This document shows positions 1-64,000 of a stretch of DNA of 64,000 nt, in pieces. The DNA comes from Gammaproteobacteria bacterium (lineage in GTDB: Bacteria; Pseudomonadota; Gammaproteobacteria; Steroidobacterales; GCA-2729495). The position numbers and the translations under genes were made by a program. Where the stretch lies: assembly GCA_030426355.1 (NCBI GenBank), contig JAUHYQ010000002.1, forward strand, positions 248,001 through 312,000, read 5' to 3'. The notes beneath the pieces were generated by a model. It saw only the letters and a program-made list of their open reading frames with translations. It was not told the origin of the DNA and ran no database searches. Positions within the stretch are counted from its first letter, which is position 1; every line of letters begins with the position of its first letter.

Positions 1-746
1 GCAGCATTTTTGCGCTCGGCTGCGGGCATTGGGGCAGAAAATATCTCTAGCAGCGCGTCAAATATGGCGGCATCGTCCGCCGAGTCATAGCTGTGCTGTT
101 CGCGCCACGCGCCGTTGACCTCGGTGAGCGTCGCAAACGCAGCGCTGTAATTGCCGCAGTCATCCAGTTCCTTGGCAAGTGCGTAGCCAAGATACATGCG
201 GTCATGGATATCACCGGAGAATTTACGCAAGTGTTGCTGCAGTTCTTGAATATGGTTGTTGGCATCCGATTGCCGCTCGAGGTTGGCTAACGCAAAACGA
301 ACTTTGTGTAGTTTCGGGTTAAGTTTGAGTGCTGCTTCGAAAGCCGTGCGGGCACCGGCAAAATCGCCCGTGAATTTCAGCGAGGTGCCGAGATTATTCA
401 GGAAATCCGCGTTGTCCGGGTTGCGTTTTACGGCGATGCTGAAAGTTTGCGCAGCCAGTTCATGCCGCGTCGCGTGACTGAAAACCACGCCGATGGTATC
501 CAGTGACAGGGCGTCTTGCGGATTCAGTGCCAGAGCCTGTTGCGCGGCTTCTAGTGCTTCTGCTACCCGCCCGGCCATGGTGAGGGCGCGGGACAGCTGG
601 GCGAAATACTTTGCATTCTCGCTGTCGGCGCGAGTGGCCGCGAGTAAATCCTCAATGGCATCTCGTGGCCGACCGGAGTCCAGCTTTTCAATGCCGCTGC
701 GAAAGTGAGCTTCGGCGGAGGTGTTAATGACGTGAATCCCGCGCAA
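1..746 (-). CDS. TPR protein, probably TPR-sulfotransferase (3' end outside window)
   Basis: The frame stays open on the minus strand from about 746 to the window edge and encodes tetratricopeptide repeats: helical pairs with the spacing of LALNPQDALSLDTIGVVF and AVKRNPDNADFLNNLGTSL. The last part contains DRMYLGYALAKELDDCGNY followed by an AFATL segment, the helical linker that precedes the PAPS-dependent sulfotransferase domain in TPR-sulfotransferases. The catalytic domain would lie beyond base 1, so the assignment is an inference. An in-frame TGA at 749-747 is followed directly by TTG at 746, which I take as the start; no convincing ribosome site is visible and the next in-frame ATG is about 165 bases further in. 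It lies 80 bases downstream of the TonB receptor gene and is probably cotranscribed with it. It could instead be a plain TPR scaffold. Confidence 0.6.
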   Translation of the reverse strand, partial: MRGIHVINTSAEAHFRSGIEKLDSGRPRDAIEDLLAATRADSENAKYFAQLSRALTMAGRVAEALEAAQQALALNPQDALSLDTIGVVFSHATRHELAAQTFSIAVKRNPDNADFLNNLGTSLKFTGDFAGARTAFEAALKLNPKLHKVRFALANLERQSDANNHIQELQQHLRKFSGDIHDRMYLGYALAKELDDCGNYSAAFATLTEVNGAWREQHSYDSADDAAIFDALLEIFSAPMPAAERKNA

Positions 747-773
747 TCATGATCAATGCGTGACGATAGCACA

Positions 774-801
774 GCGGCGGCCCCTGATAAGGAGCCGCCG
801 C
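774..801 (-). terminator. GC-rich hairpin after the TonB receptor gene
   Basis: An 8-bp perfect stem (GCGGCGGC/GCCGCCGC) with a 12-base loop lies 25 bases beyond the receptor stop codon. No U-tract follows it, so it may be a weak or Rho-assisted terminator, or an attenuating hairpin that partly separates the receptor from the TPR gene. Confidence 0.35.
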
Positions 802-826
802 CGGGGACTTTCAAATTTTTATGTTG

Positions 827-3133
827 TTACTTGAAGCGGTAGCGCAGGTCGAGACCGATGGTGCGGGGCGTCAGCACATTACGGTAATAACGGCGCAGGG
901 CAAAGTCATTGGCAGAGCCGTCCGTGCCAATATAGCTCTGGTCATCACGCACACCGGTGACGGCAAATTTATCAAACAGGTTGTTTGCAAACAGTGTGGC
1001 TTGCCAGGTGTCATTACTCACACCAACAGACGCGTGATGAACCGCAAAGCCGCTAAGGGTTTCGCCACCACTTAATGACGTGGTTACATCTCCCTGCACC
1101 GCGACCATCCACTCGGCTGCCAGGTCCAGTCCGTTGCTCAATTGCGAGTTATAGCCGAGGCCGAAATTCAAGGTCTCTTCAGGAAATCCAGGTAGTCGGG
1201 CGTGATAATCGGGCCCTGCGGAAGTGATTTTCCCTTCTGTGAGCGTAACGCCGGCGTTTAGCTGCCAGTGGTCACTTAAATTGGCCTGCAGCTCGATTTC
1301 CACGCCGTCAGTGCGCGCCTTGCCTGCGTTGGTGGTTACCGGGAAGCCAATGAACTCGTCGATCTGAATGTCCGTCCAGTCTATCCAGAATGCAGCGGCA
1401 TTTAGGTTGAGCGCGCCTTCGCCTAGCGTGCTGTGCAGGCCGACTTCGTAGTTGTTGGCTTTTTCCGGTTTCACAAAACGAAGTTCATCGGGTACGAACG
1501 CCCCGGGGTTAATGCCCCCCAAGCTGATGCCCTGAGAAAACAGGGCATAGATCAGGGCATCATCACCGACGCGAATGTCGCTACTTAGTTTGAATATTAT
1601 GTCATCGCCACTGTCACCGCCGGGGTCGCATACGGGCGCCGGGTCGAACAGGGTAAATTGCAAGCAGTTCGTGAGTTCATCATCAACATCAAACCAACGG
1701 GCGCCGGCGAGCACATGCCAGTTTTCGGTAATTTTGTAGCCGAGTTCGCCGAACACCGCGAGCTCTTTAAGGTCTCGCGTGACATCGATATAAGTAACCT
1801 GACCGTTGGCCAGCGGCGGCCCGAAAAGATCGAAATTCGGCGCAAACTCGTTGCTGCCCTGCTGTAAATCCTGATCCTGATAATACAAGCCGAGGATATA
1901 GTCGATACGACTGCCTTCGTCTTTTGATACCAGTCGAATTTCCTGCGTCAGCGTCTTATCGTCCGTGGAATCTTCCGTATAAGCTGAAAAGGCCGGAAAA
2001 TCGCCATAGCCGTATAGAAGTAACAGGTCAGTCTGATCCCGGGTGCCTTCCTGATCGAAAGTGTTGTAGGAAGTGCTTGAAACTAATTCTGCGCTGCCCA
2101 GATCAACATTTAACTCAAGATTAAAGATGTTGTTATCGCGTTCATTCGTTTCCAGAAATCGCAGGCCCGAGGCGTAGTCGCCGATATCCAGCGGCATCAT
2201 CGTTCCCGGATTCGTAATGACGGCCATGCTGTCGCGCGAGTTAACCTGATTACCTCCGCTCTCGTTGCGCTGGAATACGTAGTTTAGGGTAGCGCTAAAA
2301 CTGTCGCTGATATTCCACAGCAGCGACGTGCGTAGAGAAGTGGTTTGCTCGTCATTGGTGTCTTTTTCATAGCGCAGGTCGTCAGGGGTGCAACCGGGAT
2401 CGCTGAAGAACGGTTCCGGGCACGAGACGCCCGGTTGATTGACCACATAAGGCTGGTCAATAAAGCCCGGAGTATTCATGTAGGCCAATACCGCACGAAG
2501 CGCAAATACATCCTCAATGATCGGCACATTAATCACTGCATCAACGTCATACCCAAAGTCATCGCTTTCAGACATGTCGAAGCCACGCACGTGGCCATCA
2601 ACCGTCAATTCGTCAGTCTGCGGTTTATTCGCCACAAAACGGACCGTGCCACCCAGTGAGCGACTGCCGTACAAAGTGCCCTGAGGCCCGCGCAGTACTT
2701 CCACGCGCGCCAGGTCGACAGGCGCGAGATTGATATAGACGGGTGTTTCGCCAAAATACGTGCTGACACGGTCGCCCTGAGTGTTGCGCAACAGCTCCGG
2801 GGCCATGATGGCGCTGGCGTTGAGCCCACGAATAATCAGCTGGTTTGCTTCACGTGAACCCTGATCGACCTGGCTCAGGCCGGGCACCCAGCGGGCGATG
2901 TCGGACAGATTGCGCACCTGCAGGTTCTCGATGGTTTCACCACCGAGCGCGGATATGCTGTAGGGGACTTCCTGAATGGCTGTATCCCGGCGCGTCGCCG
3001 AAACCACGATCTCCGGGGTAGCCGCCGCAGCCATATCTAGCCCCACGAAACTTCCCAGTGCGGTCGCAACCGCTGCCGTCACCGGCTTTACCCTGACGGA
3101 TACAGCTCTGATTCGAGCCTTTTTCGAACGCAT
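827..3133 (-). CDS. TonB-dependent outer-membrane receptor
   Basis: The product has about 768 residues. It has an N-terminal export signal and then the segment EIVVSATRRDTAIQEVPYSI, typical of the TonB-box and plug start of this receptor subfamily. The plug contains VEVLRGPQGTLYGSRSLGGT, a hallmark of the family, and the chain ends in an aromatic-rich strand finishing YRFK, as expected for an outer-membrane barrel. The start at 3133 (MRSKKARIR) is chosen over a longer frame from 3199 because GAGGGA lies about 6 bases upstream of it. The receptor imports a ligand across the outer membrane using TonB energy; the substrate cannot be read from the sequence. The partial TPR gene follows and HupE diverges upstream. 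The lack of a neighbouring siderophore gene and the subfamily plug motif fit an organic-nutrient receptor as well as a metal one. Confidence 0.93.
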   Translation of the reverse strand: MRSKKARIRAVSVRVKPVTAAVATALGSFVGLDMAAAATPEIVVSATRRDTAIQEVPYSISALGGETIENLQVRNLSDIARWVPGLSQVDQGSREANQLIIRGLNASAIMAPELLRNTQGDRVSTYFGETPVYINLAPVDLARVEVLRGPQGTLYGSRSLGGTVRFVANKPQTDELTVDGHVRGFDMSESDDFGYDVDAVINVPIIEDVFALRAVLAYMNTPGFIDQPYVVNQPGVSCPEPFFSDPGCTPDDLRYEKDTNDEQTTSLRTSLLWNISDSFSATLNYVFQRNESGGNQVNSRDSMAVITNPGTMMPLDIGDYASGLRFLETNERDNNIFNLELNVDLGSAELVSSTSYNTFDQEGTRDQTDLLLLYGYGDFPAFSAYTEDSTDDKTLTQEIRLVSKDEGSRIDYILGLYYQDQDLQQGSNEFAPNFDLFGPPLANGQVTYIDVTRDLKELAVFGELGYKITENWHVLAGARWFDVDDELTNCLQFTLFDPAPVCDPGGDSGDDIIFKLSSDIRVGDDALIYALFSQGISLGGINPGAFVPDELRFVKPEKANNYEVGLHSTLGEGALNLNAAAFWIDWTDIQIDEFIGFPVTTNAGKARTDGVEIELQANLSDHWQLNAGVTLTEGKITSAGPDYHARLPGFPEETLNFGLGYNSQLSNGLDLAAEWMVAVQGDVTTSLSGGETLSGFAVHHASVGVSNDTWQATLFANNLFDKFAVTGVRDDQSYIGTDGSANDFALRRYYRNVLTPRTIGLDLRYRFK

Positions 3134-3311
3134 GATTGTTCCCTCAACCTTTCCGCTATCCATGTCTGGCCACAGTGACATAAAGTCCTTGCAAGTCAAT
3201 CAATTGCATCGCATTCCTGAGATTGACGACATATGTGCTAACCTGCTGAAAACAAAGTAAAAACCGTGTCGGCTCGCTCATGTAGCCGCAGAATGGGTGT
3301 GCGGTGGTTCG

Positions 3312-3325
3312 CATTTTCGAAAATG
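3312..3325. promoter_or_regulatory. 14-bp perfect palindrome between divergent genes
   Basis: CATTTTCGAAAATG is its own reverse complement and lies in the 286-bp region between the TonB receptor gene (minus) and the HupE-like gene (plus). The position suits a shared operator for a dimeric regulator, but no regulator gene is adjacent and no promoter elements are clear. The rest of this intergenic region shows nothing else I can name. Confidence 0.3.
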
Positions 3326-3419
3326 TACCCGGAAAAATTTTTGAAACCGAAGCAAACGTCGGGGCGAAAACACTTCCACAAGCGCGGCACAGCGCGGAAT
3401 AACACGGAGAACGGTTGTA

Positions 3420-4019
3420 ATGGTTGGTACAGGGTTTAGATACTTGGTTTTCGCAGCGGCAGCAGCGCTATTTTCGTCGATGGCGCTTGCTCACGACGGC
3501 ACCACGTTGCCTTACGGCTCCTTTCTTTCCGGTCTGACCCACCCGGTTCTGGGCGCTGACCACTTTCTGGCGATGTTGAGTGTCGGCATCGTCAGTGCGC
3601 AGATGGGCGGCAGAGCCATCTGGACTGTACCTGCGACTTTTGTATTGGTCATGGCTCTCGGTGGCGTGCTCGGCTGGTTGGATGTCGGGCTTACTGCACT
3701 GGAGGCGGGTATTGCTTTTTCGGTACTGGCGCTAGGTACGGTCATTGCTGCCGACAAAGTGCTGCCGGTACCGCTCGTGATGAGTGCAGTCGGGATATTC
3801 GCGGTATTCCACGGTTACGCTCACGGTGCGGAAATGCCGGTGGTCGCGCAACCGGTGACTTATGCGCTTGGTTTCATGAGCGGTACCGCTTTTCTGCATT
3901 TGGCCGGTGTGCTCATTGGTGATATTTCGCAGCACTATGCGCTGGGCAAAATTATATTGCGTATCAGTGGTGCTGCCATAGCGGCGCTCGGCGGATTCTT
4001 TTTAGTCGGAGCAGCCTGA
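3420..4019 (+). CDS. HupE/UreJ-family membrane permease
   Basis: This 199-residue protein has an N-terminal signal ending near ALAHDG and about six hydrophobic segments. Two histidine motifs mark the HupE/UreJ family: HPVLGADHFL (residues 41-50) and FHGYAHGAEMP (near 129-139). Members are thought to move nickel or cobalt, or to act as accessory proteins for hydrogenase and urease; neither enzyme is encoded in this window. A GGAG-type ribosome site sits upstream of the ATG. The stop overlaps the next start by one base (TGATG), so the hydrolase behind it is translationally coupled. A metal-permease role is inferred from the family; the true substrate is unknown. Confidence 0.85.
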   Translation: MVGTGFRYLVFAAAAALFSSMALAHDGTTLPYGSFLSGLTHPVLGADHFLAMLSVGIVSAQMGGRAIWTVPATFVLVMALGGVLGWLDVGLTALEAGIAFSVLALGTVIAADKVLPVPLVMSAVGIFAVFHGYAHGAEMPVVAQPVTYALGFMSGTAFLHLAGVLIGDISQHYALGKIILRISGAAIAALGGFFLVGAA

Positions 4020-5071
4020 TGTCAGACATGAAAACGGATGACCCCGATAAGATCGATCCTCTGTCGCTCTACCGCAGCGAAGGGGGCTATGAAAAAATAA
4101 TGAGCTGGTATGACTCCGTGGTTGCCAAGATTGAGGCGCCGGTGCAGTCGCACTATGTCGATACCCGCTATGGAAAAACACATATGCTGGCTGCGGGCTC
4201 CGCTGATGCTGAGCCGCTGCTGTTAATTCCGGGCGCCGCCGGCAGCGCGCCCTTGTTTCGCCGCGCGATTCCCTATTTGAGCAAGAATTTCCGCGTCTAC
4301 GCGCTGGATGTCGTAGGCGGTCCGGGCCGCAGCGCACCGAACCCGCTGAGTTACTCCGATAGCAGTTATGTGCATTGGCTGTGCGATGTACTTGATGGCC
4401 TGCATCTGCATTCGGCGCATATAGCCGGGCAAAGTGCCGGTGGCGGACTCGCGATGAAATTTGGTGTTGAGCAGCCCGACAGAGCACGCAGTGTGATCAT
4501 GTTTGGTCCTACAGGCCTCTCGAGGGCGCGGCTGCCGGTAAAAATATGGGTCACCAAGGTGATGACCAAGCGCAGCGCGAATGCGCTCGAAGAAGACCTC
4601 ACCGCAAAATCGATTCGACCGGAACGGACCGGAGGATCATTCGGCACCTACGACAGGGAGCTGGCGCGATCTATGGCTCTTTGCACCAAGCATTTTCGGC
4701 TGGATCGATCGTTGGGTATATTCGATGAAGACCGACAGCGTATTAATGTCATGAAGGGCATTGGCGTGCTTAAGAAGTTTTTTCTGGCTGAACCCAAAAG
4801 CTGGCAGGCATCGCTTAAGGTGCCGGCACTGTTGATTTTCGGGGAGCATGAGTTATCGCTGAATCCCTACAAGATTTGCGCCAAGGTAGAAAAAGTCATT
4901 CCCGGCATCGAAACCGCGGTAATCAAACACGCGGGTCACGGCGCCATTTTTGATCAGCCTGAGAAGGTCGCCCAGATGATGGAACGGTTTGTTGCAAGAC
5001 AAGCGCCGAAAAACGCCGGGTCCCACGCCGACGTATCCAAATTTTTGTTGCGAGCAAGCTGCGATGCCTAA
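4019..5071 (+). CDS. Alpha/beta-hydrolase fold protein
   Basis: The protein has 350 residues. It shows the nucleophile elbow GQSAGGG (Ser139), an oxyanion-hole region LLLIPGAAGSAPLF (near 67-80), a probable acid in FGEHELSLNP, and a histidine in KHAGHGAIFDQPEKV near the C-terminus. This is a complete Ser-acid-His arrangement, although the acid position reads Glu-His-Glu rather than the usual Asp. There is no signal peptide, so it is probably cytoplasmic. The substrate is not predictable; esterase, C-C hydrolase or haloperoxidase-like activity are all possible. It overlaps HupE by one base and the following membrane-protein gene by eight, forming a tight three-gene unit. Confidence 0.85.
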   Translation: MSDMKTDDPDKIDPLSLYRSEGGYEKIMSWYDSVVAKIEAPVQSHYVDTRYGKTHMLAAGSADAEPLLLIPGAAGSAPLFRRAIPYLSKNFRVYALDVVGGPGRSAPNPLSYSDSSYVHWLCDVLDGLHLHSAHIAGQSAGGGLAMKFGVEQPDRARSVIMFGPTGLSRARLPVKIWVTKVMTKRSANALEEDLTAKSIRPERTGGSFGTYDRELARSMALCTKHFRLDRSLGIFDEDRQRINVMKGIGVLKKFFLAEPKSWQASLKVPALLIFGEHELSLNPYKICAKVEKVIPGIETAVIKHAGHGAIFDQPEKVAQMMERFVARQAPKNAGSHADVSKFLLRASCDA

Positions 5072-5717
5072 CAAGACCAAACTTTTATTCTGGGAATTGG
5101 GTTGTGTGCTGTGGATATGTTTCGCAGGTTCTTCGCTGCATTTTGCATTTGAGCTTAGCGATTACTGGACACCGATGGCATTCATTGCCGCAGTAAACGA
5201 AAGTGTCTGGGAGCATCTCAAAATATATTTCTGGCCGGGCCTGCTCTATACCCTGGTGCAATACACGTATACGCGAGGTCAGGCGAACAATTACTGGCTA
5301 GGTAAAGTGGTAGCACTCGGCACCACGCCGGTGCTTATCACCGCTATGTATCACGCCTACATTGCCTTTGTTACATCCACGGGTGCCCAGACGTCGGTAG
5401 GCGCCATATTAATGATCATGCTATTGGGTGTGCTGGGTGGTCAGTTGTGCAGTTGGCGAATTCTGTGCAGCCCGCCGGCAGTATGGGCATCGCCGCGTTA
5501 CGTAGTAACGGGTTACGCGGCCCTGGTAACGATGTTCTCGTTGTTTACTTTTTTCCCGCCCAAATTGTTCTTGTTCGAGAACTACCTCTGTTATCAGTAC
5601 ACCAATGAGTACGGCATTCTCGATGACTACAAGCCCTACCGCATGTTCCGCAAACCGGATGAAGCCGAGCAGGGCGGCAACAGCATCTGGTATTGCCAGA
5701 CCGGTAAAGCCTCATAA
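5064..5717 (+). CDS. Small multi-pass membrane protein (DUF6512-like)
   Basis: About 217 residues from the ATG at 5064 (MPNKTKLLFWELG). An in-frame start further upstream would overlap the hydrolase gene by over 80 bases and is unlikely. At least five hydrophobic segments are visible. The motif AAVNESVWEHLKIYFWPGLL (near residues 43-62) closely resembles the PVNESVWEHLKL signature I associate with DUF6512 membrane proteins. The C-terminal 50 residues are polar and Tyr/Pro-rich. Function is unknown. It is the last gene of the HupE-hydrolase unit. Confidence 0.7.
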   Translation: MPNKTKLLFWELGCVLWICFAGSSLHFAFELSDYWTPMAFIAAVNESVWEHLKIYFWPGLLYTLVQYTYTRGQANNYWLGKVVALGTTPVLITAMYHAYIAFVTSTGAQTSVGAILMIMLLGVLGGQLCSWRILCSPPAVWASPRYVVTGYAALVTMFSLFTFFPPKLFLFENYLCYQYTNEYGILDDYKPYRMFRKPDEAEQGGNSIWYCQTGKAS

Positions 5718-5739
5718 CCCTATGAAATAAAAAGCAATC

Positions 5740-5782
5740 TAAAGCGCAGCACGCCTTCCGAAGTGTGACGCGATGCGCTTTA
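5740..5782. repeat. 9-bp inverted repeat ahead of the kinase gene
   Basis: TAAAGCGCA at 5740-5748 is exactly inverted as TGCGCTTTA at 5774-5782, leaving a 25-base loop. It lies between the membrane-protein stop and the kinase start. It could be a hairpin in the transcript (a weak terminator for the upstream operon) or an operator; there is no following U-tract. Confidence 0.3.
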
Positions 5783-5838
5783 TGTAACAGGGTGCCTTGT
5801 TAGACTCTGGGGGTTACTGCGGAAACCCTTTCTATACA

Positions 5839-8400
5839 ATGACATCCACCGACATTAGTGGCGTCTCGACAGAGGTGCCAGAGAGCGTCAGCAAAGCCAT
5901 CGAAGATTTCGGGCTGGGTGAACTCAGTTTGTTGGAAGTCCGCGAGTGCATCACTCTCGCGCTTGAAGAAGACCCGTCCCTCGCAGAGCCAATACACGAG
6001 GCTCTTGACGACGAGCTTAAGTCCCGCCATTTAACCATCGCTGACTACGGTGAGCTCGTTGGTGTAGTGGGCGCGGTGGTTTCAGAAAACATCCCCACAG
6101 AATTTTCAGAAGAAACGCCGGATGAGTCGGGTGTTTACCGGGTCGTTGAAGAGGGCACGCTGGTGCCAACCGACCTGAGCGAATGGCCGGAATTTCAGGC
6201 TCACGTGGCAGCGAGTGAAGTGTCGTCCGAGCAGAACGAGCACACCCGGCCTTTCGGTGATCAACCGGTTGAGGCCAAGGCGCGCTCAGTAGCGACTGGC
6301 TCGGTCTTACGCGCGCGGTTTCGTCTCGATGAAGAGGTCGCGCACGGTGCGATGGGAGTCGTTTACAGGGCCACAGATTTAATGAAACTTGAGGCCGGCG
6401 CCGACGACCCGCAGCTCGCCGTCAAGCTCGTCAGCCCCGAAATCGCGGGTGACAAAAAAACCTTACGCGCGTTTCAGAACGAGGTTGCAAACACACAGCA
6501 CTTGTCTCACCCAAACATTATCAGGGTCTTTGAGCTTGACCTGGATGGTGACCAGCACTTTATTACAATGGAGTGGCTTGAAGGTCAGTCATTGGCTTTG
6601 CTGCTCGACAGCAGTCGGGGTTCCGCACTCCAGCCTACTCAGACCTACGCGATTATCGAGCAACTATGTGATGCCCTGATTTATGCGCATGAACACAACG
6701 TTGTGCATGCTGACGTAAAGCCAGGCAATGTCTTTCTCGTTGATACGGGCGAGGTGAAGTTGATCGATTTTGGAATAGCGCACCGCTATGGCGAGACGAC
6801 CCATTCACCTGCAATCGTTTCTGACGCCGTTGCGTTGACACCCGCTTATGCGAGTTGCGAGCGCCTCGAAGAGCAGTCGCCCACCGCGCAGGATGATTTG
6901 TTTTCACTGGCATGTCTGATCTACAGACTTTTGGCGGGCCGACGGGTGTTCGGCCCCCTTACCGCTCTTGAAGCCGAGCAACAGGGCGCCGTTCCCGTGC
7001 GGATAGGCGGTATGGATGACCGTCGCTGGATTGCACTGTCGAAGGCGCTGGCTTTCCGGCGTTCCGAGCGCCAGGCCAGCATAAAAGAATTTGCCGAAGA
7101 GTTTGGCAGACGCAGTCATGTTCGCGAGGCCGTTGCGGACGTAATAGCACCCAAGGTTACCGATGACACGGCTCGCTTGCCGGCTCTCGACCCTGCGTCG
7201 GTCACTGTGGTTGACGATCTTGATTTGCCTGCCAATCTGGAAGTGGATTTCCAGCTGGACGAAGACGACGCCGATGCGCCTGAGCCAGAGTTGTCGGGCA
7301 TTTTCGAAGAAGCTGCATTGCGCGGTGAGACGGAAGACATCGTGTTGTCCTCGGAGCCGGAGCCGGTTCCTCAGCCTTTTGTATTACCTTTGACTGAAAA
7401 TTTGCAAGGGGCGGCGCGACCGGTCAAGGTCGCCGTCAAGACTAAGTTGGCGCGGGCACCAGGGGTTGTGCGCGGCCTGAGCTCGCAGCAGCAGCGTCTG
7501 GCAGGCGGTGTGTTGGCAGCAGCTGTTGTGGTTGCACTAGCCGCTGTATTCTTTGGCAGTGCCGACGAGGAAGCGATACCGCGGGTAGTCAAAACCCCCG
7601 GGCTGGAGCAGTCGCCGCCCGCCATCGAACAAACTTTCGCCAAAGCGCCGGTCATCGAAGCGCCACTGGATGAATCGCCGGTGGTTGACCAGTCCGTAGC
7701 CGAGCAGCCCCAGCCGGTTGTGGCCGAAGTTGCTGAAGAAGTTGTCGAGCAACCCGAGCCAGTCGTGGCCAAAGTTGCTGAAGAAGTTGTCGAGCAGCCC
7801 GAGCCGGTCGTGGCCGAAGTTGTTGAAGAAGTTGTCGAGCGACCCGAGCCGGTCGTCGCCGAAGTTGCTGAAGAAATTGTCGAGCAACCCGAGCCGGCTC
7901 CGGTAGGCATTGTCGCCGCGGTCGAGGCGGCCAGTGCTGATACAGCCACTGTCAATGCAGGTATGATCGAGAATCCGGTTGCAGTTGACGTGGTTGCAGA
8001 CGAACCTGCTGCAGAACAACCAATTATTGATCAGCCGATTGCAGAAGGGTCGTCGGAAGAGGGACCAATTATCGAGGAGCCGGTTGCACAGGAACTGGCT
8101 GCCGCCGCACCGCCGCCGCCCGATTCGGTTGCATTGTCGGAACTGGAATTTGTTGAATATGCTGAGCCGAAGTTCCCCCGGTCAGGATCCAGCCGCCGTT
8201 ACGATGGCTGGGTGGACGTGAATTTTCAGGTTCGTGCTGACGGTCACCCGCGCTTTATAGAGGTCGTCGGGTCAAACCTGCCCGGTAAGTTTGAAGCAGC
8301 CTCCATCGAAGCGGTTCAGCAGTGGCGTTTTGTGCCCTATGTCCATGAGGGCACTCCGATTGCGGTCAATAGCGCTGTGCGCTTGCGTTTCGCCAACTAA
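5839..8400 (+). CDS. Ser/Thr protein kinase fused to a TonB C-terminal domain
   Basis: About 853 residues. An acidic N-terminal region (1-150) precedes a Hanks-type kinase domain (about 153-412) with a glycine loop GAMGVVYRA, LAVKLV lysine, HADVKPGNV catalytic loop (Asp kept, Arg replaced by Ala) and LIDFG. One transmembrane helix follows (about 555-576). After it comes a Pro/Glu/Val-rich linker with four 15-residue repeats (629-690) and a C-terminal TonB-type domain (about 770-853) with VNFQVRADGHPRFIEVVGS and QQWRFVP. The predicted topology is a cytoplasmic kinase with a periplasmic TonB end, so phosphorylation could be linked to receptor energising or signalling. The ATG at 5839 is chosen over an upstream TTG at 5797. 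The luciferase-like gene follows after 68 bases. Confidence 0.9.
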   Translation: MTSTDISGVSTEVPESVSKAIEDFGLGELSLLEVRECITLALEEDPSLAEPIHEALDDELKSRHLTIADYGELVGVVGAVVSENIPTEFSEETPDESGVYRVVEEGTLVPTDLSEWPEFQAHVAASEVSSEQNEHTRPFGDQPVEAKARSVATGSVLRARFRLDEEVAHGAMGVVYRATDLMKLEAGADDPQLAVKLVSPEIAGDKKTLRAFQNEVANTQHLSHPNIIRVFELDLDGDQHFITMEWLEGQSLALLLDSSRGSALQPTQTYAIIEQLCDALIYAHEHNVVHADVKPGNVFLVDTGEVKLIDFGIAHRYGETTHSPAIVSDAVALTPAYASCERLEEQSPTAQDDLFSLACLIYRLLAGRRVFGPLTALEAEQQGAVPVRIGGMDDRRWIALSKALAFRRSERQASIKEFAEEFGRRSHVREAVADVIAPKVTDDTARLPALDPASVTVVDDLDLPANLEVDFQLDEDDADAPEPELSGIFEEAALRGETEDIVLSSEPEPVPQPFVLPLTENLQGAARPVKVAVKTKLARAPGVVRGLSSQQQRLAGGVLAAAVVVALAAVFFGSADEEAIPRVVKTPGLEQSPPAIEQTFAKAPVIEAPLDESPVVDQSVAEQPQPVVAEVAEEVVEQPEPVVAKVAEEVVEQPEPVVAEVVEEVVERPEPVVAEVAEEIVEQPEPAPVGIVAAVEAASADTATVNAGMIENPVAVDVVADEPAAEQPIIDQPIAEGSSEEGPIIEEPVAQELAAAAPPPPDSVALSELEFVEYAEPKFPRSGSSRRYDGWVDVNFQVRADGHPRFIEVVGSNLPGKFEAASIEAVQQWRFVPYVHEGTPIAVNSAVRLRFAN
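7726..7905 (+). repeat. Four tandem 45-bp repeats coding a Pro/Glu spacer
   Basis: Four direct copies of a 45-bp unit (7726, 7771, 7816, 7861) encode variants of EVAEEVVEQPEPVVA inside the kinase-TonB gene. The copies differ by a few bases each and the last diverges at its end. The product would be a stiff periplasm-spanning linker comparable to the Pro-Glu region of TonB. Copy number is likely to vary between strains. Confidence 0.9.
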
Positions 8401-8468
8401 AACGACTATCTTTGGCGCCCCAATCCTGAGTCCGGCGTTTCGTCCGACTCTAGCCAGAGGACGCTACA

Positions 8469-9497
8469 TTGGATATCGATATTATTCTCGAACCCGATCT
8501 GACACCCCGGCAGATCAAAGAGCTCGGGTTGGTGGCCGAACGTTACGGTATACGTGCGCTGTGGACTTCCAATTACTTTGCCCACTGGGACGCTTTTCTG
8601 AGCCTGGCTCCGCTGGCGCTTGAAACCAAAAATATTCTGATGGGGCCGCTGGCGGTCAGCCCCTTTGAAATGCATCCGCTCAAAATCGCGAACTCGCTGC
8701 TGACGCTTAACGAACTGTCGGGCGGCCGTGCGCAAATCGCTATGGGTGCCGGTGAAGGTAATCTCGAAGCCATGGCGCTGAAAAAGCCACAGAAGGTCGT
8801 GTTGGCTATTCGCGAAGCTATTGAGATCGTGCGCGCGGCCGGTCGCGGTGGCCTCGCCCAAGGTTACGATGGCGAGGTTTTCAACGTGAACCTGCCGTGT
8901 GCCTACCCATGGCTAACGCAAGCGCCGCCGCGCGTTTATGGTACCGCGTATCGACCCATGATGATGCGCATGGAGGCACGCGTTGCGGACGGTTGCTATA
9001 TCGGCTGCACGCCGCCCGAAGTTGCGGAAGCGGCAATGGCACACGTCCGCACGGGCATCGAGCGCCGTGATGAACCCGCTGACGATTTTCGCGTCAACAC
9101 TTTCTGGGGCTGGCACATCAAGCAAGACGCCGATGCGGCCTACGCCGAGTCGATTCGTGAGTTGCCCTGGCGGGCGCGGTTGCTCGACCCCGAAATGATC
9201 AACATGTACCTGAACGACGAAGAGAACACGATCGTGCAGAAGTACAAGCAAGAGTATGTAGATTTCTATTTTGACCCGTCCAAAAAGGTCAAAAATATTC
9301 CGGTGGAGATTTCCCGTAAGCTGGCCGAAGGGCTGACTTCCACCGGTGGTCTGGACGCAATTGATCGCGAAATTGAGCGCTACAAGTTGTTTGCTAAAGC
9401 AGGTCTGACGGAAGTCGCCCTGCGACTGCACGGTGAACCCATGGATGCACTGAAAATTATCGGCGAACAGGTTGTGCCGGCGCTTAAAGACTGCTGA
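8469..9497 (+). CDS. LLM-class (luciferase-like) flavin oxidoreductase
   Basis: The protein has 342 residues. It begins MDIDIILEPDLTPRQIKELG and contains MGPLAVSPFEMHPLKIANSL, then NELSGGRAQIAMGAG, the core of the bacterial-luciferase/F420-dependent TIM-barrel family. It should be a cytoplasmic FMN- or F420-dependent monooxygenase or dehydrogenase. The start is TTG at 8469, supported by AGAGG eight bases upstream and by alignment with its paralog at 54297, which begins at the same point with GTG. It lies just downstream of the kinase-TonB gene and overlaps the convergent TPR gene by 14 bases. The substrate is unknown. Confidence 0.88.
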   Translation: MDIDIILEPDLTPRQIKELGLVAERYGIRALWTSNYFAHWDAFLSLAPLALETKNILMGPLAVSPFEMHPLKIANSLLTLNELSGGRAQIAMGAGEGNLEAMALKKPQKVVLAIREAIEIVRAAGRGGLAQGYDGEVFNVNLPCAYPWLTQAPPRVYGTAYRPMMMRMEARVADGCYIGCTPPEVAEAAMAHVRTGIERRDEPADDFRVNTFWGWHIKQDADAAYAESIRELPWRARLLDPEMINMYLNDEENTIVQKYKQEYVDFYFDPSKKVKNIPVEISRKLAEGLTSTGGLDAIDREIERYKLFAKAGLTEVALRLHGEPMDALKIIGEQVVPALKDC

Positions 9498-11028
9498 GTC
9501 GTCTGCTAAACGGCATTGCATCGAAAGCGATACTGACGCGTGGTGCCGTTGATCTGAACGGCAAGGTGCGATGCCACAACCAGCTCGGAAAGATGACTAA
9601 CCGTCCGGGAGCGGGTTCTATGCGCCGAATGGCCGGCTTTATCAGGCATGGTATTCGGGCCGGCGGTTGGCCGAATTCCAGCCACCCAGCCTGGGCGCCT
9701 TCAGCCTTCATGCCGGGCGGTAATGCTGCGTAGTAGACCGCACTTAGCCAACCGAGCGGATGCATGTGCGGAGCCTGCTGTCCGCCCGCGTGAATCAGGG
9801 TGCCCCATGCGCGCAAAGTCCAATCAGGGGCGGCAGGGAGCATCACCGGATGATCAATCAGCCCGCGTTTTAAATAGGTCTCGGCCGCTAAAGCAACCGT
9901 CGAGTCGGCCAGAGATGCAAATGCGCGCATTGCGGGCGTGCCTTGTAGATTCAGTTCGCCGGTTTGTTGTCCTCCGGTGGTGGCTTTGCTGACCGGGTTG
10001 CTCACCAGCGAGGGATCATTCTGTATTTCGGCTGCGAGTGTCGCATGAAATTCGTCGGCTGATGCAAAGCCGTCAGGGGCTGGCAGGTCAAAAATCTGAA
10101 TCAGCTGTTCGCTGTTAACCAGGTATTCGGCCTCATGCTGGCGTCCGGCATTCAGCAATGCCTGCGCGTAGCTACCCACCACCAGTCGTTCGGTGGGGTG
10201 TTCTGCCAGAAAGCTTTCTGCAAGCCGCAGTGCCTCGTCGTGATTGTTCTGTCCACTCAGGCAGGTCACCAGGTCGCTCACTGCGCGCGCGTTATCGGGG
10301 TTAATTTCTGCGGCCCGCTGCAGCCAACTTACCGCGCTCCGGGTATCCGCCAGTTCGATGCAGCAGAGCGCCAGATTGACCAGTGCCATGTCGTCAGCCG
10401 GATTGTTTTCCAGCGCGCGCTGCAAAGCCAGCGTAGCGTCTGCATACCGTCCGGCATCAATCAGCACGGCAGCGCGAGCAGAATGGCTGCCGCGTTGGCC
10501 ACCGGAATGTTTGACCGCTGTATCGGCCTCGTCCAGTGCGGCCGCCGCGTCGCCGCGTTCTGCCAGCGCCTTGGCGAGGTTGCCGCGCACTTCGACTTCG
10601 GTAGCGTCCTGAGCAAGTACTTCACGATAGATATCAATTGCCGCATTCAGATGGCCGCGGTGCTGCAGTAACGCTCCAAGGTTCGTCAGTACATCGATCG
10701 CGTTGGGTGCGAGCGCCAGAGCCGCCCGAAAAGCTTCTTCCGCCCGCTGTAAGTCTCCGGCCATCATCAGGGTGAGGGCGATTTCGGCTTGCGGTTCTGC
10801 ATTGGACGGTTGCTGTCCGGCAGCTTTTTTCAGCAGCTGTAACGCCAGATCCACATCACCCCGTTCCCGAGCGAGCATGCCGCGCAGACGCAGCGCCTGC
10901 GCATTATTCGGATCCAGTTCCAGTGCGCGCGCGTAGTGCAGTTCTGCGTCGTAGGTCCGGCCGTCCTGATGGCAGCGCATTGCTGCTTGCAGCGACTCTC
11001 TTGCGGAATTATTGCCCCGACTTGTCAT
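9484..11028 (-). CDS. TPR protein with 2OG-Fe(II) oxygenase-like C-terminus
   Basis: The product has 514 residues. Roughly residues 1-310 are TPR repeats with the usual W/L-G-Y/F-A pattern (for example ALELDPNNAQALRLRGMLA). The C-terminal 130 residues contain HMHPLGWLSAVYYAALP, then APGRLVIFPSWLWHRTLPF and RVSIAFDA, which match the putative 2OG-Fe(II) oxygenase family (PF13759 type). HMH and the later LWH are candidate iron ligands. Such proteins may hydroxylate a protein or small molecule presented by the TPR part; the substrate is unknown. The gene is alone on its strand and overlaps the end of the convergent luciferase-like gene. Confidence 0.8.
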   Translation of the reverse strand: MTSRGNNSARESLQAAMRCHQDGRTYDAELHYARALELDPNNAQALRLRGMLARERGDVDLALQLLKKAAGQQPSNAEPQAEIALTLMMAGDLQRAEEAFRAALALAPNAIDVLTNLGALLQHRGHLNAAIDIYREVLAQDATEVEVRGNLAKALAERGDAAAALDEADTAVKHSGGQRGSHSARAAVLIDAGRYADATLALQRALENNPADDMALVNLALCCIELADTRSAVSWLQRAAEINPDNARAVSDLVTCLSGQNNHDEALRLAESFLAEHPTERLVVGSYAQALLNAGRQHEAEYLVNSEQLIQIFDLPAPDGFASADEFHATLAAEIQNDPSLVSNPVSKATTGGQQTGELNLQGTPAMRAFASLADSTVALAAETYLKRGLIDHPVMLPAAPDWTLRAWGTLIHAGGQQAPHMHPLGWLSAVYYAALPPGMKAEGAQAGWLEFGQPPARIPCLIKPAIRRIEPAPGRLVIFPSWLWHRTLPFRSTAPRVSIAFDAMPFSRRLSSL

Positions 11029-11099
11029 GCTGAATAAATTACCGTTTGTGACTATTGAGTTACGTGGTTAAAGTGAATTGCCAGAATAGAGGTTTATGG

Positions 11100-11816
11100 A
11101 TGACACAAGCAACAGAACAACAAGTGGCCAACTTCGGTAAGGCCATGTTTGAGCGTCTTGTTCAGGAGTTGAATGCGACTCCTGATGACAGTTTCGCGCA
11201 CATGGCAGAAATCCGGAATCTTGCCGGTGATGTGACCGGATTTGCGCATGTCTATACCTCGGATCGTGTGCGCAGATTGGCGCATTTGTCGATCGATATC
11301 ATGCCGGGTATGCGTTACTTCAATATTTTTGCGTGCCCGCGCGATGACCTTGATGCGCCGCGTTTTCTGCACGAAGGAATGCTCTCAACCCGCGGCAGCC
11401 AGATTTCCACCGATATTTTTCACAGCGTGGATATGGAAAGCAGCGTTAAGGATATTCTGGCGAAAACGGCCGGGTTGACCGAGATTTACGATGAAGCCAA
11501 AGCTTCAGGTATTAATTTTGTTCCATCACGTTGGGCTCACATGCGAATTTTCTGTTCACCGCACTTTTTGTGTGCCTTCGGAGCGGATGGCTCAGAGTTA
11601 CCCAGAATTGCTGAATTCAGTGATCGCTACCTGACTGAGTGGTTGCAGCTCGTTGTGGCAGCCAGACCAGTTGCTGCGGCCGAGGCTGAACAGCGTCGTC
11701 AGCGTCGCATACACATGTCGAACATGATGGTGGAACTTGACCCCGACCGTCATATGGTGGTGCAGGTGTACGGCGAAGCAACCGTGCAGGCTATTGAAGA
11801 AGCCTGCATGTATTAG
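11100..11816 (+). CDS. Possible red-chlorophyll-catabolite-reductase/HY2-like protein
   Basis: This 238-residue soluble protein has no signal peptide. From memory, two stretches resemble plant red chlorophyll catabolite reductase: LDAPRFLHEGML matches its NAPHFLMEF region, and FVPSRWAHMRIFCSPHFLCA matches its PSLFVRSAFSPTAVFF region, in the same order and with similar spacing. That would place it in the ferredoxin-dependent bilin reductase superfamily, but identity is low and the reaction is not established. The ATG at 11100 is preferred over TTG at 11055 because AGAGG lies eight bases upstream. It stands between the TPR-oxygenase (divergent) and the exported SDR (convergent). No heme oxygenase or phytochrome gene is nearby. 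Confidence 0.45.
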   Translation: MTQATEQQVANFGKAMFERLVQELNATPDDSFAHMAEIRNLAGDVTGFAHVYTSDRVRRLAHLSIDIMPGMRYFNIFACPRDDLDAPRFLHEGMLSTRGSQISTDIFHSVDMESSVKDILAKTAGLTEIYDEAKASGINFVPSRWAHMRIFCSPHFLCAFGADGSELPRIAEFSDRYLTEWLQLVVAARPVAAAEAEQRRQRRIHMSNMMVELDPDRHMVVQVYGEATVQAIEEACMY

Positions 11817-11821
11817 TGCGG

Positions 11822-12856
11822 TTATGCGTGCAGGAATTCGCCGGCGATTTCCTCGGATACCGTCCACAATTGTGCTGCCTGCGCATCGTCGAGCATGCGC
11901 GGGTCGGGCATGACGGGATTGCAGTCCGCAAAGTAATAGCCGCTGTATCCAGCCAGTACAGGTGCTGTCGCAACGTATGTCTGGGTTGCCGCCCCGGCTT
12001 CGAGTGATTTCATAAAAGTCCAGCCTATCAATTCAGCGGCAACCAGCTGCCACTTGGGAAAATGGCGTCCGAGATTAGTGTTAATAACACCCGGGTGCAC
12101 GCAATTGGCGGTTGCGTTGGTGCCGCTCAGGCGTCTTGCCAGTTCGCGGGTAAACAGGCCATTAGCGAGTTTCGATTGCCCGTACATTTTCATCGGACGG
12201 TAATCGCGTTCGCCTGACAAGTTGTCGAACTCGATGCCGGCATCCGGTGCGGCCGAATGGCCGCTGCTGCTCAGTATCACGAAGCGCCCCTGTTCGGCTG
12301 CAATTGCCTGATCCGTCAGATAGCTCGCTAATGTGAAGTGACCGATGTGATTCACAAAAAATTGTCGCTCGATGCCATTGACCTGCTCGAGTTCCGGCAG
12401 TGACATGATGCCGGCATTAAGAATCACAATGTCCAGGGGCATGCCCATGGCGCGCACGGCGCGCCCGCAGTCGGCTACGGATTGCAATTCACTGAGTTCG
12501 CAAGCCACGGGTGTAGCGGTTCCCGTCATGGCGGCGCAAGCAGTTTCTGCTTTTTCCAGGGTGCGGGCTGCGCCGATAACGTGCACACCGCGTTGCGTTA
12601 GCACACGCATGGTTTCGAGCCCCAGGCCCGAGTTACAGCCGGTAATAAAGGCGGTCTTGCCGCGCAGGTCGAGGCCCTCGGTAACTTCCATGGCCGTGGA
12701 GTCGCGCCCAAAAGGGCTAACCGGAACCCCTGCCGGGCGTTCATCGGTTTGAGCATCGGGATTGGAGCAGCCACCGGCGACAGTGGCAGCAACGACGCCG
12801 GTGGTGCCGGCTATGAACTGGCGGCGGCTCAGGCTTTGGTTTGCTGTTTCAGGCAT
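11822..12856 (-). CDS. Tat-exported short-chain dehydrogenase (possible lipoprotein)
   Basis: The protein has 344 residues. It starts with a twin-arginine signal SRRQFIAGTTG (residues 10-20) leading into TVAGGC, whose Cys30 could be lipidated. A classical SDR domain follows: TGCNSGLG (72-79) for NAD(P), ILNAG, and YGQSK (Tyr225, Lys229) as catalytic residues, resembling retinol-dehydrogenase/WWOX-type SDRs. ATG 12856 is chosen because GGAG lies nine bases upstream; the longer frame from 12904 would overlap the upstream gene. Export by Tat fits a protein that folds and binds its nucleotide before transport. The substrate is unknown. The gene directly follows 12882-14204 on the same strand. Confidence 0.85.
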   Translation of the reverse strand: MPETANQSLSRRQFIAGTTGVVAATVAGGCSNPDAQTDERPAGVPVSPFGRDSTAMEVTEGLDLRGKTAFITGCNSGLGLETMRVLTQRGVHVIGAARTLEKAETACAAMTGTATPVACELSELQSVADCGRAVRAMGMPLDIVILNAGIMSLPELEQVNGIERQFFVNHIGHFTLASYLTDQAIAAEQGRFVILSSSGHSAAPDAGIEFDNLSGERDYRPMKMYGQSKLANGLFTRELARRLSGTNATANCVHPGVINTNLGRHFPKWQLVAAELIGWTFMKSLEAGAATQTYVATAPVLAGYSGYYFADCNPVMPDPRMLDDAQAAQLWTVSEEIAGEFLHA

Positions 12857-12881
12857 CACGATTTGCTCCGGCAAAACCAAG

Positions 12882-14204
12882 CTAGCTTGGTTTAAGTTGT
12901 TCAACCCACCCCGACTCTATCAGATAGAGATGCAGCAGTCGGGTCGGGCCGCTGAATTCGATGTTGTGCAGGTTTACGCTCTCGCAATTCTCCGGGACCG
13001 ACACCCAATCTGGCGCCAGCCCTACCGAGTCGAGATGCGAGCGAAAGTCCATAATTGACATGGGCTGCACATAGACACGAACCGTGTCGCCATAGAGGCG
13101 GCCGGTTGCTTCCAGCAGGCCGCCGGAAGAATCCACGTAGAACTGTTCGGACAGCAACATCGCAAAAGTTGAAACGCCCATCACAAAGCGGATAGGAAAA
13201 CGCGAGTAGCGCCTCAGGTAGTCGGTGAGTTTGTAGCTTTGCCGAAGGCGGGTAACCATTACCCATTCCTCTTGGGAAATAAGTTCACGCAGGTGCCTTA
13301 GGTTTTTGTCTTCGTCGCTGCCCATGGTTGCATGGACGCTGCTGATGCTGAACTCTGTAACTTTAAGCGGCGGCTTTTCGAGATCGGGCACCTCTTTTTG
13401 CAGCGAGGCTTCAGCGGTGGCGAAGGTTGCCGAATCGATCACCGACGAGTATCGGGTCGATGTTCGTTTGATAATCATGGCCCGCTTTCGGGCAACAGCA
13501 TTGGGCGGTACCTGTTTGCCATCTCTGCCGAACAGCACGGCTTCTGCCAGATGGTTGCGGATCATCGCCATGCCGATTTTTGCCGGGTCTACATCTTCGA
13601 AGGCGGGGCCGTTCAGATCGGCAACGTCAACTTCAAGTCGGCCTTCGTTAAGGTTATCGCCCAGTCCGTCCAGACCCTGCACGGGTCCTTCGGGCGCTAT
13701 AAAGGCGGCGTAAATAAGATTGACGCCCAGTACCCCGACAGCTTCCTGTTGTGCCAGAGCGTTGTCGTCCATCATATTGATGTGCAGAATAATGGTGTTG
13801 GGTTGCCCACCCGGTTCGGTCTGAAAACGCAAGCCGACCCAGCCATGACACTCGTTGGTTCCTGAGTAATTGCGTGCGGCAACCGTGTTGCAGAAAGCAA
13901 AGAAGCGCGTATCACTGCCGCGTGTTTCGCTCAGACGGCGTATGAGCAGGGAATATTCTTTATCCAGCATCGCCTCGACACGTTCGCGCGATACGTAGCG
14001 AGACGATTTGCCGTAAATTTCATCGCTAACCAGCATGTCGTAAGCCGACATGGTTTTGGCAACGCTGCCTGCCGCACCGCCCACACGGAAGTACCAGCGC
14101 GCGACTTCCTGAGCAGCGCCGATCTCCGCTATGGTGCCGTATATGCGGTCGTCCAGATTAATGGCCAGAGCTTTCTGGTGGGTATCCTGTGAGTATTTCT
14201 GCAT
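12882..14204 (-). CDS. Conserved protein of unknown function
   Basis: The product has 440 residues. It matches in memory a widespread bacterial family that begins with a segment like TIAEIGAAQEVARWYFRVGG, continues with AGSVAKTMSAYDM and later FCNTVAARNY, ECHGWVGLRFQ and VGVLGVNLIYAAF. Members are carried under unrelated database names (nicotinate-nucleotide adenylyltransferase, TonB-dependent receptor) that the sequence does not support: there is no barrel, no signal peptide, and no HxGH nucleotidyltransferase motif. It looks cytoplasmic. I cannot assign a reaction. It is first in a two-gene unit with the exported SDR. Confidence 0.75.
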   Translation of the reverse strand: MQKYSQDTHQKALAINLDDRIYGTIAEIGAAQEVARWYFRVGGAAGSVAKTMSAYDMLVSDEIYGKSSRYVSRERVEAMLDKEYSLLIRRLSETRGSDTRFFAFCNTVAARNYSGTNECHGWVGLRFQTEPGGQPNTIILHINMMDDNALAQQEAVGVLGVNLIYAAFIAPEGPVQGLDGLGDNLNEGRLEVDVADLNGPAFEDVDPAKIGMAMIRNHLAEAVLFGRDGKQVPPNAVARKRAMIIKRTSTRYSSVIDSATFATAEASLQKEVPDLEKPPLKVTEFSISSVHATMGSDEDKNLRHLRELISQEEWVMVTRLRQSYKLTDYLRRYSRFPIRFVMGVSTFAMLLSEQFYVDSSGGLLEATGRLYGDTVRVYVQPMSIMDFRSHLDSVGLAPDWVSVPENCESVNLHNIEFSGPTRLLHLYLIESGWVEQLKPS

Positions 14205-14376
14205 TTCCGAGTGTCATCCTGAGGGTGCCGCTGTCGCAAGGATACGCAATCCCGTCTGCCGCGTCTGCATGGCAGTGGTAGATTTTGGTTCCGATTGGGG
14301 TAGAATTTTTCCGCTGAACTAAGCGGCTGTTTTGCCGGTCGTAATCATGTGCCGCGTGCAATATGATGGGAGAGCC

Positions 14377-15054
14377 ATGATGAATCGCCTTTTTATTTTG
14401 TCCCTTGCGGGTTGTGTTTTGCTGGTCAATTCGGGCTATAGCAAGGATAAGTATCCGGATGCCACAGCCGATGGCCTGATGCGCGCTGAAAGCAAGAAGC
14501 TAGACGCAGTTTATTGGCAGCCGGAGGCGACCCTGACGGGCTATAGCAAGATTATGCTTGCAGAGTGCCAGGTCTCGTTCCGCAAGAACTGGCAACGAGA
14601 CCAGAACCGCGATCGCCGTTCGACTGATCGTGTCAGCAAAGAAGACATGGAAAGAATCCGGGCGGATGTGGCTGAGCGATTCAATGAAGTATTTGCAGAA
14701 GAATTGCAGAGCGAGGGTGCCTTCGAAATCGTTGATGTGGCCGGAGATGACGTATTGTTATTGCGGCCGGAGATTGTTGATTTGGATGTATTCGCGCCGG
14801 ACATCAGTACACCCGGGCGCACCCGAACGTTCACAACTTCAGCAGGGCGTATGACATTGAAGATGGATCTGGTGGATTCAACGACCGAGGCAGTGATTGG
14901 CCGGGTTATTGATCGTCGCAGGGCGCGTGAGGATTCGCAGCCGCGTGTTACCAACAGCGTAACCAACCGGGTAGAAATGGACCGAATCGTGCGTCGCTGG
15001 GCAAGAATATTGCGCGATGCCCTCGGCGAAGAATCAGCCAGTTCGCCACGGTGA
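14377..15054 (+). CDS. DUF3313-like exported protein
   Basis: About 225 residues from the first of two adjacent ATG codons (14377 and 14380), preceded by GGGAGA. A short hydrophobic signal (MMNRLFILSLAGCVLL) with a possible lipidation Cys starts the protein. The remainder has LDAVYWQPEATLTGYSKIML near the front, an Arg/Asp-rich helix and a mixed beta region ending with a helix RRWARILRDAL. This pattern fits DUF3313 lipoproteins, whose function is unknown. The gene diverges from 12882-14204 and precedes an MFS gene by 39 bases. Confidence 0.6.
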   Translation: MMNRLFILSLAGCVLLVNSGYSKDKYPDATADGLMRAESKKLDAVYWQPEATLTGYSKIMLAECQVSFRKNWQRDQNRDRRSTDRVSKEDMERIRADVAERFNEVFAEELQSEGAFEIVDVAGDDVLLLRPEIVDLDVFAPDISTPGRTRTFTTSAGRMTLKMDLVDSTTEAVIGRVIDRRRAREDSQPRVTNSVTNRVEMDRIVRRWARILRDALGEESASSPR

Positions 15055-15093
15055 TCATTAGAATTAACGTTTTCCGCAAGATCATACTCCTGT

Positions 15094-16392
15094 ATGCATG
15101 ACGCGCCGGTGCCCGGCACGGCGTGTTTTGGCCCGATAAGGTTGGCGCCGGGGGTACGTGCGGGCAACGTCCTCACTTATCTGTATATCGCATTCGCGGG
15201 CGTTGCTCTGACAAGTTTCGTCAGCGTGATCATGCCGTACATCCTGAACGTCAACGTCGGTTTGCCCATGAGCGAGCAGGGGCGCGTGGCCGGCGACCTG
15301 GTGTTCTACGGTGAGTTTGTGTTGATCGTGATGAGCGGCATATTCGGCGCCTGGTCCGACCGGTTTGGTCGCCGCGCCATTCTAATCACCGGGTTGCTGA
15401 TTCTTGCCGCCGGCTACGTTGTGTTGGGTATGGCCGGCAGTGTCGCCGAGCTCATCGCCGTGCGCCTGTTTATCACCATCGGCATCGCCGGGGTCGGAGT
15501 AATGGTTTCGGCCATACAGGTGGACTATCCTGCCGAAGAGTCGCGCGGCAAGCTGGTGGGCTTCGCGGGCATAGCAATCGGCCTGGGCGCAGTGATGATC
15601 GGGGTATTGTTTACACGCTTTCCCGACATGTATGTGCAAGCAGGGTACAGCGATACCGATGCCAGCCTGATGACCATGCTGACAATGACCGCCTTTTGTA
15701 TTTTTACGGCGCTTATTGCGCGTATCGGGCTTGTTGGCGGTAGACCGTCGCACGCACCTGCGCAGACCTCGGCCAGGCAACTTATTGCGAAAGGTATAAG
15801 AGCGGCGCGCAGCAATCGGCGTGTTTTGCTTTCGTACGCCTGCGCTTTTGTTGGTCGCGCGGATCTGGTTGTCGTGGGTACTTTTTATTCTCTTTGGTTA
15901 ACCCAGGCAGGTATTGAGTCCGGGTTGTCGGCAGAAGATGCGGCGAAAATGGCAGGAGGCATGTTTGCCCTGGTGATGACCGCGGCGCTACTGTGGGCTC
16001 CCGTGATGGGCTGGCTTAATGATCGGCTGGATCGCACCCTGGTGATGGTCATCGCCCTGTTGCTTGCCTTAATTGGCTATTGTGGTATGGGTCTCATCGC
16101 CGACCCATTGGGTGGATGGATGTACCCGGCCAGCGTCGTGTTGGGCATAGGCCAGATCAGCGTTACTCTGGCAAGCCAAACGCTGCTGGGCCAGGAATCG
16201 CCCCGCGAACTTCGCGGCGCCGTGGTCGGAACTTTCTCGATGTTCGGTGCCGGCGGTATTTTATTTGTGACCGTGGTTGGCGGCCGTTTATATGACGCGT
16301 TCTCCCCCGACGCGCCATTCATCATGATCGGATTGCTAAATGGCCTGCTTGGAGTATTTGGTTATTCCCTGTACAGGGCTGATCGAAAGTAG
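15094..16392 (+). CDS. MFS transporter (paralog A)
   Basis: The protein has 432 residues and twelve predicted transmembrane segments. The major-facilitator loop signature GAWSDRFGRRAIL sits after helix 2, and YACAFVGRADLVVVGTF lies near the start of the second half. It shares this second-half motif and the C-terminal pattern GTFSMFGAGGI with two other MFS proteins of this window (43464 and 59135). These transporters move small organic compounds using the proton gradient; direction and substrate are unknown. The ribosome site before ATG 15094 is weak, so a slightly later start is possible. Confidence 0.88.
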   Translation: MHDAPVPGTACFGPIRLAPGVRAGNVLTYLYIAFAGVALTSFVSVIMPYILNVNVGLPMSEQGRVAGDLVFYGEFVLIVMSGIFGAWSDRFGRRAILITGLLILAAGYVVLGMAGSVAELIAVRLFITIGIAGVGVMVSAIQVDYPAEESRGKLVGFAGIAIGLGAVMIGVLFTRFPDMYVQAGYSDTDASLMTMLTMTAFCIFTALIARIGLVGGRPSHAPAQTSARQLIAKGIRAARSNRRVLLSYACAFVGRADLVVVGTFYSLWLTQAGIESGLSAEDAAKMAGGMFALVMTAALLWAPVMGWLNDRLDRTLVMVIALLLALIGYCGMGLIADPLGGWMYPASVVLGIGQISVTLASQTLLGQESPRELRGAVVGTFSMFGAGGILFVTVVGGRLYDAFSPDAPFIMIGLLNGLLGVFGYSLYRADRK

Positions 16393-16399
16393 TTTTCGT

Positions 16400-17125
16400 T
16401 TAACTTCGGCGCCCGAAGAACCCCAACAAACCCATCGCTGAGCCAAACAGCCATACCGCAGCAGGCACCGGCACCACGGTTGCCGTGAAGAGCCAGTCAC
16501 TGGCTTCGATGTGGCTGCTGTCGCTGTGATTTAGCCAGCCCCATCCCACGTAGCCATCCGGTCCGCAATTATCCACGCCACAGTTGAGCCTATGATTGTC
16601 AATGTTGTTGAAGTAGAACTCCATTTCCTGTTCGAGACTAATCACATCGCCATTAGTCACAAAAATGCTGCCGTCATTGGCGGTAAACAGCGCTTTGAGT
16701 GTGCCGTTGTTCGACAACGGAGCCTCCGGATCAACGACCACATCCAGCAATGGTGGAGTGCCATCGTCCACGGCCACATTTGCAGTGTAGGTAAAATCGA
16801 TTTCCCACAGCCCTTGCAGATTGGCGTCGTAGCCTGCGCCAGTATCCAGACCGCCGTATGACGTGCCGTATATGTGAACGGTTGCGGCAACAGTATCCAG
16901 CGTCATTTGCATGTTGCTGGAGGCGTGGTCGAAGTCAAAAGTCCACTCATCGTTTGAATTGAGAGTGTAAAGGCCGTCGAGTCGCAGCCCGTAATCCGGC
17001 GGGCTGACTTGGCCGTCCGGGTGACTGCCCAGAACGAACTGAATAACGGTGGCGTGCGCGGTGGATGCAATCAGTCCGGATAGAACAAGCCCGGCCAGAA
17101 ATGTGCGGCGAAATATGCTTAACAT
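16400..17125 (-). CDS. Exported protein with a PEP-CTERM-like sorting tail
   Basis: The product has 241 residues, with a signal peptide ending near STAHA. The body is rich in Asp, Gly, Asn and Thr and contains two or three Cys (LNCGVDNCGPDG). The C-terminus is VPVPAAVWLFGSAMGLLGFF followed by GRRS: a VPxPAAVWLFGSG-type motif, hydrophobic helix and basic end, as in PEP-CTERM proteins processed by an exosortase. AGAGGT lies at good spacing before the ATG. It is probably surface-located or part of the extracellular matrix. No exosortase gene is in the window. It is convergent with the MFS gene, only 7 bases away. Confidence 0.75.
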   Translation of the reverse strand: MLSIFRRTFLAGLVLSGLIASTAHATVIQFVLGSHPDGQVSPPDYGLRLDGLYTLNSNDEWTFDFDHASSNMQMTLDTVAATVHIYGTSYGGLDTGAGYDANLQGLWEIDFTYTANVAVDDGTPPLLDVVVDPEAPLSNNGTLKALFTANDGSIFVTNGDVISLEQEMEFYFNNIDNHRLNCGVDNCGPDGYVGWGWLNHSDSSHIEASDWLFTATVVPVPAAVWLFGSAMGLLGFFGRRS

Positions 17126-17391
17126 GATAATGACCTCTTCTGGTACTTTTGGTCAGTTGTGATACAGCGGTTTCCTCGATGATCAATTTGCTGTGGAATG
17201 CTGCTCTTGTAAAGCACGACAACAGGCGGACTGATCATGCCCTTAAATAATAAGTATTAAAAACAAAAGGCTATAGGACTTGTCCGACAGTTTTTGTGAA
17301 ATATTGGTCGGCCATGTCTATCTTGCTATTGCGCAATATTGCTTGCCGTACCGACTTGCAAACACCCATCCATGCGCGTAACTTCCCAGCT
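17126..17391. other. Non-coding leader region between PEP-CTERM gene and riboswitch
   Basis: This stretch contains the upstream region of the PEP-CTERM gene on the minus strand and, on the plus strand, the presumed promoter of the B12 operon. A perfect 10-bp palindrome (ATTGCGCAAT, 17328-17337) is visible. I see no coding frame of convincing length and no clear -35/-10 pair. Confidence 0.4.
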
Positions 17392-17576
17392 CGATGGCGC
17401 TCCCGTCAGGGGGTTAAAAGGGAACGCGGTGAGGGTGTGAAATCCCGACTCCGCGACTGTACCCGCAACTGTAATCGGTACGTTTTGCGTCTCTAGACCA
17501 CTGGAGTTATCTCTGGGAAGGCCGACGCGGAATTTCACGCCGTAAGTCAGGAAACCTGCCATCAAGTCGTCCATCG
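17392..17576 (+). ncRNA. Cobalamin (B12) riboswitch
   Basis: The conserved elements of the adenosylcobalamin riboswitch appear in order: GGGTTAAAAGGGAACGCGGTG, then AATCCCGACTC, GCGACTGTACCCGCAACTGT, CCACTGG, GGGAAGGC, and the B12 box AGTCAGGAAACCTGCC at 17545-17560. CGATGG (17392-17397) pairs with CCATCG (17571-17576), closing the outer stem. It lies about 200 bases before a BtuF-type gene and should turn that operon down when cobalamin is plentiful. The expression platform must lie in 17577-17775. Confidence 0.95.
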
Positions 17577-17775
17577 CTGATACGGGGCTATATCGGTTGA
17601 GCGGATTATCCGTAGCGACGGCATTGTTATTGGGTCGTTAAGTACGAATTAATTGCTTTGTACTAACCTCGGCAATGCTGCTTTTGCACTCGCGACCCCA
17701 ATGCTTTGTTTACAGAACTGTGCGGAGTTGACGGATGCGATCCCTTAAAAGCCTGATTTGCGCAACTGATGTTGT
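17577..17775 (+). other. Leader between riboswitch and the B12 transport operon
   Basis: Two hundred bases of transcribed leader. An in-frame TGA at 17767-17769 rules out a longer form of the first gene. I see no strong Rho-independent terminator, so the riboswitch probably acts by hiding the ribosome site or through another mechanism. No small gene is convincing here. Confidence 0.4.
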
Positions 17776-18678
17776 ATGCGGCGGTTAGGCCTGCAGCGCA
17801 AGGTAAGGCCACTGCTGCCATGGCTGTTGGTGTTTTGCATGGTTGCCACCGGCCCCGCTGCCGCTGTGCCGACTGCCGTTTCGACAGATTTTTGTGCCGA
17901 TCAATATTTGCTGGCGCTGGCAGACCGTTCACAAATACTTGCAGTATCTCCCGATGCCGAGGCGCCGTTTTCGCACATGGCCGCGCAGGCTGGCGGTATT
18001 CGTAAACTGGCTGCCGGCGCTGAGGAATTGGCGGCGCTTCAGCCTGACTATGTCGTCACGTCGTGGGGCTGGTCAGCCCACAATCGGGGTTTGCCCGAGC
18101 GTCTGGGGGCAAAGTTCGTGCAAGTGCAGTTTGGTACAACGCCCGATGTTATTGCCGCTAACCTGCGACACGTGGGCGGGATCCTGGGCCGTGAATCGCA
18201 GGCTGAAAAAATAGTCGCTGAAATGTTCCAGCGCCTGCAGGATATCGAGACGCGCGTTGATCGGCGGGTCGGGATGCCACCTCTTAGGGGCATGTACATT
18301 ACGCCCAGCGGGACGACCAGCGGGGCGGGAACCCTGATCGACGAAATCATTACTCGTGCCGGCCTTGTCAACGCTGTGGCGGAAAGGGGTTACAGCGGAT
18401 GGCAGCAGATGCAACTGGAGGATCTGGTGGTGAACCCGCCGGATCTGTTCGTTGCCAGTTTTTTCGAACTCAACAGCGCGCAGACTGACAATTGGAACAT
18501 CGCAAGACACAGCGTTATGCAGCGCTTGCTGGAAGACCGGCCCGTTATTCTGGTGCCGTCCAATAAGCTTTCCTGTACGGCATGGTATTTCGTGGATGCC
18601 GTTGAAATGCTGATTAATGAAGTCGATCAGGCGCAGAAACTCAGTCCGGAGCAACTCCGGGCCGGCGGATTGCGCTAA
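17776..18678 (+). CDS. btuF: Cobalamin ABC transporter substrate-binding protein (BtuF-like)
   Basis: The protein has 300 residues, with a signal peptide (MRRLGLQRK, hydrophobic core, cleavage near PAAAVP). The mature part is a class III periplasmic binding protein with two lobes: LAVSPDAEAPFSHMAAQAGG, LAALQPDYVVTSW and a C-terminal DRPVILVPSNKLSC. The family binds cobalamin, heme or ferric siderophores. The riboswitch upstream and the permease and ATPase downstream point to cobalamin. The ATG at 17776 follows an in-frame stop by six bases; no strong ribosome site is visible. Confidence 0.82.
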   Translation: MRRLGLQRKVRPLLPWLLVFCMVATGPAAAVPTAVSTDFCADQYLLALADRSQILAVSPDAEAPFSHMAAQAGGIRKLAAGAEELAALQPDYVVTSWGWSAHNRGLPERLGAKFVQVQFGTTPDVIAANLRHVGGILGRESQAEKIVAEMFQRLQDIETRVDRRVGMPPLRGMYITPSGTTSGAGTLIDEIITRAGLVNAVAERGYSGWQQMQLEDLVVNPPDLFVASFFELNSAQTDNWNIARHSVMQRLLEDRPVILVPSNKLSCTAWYFVDAVEMLINEVDQAQKLSPEQLRAGGLR

Positions 18679-18692
18679 CCGGAAGCTGAGTG

Positions 18693-19706
18693 ATGTGGGG
18701 TAATCCTGAAAGTTTTGCGCGTACATCGGCGGTGGTGGTGTGCCTGTTTGGGTTGACTGTCGCTGTTGGCCTGGCGTCGCTGCTTATTGGTTTCGTCGCC
18801 CTGGATGCAACTGCCGTGATGGAAGCATTGTTTGGGGTCGGCCCGGAATCGACGCAAATGATCGTGTCCGAAATTCGATTGCCGCGCACCCTGATGGGTG
18901 TGCTCGCCGGCGGCGCGTTGGGGATGTCCGGAGCAGCGTTACAGGGCTTGTTCCGCAACCCGTTGGCCGACCCCGGCATCATTGGTATTTCTGCCAGTGC
19001 GGGACTGGGCGCGGTGGCAACACTGCATTTCGGACTTGCCCCCGATTTTGCATTAGCGGTGCCGTTGATGGCGATGGCAACGGCATCGGTATCGACGCTG
19101 ATCCTGTTCGTTGTAGCCATGCGTGACAGCAGCGCGCTGACCTTGATTCTGGTCGGTATTGGTGTAAGCAGCCTGGCGGTGGCGTTCACATCACTGGTGA
19201 TAAATTTTTCGAGCAACCCCTTTGCACTTAATGACATGGTGCTATGGCTGTTGGGCAGTCTGGCCAACCGCAGTTTCACGGACATTGCTTTATCCGCGCC
19301 TTTCATTGTGACCGGTCTTTTGCTGATGTACGCCAGCGCAGGCGGACTCAGGGTGTTGAGCCTCGGTGAGGCCGTGGCCGAGAGTATGGGAGTGAGTCAG
19401 CGAAAGTTGCGCGGTCTTATCGTATTGGGGAGTTCGATGGCAGTGGGAGCAAGTGTTGCAGTGTGCGGCACTATTGGTTTTGTCGGACTGGTGGCGCCGC
19501 ACATGGTGCGGCCTTTTCTGGGCAACGATCCGGCGCGCATACTCTGGCCCAGTGCCTTTGCGGGGGCGATATTGGTAACGTTCGCTGACATCCTCGTGCG
19601 CACATTTTCCAGCGGCCAGGAGTTAAAATTGGGGGTTCTCACATCGTTAGTGGGTGCGCCGTTTTTTCTGTTTCTGGTCGTGAAAACCCGGCGCATGATG
19701 CGATGA
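18693..19706 (+). CDS. btuC: FecCD/BtuC-type ABC permease
   Basis: About 337 residues with nine or ten membrane segments. Signature stretches are IRLPRTLMGVLAGGALGMSG, ALQGLFRNPLADPGIIGIS and TIGFVGLVAPHMVRPFLGND, which identify the BtuC/FecCD permease family. It forms the membrane channel for the importer whose binding protein precedes it. GTG at 18690 and ATG at 18693 are both possible starts. The stop overlaps the ATPase start by four bases (ATGA). Confidence 0.9.
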   Translation: MWGNPESFARTSAVVVCLFGLTVAVGLASLLIGFVALDATAVMEALFGVGPESTQMIVSEIRLPRTLMGVLAGGALGMSGAALQGLFRNPLADPGIIGISASAGLGAVATLHFGLAPDFALAVPLMAMATASVSTLILFVVAMRDSSALTLILVGIGVSSLAVAFTSLVINFSSNPFALNDMVLWLLGSLANRSFTDIALSAPFIVTGLLLMYASAGGLRVLSLGEAVAESMGVSQRKLRGLIVLGSSMAVGASVAVCGTIGFVGLVAPHMVRPFLGNDPARILWPSAFAGAILVTFADILVRTFSSGQELKLGVLTSLVGAPFFLFLVVKTRRMMR

Positions 19707-20479
19707 GTATTGCGGTAACAAACTTGTCGGTGAGCCTGAGTGGTCAGCCCATATTATTGAACGCCGAACTGGAACTGCGCAGAGGAGAGTTGCTGGGCCT
19801 GATCGGCCCCAACGGCTCGGGCAAGAGCACCTTGATTCGCGCCATGCTGGGTTTGCAAAAGGGTGACGGCGGGCAGATCACCATCGATGAGCTCGACCGT
19901 GATGCATACGGTCGGCGTGAGCTGGCTCGTCTTGTTGCCTATTTGCCCCAGGATCACACGGTGCATTGGCCGCTCAGTGTTGAAGCGACAGTCGCATTGG
20001 GGCGCGAGCCGCATCTGGGCCCTTTTGGTAAGCGCAGTAAGGCAGACTGGCAGATCGTCGAGCATGTGATGCACGACATGGACATCACCGCGTTCAAAGG
20101 GCGTTCCGTGCGCACACTGTCGGCGGGGGAGCGCGCCAGAGTTCTGCTGGCACGAGCCATCGCTGTGCAGGCGCCCTATTTGCTGGCGGATGAACCCACG
20201 GCGGCGCTGGATCCGCGCCACCAGCTTACCGTGATGAAACTGCTGCACGGGCTTACCCGGCAGGGTGTCGGGACACTGGTGGTTGTGCACGATCTGCCCC
20301 TCGCCGCACAGTTTTGTGATCGCGTATGTCTGTTGCATGAGGGGCGTATTATGGCGGCGGGTCGGCCGGCTGATGTTCTGAACGATGACAATATTGCAGC
20401 GGCCTATGGCGTTGAAACCGTGCGCATTCGTGTTGGCGATGCCTCCCTGATCGTGCCTGTGGGTGTTAAAGTGCCCTGA
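19703..20479 (+). CDS. btuD: ABC transporter ATPase (BtuD-like)
   Basis: The protein has 258 residues. All nucleotide-binding motifs are present: Walker A GPNGSGKST (35-43), Q-loop LPQDHTVHWP, signature LSAGERARV (139-147), Walker B YLLADEPTAALD (159-170) and the switch histidine in VVVHDLPLA. It powers the cobalamin permease encoded just upstream and overlaps it by four bases. The next gene starts 55 bases later on the same strand without an obvious terminator. Confidence 0.92.
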   Translation: MSIAVTNLSVSLSGQPILLNAELELRRGELLGLIGPNGSGKSTLIRAMLGLQKGDGGQITIDELDRDAYGRRELARLVAYLPQDHTVHWPLSVEATVALGREPHLGPFGKRSKADWQIVEHVMHDMDITAFKGRSVRTLSAGERARVLLARAIAVQAPYLLADEPTAALDPRHQLTVMKLLHGLTRQGVGTLVVVHDLPLAAQFCDRVCLLHEGRIMAAGRPADVLNDDNIAAAYGVETVRIRVGDASLIVPVGVKVP

Positions 20480-20533
20480 ATGTTGTGGGGCGCTGCGGAC
20501 GCGCCGGGAATTCATAAGCAAGGTGCGAACATA

Positions 20534-20998
20534 ATGTCGTCGCAGACCATCGGCTGGCGGGAGTGGGTAGAACTGCCCGACCTCGGTATTCAGCGAATCA
20601 AGGCCAAAATAGATACGGGTGCGAGAACGTCTGCCTTACACGCGTTTAGCGTGGAAACCTATGCGGGTGAAGACGGTGCCGAGTGGGTGAGGTTTGGTAT
20701 GCATCCTCGCCAGGATTCCACCGAATTAGAAGTGTATTGCAACGCGCCGGTCGCGGATCGTCGCATGGTGCGCGATTCGGGCGGACACCAGACGGAACGG
20801 GTTGTTATAGCGACTGCACTGGTGCTTGCCGGGCAAAGGCTGCAGGCCGAGGTCACACTGACTGATCGCGATGACATGCTGTTTCGCATGTTGCTGGGCC
20901 GAACTGCGATGCGGGGTAGATTTATCGTTGACCCCGGACGGTCATTCCTTGCGTCTAAAGTTTCCCGGCCCATCACCAAAAAGGGCAGCGCAAAATAG
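20534..20998 (+). CDS. RimK-associated zinc/aspartic-type protease
   Basis: About 154 residues from ATG 20534, which has AAGGTG upstream. The motif KIDTGARTSALHA (near residues 24-36) and the later FRMLLGRTAMRGRFIVDP are characteristic of the small RimK/LysX-associated protease family (PF05618; RimB of Pseudomonas), which has a retropepsin-like fold. Members are found next to RimK and are thought to act with it on ribosomal protein S6 modification. Here RimK lies two genes downstream, in a compact operon. Confidence 0.88.
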   Translation: MSSQTIGWREWVELPDLGIQRIKAKIDTGARTSALHAFSVETYAGEDGAEWVRFGMHPRQDSTELEVYCNAPVADRRMVRDSGGHQTERVVIATALVLAGQRLQAEVTLTDRDDMLFRMLLGRTAMRGRFIVDPGRSFLASKVSRPITKKGSAK

Positions 20999-21000
20999 CC

Positions 21001-22074
21001 ATGCAAGAACAACCGATCACAAACACGAGTGCACCCGGGCAGAAGGCCATCGAAATCGGTGGTGTTGAGGTGCGACCAGGAGAAAGAGTTTGTATCGATC
21101 TGCCCGTGGCCGATCTGTATACCCATGCATCGCTCAATATGCCGGTACAGGTTGTTAATGGGCGGCGGCGCGGGCCAACACTGTTTGTATCTGCAGCCAT
21201 TCACGGCGATGAGTTGAATGGCGTGGAAATCATTCGGCGTTTGTTAAGGCAAAAGGTATTGGCGCGACTCAGGGGCTGTTTAATCGCGGTGCCCATTGTC
21301 AACGTGCATGGGTTTCTCGATCAGTCCCGCTACCTTCCCGACAGGCGCGACCTCAATCGTTCCTTTCCGGGTAGCGCAAAAGGCTCGGTGGCGGCGCGAC
21401 TGGCGCATACGTTTTCTGTGCAGATAGTCGCGCAGGCTGATTACGGTATCGATATCCATACAGGCGCACTGCATCGTTCGAATTTGCCGCAAATTCGAGG
21501 TTGCCTGGATGACCCTGAGACACTCAGGCTTGCGCGAGCATTTAATGTACCTGTGCTTATAAATGCCGCTGTTCGCGATGGCTCTCTGCGCGGGCATGCG
21601 GCAGCGCAAGGCATCCCCACACTGCTGTATGAGGCGGGCGAAGCGCTGCGTTTCGATGAAGTGGGAATTCGCGGCGGTCTTCGGGGCGTAATGAATGTAA
21701 TGCGCGAACTCGGTATGCTGCCTGCAAAGAAAACCGGAAAAAGCCCAATAGAGCCGCTACTGGCCAAATCCAGCAGTTGGGTGCGGGCAAGCGTCAGCGG
21801 CATTGTCCGGTCAAAATCCAAGCTGGGGCAGCGCGTCTCCAAAGATCAGCCGCTGGTGGTTATCAGCGATCCGTTTGGAGAAACAGAACACACGGTTGCC
21901 GCACCACACGCGGGGATCATTATTGGCAAGTCAAACTTGCCTTTAGCACATGAGGGAGATGCATTGGTGCACATAGCACGATTCGACAGCGTCGCCCTGG
22001 CCAGTGACACGGTGGAAGAATTTCAAACGGAAATTCTGCCGACACGGCCTGTAGATTTTGAGGAGTCATTATGA
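21001..22074 (+). CDS. Succinylglutamate desuccinylase/aspartoacylase-family protein
   Basis: The protein has 357 residues. The M14-type zinc site is visible as HGDE (His68, Glu71) and DIHTGALH (His153), with the substrate-arginine region [11 protein letters not shown] between them. A C-terminal beta region (about 255-330) follows, as in the larger AstE/AspA-like proteins. The family removes acyl groups from amino acids or trims peptides. Placed between the RimK-associated protease and RimK, it may cut glutamyl bonds or prepare a glutamate-type substrate; this is inference. It starts two bases after the previous stop and overlaps rimK by four bases. Confidence 0.88.
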
Positions 22075-22976
22075 AGATCGGTATTCTGTCGACGAGTAAG
22101 AGCCTTTACTCTACCAAGCGACTGGTGGAGGCATGCGTTAAAAAGGGCCATGAAGCGCAAGTTATTAATCATAAGCGTTGTTACATGAACATCGCGTCAC
22201 ATAACCCCAGCGTGCATTACAACGGCATTGTGTTGTCGGGTTTTGACGCCATTATTCCGCGTATTGGTGCTTCCGTTACCTTTTACGGAGCCGCCGTGGT
22301 TCGGCAGTTTGAGATGATGGGTGTGTATTCGGTGAATGAGTCGGTGGCCATTACGCGTTCTCGCGACAAGCTGCGCGCGCTGCAGTTGCTGGCGCGCAAG
22401 GGAATCGGCCTGCCGGTGACGGGCTACGCCAATTCTCCGGGTGATACAGCCGACTTGCTGGAGCTGGTAAACGGTGCCCCGGTCGTCATCAAGTTACTCG
22501 AGGGTACGCAAGGTGTCGGCGTGGTGCTGGCGGAAACGCGCCAGGCAGCGGAAAGCGTGATTGAGGCGTTCCGCGGGCTGAACGCTAACTTTCTGGTGCA
22601 GGAATTCGTTAAAGAGGCGGGTGGTGCCGATATCCGTTGTTTTGTTATTGGCGGCAAGGTCGTGGCAGCGATGAAGCGTCAGGGCCGAGAGGGCGAGTTT
22701 CGGTCTAATCTCCACCGCGGCGGCTCCGCTGAACTGGTAAAGCTAACGCCTGAAGAACGTTCCACGGCGGTGCGTGCTTCGAAAATACTCGGCCTGAATG
22801 TTGCTGGTGTTGATTTGTTGCGCTCGAATCACGGGCCCGTTGTGATGGAGGTGAATTCCTCACCCGGTTTGGAGGGTATAGAGACGGCAACAGGCAGAGA
22901 CGTTGCCGGCATGATTGTCGAATTTATCGAGAAGAACGCCAGACCGGGCAAAACACGTACGCGAGGTACCGGTTGA
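22071..22976 (+). CDS. rimK: RimK-type ATP-grasp glutamate ligase
   Basis: The product has 301 residues, the length of Escherichia coli RimK. It starts [20 protein letters not shown], has the ATP-grasp segments [18 protein letters not shown] and [20 protein letters not shown], and the metal-binding end [16 protein letters not shown]. RimK adds glutamate residues to the C-terminus of ribosomal protein S6 and can make poly-glutamate. Overlaps on both sides (ATGA upstream, TGATG downstream) show tight translational coupling with the desuccinylase-like and membrane genes. Confidence 0.95.
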
Positions 22977-23788
22977 TGCTGGAGATTTTTGTCGGACTGA
23001 TCGCGCTGGCCGGCCTGACAATCGCAGTCATTTATAACACTCGCTACCGCAACCATCCGTGGGATATCTATTACCCCAGGCTCGCCTGGATGCGCGGCGG
23101 GATGTATTTTTGTGCCTGCTATACCTTGTCCTACCTGAGTGGGGCGATGGAGCTTATCGTCAGCAGCCCGGTGTTCACGGCGGAGCAGCTGGCCAATCCG
23201 AACTGGGTGATTTTTACCTTGGGCGTAGGCGCGTTCATCCTGGTCGCGTATGCCGGGGTCTGGAGCTACTTCACGCCGGTATTCGAGAGGCAAAAAAACG
23301 TGTTTGTTTCGGCGTTGTTTGGAATGCTATGGGGGTCAAGCTCCGGACAGCTTTTTCTGTCGGTCTGGGTTGCAGCAGGGCACCTGCCCATGCCTGCATG
23401 GGGCGCGTCAGTGGTGGCTTTTCTGGTGCTCGCGGCGTACCAGCCAAACTGGCACAACATATACTGGGATCATTACATCGCGCCCGAGCATGACACGCCG
23501 ATGACGCAGGTCATCAAGGCCACCTGCTGTCACATACCCAACCTTGCGTTGTTGCTGACCTATCTGACGTTATACGAGAATTACCTGATTTTCGTCATGG
23601 CGCAGGTTGTCGCATGCACATCGGCGGCCATTGGCATGCGATTCCCACCCCCGTGGGCTGCGCCCAGCAAGCTGAATTATGCAGTCCGAACCGATGCGCG
23701 CATTCCGCGCTGCACAGGTTACATACCAGCCGACCCCAAGTCTGACCCCTATACACCGTTCTATCCTGGTTGGAGGCCTGCCGACTAG
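22976..23788 (+). CDS. Multi-pass membrane protein of the RimK operon
   Basis: About 270 residues from the ATG at 22976, which shares one base with the rimK stop. Six or seven hydrophobic segments are visible. Two soluble parts stand out: NTRYRNHPWDIYYPRLAWMR near the N-terminus and a His/Asp-rich loop NWHNIYWDHYIAPEHDTPM in the middle, whose spaced His and Asp residues could bind metal. The C-terminal tail is Pro-rich. I do not recognise the family. Position in the operon suggests a role linked to the RimK-modified product, but nothing in the sequence proves this. Confidence 0.75.
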   Translation: MLEIFVGLIALAGLTIAVIYNTRYRNHPWDIYYPRLAWMRGGMYFCACYTLSYLSGAMELIVSSPVFTAEQLANPNWVIFTLGVGAFILVAYAGVWSYFTPVFERQKNVFVSALFGMLWGSSSGQLFLSVWVAAGHLPMPAWGASVVAFLVLAAYQPNWHNIYWDHYIAPEHDTPMTQVIKATCCHIPNLALLLTYLTLYENYLIFVMAQVVACTSAAIGMRFPPPWAAPSKLNYAVRTDARIPRCTGYIPADPKSDPYTPFYPGWRPAD

Positions 23789-23829
23789 CCTCTGCTGCTG
23801 GCCTGCTTTTAATTACCAAAGTCGAACGT

Positions 23830-24540
23830 ATGTCTACAGCCACGTCACGAAGGCTCAACCGCATAGATGCATTGCGTGGCGGTGCGATCATTGCAATGGT
23901 GTTATTTCACTTCTTTTTTGATCTGAGTTTCCTGGGTTTCACCGACTCCGACTTTTATAACGACCCGTTCTGGTTGCATGCGCGCACGGTGATTCTTTCC
24001 AGTTTTCTGTTTCTGGTTGGCGTCAGCTTGTGGCTTGCCAATCGTGAGGGCATCGATCCGGTGCGCGTGCTAAAGCGTTTTGGCGTGCTGATCGGCTGTG
24101 CGTTGTTGATTAGTGCAGCAACGTTGTGGATGGTGGGCGATCGTTTTGTTTTTTTTGGTGTGATTCATTTTATAGCGCTCGCCAATTTGCTGGGGTTGCT
24201 GTTTGTGAATGCCGGCAAACTGAACCTCGTCGTGGGCGCGGTTTTTTTGATCCTGGGCAACCTGGCAGAATTCAGTTGGTTCGATAATCCGGGCTGGCGC
24301 TGGATCGGTTTGATGACCTTCAAGCCATTAACCAACGACTATGTGCCGTTGTTGCCCTGGTTCGGTCTGGTATTGATTGGCCTGTATGCGGCACCGCGGG
24401 TGCTCGCCTGGGCCAGAAAATCGCCGACAGGCAAAGTTTCCGGCGTTGAATCAGCATTGGCGGGTATGGGCCGACACAGTTTGCTCATTTACATGTTGCA
24501 CCAGCCGTTATTAGTAGGGGTTCTGTTGCTATTCCAATAG
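23830..24540 (+). CDS. DUF1624/HGSNAT-like membrane acyltransferase domain protein
   Basis: About 236 residues from ATG 23830. The N-terminal motif RLNRIDALRGGAIIAMVLFHF with following FDLSF is the start of the heparan-alpha-glucosaminide N-acetyltransferase catalytic family (DUF1624), and a C-terminal GRHSLLIYMLHQPLL is shared with many acyltransferase-3-like proteins. About seven membrane helices are predicted. Such proteins move an acyl group across the membrane onto a sugar or similar acceptor. It follows the membrane protein by 41 bases and is probably the last gene of this operon. Confidence 0.8.
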   Translation: MSTATSRRLNRIDALRGGAIIAMVLFHFFFDLSFLGFTDSDFYNDPFWLHARTVILSSFLFLVGVSLWLANREGIDPVRVLKRFGVLIGCALLISAATLWMVGDRFVFFGVIHFIALANLLGLLFVNAGKLNLVVGAVFLILGNLAEFSWFDNPGWRWIGLMTFKPLTNDYVPLLPWFGLVLIGLYAAPRVLAWARKSPTGKVSGVESALAGMGRHSLLIYMLHQPLLVGVLLLFQ

Positions 24541-24544
24541 GCCC

Positions 24545-25438
24545 TCAGTGCGGACGCTTGTCGCGAATGGCTGCCAATTGTTCACGAATGGATTTTGCAG
24601 GCCGGCCGGTGACGTATGCAAAATCCGGGCTAACCTCGAACAACCCGTGTGCGATGCACTCAAAGCATCCGACCAGCATGGTTATGACGTCTTCACCCCG
24701 TTTTACGTAGTCCGGCATGGCATGAAATTTTTCCAGGCATTGTTCAATGGAAATATTCTGGTACACGACATGGGTGCCGAACACGTCATTTGCAATGCTG
24801 ACCAGTTCAGCCTGGGTCAGGTTTTCGGATATCAAATTGACGGTTTCGTTGGCAAACTGATCGCCGCATACGAGCGCAGCAAGTGCGATGCCCAGTTCCG
24901 CTACCGATATGTAGCCACAGCGTCCGCTGCCGGCATTGGTGCGGTAAATTCCGTCGCCGTCAGCAGCGCGCCGAATATGCGCGAGATCAAGATCCACATA
25001 CAGACCGTTACGCGCGATAACCCAGGTCATGCCCGAGTTCTTTATAAGCGCCTCCGTGGCACGGCCCACTTGTTGGGTTGGCCAGTACAACATCCGGTGA
25101 TCGGCGTCGGCGCCAATTACGCTGGTATAAACAATTTTTCGGACTCCGGCTGCGCGAGCCGCATGGATAGCCCGGGTATGTTGGGCGAGGCGGTCGGTGT
25201 TCGGAACGATCGGTGCCGAAATCATAAGCAACGTATCCACACCGGTCAGCGCGGCTGCCATTTCCGTCTCGTTGTCATAGTCTCCCGGTCTAACAGCAAC
25301 TTTTGCGTCGTTGAAAGTCTCCGGGTTTCGAACCACCGCTACCAGGTTTTTGCCGCCGGTTAAGGCAATAAGCTCGGCAAGGACGGCCCGGCCAAGAAGG
25401 CCGGACGCTGCAGTCACCGCGATCCTTTTTGTGTGCAT
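24545..25438 (-). CDS. NmrA-like NAD(P)-binding SDR-family protein
   Basis: The protein has 297 residues with an atypical SDR/NmrA fold. The nucleotide-binding start is KRIAVTAASGLLGRAVLAEL, followed by VRPGDYDNETEMAAALTGVD and KIVYTSVIGAD, as in NAD(P)H:quinone oxidoreductase-2 (QOR2/YtfG-like) proteins. The C-terminal part VFGTHVVYQNISIEQCLEKF is also typical. It may reduce quinones or sense the NADP state. It is a single gene, convergent with the acyltransferase gene (4-base gap) and divergent from the PQQ dehydrogenase. Confidence 0.85.
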   Translation of the reverse strand: MHTKRIAVTAASGLLGRAVLAELIALTGGKNLVAVVRNPETFNDAKVAVRPGDYDNETEMAAALTGVDTLLMISAPIVPNTDRLAQHTRAIHAARAAGVRKIVYTSVIGADADHRMLYWPTQQVGRATEALIKNSGMTWVIARNGLYVDLDLAHIRRAADGDGIYRTNAGSGRCGYISVAELGIALAALVCGDQFANETVNLISENLTQAELVSIANDVFGTHVVYQNISIEQCLEKFHAMPDYVKRGEDVITMLVGCFECIAHGLFEVSPDFAYVTGRPAKSIREQLAAIRDKRPH

Positions 25439-25542
25439 GTCGCCGATTCTTTCAGAATCTCAGGCCATATCAAGTGCGACGGTGTGCGCGCATTAAACCA
25501 TAGGCTCTATAATCGCCTGCATAGTCCGGGCCGGAGAGTCAT

Positions 25543-27513
25543 GTGTATAAAAAATTGCTGCTGCTTTGTTTGTTGCCATTTGCTTTACAGGCGCAGGACT
25601 GGCCGGTGTGGGGTGGCAGCCCTTCGGGCACCCGCTACAGCGAACTTAATCAGATCAATCAGGATAACGTGGATGACCTAGAGATAGCCTGGCAAATTCA
25701 GACGGGTGCACTGGCCAAACACGGTGTCGAGGCCGGCATCATGGCCGGTTTCCAGGCCAATCCCATACTCACTCCGCCAGCAGCCGGGCAGTCACTGGTG
25801 TTGTGCACGCCGTTTAATGAAATCCTGGCATTGGATCCGACGACCGGCAAAAAACGCTGGGAGTTTGATGCGAAATTGGGTCCGGGCGGTTACGGCAGCG
25901 ATGCCGATCCGGATGGGCTGAAAAGTCCGCAATTTATCAAATGCCGGGGCGTGTCTTTCTGGCGCGATGAATTGGCCCGTGACGACGACGCGGCCTGCGT
26001 CAATCGTATTTTGGCGGCCACCAATGATTTGCGTTTGATTGCGCTGGATGCGGTGACCGGGGAATTGTGCGAAGGGTTCGGTAACGGTGGCATTGCGAAC
26101 GTGGAGCCGCTGTATATGCAGAAGCAGCCAACGTGGCGGCACGAGGTCCGGTTTTACAATCCACCGGTCATTGCCGGCGATCTGATGATTACCACCAGTT
26201 CCGTGCGCGATAATCATCGCTGGAATGCACCCGCCGGCACTACCCGCGCTTTTTCAGTGCGCACGGGCGACTTGGTCTGGGAGTGGGATCCGGTGCCGCG
26301 TTCCGCAGCAGACCCTCAGTACAAAAACTGGAATCCGGATGCCGCTCGAGAGACGGGCGGGGCGCAGGCGTGGGGCATGCTCAGCGTGGATGCCGAGCGT
26401 GATCTGGTTTTTCTGCCGACCTCGGGGCCGTCGCCGGATTTTTACGGTGGCACGCGGCCGGGTAATAACGACTACGCCGATTCAATTGTTGCTCTGCGGG
26501 CCTCGACCGGCGAATACGTCTGGCATTTTCAGACCGTGCATCACGACGTCTGGGATTACGACAACGCCGCACAACCCGTGCTGGTGGATTTGGTCAAAGA
26601 CGGCAAGCCATTTCCGGCAGTGGTGCAGGGTACCAAGACCGGCATGCTGTACATTTTTCACCGCGAAACCGGCGAGCCCTTTTTTGCAATCGAAGAGCGC
26701 CCGGTGCCGACCGACGGTGTTCCCGGCGAGCAGCTTTCGCCGACGCAGCCCTTTCCGGTCAAACCGCCTCCGCTGGTGCCGCATGACTTTAGCTGGGATG
26801 ACGAGTTCTGGCTGAACTTTGGCAGTTGTGCGGACAAGTATGCTGACGCGCGCATCGGTCCGATTTTTACGCCGCCGAGTCTTGAAGGAACGCTGGTAGT
26901 GCCATCAACTGCCGGGGGCATTAACTGGGGCTCAGCCGCGATACACGAGCCCACCAATACTTTGGTGACCAGCGTGCTGAATCTGCAGCATTTTGTGCAA
27001 CTGATCCCCAATGAGGAGGTCGTTGACGGGCCGGCAGACGCGGGTGCGAATAATATGAATTTGGCAGCACCCTTGCTGGGTACTCCCTACCACCTGTTGC
27101 AGGGGCCTGCCATGTCGCCGCGAATGACCCCGTGTAATGCGCCCCCGTATGCCAAGCTGGTGGCAGTCGATCTGCAACAGGGTGAAATCAGGTGGGAAGT
27201 AACACTGGGAGATCTCAGCAAGTTTTTGCCGCTGGGTTTGCCGATCAAGTGGGGTGCACCGAGTTTTAGCGGCGGGATTGTCACGGCCGGCGGCGTGATT
27301 TTCATCGGGGCAACTGCCGACAACGGCTTCCGGGCCTTTTCACTGGATGACGGCGAGGAGCTGTGGCGCGTGCGCCTGCCGAAGAGCAGTTTCGCCCATC
27401 CCATGACCTACCAAATACAGGGAAAACAATACGTTGTGGTTGTTTCCGGTGGACATCCGTTTGTTGATCAGGACCCGGGTGACTGGGTGACGGCCTTCGC
27501 ATTGCCTGAATAG
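25543..27513 (+). CDS. PQQ-dependent dehydrogenase (periplasmic)
   Basis: The product has 656 residues. A short signal (MYKKLLLLCLLPFALQAQ) precedes DWPVWGGSPSGTRYSELNQI, the N-terminal PQQ-propeller motif. Further blades contain TTGKKRWEFDAKLG, WHFQTVHHDVWDYDNAAQPV (the conserved HHDVWDYD segment) and a C-terminal WRVRLPKSSFAHPMTYQIQG. It resembles the soluble domain of quinoprotein glucose dehydrogenase without the membrane anchor and without a cytochrome domain. It would oxidise an alcohol or sugar in the periplasm with PQQ. The start is GTG 25543 with GGAGAG upstream. No PQQ biosynthesis genes are seen here. Confidence 0.92.
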   Translation: MYKKLLLLCLLPFALQAQDWPVWGGSPSGTRYSELNQINQDNVDDLEIAWQIQTGALAKHGVEAGIMAGFQANPILTPPAAGQSLVLCTPFNEILALDPTTGKKRWEFDAKLGPGGYGSDADPDGLKSPQFIKCRGVSFWRDELARDDDAACVNRILAATNDLRLIALDAVTGELCEGFGNGGIANVEPLYMQKQPTWRHEVRFYNPPVIAGDLMITTSSVRDNHRWNAPAGTTRAFSVRTGDLVWEWDPVPRSAADPQYKNWNPDAARETGGAQAWGMLSVDAERDLVFLPTSGPSPDFYGGTRPGNNDYADSIVALRASTGEYVWHFQTVHHDVWDYDNAAQPVLVDLVKDGKPFPAVVQGTKTGMLYIFHRETGEPFFAIEERPVPTDGVPGEQLSPTQPFPVKPPPLVPHDFSWDDEFWLNFGSCADKYADARIGPIFTPPSLEGTLVVPSTAGGINWGSAAIHEPTNTLVTSVLNLQHFVQLIPNEEVVDGPADAGANNMNLAAPLLGTPYHLLQGPAMSPRMTPCNAPPYAKLVAVDLQQGEIRWEVTLGDLSKFLPLGLPIKWGAPSFSGGIVTAGGVIFIGATADNGFRAFSLDDGEELWRVRLPKSSFAHPMTYQIQGKQYVVVVSGGHPFVDQDPGDWVTAFALPE

Positions 27514-27660
27514 CCCGCGGGCAAACCACCGGCACCGGGGCCAGCCGCTTGTGCGGCGCAATATTTATCGCTTAGATTAGAGCTTGCTGCGCGCGACTAT
27601 TTGCGCGGAAGCAGGCAGGGACGCCACACAATAATTATGCAAATTCTGGAGAAGCGTCTC

Positions 27661-30231
27661 ATGCGGTTGCGTCGGTTGAAAATCCCTGTATTGGTAGTTG
27701 TCGCGTTAAGTAGTTTCTGGGTGTTTTCGCTGCCAGCCCGCGCCGACCTCACGGTGGCACCGGCATCCCCTCAGGTCGGCTATTGCACATTTTTCGGATT
27801 TGGCTCGCTGCTTGACCCGTTTGACCCGGGTAACCCGGGAAAGACGCGGCCGTGGGGCCCTTACGGTGCGCTTGTTTATCGCAACCTCCCGGCTTTTGAC
27901 CTCGCAGTCGGGGATATTCTGGCTTTTGATCTGGGCGCCGTAAACGAAGTGCCGCCGGCAGTGGACATTGCGATGGCCGTTGGTATGGATCCGGTCAGCA
28001 ATAACTACAGCGATCCGGCCGCACCGTTTACGCATATTGTCAGCAATACGCAGACCCCGATGAGCTCCGGGAACACGGTCATCGGCGACTACGAAATCGA
28101 GTACACCGTCGAACAGCCCTACAGCTTCCCTGGAGGCACGCTGTTCATCCGCATCTCCAACCCGACCGCCGCCTATCAGGCCGACAACACCTGCACACAG
28201 GTTAATGTATACGGCGATTTAGGTGACGCTAACGATTTTTTTGTGCGGCGCTATCTGGGGTCCTCCACCGATTATCCGTGGACCGGAGCGCTCTCGTTCA
28301 ATAACGGTGTTACGGCCTTTCGCATCATCAACGACCCGCAGATCATTGCTGATCTCGGCGTCAGCATCAGCGGCCCGCCGTCGGTGCTGATCGATACCGA
28401 CTACAGTTATACCGTCGAGTACATCAACAATGGCCCGGAAGACGCGACGGCAGTTGAGGTGGTCATTGCCACGCCGGCCGATATCATTTTCGACAGTGTT
28501 ACACCGCCCGGCGCGAACTGCACAGCCGACAGCACCTTCGGTGCGACGGTTACCTGCGCCATCGGTGATCTCGCCAACGGCGCAGGCGGCACCATAACGG
28601 TCAACGTGACTTCGCCGATGACGGCACTCGACCGCACCGAGGCGACGGCCACTATCGACGGCGGGCCCGAGGAAGACGACGATGCCGGCAACGACAGCGA
28701 CACCGCCGTGGTGTTCGTAAATGCGCTGGAGATCGAGATCGAGGATTCGCGCTTCCCGAATTTCGATCGCAACATCGATTTTCTGCCAGCCAAGCCGGGC
28801 GATACTGACCCGCAAACTTTCACCGTGCGTAACGACAGCCCGAATCCGGTCGGCATCACGGTGTTCGATGCACCCGCTGCGCCCTTCATGCTGACTGACC
28901 CGAATAACTGCGAAGCCAACGGTGTCGCGGGTGGCAACACCTGCACCTTCAATGTGGCGTTCATGCCCACCGCGGTCGGCAGCTACAGCGACTCGGTCAT
29001 TCTGGATTTCACCCCGGGCGGCCAGACGGAAATCACGCTCTCGGGTAACGGCGTGCCGGCGATGGCCGATCTGTCATTGAGTAAGACGGCCAACGTGACC
29101 TCGGTGACGCCGGGCGCTCCGGGTTCGGGCGGTAACCTCGCCACTTACACCCTGACGGTGGAAAACCTGGGCCCCGACGATGCCGAGGCCGTGGTGACCG
29201 ACATGCTGCCGTCAGGTGTCACTGTCAACGGCACGCCGCCGATGAATTACGACCCGGGCACCGGTGTCTGGGATGTCGGCACGGTAGCATTCAGCGATAT
29301 GGTCGGTGCCGACAACACGGTGAGCCTGGATATCCCGGTGCTGGTGGGTGCCGGCGTGCCATCGTGTTTGATAAATACCGCCACCGTTGCAGTTGCGCCC
29401 GGTAGTAACACCGAGGACTCGAATGCCGCAAACGACAGTGCGGAGTTGATTCTGGCTGCGCCCGAGTGCGCCGACCTCGTGCTGGAAGCACTGCTTTCGG
29501 ACGAGGTAACCGTTGACCTGGGTTCACTGAACTTTGTCGATATCACGCTCGAACTCAAGGTCACCAATAACGGGCCATCGGATTTGCAGGCGGTCACGCT
29601 GGATGCGTCGAGTTCAGGTCCCGGAGGACCCGGTTTCGAGTTTGTTGCCGGTGCGTGCACCGAGGTGTCCAGCCTGAACAATATCGATACCGACGTTACA
29701 CGCTGCGGCTTCATTCCGCCGCAAGGCAATCTCGGTGCGCTTGACAGCGGCCAGACCAAAAGCGCCTTTCTACGGATCCGCCTGTATCAAGCCGGTGACA
29801 CCCTCGAAGTTGATTACGGCTTCACGGCAGAATTCGGGTTTGACGATCGGGTGCCTGCCGATAACGACGTCGCTGCGGTGTTCGTCGCCGTACCCCCAGC
29901 CTCGCGCGATGCTTCGCTGGGTGGATCGGGCTGCTTCATCGCCACGGCCGCGTATGGTTCCTACCTGCAGCCGGAAGTGCAGGTGCTGCGCGACTTCCGT
30001 GACCGCTACCTGCTGACCAACGCGCCGGGCCGGGCCTTCGTCGAGTGGTACTATCGCACCTCGCCGCCTTATGCGGATTTGATTGCCGCTAACGACTGGC
30101 TGCGTGCGCTGGCACGTGCCGGGTTGACGCCGCTGGTGTATGGCATCAAGTACCCCTGGGCGATACTCGGTTTGGCCATGCTGCTGTTATTGACCGGCAC
30201 CGCGCGTGGAGCACGGCGGGCCAAACCATAG
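27661..30231 (+). CDS. Large surface protein with DUF11 repeats and CFI-box-CTERM tail
   Basis: About 856 residues from ATG 27661, which has GGAGAAG six bases upstream. A signal peptide ends near ARADLT. An N-terminal module of unknown type (about 30-230) precedes Ig-like DUF11 domains with [20 protein letters not shown] and [21 protein letters not shown] choice-of-anchor-D-like domain lies between them ([16 protein letters not shown]). The C-terminus carries [20 protein letters not shown] (Cys at about 757) and [20 protein letters not shown], then a transmembrane helix and basic tail: the CFI-box-CTERM arrangement thought to direct surface sorting. It is likely a secreted or surface adhesin-like protein. 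Confidence 0.85.
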
Positions 30232-30262
30232 CAATAAAGCAATAGAACGGTGGGGTGCAGCG

Positions 30263-32305
30263 ATGAAAAAGCGGCTTGTCTTGAGTTTCCTCGTTGCGCA
30301 GCTTTTTTGCGCGGCAATAGTATGGGCGGAGTCGCTAACACTCGAAGACGTGGCGGCGCTCAAGCGTGTTACGGCAGCGCGCATGAGTCCGGCGGGGGAT
30401 CGAGTTGCTTACTTGCTGCAAGTGCCCCGCAAGCTTTACGAGCACGATGACGGCAAGCCTTATCACGAGTTACACGTCACTGATCTCGAAGGAAACTCCC
30501 GGCCGTATGTTACCGGCGACATCGATATTACGGACTTGGCGTGGTCGGCGGACGGGCAAGCGGTTTATTTTCTGGCGAAACGAGACCCTGAGGCGGATTT
30601 TAATTCGCTGCATCGGATCAGTCTTGCCGGCGGTGAAGCCGAGCCAATCTTTACGCACCTGAATGACATCAACCGGATTTACCCGGCATCGGACGGTGTC
30701 CGGCTGGCATTCACCGCGTCCGGTGCGCCGCCCGAGAAAGTTAAGGAGCTCGCGGAGAAAGGTTTCAAGGCCTTGGTGTACGAAGAGTCGGTATTGCCGG
30801 TAACGGTCTGGATGCTGAATCTGCAGTCGTTGAATGCCGTGGCGCATGACTTGCCAGGATCCGCGTCGGATTTCGCGTGGTCATCCGACGGTTCGCGCTA
30901 CGCCGTGGCATTGGCACCATCGCCGTTGGTGGATGATTCGTTTACCTCACGCGATATCTACGTCGTCGACAGTATGAAAGGCGCGGTGCAGAGCAGGCTG
31001 GGGTCAATCGGCAAGCTGGGTGCGTTTGCGTTTTCGCCGGATGGGGACCATGTCGCCTACGTGGGCAGCGTGAATGTGAACGATCCGCGCGAAGGGCGGT
31101 TGTATGCTGTGTCATCATCGGGCGGTATGCGTCGTGAAATTGTTCCTGACTATCTCGGGCACGTTCATCAATTGCTGTGGGCCGAAGATGCGCAGGTCCG
31201 GTGGATCGGTTACCGCGGCGTTTACACCGATTGGGCGACCGCAGATATCACCGACCCGAGGCCTATTGGCCAAGCGCCGCAGCGAGGGCCGATTATCCGG
31301 TTTGTGGACGGCCATCCCGGTCAGGACAAGGCGGTGGCCATTGCCGATACACCGGAGCATCCGGGCGAATTGTATTTGCTGAGTGACGGTGCCGATCCGG
31401 TTCGACTCACGGACTCCAATCCGTGGCTGGCCGACCGGGCACTGGCGCGTCAGGAAGTGATCACCTACAAAGCACGTGACGGTCTGGAAGTGGAAGCGTT
31501 GCTGATTACCCCGGCAGCCAGTAAGCGCGGCGGTAATCCGCTTATTGTCGTGGCGCATGGCGGGCCCGAGTCGAATTATTCCAACGGTTGGTTAACGTGG
31601 TACAGCGCGCCGGGGCAGGTTTTTGCGGCAAATGGCTATGCGGTTGTCTACCCTAATTATCGCGGTAGCACCGGGCGTGGCGTTGCGTTCTCCAAGCTCG
31701 ATCAGCACGACTATGCCGAGGAAGAGTTCAACGATCTGGTGGATGCCAAACGACATCTCGTGAAACAAGGGCTGGTTGATGCAAAGCGCGTGGGCATTAC
31801 CGGCGGTTCGTACGGTGGCTATGCAAGCATGTGGAGTGCCAGCGCGCTGAGCGAAGAGTACGCGGCAGCGGTTGCTTTTGTAGGTATTTCCGACCAGATT
31901 TCCAAGTTCGGAACCGGCGACATACCGTATGAAATGTATAACGCGCACTCGCTGGCGTGGCCGTGGGAGGACTGGTTGTGGATGCTTAAGCGCAGCCCGA
32001 TCTACCATGCCGACAAAACGCGAACACCGTTGCTGATTATGGCGGGAGACAAGGATCCGCGCGTCAGCCCGAGTCAGTCGCTGGAAATGTACCGCTATGT
32101 GAAATTGCGCACCGATACCCCGGTCCGACTGGTGTTTTATCCGGAAGAAGGCCACGGCAATGAAAAGTCGGCCGCGCAGTATGACTATTCACTGCGTTTG
32201 TGGCGCTGGATGGAGCACTACCTCAACGGGCCCGGTGGCGAGCCACCGCCCTATGAAATCGATCATGCATCGCGTCTGGAGCCAGAGCAACAAGCCGACG
32301 AGTAG
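30263..32305 (+). CDS. S9-family serine peptidase (exported)
   Basis: About 680 residues from ATG 30263 (MKKRLVLSFLVAQ), with a signal peptide ending near VWAESL. The N-terminal half is a beta-propeller with TolB/DPP-like blades (SADGQAVYFLAKRDPEADF, FSPDGDHVAYVGS). The C-terminal alpha/beta-hydrolase domain contains GGSYGGY (nucleophile Ser near 516), AGDKDPRVSP (Asp) and PEEGHGNEKSA (His), the full catalytic triad of the prolyl-oligopeptidase/acylaminoacyl-peptidase group. It would trim peptides in the periplasm. A strong bidirectional terminator follows. Confidence 0.93.
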   Translation: MKKRLVLSFLVAQLFCAAIVWAESLTLEDVAALKRVTAARMSPAGDRVAYLLQVPRKLYEHDDGKPYHELHVTDLEGNSRPYVTGDIDITDLAWSADGQAVYFLAKRDPEADFNSLHRISLAGGEAEPIFTHLNDINRIYPASDGVRLAFTASGAPPEKVKELAEKGFKALVYEESVLPVTVWMLNLQSLNAVAHDLPGSASDFAWSSDGSRYAVALAPSPLVDDSFTSRDIYVVDSMKGAVQSRLGSIGKLGAFAFSPDGDHVAYVGSVNVNDPREGRLYAVSSSGGMRREIVPDYLGHVHQLLWAEDAQVRWIGYRGVYTDWATADITDPRPIGQAPQRGPIIRFVDGHPGQDKAVAIADTPEHPGELYLLSDGADPVRLTDSNPWLADRALARQEVITYKARDGLEVEALLITPAASKRGGNPLIVVAHGGPESNYSNGWLTWYSAPGQVFAANGYAVVYPNYRGSTGRGVAFSKLDQHDYAEEEFNDLVDAKRHLVKQGLVDAKRVGITGGSYGGYASMWSASALSEEYAAAVAFVGISDQISKFGTGDIPYEMYNAHSLAWPWEDWLWMLKRSPIYHADKTRTPLLIMAGDKDPRVSPSQSLEMYRYVKLRTDTPVRLVFYPEEGHGNEKSAAQYDYSLRLWRWMEHYLNGPGGEPPPYEIDHASRLEPEQQADE

Positions 32306-32331
32306 GCAAAGCTGGATCACCGGCAAAGCAT

Positions 32332-32362
32332 AAAAAAAGGCCCTCGCATCGAGGGCCTTTTT
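32332..32362. terminator. Bidirectional Rho-independent terminator
   Basis: AAAAAAAGGCCCTCG, a CATC loop and CGAGGGCCTTTTT form a GC-rich stem flanked by an A-run and a T-run. It can end transcription from both the S9 peptidase gene (plus) and katG (minus), which converge here. Confidence 0.9.
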
Positions 32363-32403
32363 GTTGCGCAACGATCGTAATGTTACGCTCAATTTGTATC
32401 GTG

Positions 32404-34665
<2,262 letters not shown>

Positions 34666-34733
34666 TCAGGTACTCCTCCGTAGACAGCATGTTATGCCAA
34701 ATTAGCGGCCAGAAGGGCCACCTGTAAAATGAA

Positions 34734-34748
34734 TTAAAACGATTATAA
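34734..34748 (-). promoter_or_regulatory. AT-rich 7-1-7 inverted repeat upstream of katG
   Basis: On the minus strand TTATAATCGTTTTAA lies about 70 bases before the katG start. It matches the 7-1-7 PerR/Fur-type box pattern (TTATAAT-n-ATTATAA) at all but two positions. Regulation of katG by a peroxide-sensing Fur-family protein would make biological sense, but the match is short and AT-rich, and no regulator gene is in the window. Confidence 0.25.
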
Positions 34749-34803
34749 TGAGCGAAAAAATGGTACGATTGTGCGGCCAAGCCCCGCCACGGATAGGCGT
34801 TGG

Positions 34804-35718
34804 TTAATCGTTGACTGCACTGTCTATGGGCTTTGCTGTGTTGCGAGCGAAGCGGGCGAGATCGGCGTTAAAGCGCATCGGGTGCTCAACAAAAGGCATG
34901 TGCCCGGTGGCCTCGTAAATCTCCAGACGGGCATCAGGCATGCCCTGCATGAGTTCGGCAATGCCCTCCGGCGTGGCGGTGCGTTCGGCATCACCCATCA
35001 GAAAAAGTACCGGCAATGTCAGCTTGCCGACCAGATCCGAGTTGTCGAGCTTGCGTGTCATCATCGCAGTGCGGGCGTAGGGTGGCAGGGCAAGTACGGC
35101 TGCGACCTCCCGGTCGCGGATTTCCTGCGCCACCGGCGCTTGTATCATGCCGTCCACGAAACTGCGGGCGGCTGCCAGGCGTTCGCCGGCATCGCCCGAC
35201 ATGGATAGCGGCCCGAGTCGCGCGAATTCTGCCGCGGTTTTTTTATCAGGGGGCGGAAAGGGTTGCATGCCGCCGGTGCTGCCGACAAAAATTATGCCCC
35301 CCAGCGGCCCGGCGGACCGATGCCGGACGAAGTCCATGGTGACATGTCCGCCCATCGACCAGGCGACGATAACGGGTTTGTCGAGCTTCGTGGCTGCAAT
35401 GACCGCAGCAATGTCGTCGGCCCAGATTTGCGAGTCCGCGTAGCTGGCCGAATCCCAGGGCTTAGCCGAGTTGCCATGCCCGCGCAGGTCGAGCGCCACC
35501 AGATGAAATTGATCGGCCAGCGAGGATTCCAGTTGTTGCCGCCAACTGCTGCTGCTGAGCGACCAGCCGTGTATAAAAAGTATTCCCGGCGCGGTGCGCG
35601 GGCCGGCCTCGACAATTTGCAGCGGCAAGCCGCCGGAACCGTTCACCGTGCTGTAGCTCAATTCACCGGCTATAACCGGGTTAGCCAGCAGCCACAACAG
35701 TGCAACTAAATACCGCAT
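34804..35718 (-). CDS. Exported alpha/beta hydrolase
   Basis: The protein has 304 residues, with a signal peptide (MRYLVALLWLLANPVIAG). The fold is clear: oxyanion segment ILFIHGWSLSSSSW (46-59), nucleophile elbow AWSMGG (Ser121), acid in LMGDAERTA, and ATGHMPFVEHP with the catalytic His. It would hydrolyse an ester, lactone or C-C bond in the periplasm. Its start overlaps the previous gene by 13 bases, so the two hydrolases are a coupled pair downstream of the TonB receptor gene. Confidence 0.88.
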   Translation of the reverse strand: MRYLVALLWLLANPVIAGELSYSTVNGSGGLPLQIVEAGPRTAPGILFIHGWSLSSSSWRQQLESSLADQFHLVALDLRGHGNSAKPWDSASYADSQIWADDIAAVIAATKLDKPVIVAWSMGGHVTMDFVRHRSAGPLGGIIFVGSTGGMQPFPPPDKKTAAEFARLGPLSMSGDAGERLAAARSFVDGMIQAPVAQEIRDREVAAVLALPPYARTAMMTRKLDNSDLVGKLTLPVLFLMGDAERTATPEGIAELMQGMPDARLEIYEATGHMPFVEHPMRFNADLARFARNTAKPIDSAVND

Positions 35719-36752
35719 TTGCGCTGCATGAGGTGTTCGTCCATGCGTCCGGACAGAAAGTCGTCGATATCCGAGGCGAATTGTGCCGGCTCTTCTATAT
35801 AAGCATAGTGCCCCAGGCCCGGATACTTTTTGACAAAATTAGGCGCGTTGCTTAGCCAGCTCGAAAACACATCGGCCTCGAGATGAAACACGGTCTGATT
35901 ATCAAGGCCCCAGGCGACCAGCGTCGGCGCCTGCACTTTCGACAGCACCTGCTGCGGGTCGCCGGTTCTGAAGTTGGCAAACAGCAGCGCACCTTCTTCT
36001 TCCAGCCCTTGCCGCCTGTTCATGTCAAAGGTCATGTTGACCAGCCATTCGGGTGGTTCATGCGGCTCGATAAAGTTGATATCGAGCGTGTCTCGCACCG
36101 TGTCACGCGTTTGATAACGTTTGGCCCACCATCGGGTCAGCCAGTTGCCTCTCAGCCGGTTCGGGTCGGTCAAAGCATTTCGCGGCATGCCCGCCGAATT
36201 GATCAGGATCAGTCGGCTGATTTTTTCGGGAAAACGTGATGCGTAGTTAAAAGCAACAATACCGCCTGATGACGTGCCAACGAGCGCGAATTGTTGCACC
36301 CCTAACTTCTGCGTCAGTTCATCGACCAGTTCGACGTTTCGGTCGAAGGAGTAGCGATCATTGGGTTCGCGCCCGGTCAGCCCCGCTGTCAGAAAATCCA
36401 GCCGGATGACACGGTATTTTTTGGTCAGATCATCGACAACCGCATCCCAGCTTCGCAAATTCATAAAAGAAGCGTGCGCTATCACAATAACGGGGCCGGA
36501 GCCTTCATCCATGTAATGTGTGCGCACACCGCCCAGTTCCATGAAGCGGGAATTGGGTGTGCCATACATGGCTTCGAGCTCGTCCATGCTGAGCTTCGGC
36601 GGCTGCGGGTACAGCAAGGCGGCCGCTAAGGCCAGGGCGCATAGTCCGGTAATTGCAAGCAACAGTTCTTTAGTAGCGAAGGCTGCCTGGCTTGGAAAGA
36701 GCGTCGCCAGTGACCCGAAGCGGTTCACTGGCGACGTTTTGGAGCGTTGCAT
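35706..36752 (-). CDS. Membrane-anchored alpha/beta hydrolase
   Basis: The product has 348 residues with one N-terminal transmembrane helix (about 30-48, LLLAITGLCALALAAALLY). The hydrolase domain has IVIAHASFMNLRSWDAVVDD, nucleophile GTSSGG (Ser161), and LGHYAYIEEP as the His region. It probably faces the periplasm from the inner membrane. It lies 15 bases after the TonB receptor stop and overlaps the second hydrolase, suggesting a unit in which the receptor imports an ester-type ligand that the hydrolases open. The substrate is inferred only in this general sense. Confidence 0.87.
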   Translation of the reverse strand: MQRSKTSPVNRFGSLATLFPSQAAFATKELLLAITGLCALALAAALLYPQPPKLSMDELEAMYGTPNSRFMELGGVRTHYMDEGSGPVIVIAHASFMNLRSWDAVVDDLTKKYRVIRLDFLTAGLTGREPNDRYSFDRNVELVDELTQKLGVQQFALVGTSSGGIVAFNYASRFPEKISRLILINSAGMPRNALTDPNRLRGNWLTRWWAKRYQTRDTVRDTLDINFIEPHEPPEWLVNMTFDMNRRQGLEEEGALLFANFRTGDPQQVLSKVQAPTLVAWGLDNQTVFHLEADVFSSWLSNAPNFVKKYPGLGHYAYIEEPAQFASDIDDFLSGRMDEHLMQRKCGI

Positions 36753-36767
36753 TGATTCTTGGTGGTC

Positions 36768-39098
36768 TTACGGTTTCATCTTATACGTAACCGTCAGAGC
36801 GAGCTGCCGGCCGTTGCCCAGAATAACGGTAGTCGGCCGGGAGAAATCATTCAGCTGCGGCTGACGAATCTGTGACGTGACATAGCCTTCGTCAAAGATG
36901 TTTTTGCCCCACACTGCAATATCCCAGCGATCGTTCTGCACGCCAAAGCGCGCGTTTACCAGTTCGCGACTTTCAACCCACTGGCGGTTGGCCGAGCGGG
37001 TGGGGGAGCCGCCGCGTTTGATGTAGTCGGCACGGGCGTACCAGTCCCAATCCTGTGAAAGCTGTCGGCTCATGTCCAAATACAGGTTCAGCTGGTTCTT
37101 CACCGTGCGACCCAGCTGATTACCGCTGACGTCCGTCGAACACAATCCCGGACAAACGCTGGTCAGCGACAGGTCAACAACACCGCTGTCGAATTCGGGA
37201 TCCGCGTGTGCGAAGCCACCGCCGACGGCTAACCAGTCGGTGACAGCGTAGCTGGCCTGCAACTCGATACCTTTGGAGGTGGCCGAGCCGGTGTTGCGAA
37301 CGATGGCGGTCACGAAGAGCGGATCCTGCGATGCTCCGCTGATCTGCAGGTCTTTCCAGTCAATGTAGTAGACGGCAACGTCGTACTGCAGGCGCCCGTC
37401 AGCCAGTTGACCCTTGGAACCCACTTCGTAGGTCGTGTTTTCTTCTTCATCGAAGAAGGCTTCGTCCGGGAACATCGCCGAGTAGTTGGCGTTAAAGCCA
37501 CCGGACTTGGTGCCCTTGGCGACGGAACCGTACAGCATAATGTCTTCATTCAGGTCGTAATCGTAAGTAATGCGCGGCGTGAAATACGACCAGTCGTTGC
37601 TCTGCAGGCCGCTGCCCGGAACGCCGAAGGACAGCACGCCGTCAACTTCCTTGTCTTCCTTGGTGTAGCGAGCTTCAACAGACAGGCGGCCGGCGGCACC
37701 AAAATCCCACTGGCCGCGACCGAAAAGAGCCCATACGTCCGTTTTGCCCTGATCCAAGCCGGCCAGCTGATTCGGCACCAGGGGGTTGAGAGTGAACACC
37801 GAATTCAGGTAAACGCCGAAGAAGCCTGGCGCAGCGATAGTCTCGGTCGGCCCCAGAGGCGGCAGGTTTGCTGTGTTGGACAGCGTGTTGGCGGTGGTGG
37901 ATTCAAAATCTTCCGTCGTCCAGAACGCACCGGCCAGCCAGCTGAAGTTGCCGCTGTCGCCGTTCAGACGGAATTCCTGGCTGATGGCCTTGTCATCCGT
38001 TGTGTTGAAGAACAGCAGGTTCAGGTTTTTGGTGCCCGGCACCATCATGTCCACAGTGTTGTAGGTCACGCCGTTGGAGTTGGCATCGTAGTCGGTTACG
38101 GCATCCCATTGTGCGTCGCTGTATGACGTCAAGCTGGTTAACGAGAGGTTGTCGTTAATGTCATAGACCAGTTCAAGGGCCAGCAGCGTAGATTGCGTTT
38201 CGGCGCCCTTGCCATTCGGGTCAACGTCGACATCATCACGGTGCTGCAATTCGCCGCAGTAGTAGTTAGCGCCGCCGAAGCCGTTGTCGCCGCAATTGTT
38301 GACGGCGTTATAAATACCGGCTGAGTCGATGTCTTTATCGGTGTAAAAGGCCATCAGCGTGCCGGAGAAGTTGTCGCTGAACTCTAACGCCAGTTTGCCC
38401 ATGATTGAGTTGCTGTCATAGCCGCCCAGGTTATCGCTGCTGGCAACGTTGTTGACCGTGCCGTCGAACTCGCGGTGAGAGAAGGCCAGCGTACCGCTCG
38501 CGGTATCGGAAAGCGGCCCGGACAATCGGAATCGGCCTTCATAGTATTCGTCGGAACCCGCGGACGCAGTCAGATCGAGTTCGGCTTCGTCGGAGGGGGC
38601 TGCAGTGACGTAGTTGATGGTGCCGGCGAAAGTGCTGCGCCCGTAAAGTGCGCTCTGCGGGCCTTTGACAACTTCAACTCGAGCCAGGTCGAGTAATTCC
38701 AGGTCGATGTTGTTGCGTGAGGGTAGGTAAACCCCGTCCAGAAACATGCCGACGTTGTTTTCGCGTCCTTGTGTGTTGGATTGAGCCAACCCACGAATGA
38801 CGGGCGTTGATAAAGCGCCGACGTTAAAATCCAGAAACGTCAAACCCGGCGTCAGCAAGGCAACATCGCTGAGTTGCTGAACCGTAGAATTCTTAAGTGT
38901 ATTTGCGGTCAACGCTGTAACGGACAGTGGAACGTCGGACAGCTGTTCTTCCGTTTTTCGCACTGTAACCGTGATTTCATCCGCACTTAGGGCGGTAATC
39001 GCGATGGGTGTTTCCCGTACATTTTCTGCTGCAAATACCGGAGCGCTTAATGCTCCCAAGGTGGCTACCGCGAGTGCGGCGCAAATTGACTTCGACAT
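36768..39098 (-). CDS. TonB-dependent outer-membrane receptor
   Basis: The protein has 776 residues, with a signal peptide ending near PVFAAEN. The plug starts with ITVTVRKTEEQLSDVPLSVT and contains VEVVKGPQSALYGRSTFAGT. The barrel ends LALTVTYKMKP. It belongs to the same broad class as the receptors at 827 and 55359. In the extracellular region it has several Cys (NNCGDNGFGGANYYCGEL). It heads a three-gene unit with two alpha/beta hydrolases and diverges from a MarR-family regulator, which probably controls it. Confidence 0.95.
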   Translation of the reverse strand: MSKSICAALAVATLGALSAPVFAAENVRETPIAITALSADEITVTVRKTEEQLSDVPLSVTALTANTLKNSTVQQLSDVALLTPGLTFLDFNVGALSTPVIRGLAQSNTQGRENNVGMFLDGVYLPSRNNIDLELLDLARVEVVKGPQSALYGRSTFAGTINYVTAAPSDEAELDLTASAGSDEYYEGRFRLSGPLSDTASGTLAFSHREFDGTVNNVASSDNLGGYDSNSIMGKLALEFSDNFSGTLMAFYTDKDIDSAGIYNAVNNCGDNGFGGANYYCGELQHRDDVDVDPNGKGAETQSTLLALELVYDINDNLSLTSLTSYSDAQWDAVTDYDANSNGVTYNTVDMMVPGTKNLNLLFFNTTDDKAISQEFRLNGDSGNFSWLAGAFWTTEDFESTTANTLSNTANLPPLGPTETIAAPGFFGVYLNSVFTLNPLVPNQLAGLDQGKTDVWALFGRGQWDFGAAGRLSVEARYTKEDKEVDGVLSFGVPGSGLQSNDWSYFTPRITYDYDLNEDIMLYGSVAKGTKSGGFNANYSAMFPDEAFFDEEENTTYEVGSKGQLADGRLQYDVAVYYIDWKDLQISGASQDPLFVTAIVRNTGSATSKGIELQASYAVTDWLAVGGGFAHADPEFDSGVVDLSLTSVCPGLCSTDVSGNQLGRTVKNQLNLYLDMSRQLSQDWDWYARADYIKRGGSPTRSANRQWVESRELVNARFGVQNDRWDIAVWGKNIFDEGYVTSQIRQPQLNDFSRPTTVILGNGRQLALTVTYKMKP

Positions 39099-39140
39099 TT
39101 TTCCAACCCCCAGGTTATTCGTCTAAGTTACTGCACACTT

Positions 39141-39189
39141 AACATATGCTTAACCCCAACCCATTGTCAATACGTCAACCTGTTGTCAA
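39141..39189. promoter_or_regulatory. Candidate MarR operator region
   Basis: The intergenic region between the TonB receptor (minus) and marR (plus) contains TTGTCAATACGTCAA (39164-39178), an imperfect palindrome of TTG-C...G-CAA type, a second TTGTCAA at 39183-39189, and a direct repeat of CTTAAC around 39138-39155. MarR proteins bind such half-sites between divergent promoters. The assignment is tentative. Confidence 0.35.
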
Positions 39190-39267
39190 GTTAGGCGCGA
39201 TTGCTGTAAATTGCAGAGCTCCAATGGGGCAAACGGGTTTCGCCGCATTGCAGTAGGGTGAGTCCAT

Positions 39268-39768
39268 ATGAGCAAGCAAGCAGTCAACACCATCGGCGAC
39301 GCGAAATCCCAAGCGGAGTGGAAGTATGTGCGCGCTTTTCAGGATTTTGTCGGCGAGCTCTTTCGCCTGAATACCCTGTATCTGAGCATAGCCGACAAGT
39401 ACGTTCAGGATACCAATGTCACAACCAGTGAATGGCGGGTAATCGCGAGCATGCAGTTCGGCGATTCGAAGACCGTGCCACAGGTGGCGCGATTTGTAGG
39501 GATTAGTCGACAGGCAGTCCGTCTAACCGTGCAAAAACTGAAATCCAAGGGGTTTGTCCGGCTGGATGCCAACCCCGATCACCGGCGGTCGCCACTGGTT
39601 TCGCTGACCCCGGCGGGCCGTGAACTTATGAGCTCGTTAACGGACATTCAGATTCAGCTGACCCACCTGTTTACCGACGGCTTGCAGCTGGATATTGCGT
39701 CGATTGACGAATTAACCAGACAGCTTGGCACACTTCGCGAGCAGGCAGAGGGCGTTGAGGAAAAATGA
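39268..39768 (+). CDS. MarR-family transcriptional regulator
   Basis: The product has 166 residues. The winged-helix segment is VPQVARFVGISRQAVRLTVQ followed by KLKSKGFVRLDANPDHRRSP, the usual recognition helix and wing of MarR proteins, flanked by helices for dimer formation. AGGGTG lies upstream of ATG 39268. Such regulators usually repress an adjacent divergent gene and release DNA when they bind a small aromatic or similar ligand. The natural target here is the TonB receptor and hydrolase unit on the other strand. Confidence 0.93.
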   Translation: MSKQAVNTIGDAKSQAEWKYVRAFQDFVGELFRLNTLYLSIADKYVQDTNVTTSEWRVIASMQFGDSKTVPQVARFVGISRQAVRLTVQKLKSKGFVRLDANPDHRRSPLVSLTPAGRELMSSLTDIQIQLTHLFTDGLQLDIASIDELTRQLGTLREQAEGVEEK

Positions 39769-39843
39769 TAGCCGAATACTCATTAACCAGTTAGCGGGTA
39801 TTCTGCATGCCGCGTCAGTCAGTGTCGTCGCAAGTCAGATGTA

Positions 39844-40716
39844 CTAAGAAGAGCTCTTAAGGGCGCTGCGAATTTCAGTGTACCGTTCCTCAATATGGGC
39901 GTTCATTGATTTGGCGCCAGCATCATCGAGCGGAAATATATAAAAATCGCTGCGGCGCAAGCCTGCAAGTATAAGCTTTGCCGTCATGTTCGGGTCTTGT
40001 CCCCACGCACTCATTCTGTCTTTTGATATCGAGGTACCGGGTCGCGGGCCACCGAATCTTTTTTGTCGAAAACTTGTTGAGTTCCACGCGTTGGTGTTAA
40101 CGACACCTGGGCAGACCACGCTAACATTGATGCCGTCCGGCGCCAGATCCTTTCGCATCGCATCCGACAGGCCAACGATCGCATGCTTTGTTCCAGCATA
40201 AGCCGATGGCGTAACGGGGCCGATCTTTGGTACGGCCACACCAAATCCCGATGATACGTTGACGATATGAGCGATTTCTGATTCCGTCGCTGCGACCTTT
40301 AGCAGTGGCACAAAATGGCGAACCATGTGGCACATTCCAAATACGTTTACCGAAAAAAGCCACTCCACATCGCTTGCGCTTGTTTCATGCAACCTAGTGA
40401 TCAAGTTAACGCCCGCGACGTTAAAAAGCAGGTTGATCTTCCCAAAGACTTCCTCGATGTGGTTAGCGAGGCCAATTACTTTCGCTTCGCTGGAGATGTC
40501 GCACTCCATCGCAATAGCCTGTGCGCCCAGATCCCGGATTACGTTTGCCACTTCCTCGGCTGGTTGTCGGCGCTGGTCCACAATAACTATGCTTAGCGTG
40601 TTTCTCTCGGAGAGTGGGCTAGCGCTGGCAAGCTCAATCGCGAGACTTCGCGCAATTCCGCTTGCAGCGCCTGTGACCACAATGACGCTGCCTGATATCG
40701 GGTAGTTGCGCGGCAT
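39844..40716 (-). CDS. Short-chain dehydrogenase/reductase (SDR 1 of island)
   Basis: About 290 residues from ATG 40716 (MPRNYPISGSVIVVTG); ATG 40743 is an alternative that would overlap the PPOX gene by eight bases. The cofactor motif is TGAASGIA, the structural motif is LFNVAG, and the active site is IVNVSSGFG with YAGTK (Tyr and Lys). It is an oxidoreductase acting on a hydroxyl or keto group with NAD(P). It is the last gene of the nine-gene operon that begins with tetR at 46793. Confidence 0.88.
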   Translation of the reverse strand: MPRNYPISGSVIVVTGAASGIARSLAIELASASPLSERNTLSIVIVDQRRQPAEEVANVIRDLGAQAIAMECDISSEAKVIGLANHIEEVFGKINLLFNVAGVNLITRLHETSASDVEWLFSVNVFGMCHMVRHFVPLLKVAATESEIAHIVNVSSGFGVAVPKIGPVTPSAYAGTKHAIVGLSDAMRKDLAPDGINVSVVCPGVVNTNAWNSTSFRQKRFGGPRPGTSISKDRMSAWGQDPNMTAKLILAGLRRSDFYIFPLDDAGAKSMNAHIEERYTEIRSALKSSS

Positions 40717-40735
40717 AGAATATGATGCCCGAGGC

Positions 40736-41290
40736 TCAGGCATTTCGGCCAGGGACCACCTGTGTCTCTTGCTGGTCGGCAAGCCAGATCTGGCGAGGGG
40801 CATAGCCGTATTTACGGTTCAGGTGTTCCGTAAAAACAATCCGCTCCGGGTCGATGCGTGCAAGCTGCACTCGCGGGGCTTCGATAAGTGGCCGACCTAC
40901 TTCCGATGATGATGCCTGCCATTTGAATATCTTCATGCCGTGCTGCCAATCTGGCGTGTCTACATCCAGCAGCGTAGCCTTCCCAAATATTTGGCAGCCC
41001 ATCACACAGGCCCAGCCGGCCATGGGATTGGCAATGGCAATTGAAACACGCGGGTCGCGGCGTATGGCCCATATCTTTGGGCTTTTTGGTTGGGGAAGGA
41101 TATACAACTGCAAGCCGTCGATATAGTACTCAACAGGACTGACGATCGGTGAGCCGTCCTTTTTTACGGTTGCCAGATAAGCAATATTTGTTAGGGTTAG
41201 AACGCGTTCAATACGTTTTTCCAGCTCATCACGCGGCATCGCCGCCGTTGGCCAAGGCTCCTGTTCTAACCAAGGGTGTGCGAGACTCAT
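40736..41290 (-). CDS. PPOX-class (pyridoxamine oxidase-fold) flavin protein
   Basis: The protein has 184 residues with the split-barrel FMN/F420-binding fold. Recognisable parts are IAYLATVKKDGSPIVSPVEY, IWAIRRDPRVSIAIANP and the later EAPRVQLARIDPERIVF. Members reduce or oxidise small molecules with FMN or F420, or bind heme. The start overlaps the upstream SDR stop by four bases. Its presence in a catabolic operon suggests a flavin-linked reduction step; a role as a cofactor-binding accessory is also possible. Confidence 0.8.
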   Translation of the reverse strand: MSLAHPWLEQEPWPTAAMPRDELEKRIERVLTLTNIAYLATVKKDGSPIVSPVEYYIDGLQLYILPQPKSPKIWAIRRDPRVSIAIANPMAGWACVMGCQIFGKATLLDVDTPDWQHGMKIFKWQASSSEVGRPLIEAPRVQLARIDPERIVFTEHLNRKYGYAPRQIWLADQQETQVVPGRNA

Positions 41291-42099
41291 TGATTAGCGC
41301 TCCACTTCATGAAGTTAACCATCTGCTTTGTGAATGCGACCGGGTCTTCGGCCGCCAGTTGTGCCACCTTAAGAGTGGGTTCAATGCAGATTTTGACCTC
41401 CTGTTCTCTGGAAACTATGGCATCTGCAACTCGCGCACCACATTCTTCCGGCAGGATCTGCAGTTTGCCTCCCCCATAATCGTTGCGGCCAAATTCCTCA
41501 CCACTCGAAGTTAAAGCATGTTTTGCGATATTGCTGGGAATGCCGGCAATAACAAGTATCGTTACGGCTATGTTGTCTTCGTAGTGCTCGACACGCAGCG
41601 TGTCGTAGAAGCCGTGCAGCGCGTGCTTAGCAGCACAGTATGTTGTACGGAACGGAACAGCATGTTTGCCGGCAACCGATGAGGTCACCATGAAATGACC
41701 TGACTGCTGTTCAATAAACCGGGGGAGCACCAGTTTTGTCAGCGCTATCGGGCCAAAGAAATCAACCTCCATGATCCGGCGGTCGACTTCCAGATCGGTG
41801 TCTTTTGCCAGCGACCGCTGCGAAATACCAGCGTTGTTGATCAGTACATCAAGCTGATCGAATTTCCCCAGTACCTCGTTGGCGGCCGCCTTGCGTTCAT
41901 TTGGGTCGGTAATATCAAACGCTGCGAGGTGGATCAGTCCGGGGCCGTCGGGCATTTTGCCTACAGCGGTTTCCAGTTCATCAGCATCTTTGCCTGACAT
42001 GATGATATTGGCCCCTTCGCGCCGAAAGACTCTGGCCATGCCTTCGCCCACGCCGGATGATGCCCCGGTTACCCAAATGGTTTTTCCCGCTAGCTTCAT
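41287..42099 (-). CDS. Short-chain dehydrogenase/reductase (SDR 2 of island)
   Basis: The product has 270 residues. The cofactor motif is TGASSGVG near the N-terminus, with LINNAG and FMVTSSVAGKHAVPFRTTYC then AAKHA, giving the active-site Ser, Tyr and Lys (YCAAK). The ATG at 42099 has CGGAGAAAAG just upstream, so this gene has its own strong ribosome site. It resembles SDR family 7-like reductases. It overlaps the following PPOX gene by four bases. Confidence 0.92.
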   Translation of the reverse strand: MKLAGKTIWVTGASSGVGEGMARVFRREGANIIMSGKDADELETAVGKMPDGPGLIHLAAFDITDPNERKAAANEVLGKFDQLDVLINNAGISQRSLAKDTDLEVDRRIMEVDFFGPIALTKLVLPRFIEQQSGHFMVTSSVAGKHAVPFRTTYCAAKHALHGFYDTLRVEHYEDNIAVTILVIAGIPSNIAKHALTSSGEEFGRNDYGGGKLQILPEECGARVADAIVSREQEVKICIEPTLKVAQLAAEDPVAFTKQMVNFMKWSANQ

Positions 42100-42160
42100 G
42101 GGTCTTTTCTCCGTTTCTTATGGCTATTTCTGACTTTTTTGGCGCAGGCTGATAATTCTC

Positions 42161-42874
42161 TTACCAGGCGATCGTTCTGCCCGTGTAGTCGCGGTAGCTT
42201 CCGCTATCTGACATCGTCAGTGAATCAATCAAAGGGCGCAGGGAGCTAACACTTTCCTCAATGCCGACGCCGGCATTTCCCCACGCATCCATTCGCGTCT
42301 TAACCGCCCCGGGGCAAAACAGTGCCGCAATGATGTCGCGGTCTCTTAGCTGCTTGGCTATGACGGTAGTGGCTTTATTTAAAGCCGTTTTGCTGGTTCC
42401 GTAAGCAATAGCCGGCAAGCAGCGTTCCACAATGGAGCCCACATTGCTCGTAATGTTGACGATCTTTTTTTGCTCACTTGCAGCCACATTGTCGACCAAA
42501 ACCTCCGCCAGCTTAATTGGCGCAAAGGTATTCGTCTCAATGACCTGTTGCCAGACGCTGTAATCAATTGAACCGAAATGTTGTCTGTGAATATTTTCAG
42601 CAATGGGTACCGGGCCGATAATGCCTGCATTGTTCAACAGCACATCAATCGGGATGTTCTTATATTGATCACCGAGCGCATCGATGGCCGCGTGATCGCA
42701 GATATCCAGTTTCTCAACGGCGATTGCAGGATTCTCCTTAGCCAATGCCTGCAGTTCGTCCGCTTTTTCGGGAGTGCGGCAGCAGGCAATTACTTCCCAG
42801 CCATCCGCTGCGTACTGACGCACAAACTCAAGTCCGATTCCCTGGTTCGCGCCAGTAACTAAAATGATAGACAT
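42161..42874 (-). CDS. Short-chain dehydrogenase/reductase (SDR 3 of island)
   Basis: About 237 residues from ATG 42874 (MSIILVTGANQGIG), with AGGA just upstream; a longer frame from 42928 would overlap the CMD gene and is unlikely. Motifs are TGANQGIG, LLNNAG and a SNVGSI / YGTSK active site. It resembles the carbonyl-reductase/sniffer type of SDR. The C-terminus is short. It is one of four SDRs in the operon, which points to several successive oxidations or reductions of one substrate. Confidence 0.9.
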   Translation of the reverse strand: MSIILVTGANQGIGLEFVRQYAADGWEVIACCRTPEKADELQALAKENPAIAVEKLDICDHAAIDALGDQYKNIPIDVLLNNAGIIGPVPIAENIHRQHFGSIDYSVWQQVIETNTFAPIKLAEVLVDNVAASEQKKIVNITSNVGSIVERCLPAIAYGTSKTALNKATTVIAKQLRDRDIIAALFCPGAVKTRMDAWGNAGVGIEESVSSLRPLIDSLTMSDSGSYRDYTGRTIAW

Positions 42875-42902
42875 ATATATGCTTCCTGTTGGCAATAGTC
42901 GT

Positions 42903-43454
42903 TCAAAACCCCTGCAGGCCTTCATCAAGTGGCGTGCCGAAGGAATTCATTGCCATGGCAACGAGTGTGTACTGCCCGACCGCAAAAACAATATCCATCA
43001 TCTGTTGATCATCGTATGCCTCGGCCAGCTCCGCCCATGTGGCATCACCGATTTTTTGATGAGCGTGCAATTCTTCGGCCGCTCGCAACAGGGCCGCTTC
43101 AACTGGCATCCAGCCGGATGCCGCGGACCCTTCCTTGCAGCGATCAATTTCTTGTTCGGTCATGTCGGCTTTCTGGGCAATCAGCCGATGTTGGGCCCAT
43201 TCGTACTCGGCCTGGCAGAGCCAGGCAGTCCGGAGAATCAGCAATTCTCGCTCCCGGGCAGGCAGCGTGGATGTTGGCCCGAGTACGTGTGCACTGAGTT
43301 GGCCAACTCGCCTCGACGCTTCAGGGTGGCGTGCCAGCGTGCCGGCCAGGTTGTAGAAGCCGCCTTTGCGATACGCGCCCTCAAGCTGTTGCCGCTGTTT
43401 ATCGGTCCACTCATTTTCCAACAGCGGTGGGATTCTGTTCTGACTCGGTTTCAT
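42903..43454 (-). CDS. Carboxymuconolactone decarboxylase/AhpD-family protein
   Basis: The protein has 183 residues. The all-helical CMD fold is visible in LPARERELLILRTAWLCQAE and YEWAQHRLIAQKADMTEQEI. The typical CxxC of AhpD is absent; a single Cys (LCQAE) and the EWAQH histidine are what remain, so a redox-disulfide role is unlikely and a decarboxylase or lactone-type activity is more plausible. It sits between the SDR 3 and MFS genes. No clear ribosome site precedes the ATG at 43454. Confidence 0.85.
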   Translation of the reverse strand: MKPSQNRIPPLLENEWTDKQRQQLEGAYRKGGFYNLAGTLARHPEASRRVGQLSAHVLGPTSTLPARERELLILRTAWLCQAEYEWAQHRLIAQKADMTEQEIDRCKEGSAASGWMPVEAALLRAAEELHAHQKIGDATWAELAEAYDDQQMMDIVFAVGQYTLVAMAMNSFGTPLDEGLQGF

Positions 43455-43463
43455 ATAATTAAA

Positions 43464-44789
43464 TTACGTCGGTTGTGTGGTTACGGCATCTGTTTTTCGC
43501 AGGCGGAAAAAAAGTATCACTGTGCCAAGAGCGACTGCTGCGTTCATGGTGCTCATCATTAAGAACGTAGCGTCGGGGCCAAAGGCGTCGAATAGCCAGC
43601 CGCCAACAAATGTCAGAACAACTATTCCGAGCGATCCGGCGAAGCCAAACGTACCGAAAACCACGCCTCTACTTTCTACGGGAGCTACCTGACCGACTAA
43701 AGTGCCGGCGCTGATCACCACGCTGGCCTCGCCGGCACCCGCCAGAATCGCCGCCGCTATCATTGCACCCGCAAGAGGGTCGTCGACAAGCGACAGGCTC
43801 ATATAGCCCGCGCTGGCCAGCGTGAACGCAAGTCCAATTGCAATCAGGCGTGGCACCTTATCCAGAATCATGCCCATAAAGAGCGGCCATATCAGTGCCG
43901 CGCCCGACGTGATGCCGAATACCATTCCCGCCCGCGCGATAGCTTCACTCGGCGACATGCCGGCAGCAATTCCGCTTTGCGAGACCCAGAGCGACATAAA
44001 CGCGGTAATAATCACCAGATCGCCTTTTGACGCAAAGGCCGTCACATAGCTCAACGCGATGAGAGGCCGTTCTCGGGCCAGCGTAAGTCCTTTCAGTGCG
44101 AGCCGTGGAAGGCTCATGCGGTTGCCTGATGTTCTTGCACCCGGCCCCTGCAGTCCCCGGTGCATCAATACTGCCATTAGCAGGGCTACCGCGGCGCAGC
44201 CCCAGAAGGTGATCCGCAGGGCGAGCGCTTCATCGAACCCTTGTTCGCCAAGAACCCGGGGTAATTTCGATACCCCGACCGCCATCGTGATTATGCCAAG
44301 CCCATTTATTATGGCTACAATACCTAACCATCGGCCACGAAACTTGTCGTCGATGTATTCGGCCAGACACGTAGAAAGCATCACAGTCGAGACCGTTGCG
44401 CCAAAAGCATAGAGAATACGAAGCGCAACCAACTGATACTCGCTTGTAGCCATCGGGTAGGCAGCGAGTCCCGCTGACAGCATGACCAGACCTGTGACAT
44501 AAACCCGGCGTCGGCCCACGCGGTCCGACCAGGCGCCGATCAATCCGGAGATCGCTATCTGAACAGTTTCTTGTACGGTTATAAGCAAGCCCGATAAAGT
44601 GCCTTGCCGGGCAGTAGGGATACCCAGTACTTCGAAAAGATACGGGTTCATAAAATTAAGGAACGTTACGAGGCCAATGGTCCAGAAGGTGGCAAACAGG
44701 ATTGTTTGGGCATTGCTTCGAGTAACGCCCTCGGCCATGACAAATGGACCAATGTGATCACGGTTTACGAATTGGGCGGACGTTGCCAC
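43464..44789 (-). CDS. MFS transporter (paralog B, catabolic island)
   Basis: The product has 441 residues with twelve membrane helices. The loop motif GAWSDRVGRRRVYVTG follows helix 2 and YVTAFASKGDLVIITAF opens the second half, matching the subfamily of the proteins at 15094 and 59135. The start is GTG at 44789, supported by TGGAG about ten bases upstream; it begins three bases after the previous stop. In the operon it is the likely inner-membrane carrier for the imported compound or its breakdown product. Confidence 0.9.
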   Translation of the reverse strand: MATSAQFVNRDHIGPFVMAEGVTRSNAQTILFATFWTIGLVTFLNFMNPYLFEVLGIPTARQGTLSGLLITVQETVQIAISGLIGAWSDRVGRRRVYVTGLVMLSAGLAAYPMATSEYQLVALRILYAFGATVSTVMLSTCLAEYIDDKFRGRWLGIVAIINGLGIITMAVGVSKLPRVLGEQGFDEALALRITFWGCAAVALLMAVLMHRGLQGPGARTSGNRMSLPRLALKGLTLARERPLIALSYVTAFASKGDLVIITAFMSLWVSQSGIAAGMSPSEAIARAGMVFGITSGAALIWPLFMGMILDKVPRLIAIGLAFTLASAGYMSLSLVDDPLAGAMIAAAILAGAGEASVVISAGTLVGQVAPVESRGVVFGTFGFAGSLGIVVLTFVGGWLFDAFGPDATFLMMSTMNAAVALGTVILFFRLRKTDAVTTQPT

Positions 44790-44792
44790 GCT

Positions 44793-45551
44793 TTACCACT
44801 CCAGAAGTTGAGCATCGCGATAAAATCCGCCACTGGGCCCGGTATTATCAAGCGTTGCGGCCCAGACAATACCTTTGGCGCCCTCGGATACGGTGCGAGC
44901 TCCAAGCTCTTCCATCCTCGGAAATGTGGCTGTAAAGCCCGGGCAGACTGCATTGACTTTAATTCCGGCTTCGTGAAGTTCATCCGAGAACCTTGCCGTA
45001 AGAGCGTTTAGTGCGGCTTTTGCAATGCCGTAGGCCGGTGGTGCCTTCGATTTTCCGGTAAGCCCAAGCAGCGGGTCACTGTGCAAGCCGGCACTGCTGG
45101 AGACATTCACGATGCGCGCGTGACCACTCTTTCGAAGGAGAGGAATGGCTGCCTGAGTTATGCGCCAGGTTCCCAACAGGGTAACCTCTATGATCTGCCG
45201 GGCACCATCAAGGTCAGCAGTTGATGGCGGTGCCATGTTACGACCCGCGCTCCCGGTTGCATTATTAACCAATATATCGAGCTTACCGTGCTGATTGCCT
45301 ATGACCTCGATGATGCTTCTTACGCTCTCTGCGTTTGAAATATCAAGCGCGTGACCGGTTACGTCCAGCCCCTCATCGCGCAGTGTTGATGCCAGTGCCT
45401 CGGCTTTACCGGAGTCTCGTGCGGTCAAAAAAACTGCCATCCCGAGTTGGCCAAGTTGACGACAGACCTCGAATCCAATGCCTTGGGCGCGACTGCAGCC
45501 GGTTACAAGGGCAACACGATGTGCATTACTCAATTCGATTGCTCCCGGCAC
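44793..45551 (-). CDS. Short-chain dehydrogenase/reductase (SDR 4 of island)
   Basis: The protein has 252 residues. Motifs are TGCSRAQGIG for the cofactor, LVNNATG in place of NNAG, and IVNVSSSAGLHS with YGIAK for catalysis. The C-terminal GFTATFPRMEELGARTV is typical of plant-type carbonyl reductases and related SDRs. The start is GTG 45551, which overlaps the NTF2-like gene by 22 bases. It is the third gene of the operon. Confidence 0.9.
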   Translation of the reverse strand: MPGAIELSNAHRVALVTGCSRAQGIGFEVCRQLGQLGMAVFLTARDSGKAEALASTLRDEGLDVTGHALDISNAESVRSIIEVIGNQHGKLDILVNNATGSAGRNMAPPSTADLDGARQIIEVTLLGTWRITQAAIPLLRKSGHARIVNVSSSAGLHSDPLLGLTGKSKAPPAYGIAKAALNALTARFSDELHEAGIKVNAVCPGFTATFPRMEELGARTVSEGAKGIVWAATLDNTGPSGGFYRDAQLLEW

Positions 45552-46099
45552 TTGAAGCGGGGGCAGTTATAGCAATTAGCCTCGCATATATCTGCAATCA
45601 GCTTTCTGAATGCGGGACGAACCTTGTCTTCCTTATCTGCAAATACACTTTTATAGGTTGCCGGATGCGTGCAGGCTTCGATGTAAGTGTTCATTTTCCA
45701 GCCGTCGGGCTTGCGTGTTAAGACCGCGAAACCAGGGTCGGTGCCGCTGGCCGCCGGGCCCATGATTGCCTTTATGTCCCACTCTGCATCGAATGCCACC
45801 ACGGCTATGTTTGGGGCAACCAGTTTCGCGCGTATATTTACAAAGTTGTACCACAGGGCGACGATGAGCTGTTTCTTGCGCTCTGGCGACCAATAGTCGA
45901 TGAGTTCTTCCCAAGTGGTGAAGACATCAACACCTCGCCCATCGGGATGGTTGCTATCTTTTGTTCTTTCCATGGGTCGATAGTAGGGAGCGTCATTGGT
46001 ATCCCACATGTCGATAAGTGACGAGTAGTTGTCCTGATCGTTCCAGCGCGCTGTGTATTCAGCAAAAAACGCTTCCATTTCTCGTTGCAGATCGGTCAT
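45530..46099 (-). CDS. NTF2/SnoaL-like protein with a Cys-rich C-terminus
   Basis: The product has 189 residues. The N-terminal helices and curved sheet (EMEAFFAEYTARWNDQDNYS, then VAFDAEWDIKAIMGPAAS) fit the NTF2/SnoaL cone fold used by many small isomerases, dehydratases and cyclases. The C-terminal end contains CEANCYNCPRFKC, four Cys that could bind metal or form disulfides, which is unusual for the fold. It follows tetR by 55 bases and overlaps SDR 4. The reaction is unknown. Confidence 0.65.
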   Translation of the reverse strand: MTDLQREMEAFFAEYTARWNDQDNYSSLIDMWDTNDAPYYRPMERTKDSNHPDGRGVDVFTTWEELIDYWSPERKKQLIVALWYNFVNIRAKLVAPNIAVVAFDAEWDIKAIMGPAASGTDPGFAVLTRKPDGWKMNTYIEACTHPATYKSVFADKEDKVRPAFRKLIADICEANCYNCPRFKCREQSN

Positions 46100-46154
46100 C
46101 TTGTGCTCTTTTATGGTTTCAATAAAAACGGCGTGATGGTGCTGGACTAGCTTC

Positions 46155-46793
46155 CTAGTTGAGCTTTGCAGATGCAGCGATTTGGGCGTTCAGAGCATCC
46201 CTGAACCATTGCCATAGTTCTCTACTTTTCTCAATGCTTCTCATTTCCCGGTTTTGCGTTGTGAGACCTGTTACAAACACAGCAACCGCGTTTACCGCCA
46301 TCTTCAGCTGATCACGATCAACCTTGGTAACAAAAGAGCGATTCAGGTTCCCGCTCTGCTTATCCATAATACGTTCAAACGAATCCCGCCTTGCTTTAAT
46401 GTAGGTATCGTTAAACATGAGCCTTGGGTAAAGCTCTGAAATAATTCGCAATGATTTGGGGTCTTTGAGCAAACGCTCGAATATCACGTACTCTACCTCG
46501 TCGAGATACTCGTTAAAGGTTGTCGGTCGTCCGGAGCCTAGAACCCCGAATACATTCATGCTCGCCTTTTTGTAGGCCGCCATAACGACATCGGGCATTT
46601 TTGCAAAGTGGTGGTAGAGCCCTCCTTTGCTTAGGCCCGCCCGGTCCGCCAGTGCTGCGGACGTTAGTGCGTCATAGCCACCTTCTGCAATCAGTTCACA
46701 CGCGGCGTCAATGATCAGCGCGCGGGTGCGAGCGGCCGAGATCGTCTGCTTGTTGGGAGTCCGTTCCCGTTCTGTGTTGCTTGATAAATCCAT
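46155..46793 (-). CDS. TetR-family transcriptional regulator
   Basis: The protein has 212 residues. The N-terminal DNA-binding part has RALIIDAACELIAEGGYDAL followed by TSAALADRAGLSKGGLYHHF, a canonical TetR helix-turn-helix. The C-terminal helical domain would bind the inducer. It is the first gene of the minus-strand operon, so it probably regulates itself as well as the divergent plus-strand operon through the palindrome at 46817-46832. No clear ribosome site lies before its ATG. Confidence 0.94.
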   Translation of the reverse strand: MDLSSNTERERTPNKQTISAARTRALIIDAACELIAEGGYDALTSAALADRAGLSKGGLYHHFAKMPDVVMAAYKKASMNVFGVLGSGRPTTFNEYLDEVEYVIFERLLKDPKSLRIISELYPRLMFNDTYIKARRDSFERIMDKQSGNLNRSFVTKVDRDQLKMAVNAVAVFVTGLTTQNREMRSIEKSRELWQWFRDALNAQIAASAKLN

Positions 46794-46811
46794 AAAGTTG
46801 TAAATTCCATA

Positions 46812-46840
46812 TTGCCGACCGACCGGTCGGTCTGTATAAT
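46812..46840 (+). promoter_or_regulatory. Sigma-70 promoter of the MBL operon
   Basis: TTGCCG (46812-46817) and a perfect TATAAT (46835-46840) are separated by 17 bases. Transcription would begin near 46847, about 80 bases before the first MBL gene. The spacer is almost filled by the palindrome described separately. Confidence 0.75.
46817..46832. promoter_or_regulatory. TetR operator, 16-bp perfect palindrome
   Basis: GACCGACCGGTCGGTC is perfectly symmetric and lies between the -35 and -10 boxes of the plus-strand promoter, 24 bases before tetR on the other strand. Sites of the ACCGACCGGTCGGT type are common for TetR-family repressors. Bound repressor would block RNA polymerase directly. Confidence 0.85.
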
Positions 46841-46926
46841 CGCGCTTTCGCCAGGTCGGGTCAAGTGGCTTGTTCCATTCTTTATTTAGCTAACTGAACA
46901 CGGCGATTGCATTAGGGGTATTGAAC

Positions 46927-47880
46927 ATGAGCATTATCAGGTTCCGATGTATCAGCCTTGCGGCGGCGACAATCCTGGCTATTTTGGGAGCCGCACCCGG
47001 CGCGCATGCGGAATCCAGCGGTTTCGTGACGGGGACCGAAAAGATCGGTGAGGGTGTGTATGTCTTCCGCTATGGCATCCATCGCAGTCTGTTTGTGGTG
47101 TCAGAAGAGGGCGTGATCGTTACCGACCCACTAAACGCTGCGGCCGCCAAAATTTATCGGCAAGAGATCGCAAAGATCACCGCCGCCCCTGTCACGCATG
47201 TGATTTATTCGCACTCCCATTGGGATCGGGTTGCCGGCGGTCAAGTCTTCAAGGACGAGGGTGCGCGCTTCATTATGCAGGAAGCTTGCGCGGCAAATCT
47301 GTTGGAGGTTAATGCCCGGACGCCGCTTGCTGTTCCCGATATTGTGCCACCCGACGAGACGTTTTCGGCACGACTGAGTTTAACTTCCGGTGATCAGGGA
47401 ATAGAGCTTTTCGACTTTGGCCCGAGCCATGACAAGTGTCACGCTGTCATGTATCTGCCCGCGCTTAATGCGCTATTCATCCCCGAGCTTATAAGCACTC
47501 TTGGCGCCTCGCTACCCGTGGAAGACATCACGCTTGGGACTTACGAGTTATCCAACATCGTTGCCTATTTCAAGTCAGTAGAGAGTCTGGCTGAAGAGCA
47601 AGGCGTTACAACGCTGATTATCGGTCATGCGCGCGAGTTACTGGTGAACGGCGAATTGCGTCTCGAACCTGCAACCGGGCCAGTTGTATTGCTGAAGGAA
47701 CAGCGCGAATTCTGGGAATTTTCGCTGGGCTATATGGGCGAGCTGGTTGGCAAGGGTGCTCAGTCGATGTTCCTGGCGCGAATCATTCGCTACGAGAAAT
47801 TCGAAAACTATGTCGGTTACGACAAAGAAGCCGTTTTCATGATGTTTAGAAGAATGATCACCTGGTTTGCGACCGGTTAG
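46927..47880 (+). CDS. Exported MBL-fold protein 1 (altered metal site)
   Basis: About 317 residues from ATG 46927 (AGGGGT upstream), with a signal peptide ending near GAHAES. The metallo-beta-lactamase fold is visible from VYVFRYGIHRSLFVVSEEGV onward. The metal motif reads HSHWDR (His96, His98, Asp100, Arg101), so the final His of HxHxDH is replaced by Arg. His168 (FGPSHDK) and His234 (IIGHARE) are kept, while the bridging Asp position appears as Glu187 (FIPELIS). It may hold one metal ion or none. It is the first gene of the operon under the TetR-type promoter. Confidence 0.88.
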   Translation: MSIIRFRCISLAAATILAILGAAPGAHAESSGFVTGTEKIGEGVYVFRYGIHRSLFVVSEEGVIVTDPLNAAAAKIYRQEIAKITAAPVTHVIYSHSHWDRVAGGQVFKDEGARFIMQEACAANLLEVNARTPLAVPDIVPPDETFSARLSLTSGDQGIELFDFGPSHDKCHAVMYLPALNALFIPELISTLGASLPVEDITLGTYELSNIVAYFKSVESLAEEQGVTTLIIGHARELLVNGELRLEPATGPVVLLKEQREFWEFSLGYMGELVGKGAQSMFLARIIRYEKFENYVGYDKEAVFMMFRRMITWFATG

Positions 47881-47890
47881 GAGAGTTGCC

Positions 47891-48913
47891 ATGAATAAAT
47901 ACACTGCCGCCGCAATAGCTGTTGCTTCTTTTTTCTTTGTTAGTTCCGCCTATAGTGCCGAATGGGATAAGAAGACGGCTGAAAATTGGGAGATCACATC
48001 AGGTACAGAAGAATGGGAGATGACCCCCGGTATTTCCTATTTTCCCCGCTATAAAGTCGAAAAGATTTCTGAGCACGTCTATACATTCCGCGAAGGTTTC
48101 TACCGCAGTATTTTTCTTGTTACCGGTGATGGGGTCATTGTTACCGATCCCTTGAGCGTTGCGGCCGGCAAACGAATGCTCAAAGAGATTGAGAAAATCA
48201 CTGACGAGCCAATCAAGTATGTCGTTTACAGTCACTCACATTGGGATCACGTCGCGGGTGGGCAGCCATTCAAAGATAAAGGGGCGCAGTTCATTTCGCA
48301 GGAGCGCTGCCTGATAAATTTTGAGACCCGTCCGAATCCTGACGTGGTAATGCCCGACATCACGTTTAAGGATAGCTATACGCTCAAGCTTGGGGCGGTC
48401 ACTCTGGAAATGCACTATTTCGGGCCGACCCACGATATTTGCTTATCTGTCGGTGTCATTGAACCGGAAAACATTTTGTGGGCGGTTGACGTGGCACCAC
48501 CAACGGGTGGAAACCTGTTGCCATTCAATCCCACCATGGCCGATGTCTACATGTACAACATGGTGCCATTTTTCAGGACGGTCGAAAATTTTGTCAAAGA
48601 GAGAGGTATTAAGGTGCTGATGGGCGGCCATGCGCATTTCCAGCGCATAGATCCACCAATGAAGGGCTTGATGCCCGGCGTCCTGATGGACGGCACGCTG
48701 GGTCCGCCAGACTCCATAACTCGCCGAAAAATATTTTGGGAAAGAGCCAACGAGTATGTCGCCGAGGAAATCGAAGCGGGTACACCGATGGATGAAATCC
48801 CGGCAAAACTTTCCGGGCAACGAGCGCTAGCTGATCTTGTCAGCGACTACGATGAAGCACTGGCGAAAGTGCTGTTTACCCGAATTGTTCACATGTTTCG
48901 GACCGGGCAGTAG
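47891..48913 (+). CDS. Exported MBL-fold hydrolase 2 (intact metal site)
   Basis: The product has 340 residues, from ATG 47891 with GGAGAG upstream. A signal peptide ends near AYSAEW. All ligands are present: HSHWDH (His115, His117, Asp119, His120), His181 (FGPTHD), Asp200 (WAVDVA) and His247 (GGHAHF). It is the only complete metal site among the four MBL domains here, so it is the likely catalyst. MBL hydrolases of this kind cut lactones, esters, amides or sulfate esters in the periplasm; the sequence does not say which. It lies ten bases after MBL 1. Confidence 0.92.
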   Translation: MNKYTAAAIAVASFFFVSSAYSAEWDKKTAENWEITSGTEEWEMTPGISYFPRYKVEKISEHVYTFREGFYRSIFLVTGDGVIVTDPLSVAAGKRMLKEIEKITDEPIKYVVYSHSHWDHVAGGQPFKDKGAQFISQERCLINFETRPNPDVVMPDITFKDSYTLKLGAVTLEMHYFGPTHDICLSVGVIEPENILWAVDVAPPTGGNLLPFNPTMADVYMYNMVPFFRTVENFVKERGIKVLMGGHAHFQRIDPPMKGLMPGVLMDGTLGPPDSITRRKIFWERANEYVAEEIEAGTPMDEIPAKLSGQRALADLVSDYDEALAKVLFTRIVHMFRTGQ

Positions 48914-48938
48914 CTTTCATACGGGCACCCCTGAAAAG

Positions 48939-50171
48939 ATGTCAAGCTCAGCCAAATTTGCCGTTCTGCTTCTTCTAATCGGTGTTCAGGCATCCGGGTG
49001 TGTTGGTGCTTTCAAATCGCAAACTGCTGATCTCGTCATCAGCGGAGCGCAAATAATACTTCCTGACGGAAGGGTTTCGAGAAACAGCAGTCTGGTCATC
49101 TCTAATGGGGCGATTACTTCGATAGAAGAAGAGGGCATGGCTGTGAACGCTCGTCGTCGAATCGATGCTGGTGGCAGGTTTGTCTTGCCCGGTTTTATAG
49201 ACACGCATGTTCATCTCCTTTTCCAGTCGGGCGCTAAAGATCAAGAGTCACTCGATATCTGGGTCGAGGAAGGGCTTCAGGATTTGCTCAATGCATACCT
49301 GGCTGCCGGAATCACCAGCATCATGTCGATGGGGGACTACTACCCAACGATTGTTGACGTTCGCGACTCCATCTCAGGTGGGGAGCTGAGGGGGCCGCGT
49401 GCATTTATCGTTGGGCCTGTGTTTACAGCCCCCAACGGTCATCCGGCCGGCACACTGTGCGGTAAAAGCGATTGGTGCAGACAGTCTCTGGCCGCCGAGG
49501 TACAAGACCCTGAAGTCGCGCGACAACGGGTTCGCGAACTGGCCGAGGCCGGTGTTGACGGTATTAAGGTGGCCTACAGCGGTAGCGGGCCGTTTCCAAA
49601 GATAGCGGATGCCGTTTTCGTTGCGATTACTGAGGAAGCGGAAGCACAGGGTCTCCGCGTGTATGTGCATTCCACTTCACCGGGTGATTTTCTGCAGGCC
49701 AGAACAATGGGCGCTAACAGGTTTGCGCATACGCCCGCCATGGGCGCATTCCCTGATTCCGATTCGATGCTATCGGCAATGGCCGGGTTGCCGGTATCAA
49801 CATCGCCCGGTGTGCCAAAGCGCGACGCTTTTGCGGCTCAGCGTGCTGCCAATATTCGCCAGCTAGTCACATGGGGTGCTCTGACGGTATTCGGCACCGA
49901 TTTGCCAGGTAAAGCGCCGGCCGATGCTTTGGCATTTGAAGTCGAATCTTTGCAGGCGGTGCTTACCGCGCAGGAAATTATCGCCTCGTTAACGGCGAAT
50001 GCTGCCTTGTTCGCGGGCGCAGAAGAGTGGCTGGGCAAAGTCGCTGTTGGTTACACCGCAGATTTGGTTGTGGTGGATGGTAATCCACTGGAAGACATAC
50101 AAGCTTTGGCTGCTGTTGTGATGGTTTTTAAGAATGGCGAGCTTGTTGTGGATACAAGCCCTGATCAATGA
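48939..50171 (+). CDS. Amidohydrolase-family lipoprotein
   Basis: About 410 residues from ATG 48939. The signal ends at VQASGC (Cys21), a plausible but not ideal lipidation site. The metal-dependent hydrolase domain shows FIDTHVH (His90, His92), GIKVAYSGSG, YVHSTSPG, FAHTPA and FGTDLPG, the usual ligand set, and the closing LFAGAEEWLGKVAVGYTADL that marks the imidazolonepropionase-like subgroup. It should hydrolyse a cyclic amide, ester or similar bond while anchored facing the periplasm. It lies 25 bases after MBL 2. Confidence 0.92.
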   Translation: MSSSAKFAVLLLLIGVQASGCVGAFKSQTADLVISGAQIILPDGRVSRNSSLVISNGAITSIEEEGMAVNARRRIDAGGRFVLPGFIDTHVHLLFQSGAKDQESLDIWVEEGLQDLLNAYLAAGITSIMSMGDYYPTIVDVRDSISGGELRGPRAFIVGPVFTAPNGHPAGTLCGKSDWCRQSLAAEVQDPEVARQRVRELAEAGVDGIKVAYSGSGPFPKIADAVFVAITEEAEAQGLRVYVHSTSPGDFLQARTMGANRFAHTPAMGAFPDSDSMLSAMAGLPVSTSPGVPKRDAFAAQRAANIRQLVTWGALTVFGTDLPGKAPADALAFEVESLQAVLTAQEIIASLTANAALFAGAEEWLGKVAVGYTADLVVVDGNPLEDIQALAAVVMVFKNGELVVDTSPDQ

Positions 50172-50196
50172 ATCAAGATAGTTGGAGATGATCAAA

Positions 50197-50772
50197 ATGA
50201 AAATGGAAAAACGTTTTTTTAATGCTCTTGCCGGCTCATTAACTTTGTTCCTGCTATCAAGCAGTGTATTTGCGGTTGGTCATGTCACCAAGGATGGAAA
50301 GCCCAACTACGCGCCGTTTTTCCCCTATGTCCACCGCACCAACATTGTGGTGGCCGATATTGACCGGTCGCTGAAAATCTATCGCGACATACTGGGTTTC
50401 AAGGTGGCTTTCAAAGTGCCGATTCGATCAGCCGGAATTGTTCATGAAACCTTCGGGCTGGACGACGATGTAAAAGCGCGTATCGCGATGCTTTCGATGG
50501 GCGAGAAAGACGCGTTGGGCCGGGTTCAAAGGCCGATAGGCTTGTCGGAGGTGCCGGGCTACGAGGCTCCTGAACGAGGTATATACGAATCGGCGTTGAT
50601 CATTGAGATCGACCCAAAGGATGACATTAAGGAACTCTATGACCGGCTCAGTGCGGAAGGGCTGGAAATGGGTGAGTTGATGGATCTGCCAATACCGCCA
50701 CGCACGGAATTTCCATTTACCGATTACGACGGTCATCGAATCATCATCATGCAGCTGCCGCTGGTGGAATAG
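50197..50772 (+). CDS. Exported VOC/glyoxalase-fold protein
   Basis: About 191 residues. ATG 50197 is chosen with GGAG upstream; nearby in-frame ATG codons at 50188 and 50203 are possible. A signal peptide ends near SVFAVGH. The VOC module starts with RTNIVVADIDRSLKIYRDIL followed by GFKV, and ends with DYDGHRIIIMQLP. VOC proteins include glyoxalases, epoxide-opening and extradiol ring-cleaving enzymes and also binding proteins. Being exported is unusual for this fold, but it matches its operon partners. Confidence 0.87.
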   Translation: MKMEKRFFNALAGSLTLFLLSSSVFAVGHVTKDGKPNYAPFFPYVHRTNIVVADIDRSLKIYRDILGFKVAFKVPIRSAGIVHETFGLDDDVKARIAMLSMGEKDALGRVQRPIGLSEVPGYEAPERGIYESALIIEIDPKDDIKELYDRLSAEGLEMGELMDLPIPPRTEFPFTDYDGHRIIIMQLPLVE

Positions 50773-50774
50773 AA

Positions 50775-52628
50775 ATGATCAGGCTGAAATTGTTGTTTTC
50801 AAAAATTATTGTCGGTAGCTGGATTGCGTTGTTTTGTATGGCGTTGTTTTCTCCTGCGTATGCGGAAATGACGGAACTGGAAAAGAAAGCCGCATCGACG
50901 CTGCCCTTTTTCCTGAAAATTCCGCCCTATGAAACTGAGAATCTGGGAGATGGGCTGTACTCATTTCGCTGGGGCGCTTATCGCAATATATTTTTGGTCA
51001 CCGATGACGGGGTGATCGTCACTGATCCCATGGGTGTCGATTCTGCCGGTGTTTTCCGTGACGAGATTGCCAAGATTACGGATCAGCCGGTGAAGTACGT
51101 CGTCTATTCGCAATCGCACTGGGATCACGCGACTGGCGCAGGAATCTTTAAAGACGAGGGCGCTAAAATTATTGCGCACGAAAAGTGTGCGGCAAATATA
51201 GCGGAGCGGCCGAACGAGGGGCTGCTGCCTCCCGACATTACTTTTTCTGAAAATTACAGCGTCGAGCTCGGCGGCGAGAGTCTGGATCTCTACTACTTTG
51301 GTCCGGCCGATGACAATTGCGGCATCGTTATCGTGCCGAGTGTGAGGCCGATACTCTATGTCACGGACACCCTGAATCCGGCAACCAGCCAGACCATCCC
51401 CTGGAATCCGCAGGTTCCTGATCTCTACCCCTACAACGTAATCTCGTTTACTAGATCAGTTGAGAAGTTGGGTGCTGAGCGCGGCCTGACGGAATACATT
51501 GGTGGTCATGTGACGTTCATGCAGGGGGCCGACCGGAAGGTGGCGGCCTATCCAAGCGTGGGCCCGTTTGAGCAAATCACGGAAAAGCGCGAACTGTATG
51601 AGCGGCTTTTTGCGGCAGTCGAATCAGAGTGGCGCAAGGGCACGCCGGAAGCCGATATTCCGCAGGCGATAGTTGATCAAGGCCAGTTCCGTGACTTGGA
51701 CCTGTATTCGGACATAAATTTATGGATGTTTACGCGCAAGATCGCTGCGTATTACGCAGGGCAAGCGCCCGAACCACAGCCTTATGACGTAGAAGTCGTT
51801 ATCGAGCCAATAACAGAAGGGCTCTATGCATTTCGGGCGGGCGGTATACGTAGCTTTTTTATGGTCGGTGACGACGGCGTTCTGGTGGTCGATCCTGTTT
51901 CTGCCAATGTGGCAGGCGCACTGCGGGCAAAAATAGCCGCCATTACGGACAAACCCGTATCGCATGTCGTCTACTCGCACTCGCTGAATCAAAGGGCGAT
52001 TGGCGGTCAGATATACAAAGATGAAGGCGCTCGTTTTGTTGCGCACGAAAATTGTGCGGCTAACTTTGCCGATATTCCTCGCAGAGATATTGTGCAACCC
52101 GACGATGTGTTTTCGTCGAACTACAGTGTTTCTCTCGGCAGTCGCAGCCTCGATCTTTACTATCTTGGGCATCACTACGACTGCAGCATTGTAATGATCA
52201 CTCGGCCAGACAATTACCTGTTTGTGGTTGGGACGGTAAGCCCGCCCGAGGTTGCAATACCCGCAGATGCCAGCCTGCTCAATATTGATGTGTACAACCT
52301 GCCCACTTTTCTGAGTGCGCTAGAGAATCTGGCCCGCGAGGAAGGCGTGACAATGATGATCGCTGATCAGGTTGTAACGTTTACGGGGGCCGACGGAAAC
52401 GAAGTTGTCTTCGGCCCGACTGGCTCGGCAGCGGTTATCGGGGGGCAGAAAGAGTTTTGGGAGGATCTGTTCCGCGATGTGCGTAAGGCGCATGAAGACG
52501 GGATCGGCGGCTCAAGGGTGGGCCGTTACATTGATCATGAGCCTTACCAGCATTTGCGGGGGTACGACAAAAATGTCTTTCCCTGGGTCGCGCGTCGCTC
52601 CATGTCCGTCATCTTCACAGGCAAATAA
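50775..52628 (+). CDS. Exported double MBL-domain protein (both sites degenerate)
   Basis: The product has 617 residues with a signal peptide ending near PAYAEM. Two homologous MBL domains are joined (about 50-330 and 340-617). Domain 1 has SQSHWDH (first His replaced by Gln113), FGPADD in place of GPxHD, Asp198 and His245 kept. Domain 2 has SHSLNQR, losing three of four motif ligands, VVGTVS where Asp is expected, and ADQVVTF where His is expected. Domain 2 is almost surely not a hydrolase; domain 1 is doubtful. It may bind ligand or partner proteins. It starts two bases after the VOC gene. Confidence 0.9.
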   Translation: MIRLKLLFSKIIVGSWIALFCMALFSPAYAEMTELEKKAASTLPFFLKIPPYETENLGDGLYSFRWGAYRNIFLVTDDGVIVTDPMGVDSAGVFRDEIAKITDQPVKYVVYSQSHWDHATGAGIFKDEGAKIIAHEKCAANIAERPNEGLLPPDITFSENYSVELGGESLDLYYFGPADDNCGIVIVPSVRPILYVTDTLNPATSQTIPWNPQVPDLYPYNVISFTRSVEKLGAERGLTEYIGGHVTFMQGADRKVAAYPSVGPFEQITEKRELYERLFAAVESEWRKGTPEADIPQAIVDQGQFRDLDLYSDINLWMFTRKIAAYYAGQAPEPQPYDVEVVIEPITEGLYAFRAGGIRSFFMVGDDGVLVVDPVSANVAGALRAKIAAITDKPVSHVVYSHSLNQRAIGGQIYKDEGARFVAHENCAANFADIPRRDIVQPDDVFSSNYSVSLGSRSLDLYYLGHHYDCSIVMITRPDNYLFVVGTVSPPEVAIPADASLLNIDVYNLPTFLSALENLAREEGVTMMIADQVVTFTGADGNEVVFGPTGSAAVIGGQKEFWEDLFRDVRKAHEDGIGGSRVGRYIDHEPYQHLRGYDKNVFPWVARRSMSVIFTGK

Positions 52629-52629
52629 C

Positions 52630-54285
52630 ATGGCCATCGCAAAATCGTTTCGGTCACTGGCGGCTTTGGTGTTGTGCGTTCTGGCGTTGACAACAACTGC
52701 TTGTGCAACGGAATACCGGGTTGCAGTGCTCGCAAAGGGCTCGCCGTTGAGAGGCTCGCAGGGCCTCGCATTGGGGCCGGACGGTGCGCTTTATGTCGGC
52801 GCCATATCCGGGCAGACCATTTATAAAGTTGATGTGGCAACCCGCGCAGTCGAGATTGTTGTGGAACCCCCGCTCGGTGGCGCGGACGATCTCGCTGTTG
52901 CTGCTGACGGCACCATTGTCTGGACGGCGATCGGTGACAGCGCGGTGCGTATTCGTCACCCGGATGGTCGCGTAAACGATCTGGCACAGGGGTTGTTGGC
53001 TGTCAACGGTATCAACTTCGGGCCTGATGGCCGGTTGTTTGTCACGCAGTTGTTTCCGCCCAGCAAGCTGTTTGAGATTGATCTTGATGGCATAGAACCG
53101 CCGAAATTCATCATGGAAGTGCCGGGCGGTCTGAACGGTTTTGAAATCGATGACGACTACATCCTTTACGGACCGCTGTCGGACTTTGGTACGGCTGTCC
53201 GTATAGATCTGAATACCAAGCAACAAACCGTCATCGGTAGTGGCATGGTGACGGCTATCTCGGCAAATCTTTTGCCCGATAAAAGCGTCGTTGTCCTGGG
53301 GTACAGCACGGGTAAGGTATTTCGCATTTATCCCGGTAACCCGGAGCCCGAGTTGTTGGTGCAGTTAGAGGGCCCGCTCGACAATCATGCCATTGCCGAG
53401 AGCGGGCTGATTTATGTGTCACGCACCGCTGACGGGGAGATTGTTGAGATCAACCCGGATACCACTGCTGTTCGGGTGGTCATACCGGGCGGCTTTACCG
53501 GGCCTGGCGGCATATCGACTGTTAACGTCGATGGTAAAGAACAACTACTGGTAGCCGATCTCACCGGCAATCGTTTTGTGGATACCAAGAGCGGTGCGGT
53601 AAGCCGTGTGGAAAATTTTCACAGTTTTTTGCCTCGGGCAGCACGCGAATACATGGGCGGCGCTTCGGCGGGTATCACAGGTACTTGGCTCTACAGCACC
53701 AATGCGATGATCAATGCCGTGCACGTCATTGACCTCGAGACCGGCAAACCGGAGCACACCTACAAGAATGTATTCAGCCCTTACGACCTGGCGGTAACGG
53801 CCAGCGGTGAGGTTATCGTGGCTGAATTCGGGTTGGGCCGCCTGTTGCGTCTTTCTCGTACCGCGGAAGGCAAGCACAAGAAATCAGTTTTAGCCAAAGG
53901 CCTGAAGGGGCCTGTGGGCGTTGCGCTGCTGGGCACAACGGACGTTCTCGTAACCGAAACCTATACCGGTGTCTTGTCTCAGGTTTCGCTGGCTGATGGC
54001 ACTGTGACAAGGCTGTTGGAAGGTCTTGAGCAGCCTGAAGGGCTGGCCGTGACGGACGACGGAAAAGTCATCGTGGCGGAAGTGGGGGCTCAGCGATTGA
54101 TTCAATTTGATCCGCAATCCGGAACCACAGAGACGCTGGTTGAGAACTTGCCCATAGGCGCAACGCTTTGGCGAACGCCGGCGCCGGCATTCTTACTTAC
54201 TGATGTCGCTATCGGCAGAAACGGCGACATTTACCTAACGGCCGATCGTACCAACGATGTGCTGAAGATAAGTCGTTCAGACTAG
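52630..54285 (+). CDS. Exported double beta-propeller, SMP-30/NHL-like
   Basis: About 551 residues from ATG 52630, one base after the previous stop. A signal peptide ends around TTACATEY, with a Cys that could be lipidated although the box is not canonical. Repeats of the type GLALGPDGALYVGAISGQTI, LAVTASGEVIVAEFGLGRLL and LAVTDDGKVIVAEVGAQRLI make two consecutive propellers (about 25-310 and 320-551). Such proteins are lactonases, peptide-lactone hydrolases or sugar-acid lactonases. It likely opens or carries an intermediate in the periplasm. Confidence 0.85.
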   Translation: MAIAKSFRSLAALVLCVLALTTTACATEYRVAVLAKGSPLRGSQGLALGPDGALYVGAISGQTIYKVDVATRAVEIVVEPPLGGADDLAVAADGTIVWTAIGDSAVRIRHPDGRVNDLAQGLLAVNGINFGPDGRLFVTQLFPPSKLFEIDLDGIEPPKFIMEVPGGLNGFEIDDDYILYGPLSDFGTAVRIDLNTKQQTVIGSGMVTAISANLLPDKSVVVLGYSTGKVFRIYPGNPEPELLVQLEGPLDNHAIAESGLIYVSRTADGEIVEINPDTTAVRVVIPGGFTGPGGISTVNVDGKEQLLVADLTGNRFVDTKSGAVSRVENFHSFLPRAAREYMGGASAGITGTWLYSTNAMINAVHVIDLETGKPEHTYKNVFSPYDLAVTASGEVIVAEFGLGRLLRLSRTAEGKHKKSVLAKGLKGPVGVALLGTTDVLVTETYTGVLSQVSLADGTVTRLLEGLEQPEGLAVTDDGKVIVAEVGAQRLIQFDPQSGTTETLVENLPIGATLWRTPAPAFLLTDVAIGRNGDIYLTADRTNDVLKISRSD

Positions 54286-54296
54286 GAATTGACCAA

Positions 54297-55307
54297 GTGC
54301 GCATAGATCTGATTTTGGAATCGAATATGTCTCCGGATCGTATTGCCGAGCTGGGCAAGCTGGCCGAGGAAAACGGCATCGGGGCGATATGGGTCTCCGG
54401 CATGCTGGATGGGCGCGATCCATTCGCTGTTTTTACCAAGCTGGCAATGGAAACCGACCGCATCAGGATGGGGCCGATTGCCGTGAGTCCGTTTGAGCTG
54501 CACCCGCTCATGATGGCCAAGTCACTGCTGACTTTGAATGAGTACGCGAACGGTCGCGCTCAGATGGTGATTGGTGGTGGCGGCGGCACGGCTACCGCTA
54601 TGAACATGAAAATGGATCGACGCGTCCGGCGGGTTCGGGAGGCGCTGGAAATTATTGAGCTCGCTGGTGAGACCGGGCAAGTGGACTACGAAGGCGAAAT
54701 ATTTCAGGTACGCAATTACAAAACGCCCTGGGCCAAAAGCCAACCGCCGCGCGTCCACATCGGTGCCAACGGCCCGAAGATGATTGAGATGGCAGCGAAA
54801 TACGCAAAGCAAATGATGCTAAGCGATAAGACCATTCAGCAGGTAGCCGAAGCTAAGCAACGGATTACCGAGACACGCGTGGCCGCCGCGCTGCCGGCAG
54901 AGCCGTTCCGACTGACCAATTTCTGGGCATGGCATGTCAAGCAAGATCGCGACGAGGCTGTTCGGGAAGCCCGCATATGGTTGGCATTGCGTGGCGTCTT
55001 GTTACGGAAGAACCATGTTTATTTTATGAGTCCCGAGGACTGCGACATCGTTGATGAGGCTCGTCCAAGGTTTTTCGAGGCTCTCGCGCGCCGTTCGCCT
55101 GATATTAAGGATGTGCCTGAACGAATTGTCAATTTGCTAATTGACAATCTTACTAGCTGTGCGTCCGTGGACGGGTTGGACAAGGAGATTGATCGCCTCA
55201 AAGCCTTTGAGAAAGCAGGTCAAACTGAAATCGCACTGCGCATCTATGACAAGCCCGAAGAAACCATCCGAATTCTCGGTGAACGTGTAATTCCGGCGTT
55301 TGCTTAG
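54297..55307 (+). CDS. LLM-class (luciferase-like) flavin oxidoreductase
   Basis: The protein has 336 residues beginning with GTG 54297 (AGGAA eight bases upstream). It lacks a signal peptide and is a paralog of the protein at 8469: shared stretches are MGPIAVSPFELHPLMMAKSL and the following NEYANGRAQMVIGGG. It would act in the cytoplasm as an FMN- or F420-dependent monooxygenase or dehydrogenase. It is the first cytoplasmic product in an operon whose six preceding genes are all exported, so it likely acts after import. Confidence 0.9.
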   Translation: MRIDLILESNMSPDRIAELGKLAEENGIGAIWVSGMLDGRDPFAVFTKLAMETDRIRMGPIAVSPFELHPLMMAKSLLTLNEYANGRAQMVIGGGGGTATAMNMKMDRRVRRVREALEIIELAGETGQVDYEGEIFQVRNYKTPWAKSQPPRVHIGANGPKMIEMAAKYAKQMMLSDKTIQQVAEAKQRITETRVAAALPAEPFRLTNFWAWHVKQDRDEAVREARIWLALRGVLLRKNHVYFMSPEDCDIVDEARPRFFEALARRSPDIKDVPERIVNLLIDNLTSCASVDGLDKEIDRLKAFEKAGQTEIALRIYDKPEETIRILGERVIPAFA

Positions 55308-55358
55308 CCGGCCAATATGTGACGAATAAAAAAATTACTAAAGTTAGGGGATAGAACA

Positions 55359-58300
55359 ATGGGGATTGTAAGAATTGTTTTTGGGGCAAGCGCAATTTCT
55401 GCTGCGTTGTCGTTGTTTGCGTCGGCATACGGCCAGACGCTCGATGAAGTGACAGTCACAGCCCGAAAGACGACAGAAAACCTGCAGGAAGTGCCGATTG
55501 CAGTGACTGCTGTGGGCGCCGAGGAGATCGACCGGCTGGGGATCAAAGGCATTGCCGACCTGGCCGGTCAGGACTCCAGTATTCAGTTTGATCAGGGTTT
55601 TTCTGCCTCAGATACGCGCGTAACCATTCGCGGCTTATCGCCCTCGCGAGGGCGTCCCAATGCGGCAACGCTGGTTGATGGCATCGACATTTCCTCGGAA
55701 GCGGTGAACAACCCCGGCGGAACGGTACTCATCGATCCGCGTCTCATCGATGTGGAGCGCATAGAAATTGTTAAAGGACCGCAAAGCGCCCTGTATGGGC
55801 GCAGCGCCTTTGCCGGAGCGATTCAATATATAACTAAAGACCCCGACGATGTTTTTGGCGGGGGTGTGTTTCTTGACTATAACCACGAGGGCGATGCAGA
55901 GATACGCGGCAATGTGAGCATTCCACTCTCCGACACGGTTGGCATGCGCATCAATGGACTGGCATGGAGTGAGGACGGCTACTACAAAAATTCGACGACC
56001 GGCGGCAAGCTTGGCGACGGTAATGGCACCGGCATTTCCCTGACGTTTAAGTGGGAACCCACGGACAGCTTTAGCGCTAAATGGCGTAGCGATTACACTG
56101 ACGATGAAAACGGTCAGGCTGCTCAAGCTGGTTTGAATGACCGAAACACCCTTTATGATCTTGGTACCAGTGGTGGTATCGGCGGTGTCGACTCGGAAGG
56201 TCGTTCCGTAAGCAATCTGGTGCCAATCAGTAATGCATGTAACGTCATGCCTGGGCCACTCGGCAGCTATGATTGCGGGCCTGGCCAGGCGCTGGATCAA
56301 TACCTGCGCGATGTGCCGGGTGCCGGACCGAGCTCTTCATTTATCTACGGTGCATTCGGCAATACCTATCCCGATGGTTTCGGTCTTTACGATGTCACTG
56401 ACCCGTATATTCGCAATATCTACAACCAGCAGTTTGTCAGCATCTTTACCGGCGCCATACCGGACGGCGATGAACTGCAGGCTCGCCTGATGCCTGATTA
56501 CCGGAAAAGCAACGACCCACGCAACGCGGTGGATTTTAAGGGCAGCACCCGTCAGGTTTTCCGCAACTCTCTGGTCATGCAGTGGGAGATAAGTGATGCC
56601 CTGCTGGCCAGCTCATACACGGGCTATACCGATGCCAAAGTGACATCTGAGCAGGATTCCGGCAAATACTATGTGGATGAGTGCCGACCGGGTGCTGACC
56701 AGCTGGGCAAGATCCCCGAACTGCAACAACAGAATGACTGCACCGGCGGTGATGGAATCCACGACGGTGGCACCGTGTTGGCTCAGGACAATCGGAATGA
56801 GACCACACAACTCAGCCAGGAGTTTCGTCTGGCATGGGATATTAACGACAGCGTCAAGCTAACCCAAGGGCTGCAGTACTGGCGTGAACGGGTAACGCAA
56901 CTGCAATTGACGCAAACTACGGTTACTGGAGATGCGTTCTGTTTTCTGAATTCTACCAACCCGGCATTGGGCACCCCCTATGATTTTGCTTTCGGGCCAT
57001 TGGGGCCAAATTTCCAGTGTGGCCTGACAACGGTTCCTGCGGCTTACTTTGCGAGCAAGACATTCGCGGCTTTTGGCGATCCGGTGGAACAACATCGCTC
57101 GACCGATCACTATTCGTGGTATGGCAACTTGCAGTGGAATATCACAGACAAGTTTCGAACCACGTTGGAGGCCCGCTTTACCCGCGAAGACAACTCGGTA
57201 AGCGGGCCAGCCATGCATCCCTGTGTAAATGGCTTGTCTCAGGATTATCTCGATAATCCTGATGATCCGGATTCCGGGTTTGTTTCACCTTTCCGCGATG
57301 CCTATACCGGTTTCGCGCTGTGCCAAAACTATCTGACCAACCCATTTGATGGGGGCGCTTTCTGGAACTCGCCGGGTGAAACCAACCTGCCAGCGGTAGG
57401 CGCTATCGTCCTTGACCCGAATTCGCCCAGTTGGACCGGTGGGCCCATGAGCGGCCGCATTGACAGCCCGAGCTCGTCGGTTATTTGTGGCTTCAACGGA
57501 CGCTGCGACCGACTTGAGTTCGCGCCCGGAGGATCGCCGGGCAATCCTGGTTCTTTCAATGTATTCGGCTATGGCCTGGCTAACAGCACACAACAAACTC
57601 TCAGCAATAGGCAAAATTACTGGGCCCCGAAGGCCACGTTTGAGTATTTCTGGAACGATGACGTCATGACGTACTTCTCATGGTCACGTGGCATAAAGCC
57701 CGGCGGCTTCAGCTTGCTCTCCGTTGCTGCTTTTGGCTTGGATGCCAATGGGGACGGCCGCTACGATGAAGTCAGTTTTGACTCTGAGCGTCTTGACGTT
57801 TGGGAATTCGGCGCCAAGACCACGCTTATGGACGGTCGTCTGCGACTAAACGGCGCAGTTTTCTATCAGGACTTCAAAGATAAGCAAGTGAATGTTCGCG
57901 AAGTTGTTGGGAACACCACCGGTCCGCGTATCAGAAATATCGATGGCTCTGAGGTCAAAGGTCTGGAACTGGATGTCAGCTTCCAGGCTACAGATAATTT
58001 GCGTCTTTCCGGCGGCTACACTTATCTGAAGAGCAAGTTCACCGACTATCGGATACTGTCCCAAAGCGCGGCCGATATAGCCAGGGTTGAATTGGGCCCG
58101 GGCAATGGTTGTGACGGCTTGTTTACTGCACCAGATGGAGATGTTTTCTGCTGGCTGAACTACAACGGCAATGAACTCGAGCGTGTGCCACGGCATGCTT
58201 TCTTACTCGACATCAACTACACCAACAACTTGTTCGATACCGGTATGGAATGGTTTGGTCTGGTTAATTTCCGCTATCAGGATTCACGCTGGCTCGAATC

Positions 58301-58574
58301 ATTTAACGTGGTCGAATTGCCGGCATACACCCGGACCAACGTCAGCGCCGGTGTTCTTGCCGATAGCTGGGATTTGCAGTTCTATATCGACAACATATTC
58401 GACGATGACACGGTGACGTCGGCAGCGGGGTTACCGGGGTTCGCCACGAGTCAGTGGCGTTTTGGCATAGCGGATGGTTCTGTCATTGGTCCTGTGGTGC
58501 CAGCCTCTTCGGCTGCGTACTTGCCGAATCCCCGAATAATCGGTGCGCGCTTCAACTGGCGGTTTGGTGGCTAG
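55359..58574 (+). CDS. TonB-dependent outer-membrane receptor, large
   Basis: The product has 1071 residues; AGGGGA precedes ATG 55359. A signal peptide ends near AYGQTL. LDEVTVTARKTTENLQEVPI is the TonB-box and plug start, VERIEIVKGPQSALYGRSAF is the conserved plug motif, and the barrel ends IIGARFNWRFGG. It is about 300 residues longer than the other two receptors here, with Cys-containing extracellular loops (YDCGPGQALDQYL, VDECRPGADQLG). It closes the plus-strand operon and would be the uptake gate for the substrate processed by the exported enzymes. Confidence 0.96.
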   Translation: MGIVRIVFGASAISAALSLFASAYGQTLDEVTVTARKTTENLQEVPIAVTAVGAEEIDRLGIKGIADLAGQDSSIQFDQGFSASDTRVTIRGLSPSRGRPNAATLVDGIDISSEAVNNPGGTVLIDPRLIDVERIEIVKGPQSALYGRSAFAGAIQYITKDPDDVFGGGVFLDYNHEGDAEIRGNVSIPLSDTVGMRINGLAWSEDGYYKNSTTGGKLGDGNGTGISLTFKWEPTDSFSAKWRSDYTDDENGQAAQAGLNDRNTLYDLGTSGGIGGVDSEGRSVSNLVPISNACNVMPGPLGSYDCGPGQALDQYLRDVPGAGPSSSFIYGAFGNTYPDGFGLYDVTDPYIRNIYNQQFVSIFTGAIPDGDELQARLMPDYRKSNDPRNAVDFKGSTRQVFRNSLVMQWEISDALLASSYTGYTDAKVTSEQDSGKYYVDECRPGADQLGKIPELQQQNDCTGGDGIHDGGTVLAQDNRNETTQLSQEFRLAWDINDSVKLTQGLQYWRERVTQLQLTQTTVTGDAFCFLNSTNPALGTPYDFAFGPLGPNFQCGLTTVPAAYFASKTFAAFGDPVEQHRSTDHYSWYGNLQWNITDKFRTTLEARFTREDNSVSGPAMHPCVNGLSQDYLDNPDDPDSGFVSPFRDAYTGFALCQNYLTNPFDGGAFWNSPGETNLPAVGAIVLDPNSPSWTGGPMSGRIDSPSSSVICGFNGRCDRLEFAPGGSPGNPGSFNVFGYGLANSTQQTLSNRQNYWAPKATFEYFWNDDVMTYFSWSRGIKPGGFSLLSVAAFGLDANGDGRYDEVSFDSERLDVWEFGAKTTLMDGRLRLNGAVFYQDFKDKQVNVREVVGNTTGPRIRNIDGSEVKGLELDVSFQATDNLRLSGGYTYLKSKFTDYRILSQSAADIARVELGPGNGCDGLFTAPDGDVFCWLNYNGNELERVPRHAFLLDINYTNNLFDTGMEWFGLVNFRYQDSRWLESFNVVELPAYTRTNVSAGVLADSWDLQFYIDNIFDDDTVTSAAGLPGFATSQWRFGIADGSVIGPVVPASSAAYLPNPRIIGARFNWRFGG

Positions 58575-58726
58575 CCGCGGACGGAGTACCAAGCAGGCTA
58601 TGAAGCCATTAACCGGCGTCGTCAACACGACGTACTCATATGAATGTCTGCCGCGAGACCGGCTGGGTTCCGTACGATCAGCATGAAGCGTTAAGATAGG
58701 GTTGGTACTACAATCAGGGCGCTGCT

Positions 58727-59089
58727 ATGGAAACTTACATCATTACGTTGTTCGCCAAGTTTGGCGAAGAAGAAGCGGTTACGAAAATTTATGCCGAGCA
58801 GGAAGAGGGAATGCGCAAGGCCAAAGGTTATCTGGGCCGGAAGATCTGGCGCGCGCGCGACGGCGCCATGAAAGAAGTCGTTCGGCCGCTGCTGTCCGAC
58901 GAGGATAAGGCTCGGATGGATGCCTCCAAGGGGCCGCCGGGCGTGCATTTCGTTATTCTGGAGCAGTGGGAAACGGCCGAAGACAAAGCGGTGTTTTCAC
59001 GCAGTCTTGAGGCGGGTCGCGCCAAGGAATTGGTGCCGCGTTTGTTGCCGCAGCACACGCACGAGTTTTACGAGGACGTGACGCCCTGA
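58727..59089 (+). CDS. Small ABM-like (dimeric alpha+beta barrel) protein
   Basis: The protein has 120 residues. METYIITLFAKFGEEEAVTK, VHFVILEQWETAEDKAVFSR and LPQHTHEFYED give the pattern of antibiotic-biosynthesis-monooxygenase-type dimeric barrels, which act as small oxygenases or isomerases. It is cytoplasmic. It lies 152 bases after the TonB receptor and may belong to the island, with an MFS gene converging from the other side. Confidence 0.7.
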   Translation: METYIITLFAKFGEEEAVTKIYAEQEEGMRKAKGYLGRKIWRARDGAMKEVVRPLLSDEDKARMDASKGPPGVHFVILEQWETAEDKAVFSRSLEAGRAKELVPRLLPQHTHEFYEDVTP

Positions 59090-59134
59090 TCGTATATTTA
59101 GCGTCGATGCAGTCATTGTATCCGGGAAATTTGG

Positions 59135-60457
59135 TCAGCTTACTGCGGTACTCAGGAATGCTCGGCCGGGCGCTGTCAGCCGCACGTAAATTGCCGACGC
59201 CATTACCACGATGTTCATGACGCCCAGTACGATAAACGGTGCGCGCGGGTCTACGGTGTCAAACAAAGTTCCGCCGACGCCACTAATAATAAGAATGCCC
59301 ATTGCTCCTGCGACACTGAATGCACCGATGATCGCGCCGCGTTTTTCGGCCGGGGCCTCTTTGCCAATCAGTGTTGTTGAGCCCAGCAGAGCCGCAACCT
59401 GTCCCAGGCCCAGCAGTAAAAAGAACGGGATATTCGCCTTATCCAGGGGGTTATCGACAAACAGCAGCATGCAATAACTCACCGCGGCCAGTCCCATGCA
59501 ACAGGCCAGCGCGGTTAGCCTATGTACGCGATCAATCAGCAGAATGGCAGCGATTGCGCCCAACAAACCGGCAGACTGGGCGATAACAAACGGAATTCGG
59601 CCGGCATCGATGGCGGCAGCGGTTTCCATGCCGCTGTCCACGGCTACAACTTTCCCCCACAGCACCAGAAACGTGCCCACAACCACCAGATCACCGCGCG
59701 CAACAAATGCTGATGCGTAGGCGACCGCGATGCGCGGATTGTCTCGTGCCGCATTGATCGCCGAGCTGAAGAGTTCGCGTGCCTTCGGGCGCTCGCCCAC
59801 GTCCGGTGGCGGCCCGGACTTGAGGCCGCAGCTGACAATCGCTGCAGACAGCACGCACAGCCCGGCCACTGTGAACAGTGTCAGCTGACCGGCCACGAAG
59901 TTATCGTAACCAAAGCCCACCAATACGTTGGGCAGCTTGGCCAGCAGCAAGGCCGACGTCACGATACCGAGCCCGTTAAACATGCCCGTCAGGCCGACCA
60001 TGCGACCACGATGCTCGGGAATAACGTAGTCCGCGATAATGGTGGCCAGCATGCCGGTAACACCGGCGAGGCCGAGAGAATAGATGACGCGGATGGCTGC
60101 CAGCTCGTTCACCGAAGTGGCGAGCGGGAACAGCGCATAGCTTAAGCCCAGGGAAAGGAATCCGGTTGCGTAAATGATGCGTCGGCCTATACGGTCGGAC
60201 AGCACACCCAGCGGCGTAAAAATCGCCAGCAGTACGATTTCGGTATAAACATTCAGCCGTCCGACCACGGCACCCTGTTGATCAATGGGTACGCCGATGC
60301 TTTCGCTCAATACATAGGGTGTGCCAAAGGCATCAAAGGTGGCGAGCGCGATGCTGACAAACGCAGCATACATAAGCACGACCATATTCAGCGTTGATAT
60401 GCCGGGCTGAGTCCCGATAAAGCCAAACCTGCCGGTTCCCGGTCGCGTAACGTCCAT
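59135..60457 (-). CDS. MFS transporter (paralog C)
   Basis: The product has 440 residues with twelve membrane helices. LGVLSDRIGRRIIYATG is the loop signature and YASAFVARGDLVVVGTF opens the second half, matching paralogs A (15094) and B (43464). The C-terminal TTLIGKEAPAEKRGAIIGAF is also shared. The start has AGAGAAA upstream. It converges on the ABM-like gene and could be part of the island or independent. Confidence 0.9.
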   Translation of the reverse strand: MDVTRPGTGRFGFIGTQPGISTLNMVVLMYAAFVSIALATFDAFGTPYVLSESIGVPIDQQGAVVGRLNVYTEIVLLAIFTPLGVLSDRIGRRIIYATGFLSLGLSYALFPLATSVNELAAIRVIYSLGLAGVTGMLATIIADYVIPEHRGRMVGLTGMFNGLGIVTSALLLAKLPNVLVGFGYDNFVAGQLTLFTVAGLCVLSAAIVSCGLKSGPPPDVGERPKARELFSSAINAARDNPRIAVAYASAFVARGDLVVVGTFLVLWGKVVAVDSGMETAAAIDAGRIPFVIAQSAGLLGAIAAILLIDRVHRLTALACCMGLAAVSYCMLLFVDNPLDKANIPFFLLLGLGQVAALLGSTTLIGKEAPAEKRGAIIGAFSVAGAMGILIISGVGGTLFDTVDPRAPFIVLGVMNIVVMASAIYVRLTAPGRAFLSTAVS

Positions 60458-60634
60458 ACGTTTTTCTCTTGGTAGTTAATCGAGCCGCATAGCCGCCGGG
60501 CATTGACTCTATGTCAGGTAGTTCGCTCATTATGGGTGAACCGGATTCATTTGGTTAAACAATCGTTGCCTGCAGGGGAGGCGGGTGGCTCGGGGATGCT
60601 ACACTGGCGTTTTATCGCCAGAGGCAAGGGTTTC

Positions 60635-61264
60635 ATGCGGAAAAGTAACTCGATCCGGAGTGCGGTGCTGGTTATGGCAACGCTGCTGGTTAGCGCTTGC
60701 GCGAGTGGGCCGAGCACTTCCATAGTCAGGGCAGAGCGGTTGGCAGATATTCCTGATGCGCCCTACCGAAATGTTCTGGTGGTGGGCGTGGCCAACGATC
60801 AGGACAATGCGCGGCGTTTTGAGAACGCGCTGGCAGAAAATCTGATTAAGGGCGGCACTATTGCCACCGCCGGGTCGGCTGCGGGCATGGGTGCCGATAT
60901 AACAGCCGCAGCCGTGCGCAGCGCGGCGAGGCAGGTGCAGGCGAATGCGGTTATTGTCACCAGTGTGAAACAAGCCGATGTCGAGGCCGTGGTGAACAAG
61001 GGGCAGACCGACGTGCGCGCGGAACGCAAGGACGGCAACCTCGCCAATTTTTTTCGCTACGACTACAAGGAGATCACGGCTCCGGTCGAAGTCGTGACCG
61101 AGTACGATGTTCTGCTGGAGACAAAAGTTTACGACGCCGCAAGCGGTGAAATCGTCTATGTCATCGAATCAAGAACTATCAAGGCCGAAACTCCGTTCGA
61201 AGTCGTGATGGGTGAAAGCAAGGCGATCGCAGACAAGCTCCAAAGGGACTCGATTGTTAAGTAA
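60635..61264 (+). CDS. Lipoprotein (first of a tandem pair)
   Basis: About 209 residues from ATG 60635, with AAGGG upstream. The signal ends in LLVSACASG, a good lipidation box. The body starts RNVLVVGVANDQDNARRFEN, has a Gly/Ala-rich segment (ATAGSAAGMGADITAAAV), QANAVIVTSVKQAD and a C-terminal YDVLLETKVYDAASGEIVYV ending IADKLQRDSIVK. The layout (VLVVG, FE, AVIVTSV, ending IAxxLxRDxIVK) is shared with the next protein. No known family is certain. Confidence 0.75.
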   Translation: MRKSNSIRSAVLVMATLLVSACASGPSTSIVRAERLADIPDAPYRNVLVVGVANDQDNARRFENALAENLIKGGTIATAGSAAGMGADITAAAVRSAARQVQANAVIVTSVKQADVEAVVNKGQTDVRAERKDGNLANFFRYDYKEITAPVEVVTEYDVLLETKVYDAASGEIVYVIESRTIKAETPFEVVMGESKAIADKLQRDSIVK

Positions 61265-61276
61265 GGGCTTTTAGAG

Positions 61277-61984
61277 GTGATTACGATTAACACAGCGACT
61301 GCAGTGCTAAAAGGTTTAGGTGTCTCTATAGGGGCAGCTTCGATATTGGCCGGCTGTTCCGGGCCGGTGCGGCTAAGTAGCGAGTGGCAACCCAATGCTG
61401 ATCGCAATCAGTCATTCGAGCGGGTTTTGGTTGTAGGGCTCAGCCCGAATGCCGGCGTGCGTTGTGATTTTGAGTCGTTCATGATGAACCAGCTTCGTGC
61501 CACGATCGAAGCAAAGTCCAGTTGCCTGTTGATGAAAACCACCGAGCCCCTGACGCGCGAAAGTATCGAGCGAGTAATCGGTGAATACCAACCCGATGCC
61601 GTGCTTACAACTTCGCTCGTGCATTCTGCTGTTGGCGCCGAAGAGGGCGGCAGTCGCGATACCCGCGGTGCTGCTTATTACAAGGCTACCGATACAGGTT
61701 ATGCCGATCCGTTCTATGGCCCTTATGGTGGTTACGGCTACGGCGGGGGCTACGGCGCCTGGGGTGTGCCCGTGGTGTATGTCGAGTTTGAAACCGCCCC
61801 GGTGGTGACGAGTGTCGAGGGCGAAGTCACGATACTCAGTATGTTGTATGCAACCCGTGACGCATCGTTAGTGTATGAAGTGACCACCACCGCCAAGGAT
61901 CTGCGGTCGCGTGATGATGCCTTGGCAAAAGTTACCGGCCCGATTGCGGAACGCCTGCGCCGTGATGGCGTGGTTAAGGAATAG
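61277..61984 (+). CDS. Lipoprotein (second of a tandem pair, GYG-rich insert)
   Basis: About 235 residues. GTG 61277 is the start, with AAGGG nine bases upstream. The signal ends in SILAGC. The body reads FERVLVVGLSPNAGVRCDFE, YQPDAVLTTSLVHSAV, an inserted Gly/Tyr-rich segment YGPYGGYGYGGGYGAWGVP, then VVYEV-like strands, ending IAERLRRDGVVK. The order of motifs mirrors the preceding lipoprotein, so they are probably duplicates; the GYG insert is unique to this copy. Confidence 0.7.
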   Translation: MITINTATAVLKGLGVSIGAASILAGCSGPVRLSSEWQPNADRNQSFERVLVVGLSPNAGVRCDFESFMMNQLRATIEAKSSCLLMKTTEPLTRESIERVIGEYQPDAVLTTSLVHSAVGAEEGGSRDTRGAAYYKATDTGYADPFYGPYGGYGYGGGYGAWGVPVVYVEFETAPVVTSVEGEVTILSMLYATRDASLVYEVTTTAKDLRSRDDALAKVTGPIAERLRRDGVVKE

Positions 61985-62069
61985 ATTGATTGTAGCGAGC
62001 GGAAGCAGGCCACGGTCTTTGGTGCCGTTTGACCGCGTTGAGGCCCATTCTGTACTATCCCACTCTTAA

Positions 62070-62095
62070 GAAAGGCTCTCGCGAGCAGCCCTTTC
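62070..62095 (+). terminator. Imperfect hairpin after the lipoprotein pair
   Basis: GAAAGG-CTC, TCGC loop and GAGCAGCCCTTTC can fold, with inner perfect stem GCTC/GAGC (62075-62086) and an outer GAAAG/CTTTC. There is no U-tract, so termination is uncertain. It separates the lipoprotein pair from the CHASE2 gene. Confidence 0.25.
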
Positions 62096-62148
62096 GGGTG
62101 CTGTGAGCACATAATTAGAAGCCTGAAATAACTCGGGGGATACGGGGG

Positions 62149-63915
62149 ATGTCGGAGGCCTCAAATTCGGCCGGCGACGCGGAACAGGTAAACGGGCTGG
62201 CCCGCTTGCTGATCACCACGCTGATTGCCATTTTGCTGGGTGCCGGTGAGGAGATATTTGATCCTTTCGGTCTCGACTCGCAGAGTGACCGGCTCTCCGC
62301 GAATATATTCAATGCCATTACGTCACCGTTCTATGGCAAAGCTTGGACAGAGACGCTTGATATTGCATCCGGCGATCGAACGGAAGCCAAAGAAGCCACA
62401 GAATTTGCGAGTCGCTTCGGGCAATCAAATATCAGGGTAATCCTGATTGATGACTCTTATCTTGAGGCGACCAATAAACAGTGGCCGCTCAATCCGCGGG
62501 ACTATCGACGTATATTACGCAAGCTTGTTGATGCGGGTTCAGCAGCCGTGTTTGTCGATATCTATTTTCGCCAGGATAACGAGCAGCGTCGTGCACAAAT
62601 CTCGAGTCTGTTCCGCGACTCCACCTGTCTGGCTGCCGAGTCTGCGTGTTCGACCGTAGATGAAAACTGGAGTTGCGGTGCTGGCGACGGCGTGCAGCCG
62701 TGCAAAAATCCCTCCTCTGCCGGCGGCACGAAGATTATTTTCGCCGGCACCCTGCAGGACCCGGTGCCGAGCATTGCGGGTCAGCAGCCGCCGGATACGG
62801 CGCTTGCAGCCATGTTTAGCGATCAGAATATTTATCAATTGCAGGACACCGCGATCAACGGTGTTACCTACGATACGGCCGCGTGGGCTCTTTACAAAGC
62901 CTGGTGCAAACGCTCGCCCGATTGCGACGCCGCCACGCTTGGCGACTTCCCGACCAATTCGATGTACCTGCATTGGGGCTATGCGCCCGGCAGCGTGATG
63001 ACCGATATCGAGGATTTTGGCGGGTCAGCCTGTCGGCCGCAGGCAGCGAGCCTGCCTGGTCGCTTCCTACAGAGCCTGCGTATCTTTGGGTGGAACCTTG
63101 TGCGGGGATTCAATGACGCACGTATTGCACCCTGCCCGTACCATACGCAAATCAAGTTACAGCTGTTCAATAATCTTTCGCAGGCTGAACTTAAGCAACT
63201 GTTTGGCGGCAAGGTTGTTTTGCTAGGTGCTTCGCTGCAGAATTTTCCGGACTACCAGTGGTCACCCATTCATGACTATATTCCGGGGGTTTTCTGGCAT
63301 GCGATGGCAACCGACAATCTTATGGAATTTGGTCAGCGGTATCGCAAGGATCCGGATGAGTTTGCAAGCAACAACTTCGAAGCTCTCGGTATTGCCTTCA
63401 TTCTGAGTTTGCATGCTTTTATTACCTGGATTATTCAGCGTAAGAGCTGGGTCAGTGACACTTCTCAACTAACCGACGCCGAGCGCGAGCAGCAGGAATG
63501 GTCGGAGATCAAGCTGGATCTCATGCACGGATTGCTAACGATTTCAGTGATCGCTGCCGTTGTGCTGTGGTTTACCGGCCTGCGCAACTGGTCGCCGGCA
63601 AACTGGATTGGTTTCGCGATGCTGATGTTGTTGATCGATTACAAGCCGGTGAGTTCGCTCGGCAAGTTTTGCTGGCGGATTTATCCGACGGCGCGACTCA
63701 GTAGTCGCATGTTCAGTTTCTGGGTATTTAAGGTGCTTGCCGGCTTCACGGTACTGCTGGCCATGATCCCGGCCTTTTTGTTGTTCATTGCGCCACATGC
63801 CCTGCTGCTGGGGCGTATCGTGGACGATGTGACCGGCAGCTATTTGTTCATGGCCATTTATGTGGTCATCATCGCAACATGTTTCACAGTCATAGTGAGG
63901 GAGACATCATCATGA
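62149..63915 (+). CDS. CHASE2-domain membrane protein without visible output domain
   Basis: The protein has 588 residues. One N-terminal membrane helix (about 18-36) precedes a periplasmic CHASE2 region with IRVILIDDSYLEATNKQWPL, YRRILRKLVDAGSAAVFVDI and KVVLLGASLQNFPDYQWSPI. Three or four C-terminal helices follow (405-425, 455-505, 530-585) and the chain ends there. CHASE2 sensors usually carry a kinase or cyclase domain after the helices; none is present. GGGGGA lies before ATG 62149. The stop overlaps the following start (ATGA), so the next protein is probably its partner. Confidence 0.85.
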   Translation: MSEASNSAGDAEQVNGLARLLITTLIAILLGAGEEIFDPFGLDSQSDRLSANIFNAITSPFYGKAWTETLDIASGDRTEAKEATEFASRFGQSNIRVILIDDSYLEATNKQWPLNPRDYRRILRKLVDAGSAAVFVDIYFRQDNEQRRAQISSLFRDSTCLAAESACSTVDENWSCGAGDGVQPCKNPSSAGGTKIIFAGTLQDPVPSIAGQQPPDTALAAMFSDQNIYQLQDTAINGVTYDTAAWALYKAWCKRSPDCDAATLGDFPTNSMYLHWGYAPGSVMTDIEDFGGSACRPQAASLPGRFLQSLRIFGWNLVRGFNDARIAPCPYHTQIKLQLFNNLSQAELKQLFGGKVVLLGASLQNFPDYQWSPIHDYIPGVFWHAMATDNLMEFGQRYRKDPDEFASNNFEALGIAFILSLHAFITWIIQRKSWVSDTSQLTDAEREQQEWSEIKLDLMHGLLTISVIAAVVLWFTGLRNWSPANWIGFAMLMLLIDYKPVSSLGKFCWRIYPTARLSSRMFSFWVFKVLAGFTVLLAMIPAFLLFIAPHALLLGRIVDDVTGSYLFMAIYVVIIATCFTVIVRETSS

Positions 63916-64000
63916 GGAAGTTCATTCTGAGTATCGCTTTGCTGGCTGCTCCGGCGGTGTTTGCCGACACCGGCCGTTTTATTGTCGATATTACCGCCAA
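63912..64000 (+). CDS. Exported protein, 5' end only
   Basis: Only 29 codons are in the window. They encode a clear signal peptide (MRKFILSIALLAAPAVFAD) and the start of a mature chain. The ATG overlaps the CHASE2 stop by four bases, which indicates translational coupling. The function cannot be judged from this fragment. Confidence 0.7.
   Translation, partial: MRKFILSIALLAAPAVFADTGRFIVDITA

Follow-up and report, generated by a model that had tools for sequence, protein, structure and literature searches.

A candidate inducible catabolic island pairing an exported MBL couple with an F420-type enzyme in a gammaproteobacterium

Results

Two gene sets diverge from one control region

The locus examined here raises the question of whether two gene sets that diverge from one short control region serve a single inducible pathway, and for what kind of compound. 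It lies in a window (the whole stretch of DNA analysed) of 64,000 nt from Gammaproteobacteria bacterium GCA_030426355.1 (contig JAUHYQ010000002.1, positions 248,001 to 312,000), and all coordinates given are window-based. Open reading frames and Pfam matches confirmed the layout described in a sequence-only reading, with a 133-bp gap separating nine minus-strand genes (TetR, a 189-aa protein without Pfam match, SDR, MFS, CMD-family, SDR, SDR, PPOX, and SDR) from eight plus-strand genes (MBL, MBL, amidohydrolase, VOC, double MBL, propeller, luciferase-like, and TonB receptor).

39844..40743, minus strand: SDR1, short-chain dehydrogenase (Pfam adh_short, 4e-40; ORF open from 40803, start uncertain)
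40736..41290, minus strand: PPOX split-barrel oxidoreductase, F420- or flavin-dependent (PNPOx_N, 7e-14)
41287..42099, minus strand: SDR2, short-chain dehydrogenase (adh_short, 6e-43; homologues in relatives, 61–69%)
42161..42874, minus strand: SDR3, short-chain dehydrogenase (adh_short, 3e-35; likely start chosen)
42903..43454, minus strand: CMD-family (AhpD-like) protein (PF02627, 5e-11)
43464..44789, minus strand: MFS1 transporter (MFS_1, 8e-38; homologues of 56–63% in G016 and f13 genomes)
44793..45551, minus strand: SDR4, short-chain dehydrogenase (adh_short, 2e-40; conserved beside NTF2)
45530..46099, minus strand: NTF2-fold protein (AlphaFold model and Foldseek; dehydratase/isomerase is a guess)
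46155..46793, minus strand: TetR-family regulator (TetR_N; G016 homologues, 62% and 54%)
46794..46926, no strand: shared divergent control region, between the starts of tetR and likely MBL1
46812..46840, plus strand: sigma-70-like promoter TTGCCG-17-TATAAT of the MBL operon (consensus match only)
46817..46832, no strand: perfect 16-bp palindrome (halves GACCGACC and GGTCGGTC), predicted TetR operator
46836..46864, minus strand: sigma-70-like promoter TTGACC-17-GATTAT towards tetR (consensus match only)
46927..47880, plus strand: MBL1, export-type N-terminus, altered metal site HHDRHEH, in the degenerate group
47891..48913, plus strand: MBL2, export-type N-terminus, seven ligands HHDHHDH (model pLDDT 87.4)
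48939..50171, plus strand: amidohydrolase, lipoprotein-like N-terminus, amidase/prolidase-like (Amidohydro_1, 3e-23)
50197..50772, plus strand: VOC-fold protein, export-type N-terminus (Glyoxalase/dioxygenase superfamily, 1.5e-11)
50775..52628, plus strand: fused double MBL, export-type N-terminus, N half QHDHDDH and C half HLQRHGQ
52630..54285, plus strand: two-lobed beta-propeller, export-type N-terminus, possibly a lipoprotein (SGL/NHL/Strictosidine synthase matches)
54297..55307, plus strand: LLM, F420-type luciferase-like oxidoreductase, signal peptide not seen (Bac_luciferase)
55359..58574, plus strand: TonB-dependent outer-membrane receptor, 1071 aa (Plug, 4e-19; barrel, 1e-29)
59135..60457, minus strand: MFS2, same type as MFS1, just past the operon (MFS_1, 7e-32); island membership uncertain

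Starts in the raw ORF list lay too early for MBL1, MBL2, the amidohydrolase, VOC, and the propeller. Once likely starts were chosen, the plus-strand gaps were 10, 25, 25, 2, 1, 11, and 51 nt, which agrees with the tight spacing reported earlier; a simple test found no obvious ribosome-binding motif at the chosen starts of the amidohydrolase and propeller genes.

A palindrome lies at both promoter-like sites

The regulator belongs to the TetR family by its TetR_N domain (Pfam, 4e-15), and a palindromic operator within a divergent promoter is a known layout for such repressors. Two promoter-like sites were found in the control region by consensus match, compared with 0.3 in shuffled sequences. 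The palindrome at 46817–46832 falls within the spacer of the plus-strand site, so that TetR binding would control the MBL operon, and it lies 3 nt beyond the minus-strand −10 word. It is the only match in the window within three mismatches (0.14 expected), and one exact copy is present in the whole 2.8-Mb genome. In a relative, two tetR orthologues carry the corresponding sequences AACCGAAC/GTTCGGTC and GACCGGGC/GCCCGGTT, with one mismatch each. Operator-like sites with two or fewer mismatches were not more common genome-wide than a reversed control (4 versus 4). This arrangement, read from sequence with promoters placed by consensus, supports the earlier proposal of a shared control region, and the two operons are apparently switched by one repressor site. 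The likeness to TetR systems extends to the domain and to a palindrome inside or beside both promoter-like sites, but, unlike in the usual layout, orthologues of the island tetR change their divergent partner. The predicted site is defined precisely enough to be used in a binding assay, which could lead to the substrate.

A degenerate and an intact MBL are inherited together

Of the four MBL domains in the window, that of MBL2 alone has all seven ligands (HxHxDH plus His, Asp, and His) and is classed as an MBL-fold metallohydrolase; the set is incomplete in MBL1 and in each half of the double MBL. The double MBL proposed earlier does exist as a gene, but its metal ligands are altered in both halves. 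MBL1 retains five of the seven ligands and could, from this pattern, still bind one metal.

Among tandem MBL pairs outside the window, the degenerate gene is upstream and the intact gene downstream in 17 of 17. The degenerate partner has Arg in place of His at ligand 4, usually with further changes (Arg is the sole ligand difference in 3 of the 17), and the intact partner keeps all seven. Degenerate copies form one group, set apart by a branch (99/98, or 99/97 with the metal columns masked), and the C half of the double MBL falls in this group; besides a degenerate–intact tandem pair, the window holds a fused pair in reverse order, in which both metal sites are altered. Partners co-diverge (Mantel r 0.92, 13 pairs), and degenerate and intact copies recur in tandem across genomes, the pattern of an enzyme/pseudoenzyme couple. 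As a tentative suggestion, these genes may represent a novel class of exported MBL hydrolases that work only as an obligate couple, with a catalytic subunit and a co-inherited degenerate subunit encoded by the gene directly upstream, sometimes fused and reversed as in the window. F420-dependent catabolism in an uncultured gammaproteobacterial lineage, and in at least one alphaproteobacterium, would have this couple as its entry step in the periplasm, and the degenerate subunit would serve as a substrate receptor or scaffold. In its strict order, the pair offers a simple and falsifiable example of co-inheritance with a possible pseudoenzyme.

The nearest fold to the MBL2 model is 8d2z, followed by B1 MBLs (TM-score on query only 0.49–0.57). 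MBL2 shares its fold and HxHxDH motif with 8d2z and the subclass B1 metallo-beta-lactamases. B1 enzymes carry Cys where MBL2 has Asp208, and MBL2 further differs from them in the C-terminal helices of its model (pLDDT 87.4), a degenerate partner gene, and Cys148/Cys192, which are no marker of the couple because unpaired MBL copies have them too. Assignment as a true metallo-beta-lactamase was rejected, since MBL2 missed the NCBIfam cutoffs for the core (50.8 versus 100), B1 (40.7 versus 200), B2 (23.1 versus 240), and B3 (27.4 versus 240) models. A quinoprotein relay metallohydrolase (TIGR04558/TIGR04559) was likewise discarded, with TIGR04559 scores of 54.9 for MBL2 and 91.5 for the double MBL against a cutoff of 280.

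CPSF-73/CPSF-100 and long tRNase Z likewise join a catalytic MBL copy, as a pair or by fusion, to a degenerate copy. The likeness is one of principle and implies no kinship; those are nucleic-acid enzymes, whereas the island couple is of exported type and lies in catabolic-type operons.

The luciferase-like enzyme resembles F420-dependent reductases

LLM has a Bac_luciferase (TIM-barrel) domain (PF00296, 2e-41). Its nearest solved relatives are F420-dependent Mer enzymes (3e-23), well ahead of sulfonate monooxygenase-type enzymes (5e-8), among them methanesulfonate sulfonatase (5.5e-8), which we take to be an FMN enzyme. As judged by these similarities, LLM is closer to the F420- than to the FMN-dependent members, and its earlier description as a flavin enzyme is revised to F420-type. 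The best NCBIfam models are Mer/F420 models, at 132 and 107.9 bits, below the cutoffs of 276 and 348.7. In its fold, its similarity to Mer over nearly its full length, and the F420 synthesis genes of its host, LLM is like Mer and FGD as presented in the available text of PMC6279831 and PMC8498797. Unlike Mer, it falls below the Mer equivalog cutoffs and sits in a TonB/MBL operon, and nothing points to a methanopterin substrate.

At the level of genes, the host encodes F420 synthesis: CofD scores 290.1 bits against a cutoff of 257.45 and lies in a row with ORFs that we named by eye as Fno, CofE, CofC, and FbiC. The LLM family is present in 53 of 147 genomes, and a CofD match occurs in 47 of these 53 versus 12 of the 94 others (Fisher 1.7e-20, kinship ignored), an association that is largely a clade effect, with LLM in all 40 f1 genomes. 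Nine genomes carry an LLM gene within 6 kb of CofD; in one locus (L126), VOC–LLM is followed by Fno+CofE, CofD, and CofC. The PPOX family occurs in 50 of 147 relatives, and the own genome has a second copy (86%). The nearest solved structure to PPOX is Rv1155, but membership of the F420-dependent Rv1155-like family (TIGR03618) was rejected at 48.2 bits against a cutoff of 79.05, so PPOX can only be said to resemble it.

Apparently exported proteins and a receptor

The six genes from MBL1 through the propeller encode hydrophobic N-terminal stretches (12-residue means 2.0–2.9), but this measure is not specific, because SDR1 and MFS1 reach 2.06 and 2.12 from some starts. The export call was mainly made by reading N-termini by eye. 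The six signal peptides claimed previously are upheld as export-type N-termini in all six, while the hydrophobicity values add no specificity, and MBL1, MBL2, the amidohydrolase, VOC, the double MBL, and the propeller apparently form an exported enzyme set. By eye, the amidohydrolase has a lipobox-like ASGC; its nearest solved structures are amidohydrolases, amide hydrolases, and prolidases. The propeller, present in 17 of 396 genomes of the order (own included), barely passes the ScyD/ScyE cutoff (NF033206, 83.2 versus 80 bits), so we do not take this label as its function; no other scytonemin label appears among the Pfam and NCBIfam matches listed for the cluster. For VOC, ring cleavage is a conceivable activity.

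The 1071-residue TonB receptor of the earlier account is borne out by its Plug and barrel matches, and with the MFS_1 match these support an outer-membrane receptor plus an MFS carrier. The NTF2-fold protein has no Pfam or NCBIfam match; its AlphaFold model (pLDDT 81.5) gives Foldseek matches spread over the NTF2-like fold.

Relatives carry the modules separately

The idea of one conserved two-operon regulon did not fare well, since the gene-order check came out mostly against it and the operons are not co-conserved in the loci examined. Among the fetched loci, both occur together only in the own genome, so a common function for them is argued from a single genome together with the promoter layout. 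Relatives retain an NTF2–SDR4–MFS1 core with other divergent partners. G016 keeps TetR–NTF2–SDR4–MFS1–SDR2 (62–81% identity), with its SDR1 homologue (66%) on the opposite side of tetR, at the position of the MBL operon in the window; in a second G016 copy, TetR–LLM faces SDR4–NTF2. In another family (f13), five genomes retain NTF2–SDR4–MFS1, near TonB receptors, and the MBL operon is absent nearby. In the loci examined, MBL, VOC, LLM, and propeller genes occur elsewhere in other combinations: VOC adjoins an MBL pair in seven loci outside the window, LLM and the propeller do so in one (L042), and a TonB receptor homologue (35–36%) adjoins an MBL pair and VOC in another (L124). The amidohydrolase is found in 2 of 147 genomes, own included. 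By gene content, the island is mosaic, combining modules that occur apart from one another in relatives.

Discussion

On balance, we favour an inducible catabolic island, in which separately occurring modules were joined around a TetR switch and an MBL couple would be combined with F420-dependent reduction. Without substrate, palindrome-bound TetR would repress both operons, and substrate or product would release it. The compound, probably hydrophobic and bearing an amide, ester, or lactone, would enter via the TonB receptor. Cleavage in the periplasm would fall to the amidohydrolase and the MBL couple, with MBL2 as catalytic subunit, MBL1 as degenerate partner, and the fused double MBL as another form of the couple, which may be structural or hold one metal; the VOC and propeller proteins would assist. 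Fragments could then pass into the cytoplasm through MFS1 for processing by the four SDRs, the NTF2-fold protein, and F420H2-dependent reduction by LLM (perhaps PPOX). The island contains no recognised gene for CoA activation or beta-oxidation, so that a full catabolic route cannot be traced within it. A literature search turned up no published pathway made up of these genes, in keeping with what the sequence-only reading had stated.

Detoxification rather than growth would fit almost as well, although we consider it rather unlikely. TetR would sense a toxic natural product or antibiotic, exported hydrolases would destroy it in the periplasm, F420H2-dependent enzymes would reduce it in the cytoplasm, and MFS1 would export it. 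A TetR gene with an MFS gene is a usual efflux layout, and the NCBIfam matches of MFS1 include drug-efflux families, all below cutoff. The lack of recognised CoA genes in the island also suits this reading, as does the part that F420 plays in xenobiotic biodegradation and antibiotic chemistry in the available text of PMC8498797. However, the operon of the exported hydrolases also encodes a TonB receptor, which speaks for uptake; detoxification would hardly seem to need four SDRs plus an NTF2-fold protein; and MFS1 homologues keep catabolic company, with NTF2–SDR4 and TonB receptors in f13 and near Rieske and FAD-monooxygenase genes in L193. It is more improbable still that the operons are mere neighbours, an MBL operon having been inserted beside an older TetR–SDR–MFS unit and sharing its promoter region by chance. 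The partner swaps in G016, the f13 core lacking a nearby MBL operon, and the rarity of the amidohydrolase all speak for such independence, but the palindrome lies inside the MBL-operon promoter-like spacer, and the swapped partners (SDR1 and LLM) are homologues of island genes, as expected if partners feed one chemistry. A secondary-metabolite or siderophore-type system, with exported enzymes modifying the cell's own product for re-import by the receptor, appears highly improbable: the propeller passes the ScyD/ScyE cutoff and the receptor scores against siderophore-receptor families, but that score (147.3) is below the family cutoff of 223.5, the island's Pfam matches include no assembly-line enzyme, and most of the gene set is hydrolases and dehydrogenases.

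To our knowledge, F420 has few assigned roles in proteobacteria. Its distribution there is variable according to the available text of PMC8498797. The catabolic island that we favour would bring together TonB uptake, exported hydrolases, and an F420-type enzyme in a gammaproteobacterial lineage, and so provides concrete genes to test.

A close parallel is SAR202 (Chloroflexota), for which the parts of PMC5395668 and PMC6946804 available describe expansions of FMN/F420 monooxygenases and SDRs for recalcitrant organic matter, propose that luciferase-like paralogues, SDRs, and Rieske ring-hydroxylating oxygenases oxidise stable organic molecules, and name an F420-dependent methanopterin-reductase-type group. 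Those portions stress oxygen-inserting enzymes, whereas the island LLM is nearest to F420-dependent reductases; the word "metallo" is absent from the accessible text of PMC6946804, and MBLs are present in the island. The own genome shares with SAR202 the possession of many luciferase-like paralogues, with 11 LLM-family matches.

Gene content and layout of the island

The genome that carries the island (G000) is 2.82 Mb in 11 contigs and 99.7% complete, and the window corresponds to G000:C5:248001-312000. The gene island described by the sequence-only reading was borne out as an observation, because ORFs and Pfam matches placed nine minus-strand genes (TetR, NTF2, SDR4, MFS1, CMD, SDR3, SDR2, PPOX, and SDR1) and eight divergent plus-strand genes (MBL1, MBL2, amidohydrolase, VOC, fused double MBL, propeller, the luciferase-like LLM, and TonB receptor) at the coordinates it had claimed. 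The plus-strand genes are indeed tightly spaced, with gaps of 10, 25, 25, 2, 1, 11, and 51 nt when likely start codons are used. Signal peptides had also been claimed for the first six of these genes. Hydrophobic N-terminal stretches (means 2.0–2.9) agree with this claim, but the measure is unspecific. SDR1 and MFS1 score 2.06 and 2.12 from some starts, and because these values overlap with those of the presumed exported set, the case for export depends mostly on visual inspection of the N-termini. An export-type N-terminus was not seen in LLM, which we take as cytoplasmic.

The amidohydrolase is closest to amidohydrolases, amide hydrolases, and prolidases. No solved relative of the VOC protein was found by sequence; because the VOC superfamily includes dioxygenases, this protein could possibly act in ring cleavage. 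The NTF2 gene product, 189 aa long and without a Pfam match, is predicted to adopt an NTF2-like fold (model pLDDT 81.5). Its best structural matches (E about 1e-5) are scytalone-dehydratase-like proteins, bile-acid 7-alpha-dehydratase, CaMKII hub domains, and ring-hydroxylating dioxygenase beta subunits, and because these are mixed in kind, a role as a dehydratase or isomerase is a guess.

A degenerate and an intact MBL copy recur in tandem as a putative couple

The MBL couple is the part of the island most worth testing. An alignment with MBL2 as its anchor gave seven metal-ligand positions (His123, His125, Asp127, His128, His189, Asp208, and His255), and a profile search of all fetched loci recovered 17 distinct tandem MBL pairs outside the window, 16 of them in 15 genomes and one in an alphaproteobacterial MAG (L124), with the close pairs G036/G014, G017/G022, and G011/G018 each counted separately. 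All 17 pairs carry Arg at ligand 4 of the upstream copy, with the full set of seven ligands retained in the downstream copy. Two or more ligands are changed in 14 of the upstream genes, and Arg is the sole change in three. Unpaired copies, from relatives or from elsewhere in the same genome, include 21 distinct genes with all seven ligands and two further truncated ones. At contig ends, three degenerate copies (L047, L048, and L026) lack a readable full partner and were left out of the pair count; the L026 copy, with ligands NFDHYKF, is an exception to the Arg rule.

Both partners carry Cys148 and Cys192 in 14 of 14 pairs read, as do all but one of the order's unpaired copies that were read, and these residues occur in 0 of 11 class-level homologues. 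A class-wide MBL search at E 1e-30 gave a match in 11 of 369 genomes, the island's own included. The 11 class-level places outside this genome read HHDHHDH in 10 cases and HHAHNDH in one. Arg is absent from ligand 4 in all of them, and at this threshold no couple was found beyond the order in the 369-genome sample.

In a tree of the MBL copies, the degenerate ones, among them MBL1 and the double MBL's C half, fall on one side of a branch. Support for this branch is 99/98 and becomes 99/97 when the metal columns are masked; long branches lead to MBL1 and to each half of the double MBL. The identity matrices of the partners correlate (Mantel, p 1e-4), with r values of 0.92 for 13 of the 17 pairs (L059, L060, L062, and L070 were left out) and 0.89 for 15 pairs, when the two window pairs are included. 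The single branch and the matrix correlation together suggest that the degenerate copies have one origin and that the partners have been inherited jointly. The Arg copies might possess one-metal activity.

The window holds the couple twice, as MBL1–MBL2 in the usual order and as the fused double MBL in reversed order. Both sites of the fused protein are altered (QHDHDDH and HLQRHGQ), and no other locus in the profile search showed a fused, reversed couple of this kind. Pairs of an active and an inactive MBL copy are known from CPSF and long tRNase Z. The MBL2 model (pLDDT 87.4) is closest in fold to 8d2z, followed by B1 lactamases.

Several other identities were rejected. MBL2 misses the lactamase cutoffs listed, which argues against true beta-lactamases, and also those of the quinoprotein-relay family. 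A PADLOC scan of three proteins for a defence system gave no match for MBL2 or the double MBL and one weak match for the propeller (17.1 bits). A plasmid-borne cluster was likewise set aside, since among 60 plasmid records matched by MBL2 none covers 80% of the query and all are below 60% identity.

A shared control region with a predicted operator

A perfect 16-bp palindrome (46817–46832) separates the tetR start (46793) from the likely MBL1 start (46927); it occurs once in the window at three or fewer mismatches (0.14 expected) and is the sole exact copy in the genome. Two promoter-like sites, both called by consensus match alone, flank or contain it. The palindrome is within the 17-nt spacer of the plus-strand site (10/12 consensus matches), its first base also being a base of the −35 word, and it lies 3 nt beyond the −10 word of the minus-strand site (9/12 matches), about at the predicted tetR transcription start. 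The relative G016 has two tetR orthologues (62% and 54% identity), each with an upstream palindrome containing one mismatch, with halves AACCGAAC and GTTCGGTC in one case and GACCGGGC and GCCCGGTT in the other. All three palindromes fit a pattern with halves NACCGNNC and GNNCGGTN; the same scan found one more, unrelated palindrome each in the window stretch and in the second G016 locus (L186). We infer that TetR would bind the predicted operator at 46817–46832.

A wider operator regulon was rejected, because sites with two or fewer mismatches are no commoner in the genome than for a reversed control (4 versus 4). The only one-mismatch copy elsewhere (L256, G000:C4:428009-428024) has an MFS1-like gene nearby.

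Relatives carry the genes as separate modules

The sequence-only reading had proposed a TetR-controlled regulon of two divergent operons and had named a lack of joint conservation in related genomes as evidence against it. As a general description, one conserved regulon did not hold, because the contexts of NTF2, propeller, LLM, VOC, and MBL homologues show separate modules, and within the loci fetched the two operons were largely not conserved together in relatives. On the basis of these separate modules, the island is, as judged from gene order, a mosaic. Gene maps were made by tblastn for 17 chosen loci, and contexts were fetched for part of the NTF2, propeller, LLM, and further homologue matches; MBL pairs were counted by profile search.

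G016 and five family f13 genomes carry NTF2 homologues with 74–83% identity. One G016 locus (L185) retains the order TetR–NTF2–SDR4–MFS1–SDR2 at 62–81% identity; the contig ends within SDR2, and SDR1 lies across tetR, at the place of the window's MBL operon. Between MFS1 and SDR2, a CMD match of 31 residues (L185:209-301) hints that CMD and SDR3 were lost in G016. The second G016 copy (L186) has SDR4–NTF2 opposite TetR–LLM, followed by a Rieske-SDR ORF. The f13 genomes retain NTF2–SDR4–MFS1 with TonB-receptor matches nearby; one f13 locus (L193) has an FAD monooxygenase and a Rieske oxygenase by Pfam, and similar ORFs were noted by eye in some others. No stretch of L185–L194 has an MBL-profile match.

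The remaining genes keep other company. The amidohydrolase is present in 2 of 147 genomes (E 1e-50) and the propeller in 17 of 396 (E 1e-40), the island's own genome included in both counts. At seven loci (L055, L056, L059, L060, L062, L063, and L124), VOC adjoins the MBL pair; one locus (L042) unites the MBL pair, LLM, and propeller, and another (L126) has a VOC–LLM combination. Among 31 loci from the VOC search, the MBL pair is present in four (L124, L125, L127, and L128), VOC lies at a contig end with MBL absent on the readable side in two (L126 and L130), and the other 25, whose VOC matches are weaker or partial, gave no match to the MBL profile.

A probable link to cofactor F420

The description of LLM as a "luciferase-like flavin enzyme" was right as to luciferase-like, but its closest solved relatives are F420-dependent Mer proteins, with similarity over nearly the full length. 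CofD of the same genome scores 290.1 bits (cutoff 257.45), and ORFs adjoining it resemble Fno, CofE, CofC, and FbiC by eye. Across 147 relatives, CofD was matched in 59 at E 0.001, a level at which the control also matches E. coli, T. maritima, and L. lactis; 55 exceed the curated cutoff, with G012, G033, G123, and G126 below it. Of the 147, 53 have an LLM-family member (E up to 1e-40), and CofD was matched in 47 of these versus 12 of the 94 without LLM (Fisher 1.7e-20, kinship not removed). Family f1 has LLM in 40 of 40 genomes, with CofD not seen in six. LLM lies within 6 kb of CofD in at least nine genomes (G001, G009, G010, G011, G014, G016, G018, G030, and G036), and in the alphaproteobacterial MAG locus L126, VOC–LLM is followed by an Fno–CofE fusion, CofD, and CofC. 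According to an F420 review, the occurrence of F420 genes varies among proteobacteria (PMC8498797).

PPOX is present in 50 of 147 genomes, with a family pattern nearly that of LLM; its F420 family score is below the cutoff. The genome carries another PPOX copy (G000:C3:33249-33797) with 86% identity to the one in the window, a finding that suggests that a widely kept PPOX gene was recently duplicated into the island.

The genome has 11 LLM-family matches. A second island (L209, G000:C7:433000-452900) holds an LLM paralogue at 72% and an SDR3 homologue at 57%, with a TonB-receptor match, a multicopper oxidase, and a Rieske oxygenase; a multicopper oxidase also adjoins an LLM gene in G001 (L223). 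Near the F420 synthesis genes, a 2027-aa ORF (L195:708-6791, G000:C4) resembles a non-ribosomal peptide synthetase by eye. Two papers on SAR202 genomes describe an expansion of luciferase-like, SDR, and Rieske genes and propose that it acts on recalcitrant organic matter (PMC5395668 and PMC6946804).

Proposed mechanism

The earlier interpretation stands in part, as to gene set and control region but not as to one conserved regulon. Past gene identification, we infer all steps of a mechanism in which TetR would repress both operons from one site until released by an inducer. The TonB receptor would import a compound, the exported amidohydrolase and the MBL couple would cleave it, MFS1 would carry the fragments in, and SDRs, the NTF2-fold protein, and F420H2-dependent LLM would transform them. 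Detoxification is the main rival to this scheme. Among the papers listed in literature searches, which covered mostly non-subscription journals, none described a pathway with this gene set.

Neighboring genes

Beside the island (34804–39768), a MarR gene is divergent from an operon encoding a TonB receptor along with two alpha/beta hydrolases, likely a second uptake-and-hydrolysis unit; a haem peroxidase (32404–34665) follows this operon. A row of plus-strand genes at 25543–32305 encodes a PQQ-propeller protein, an 876-aa DUF11 protein, and a prolyl oligopeptidase. Just beyond the island's TonB receptor, MFS2 (59135–60457) lies on the opposite strand. Like MFS1, it scores best against the MamH model, and it has homologues in several relatives' loci.
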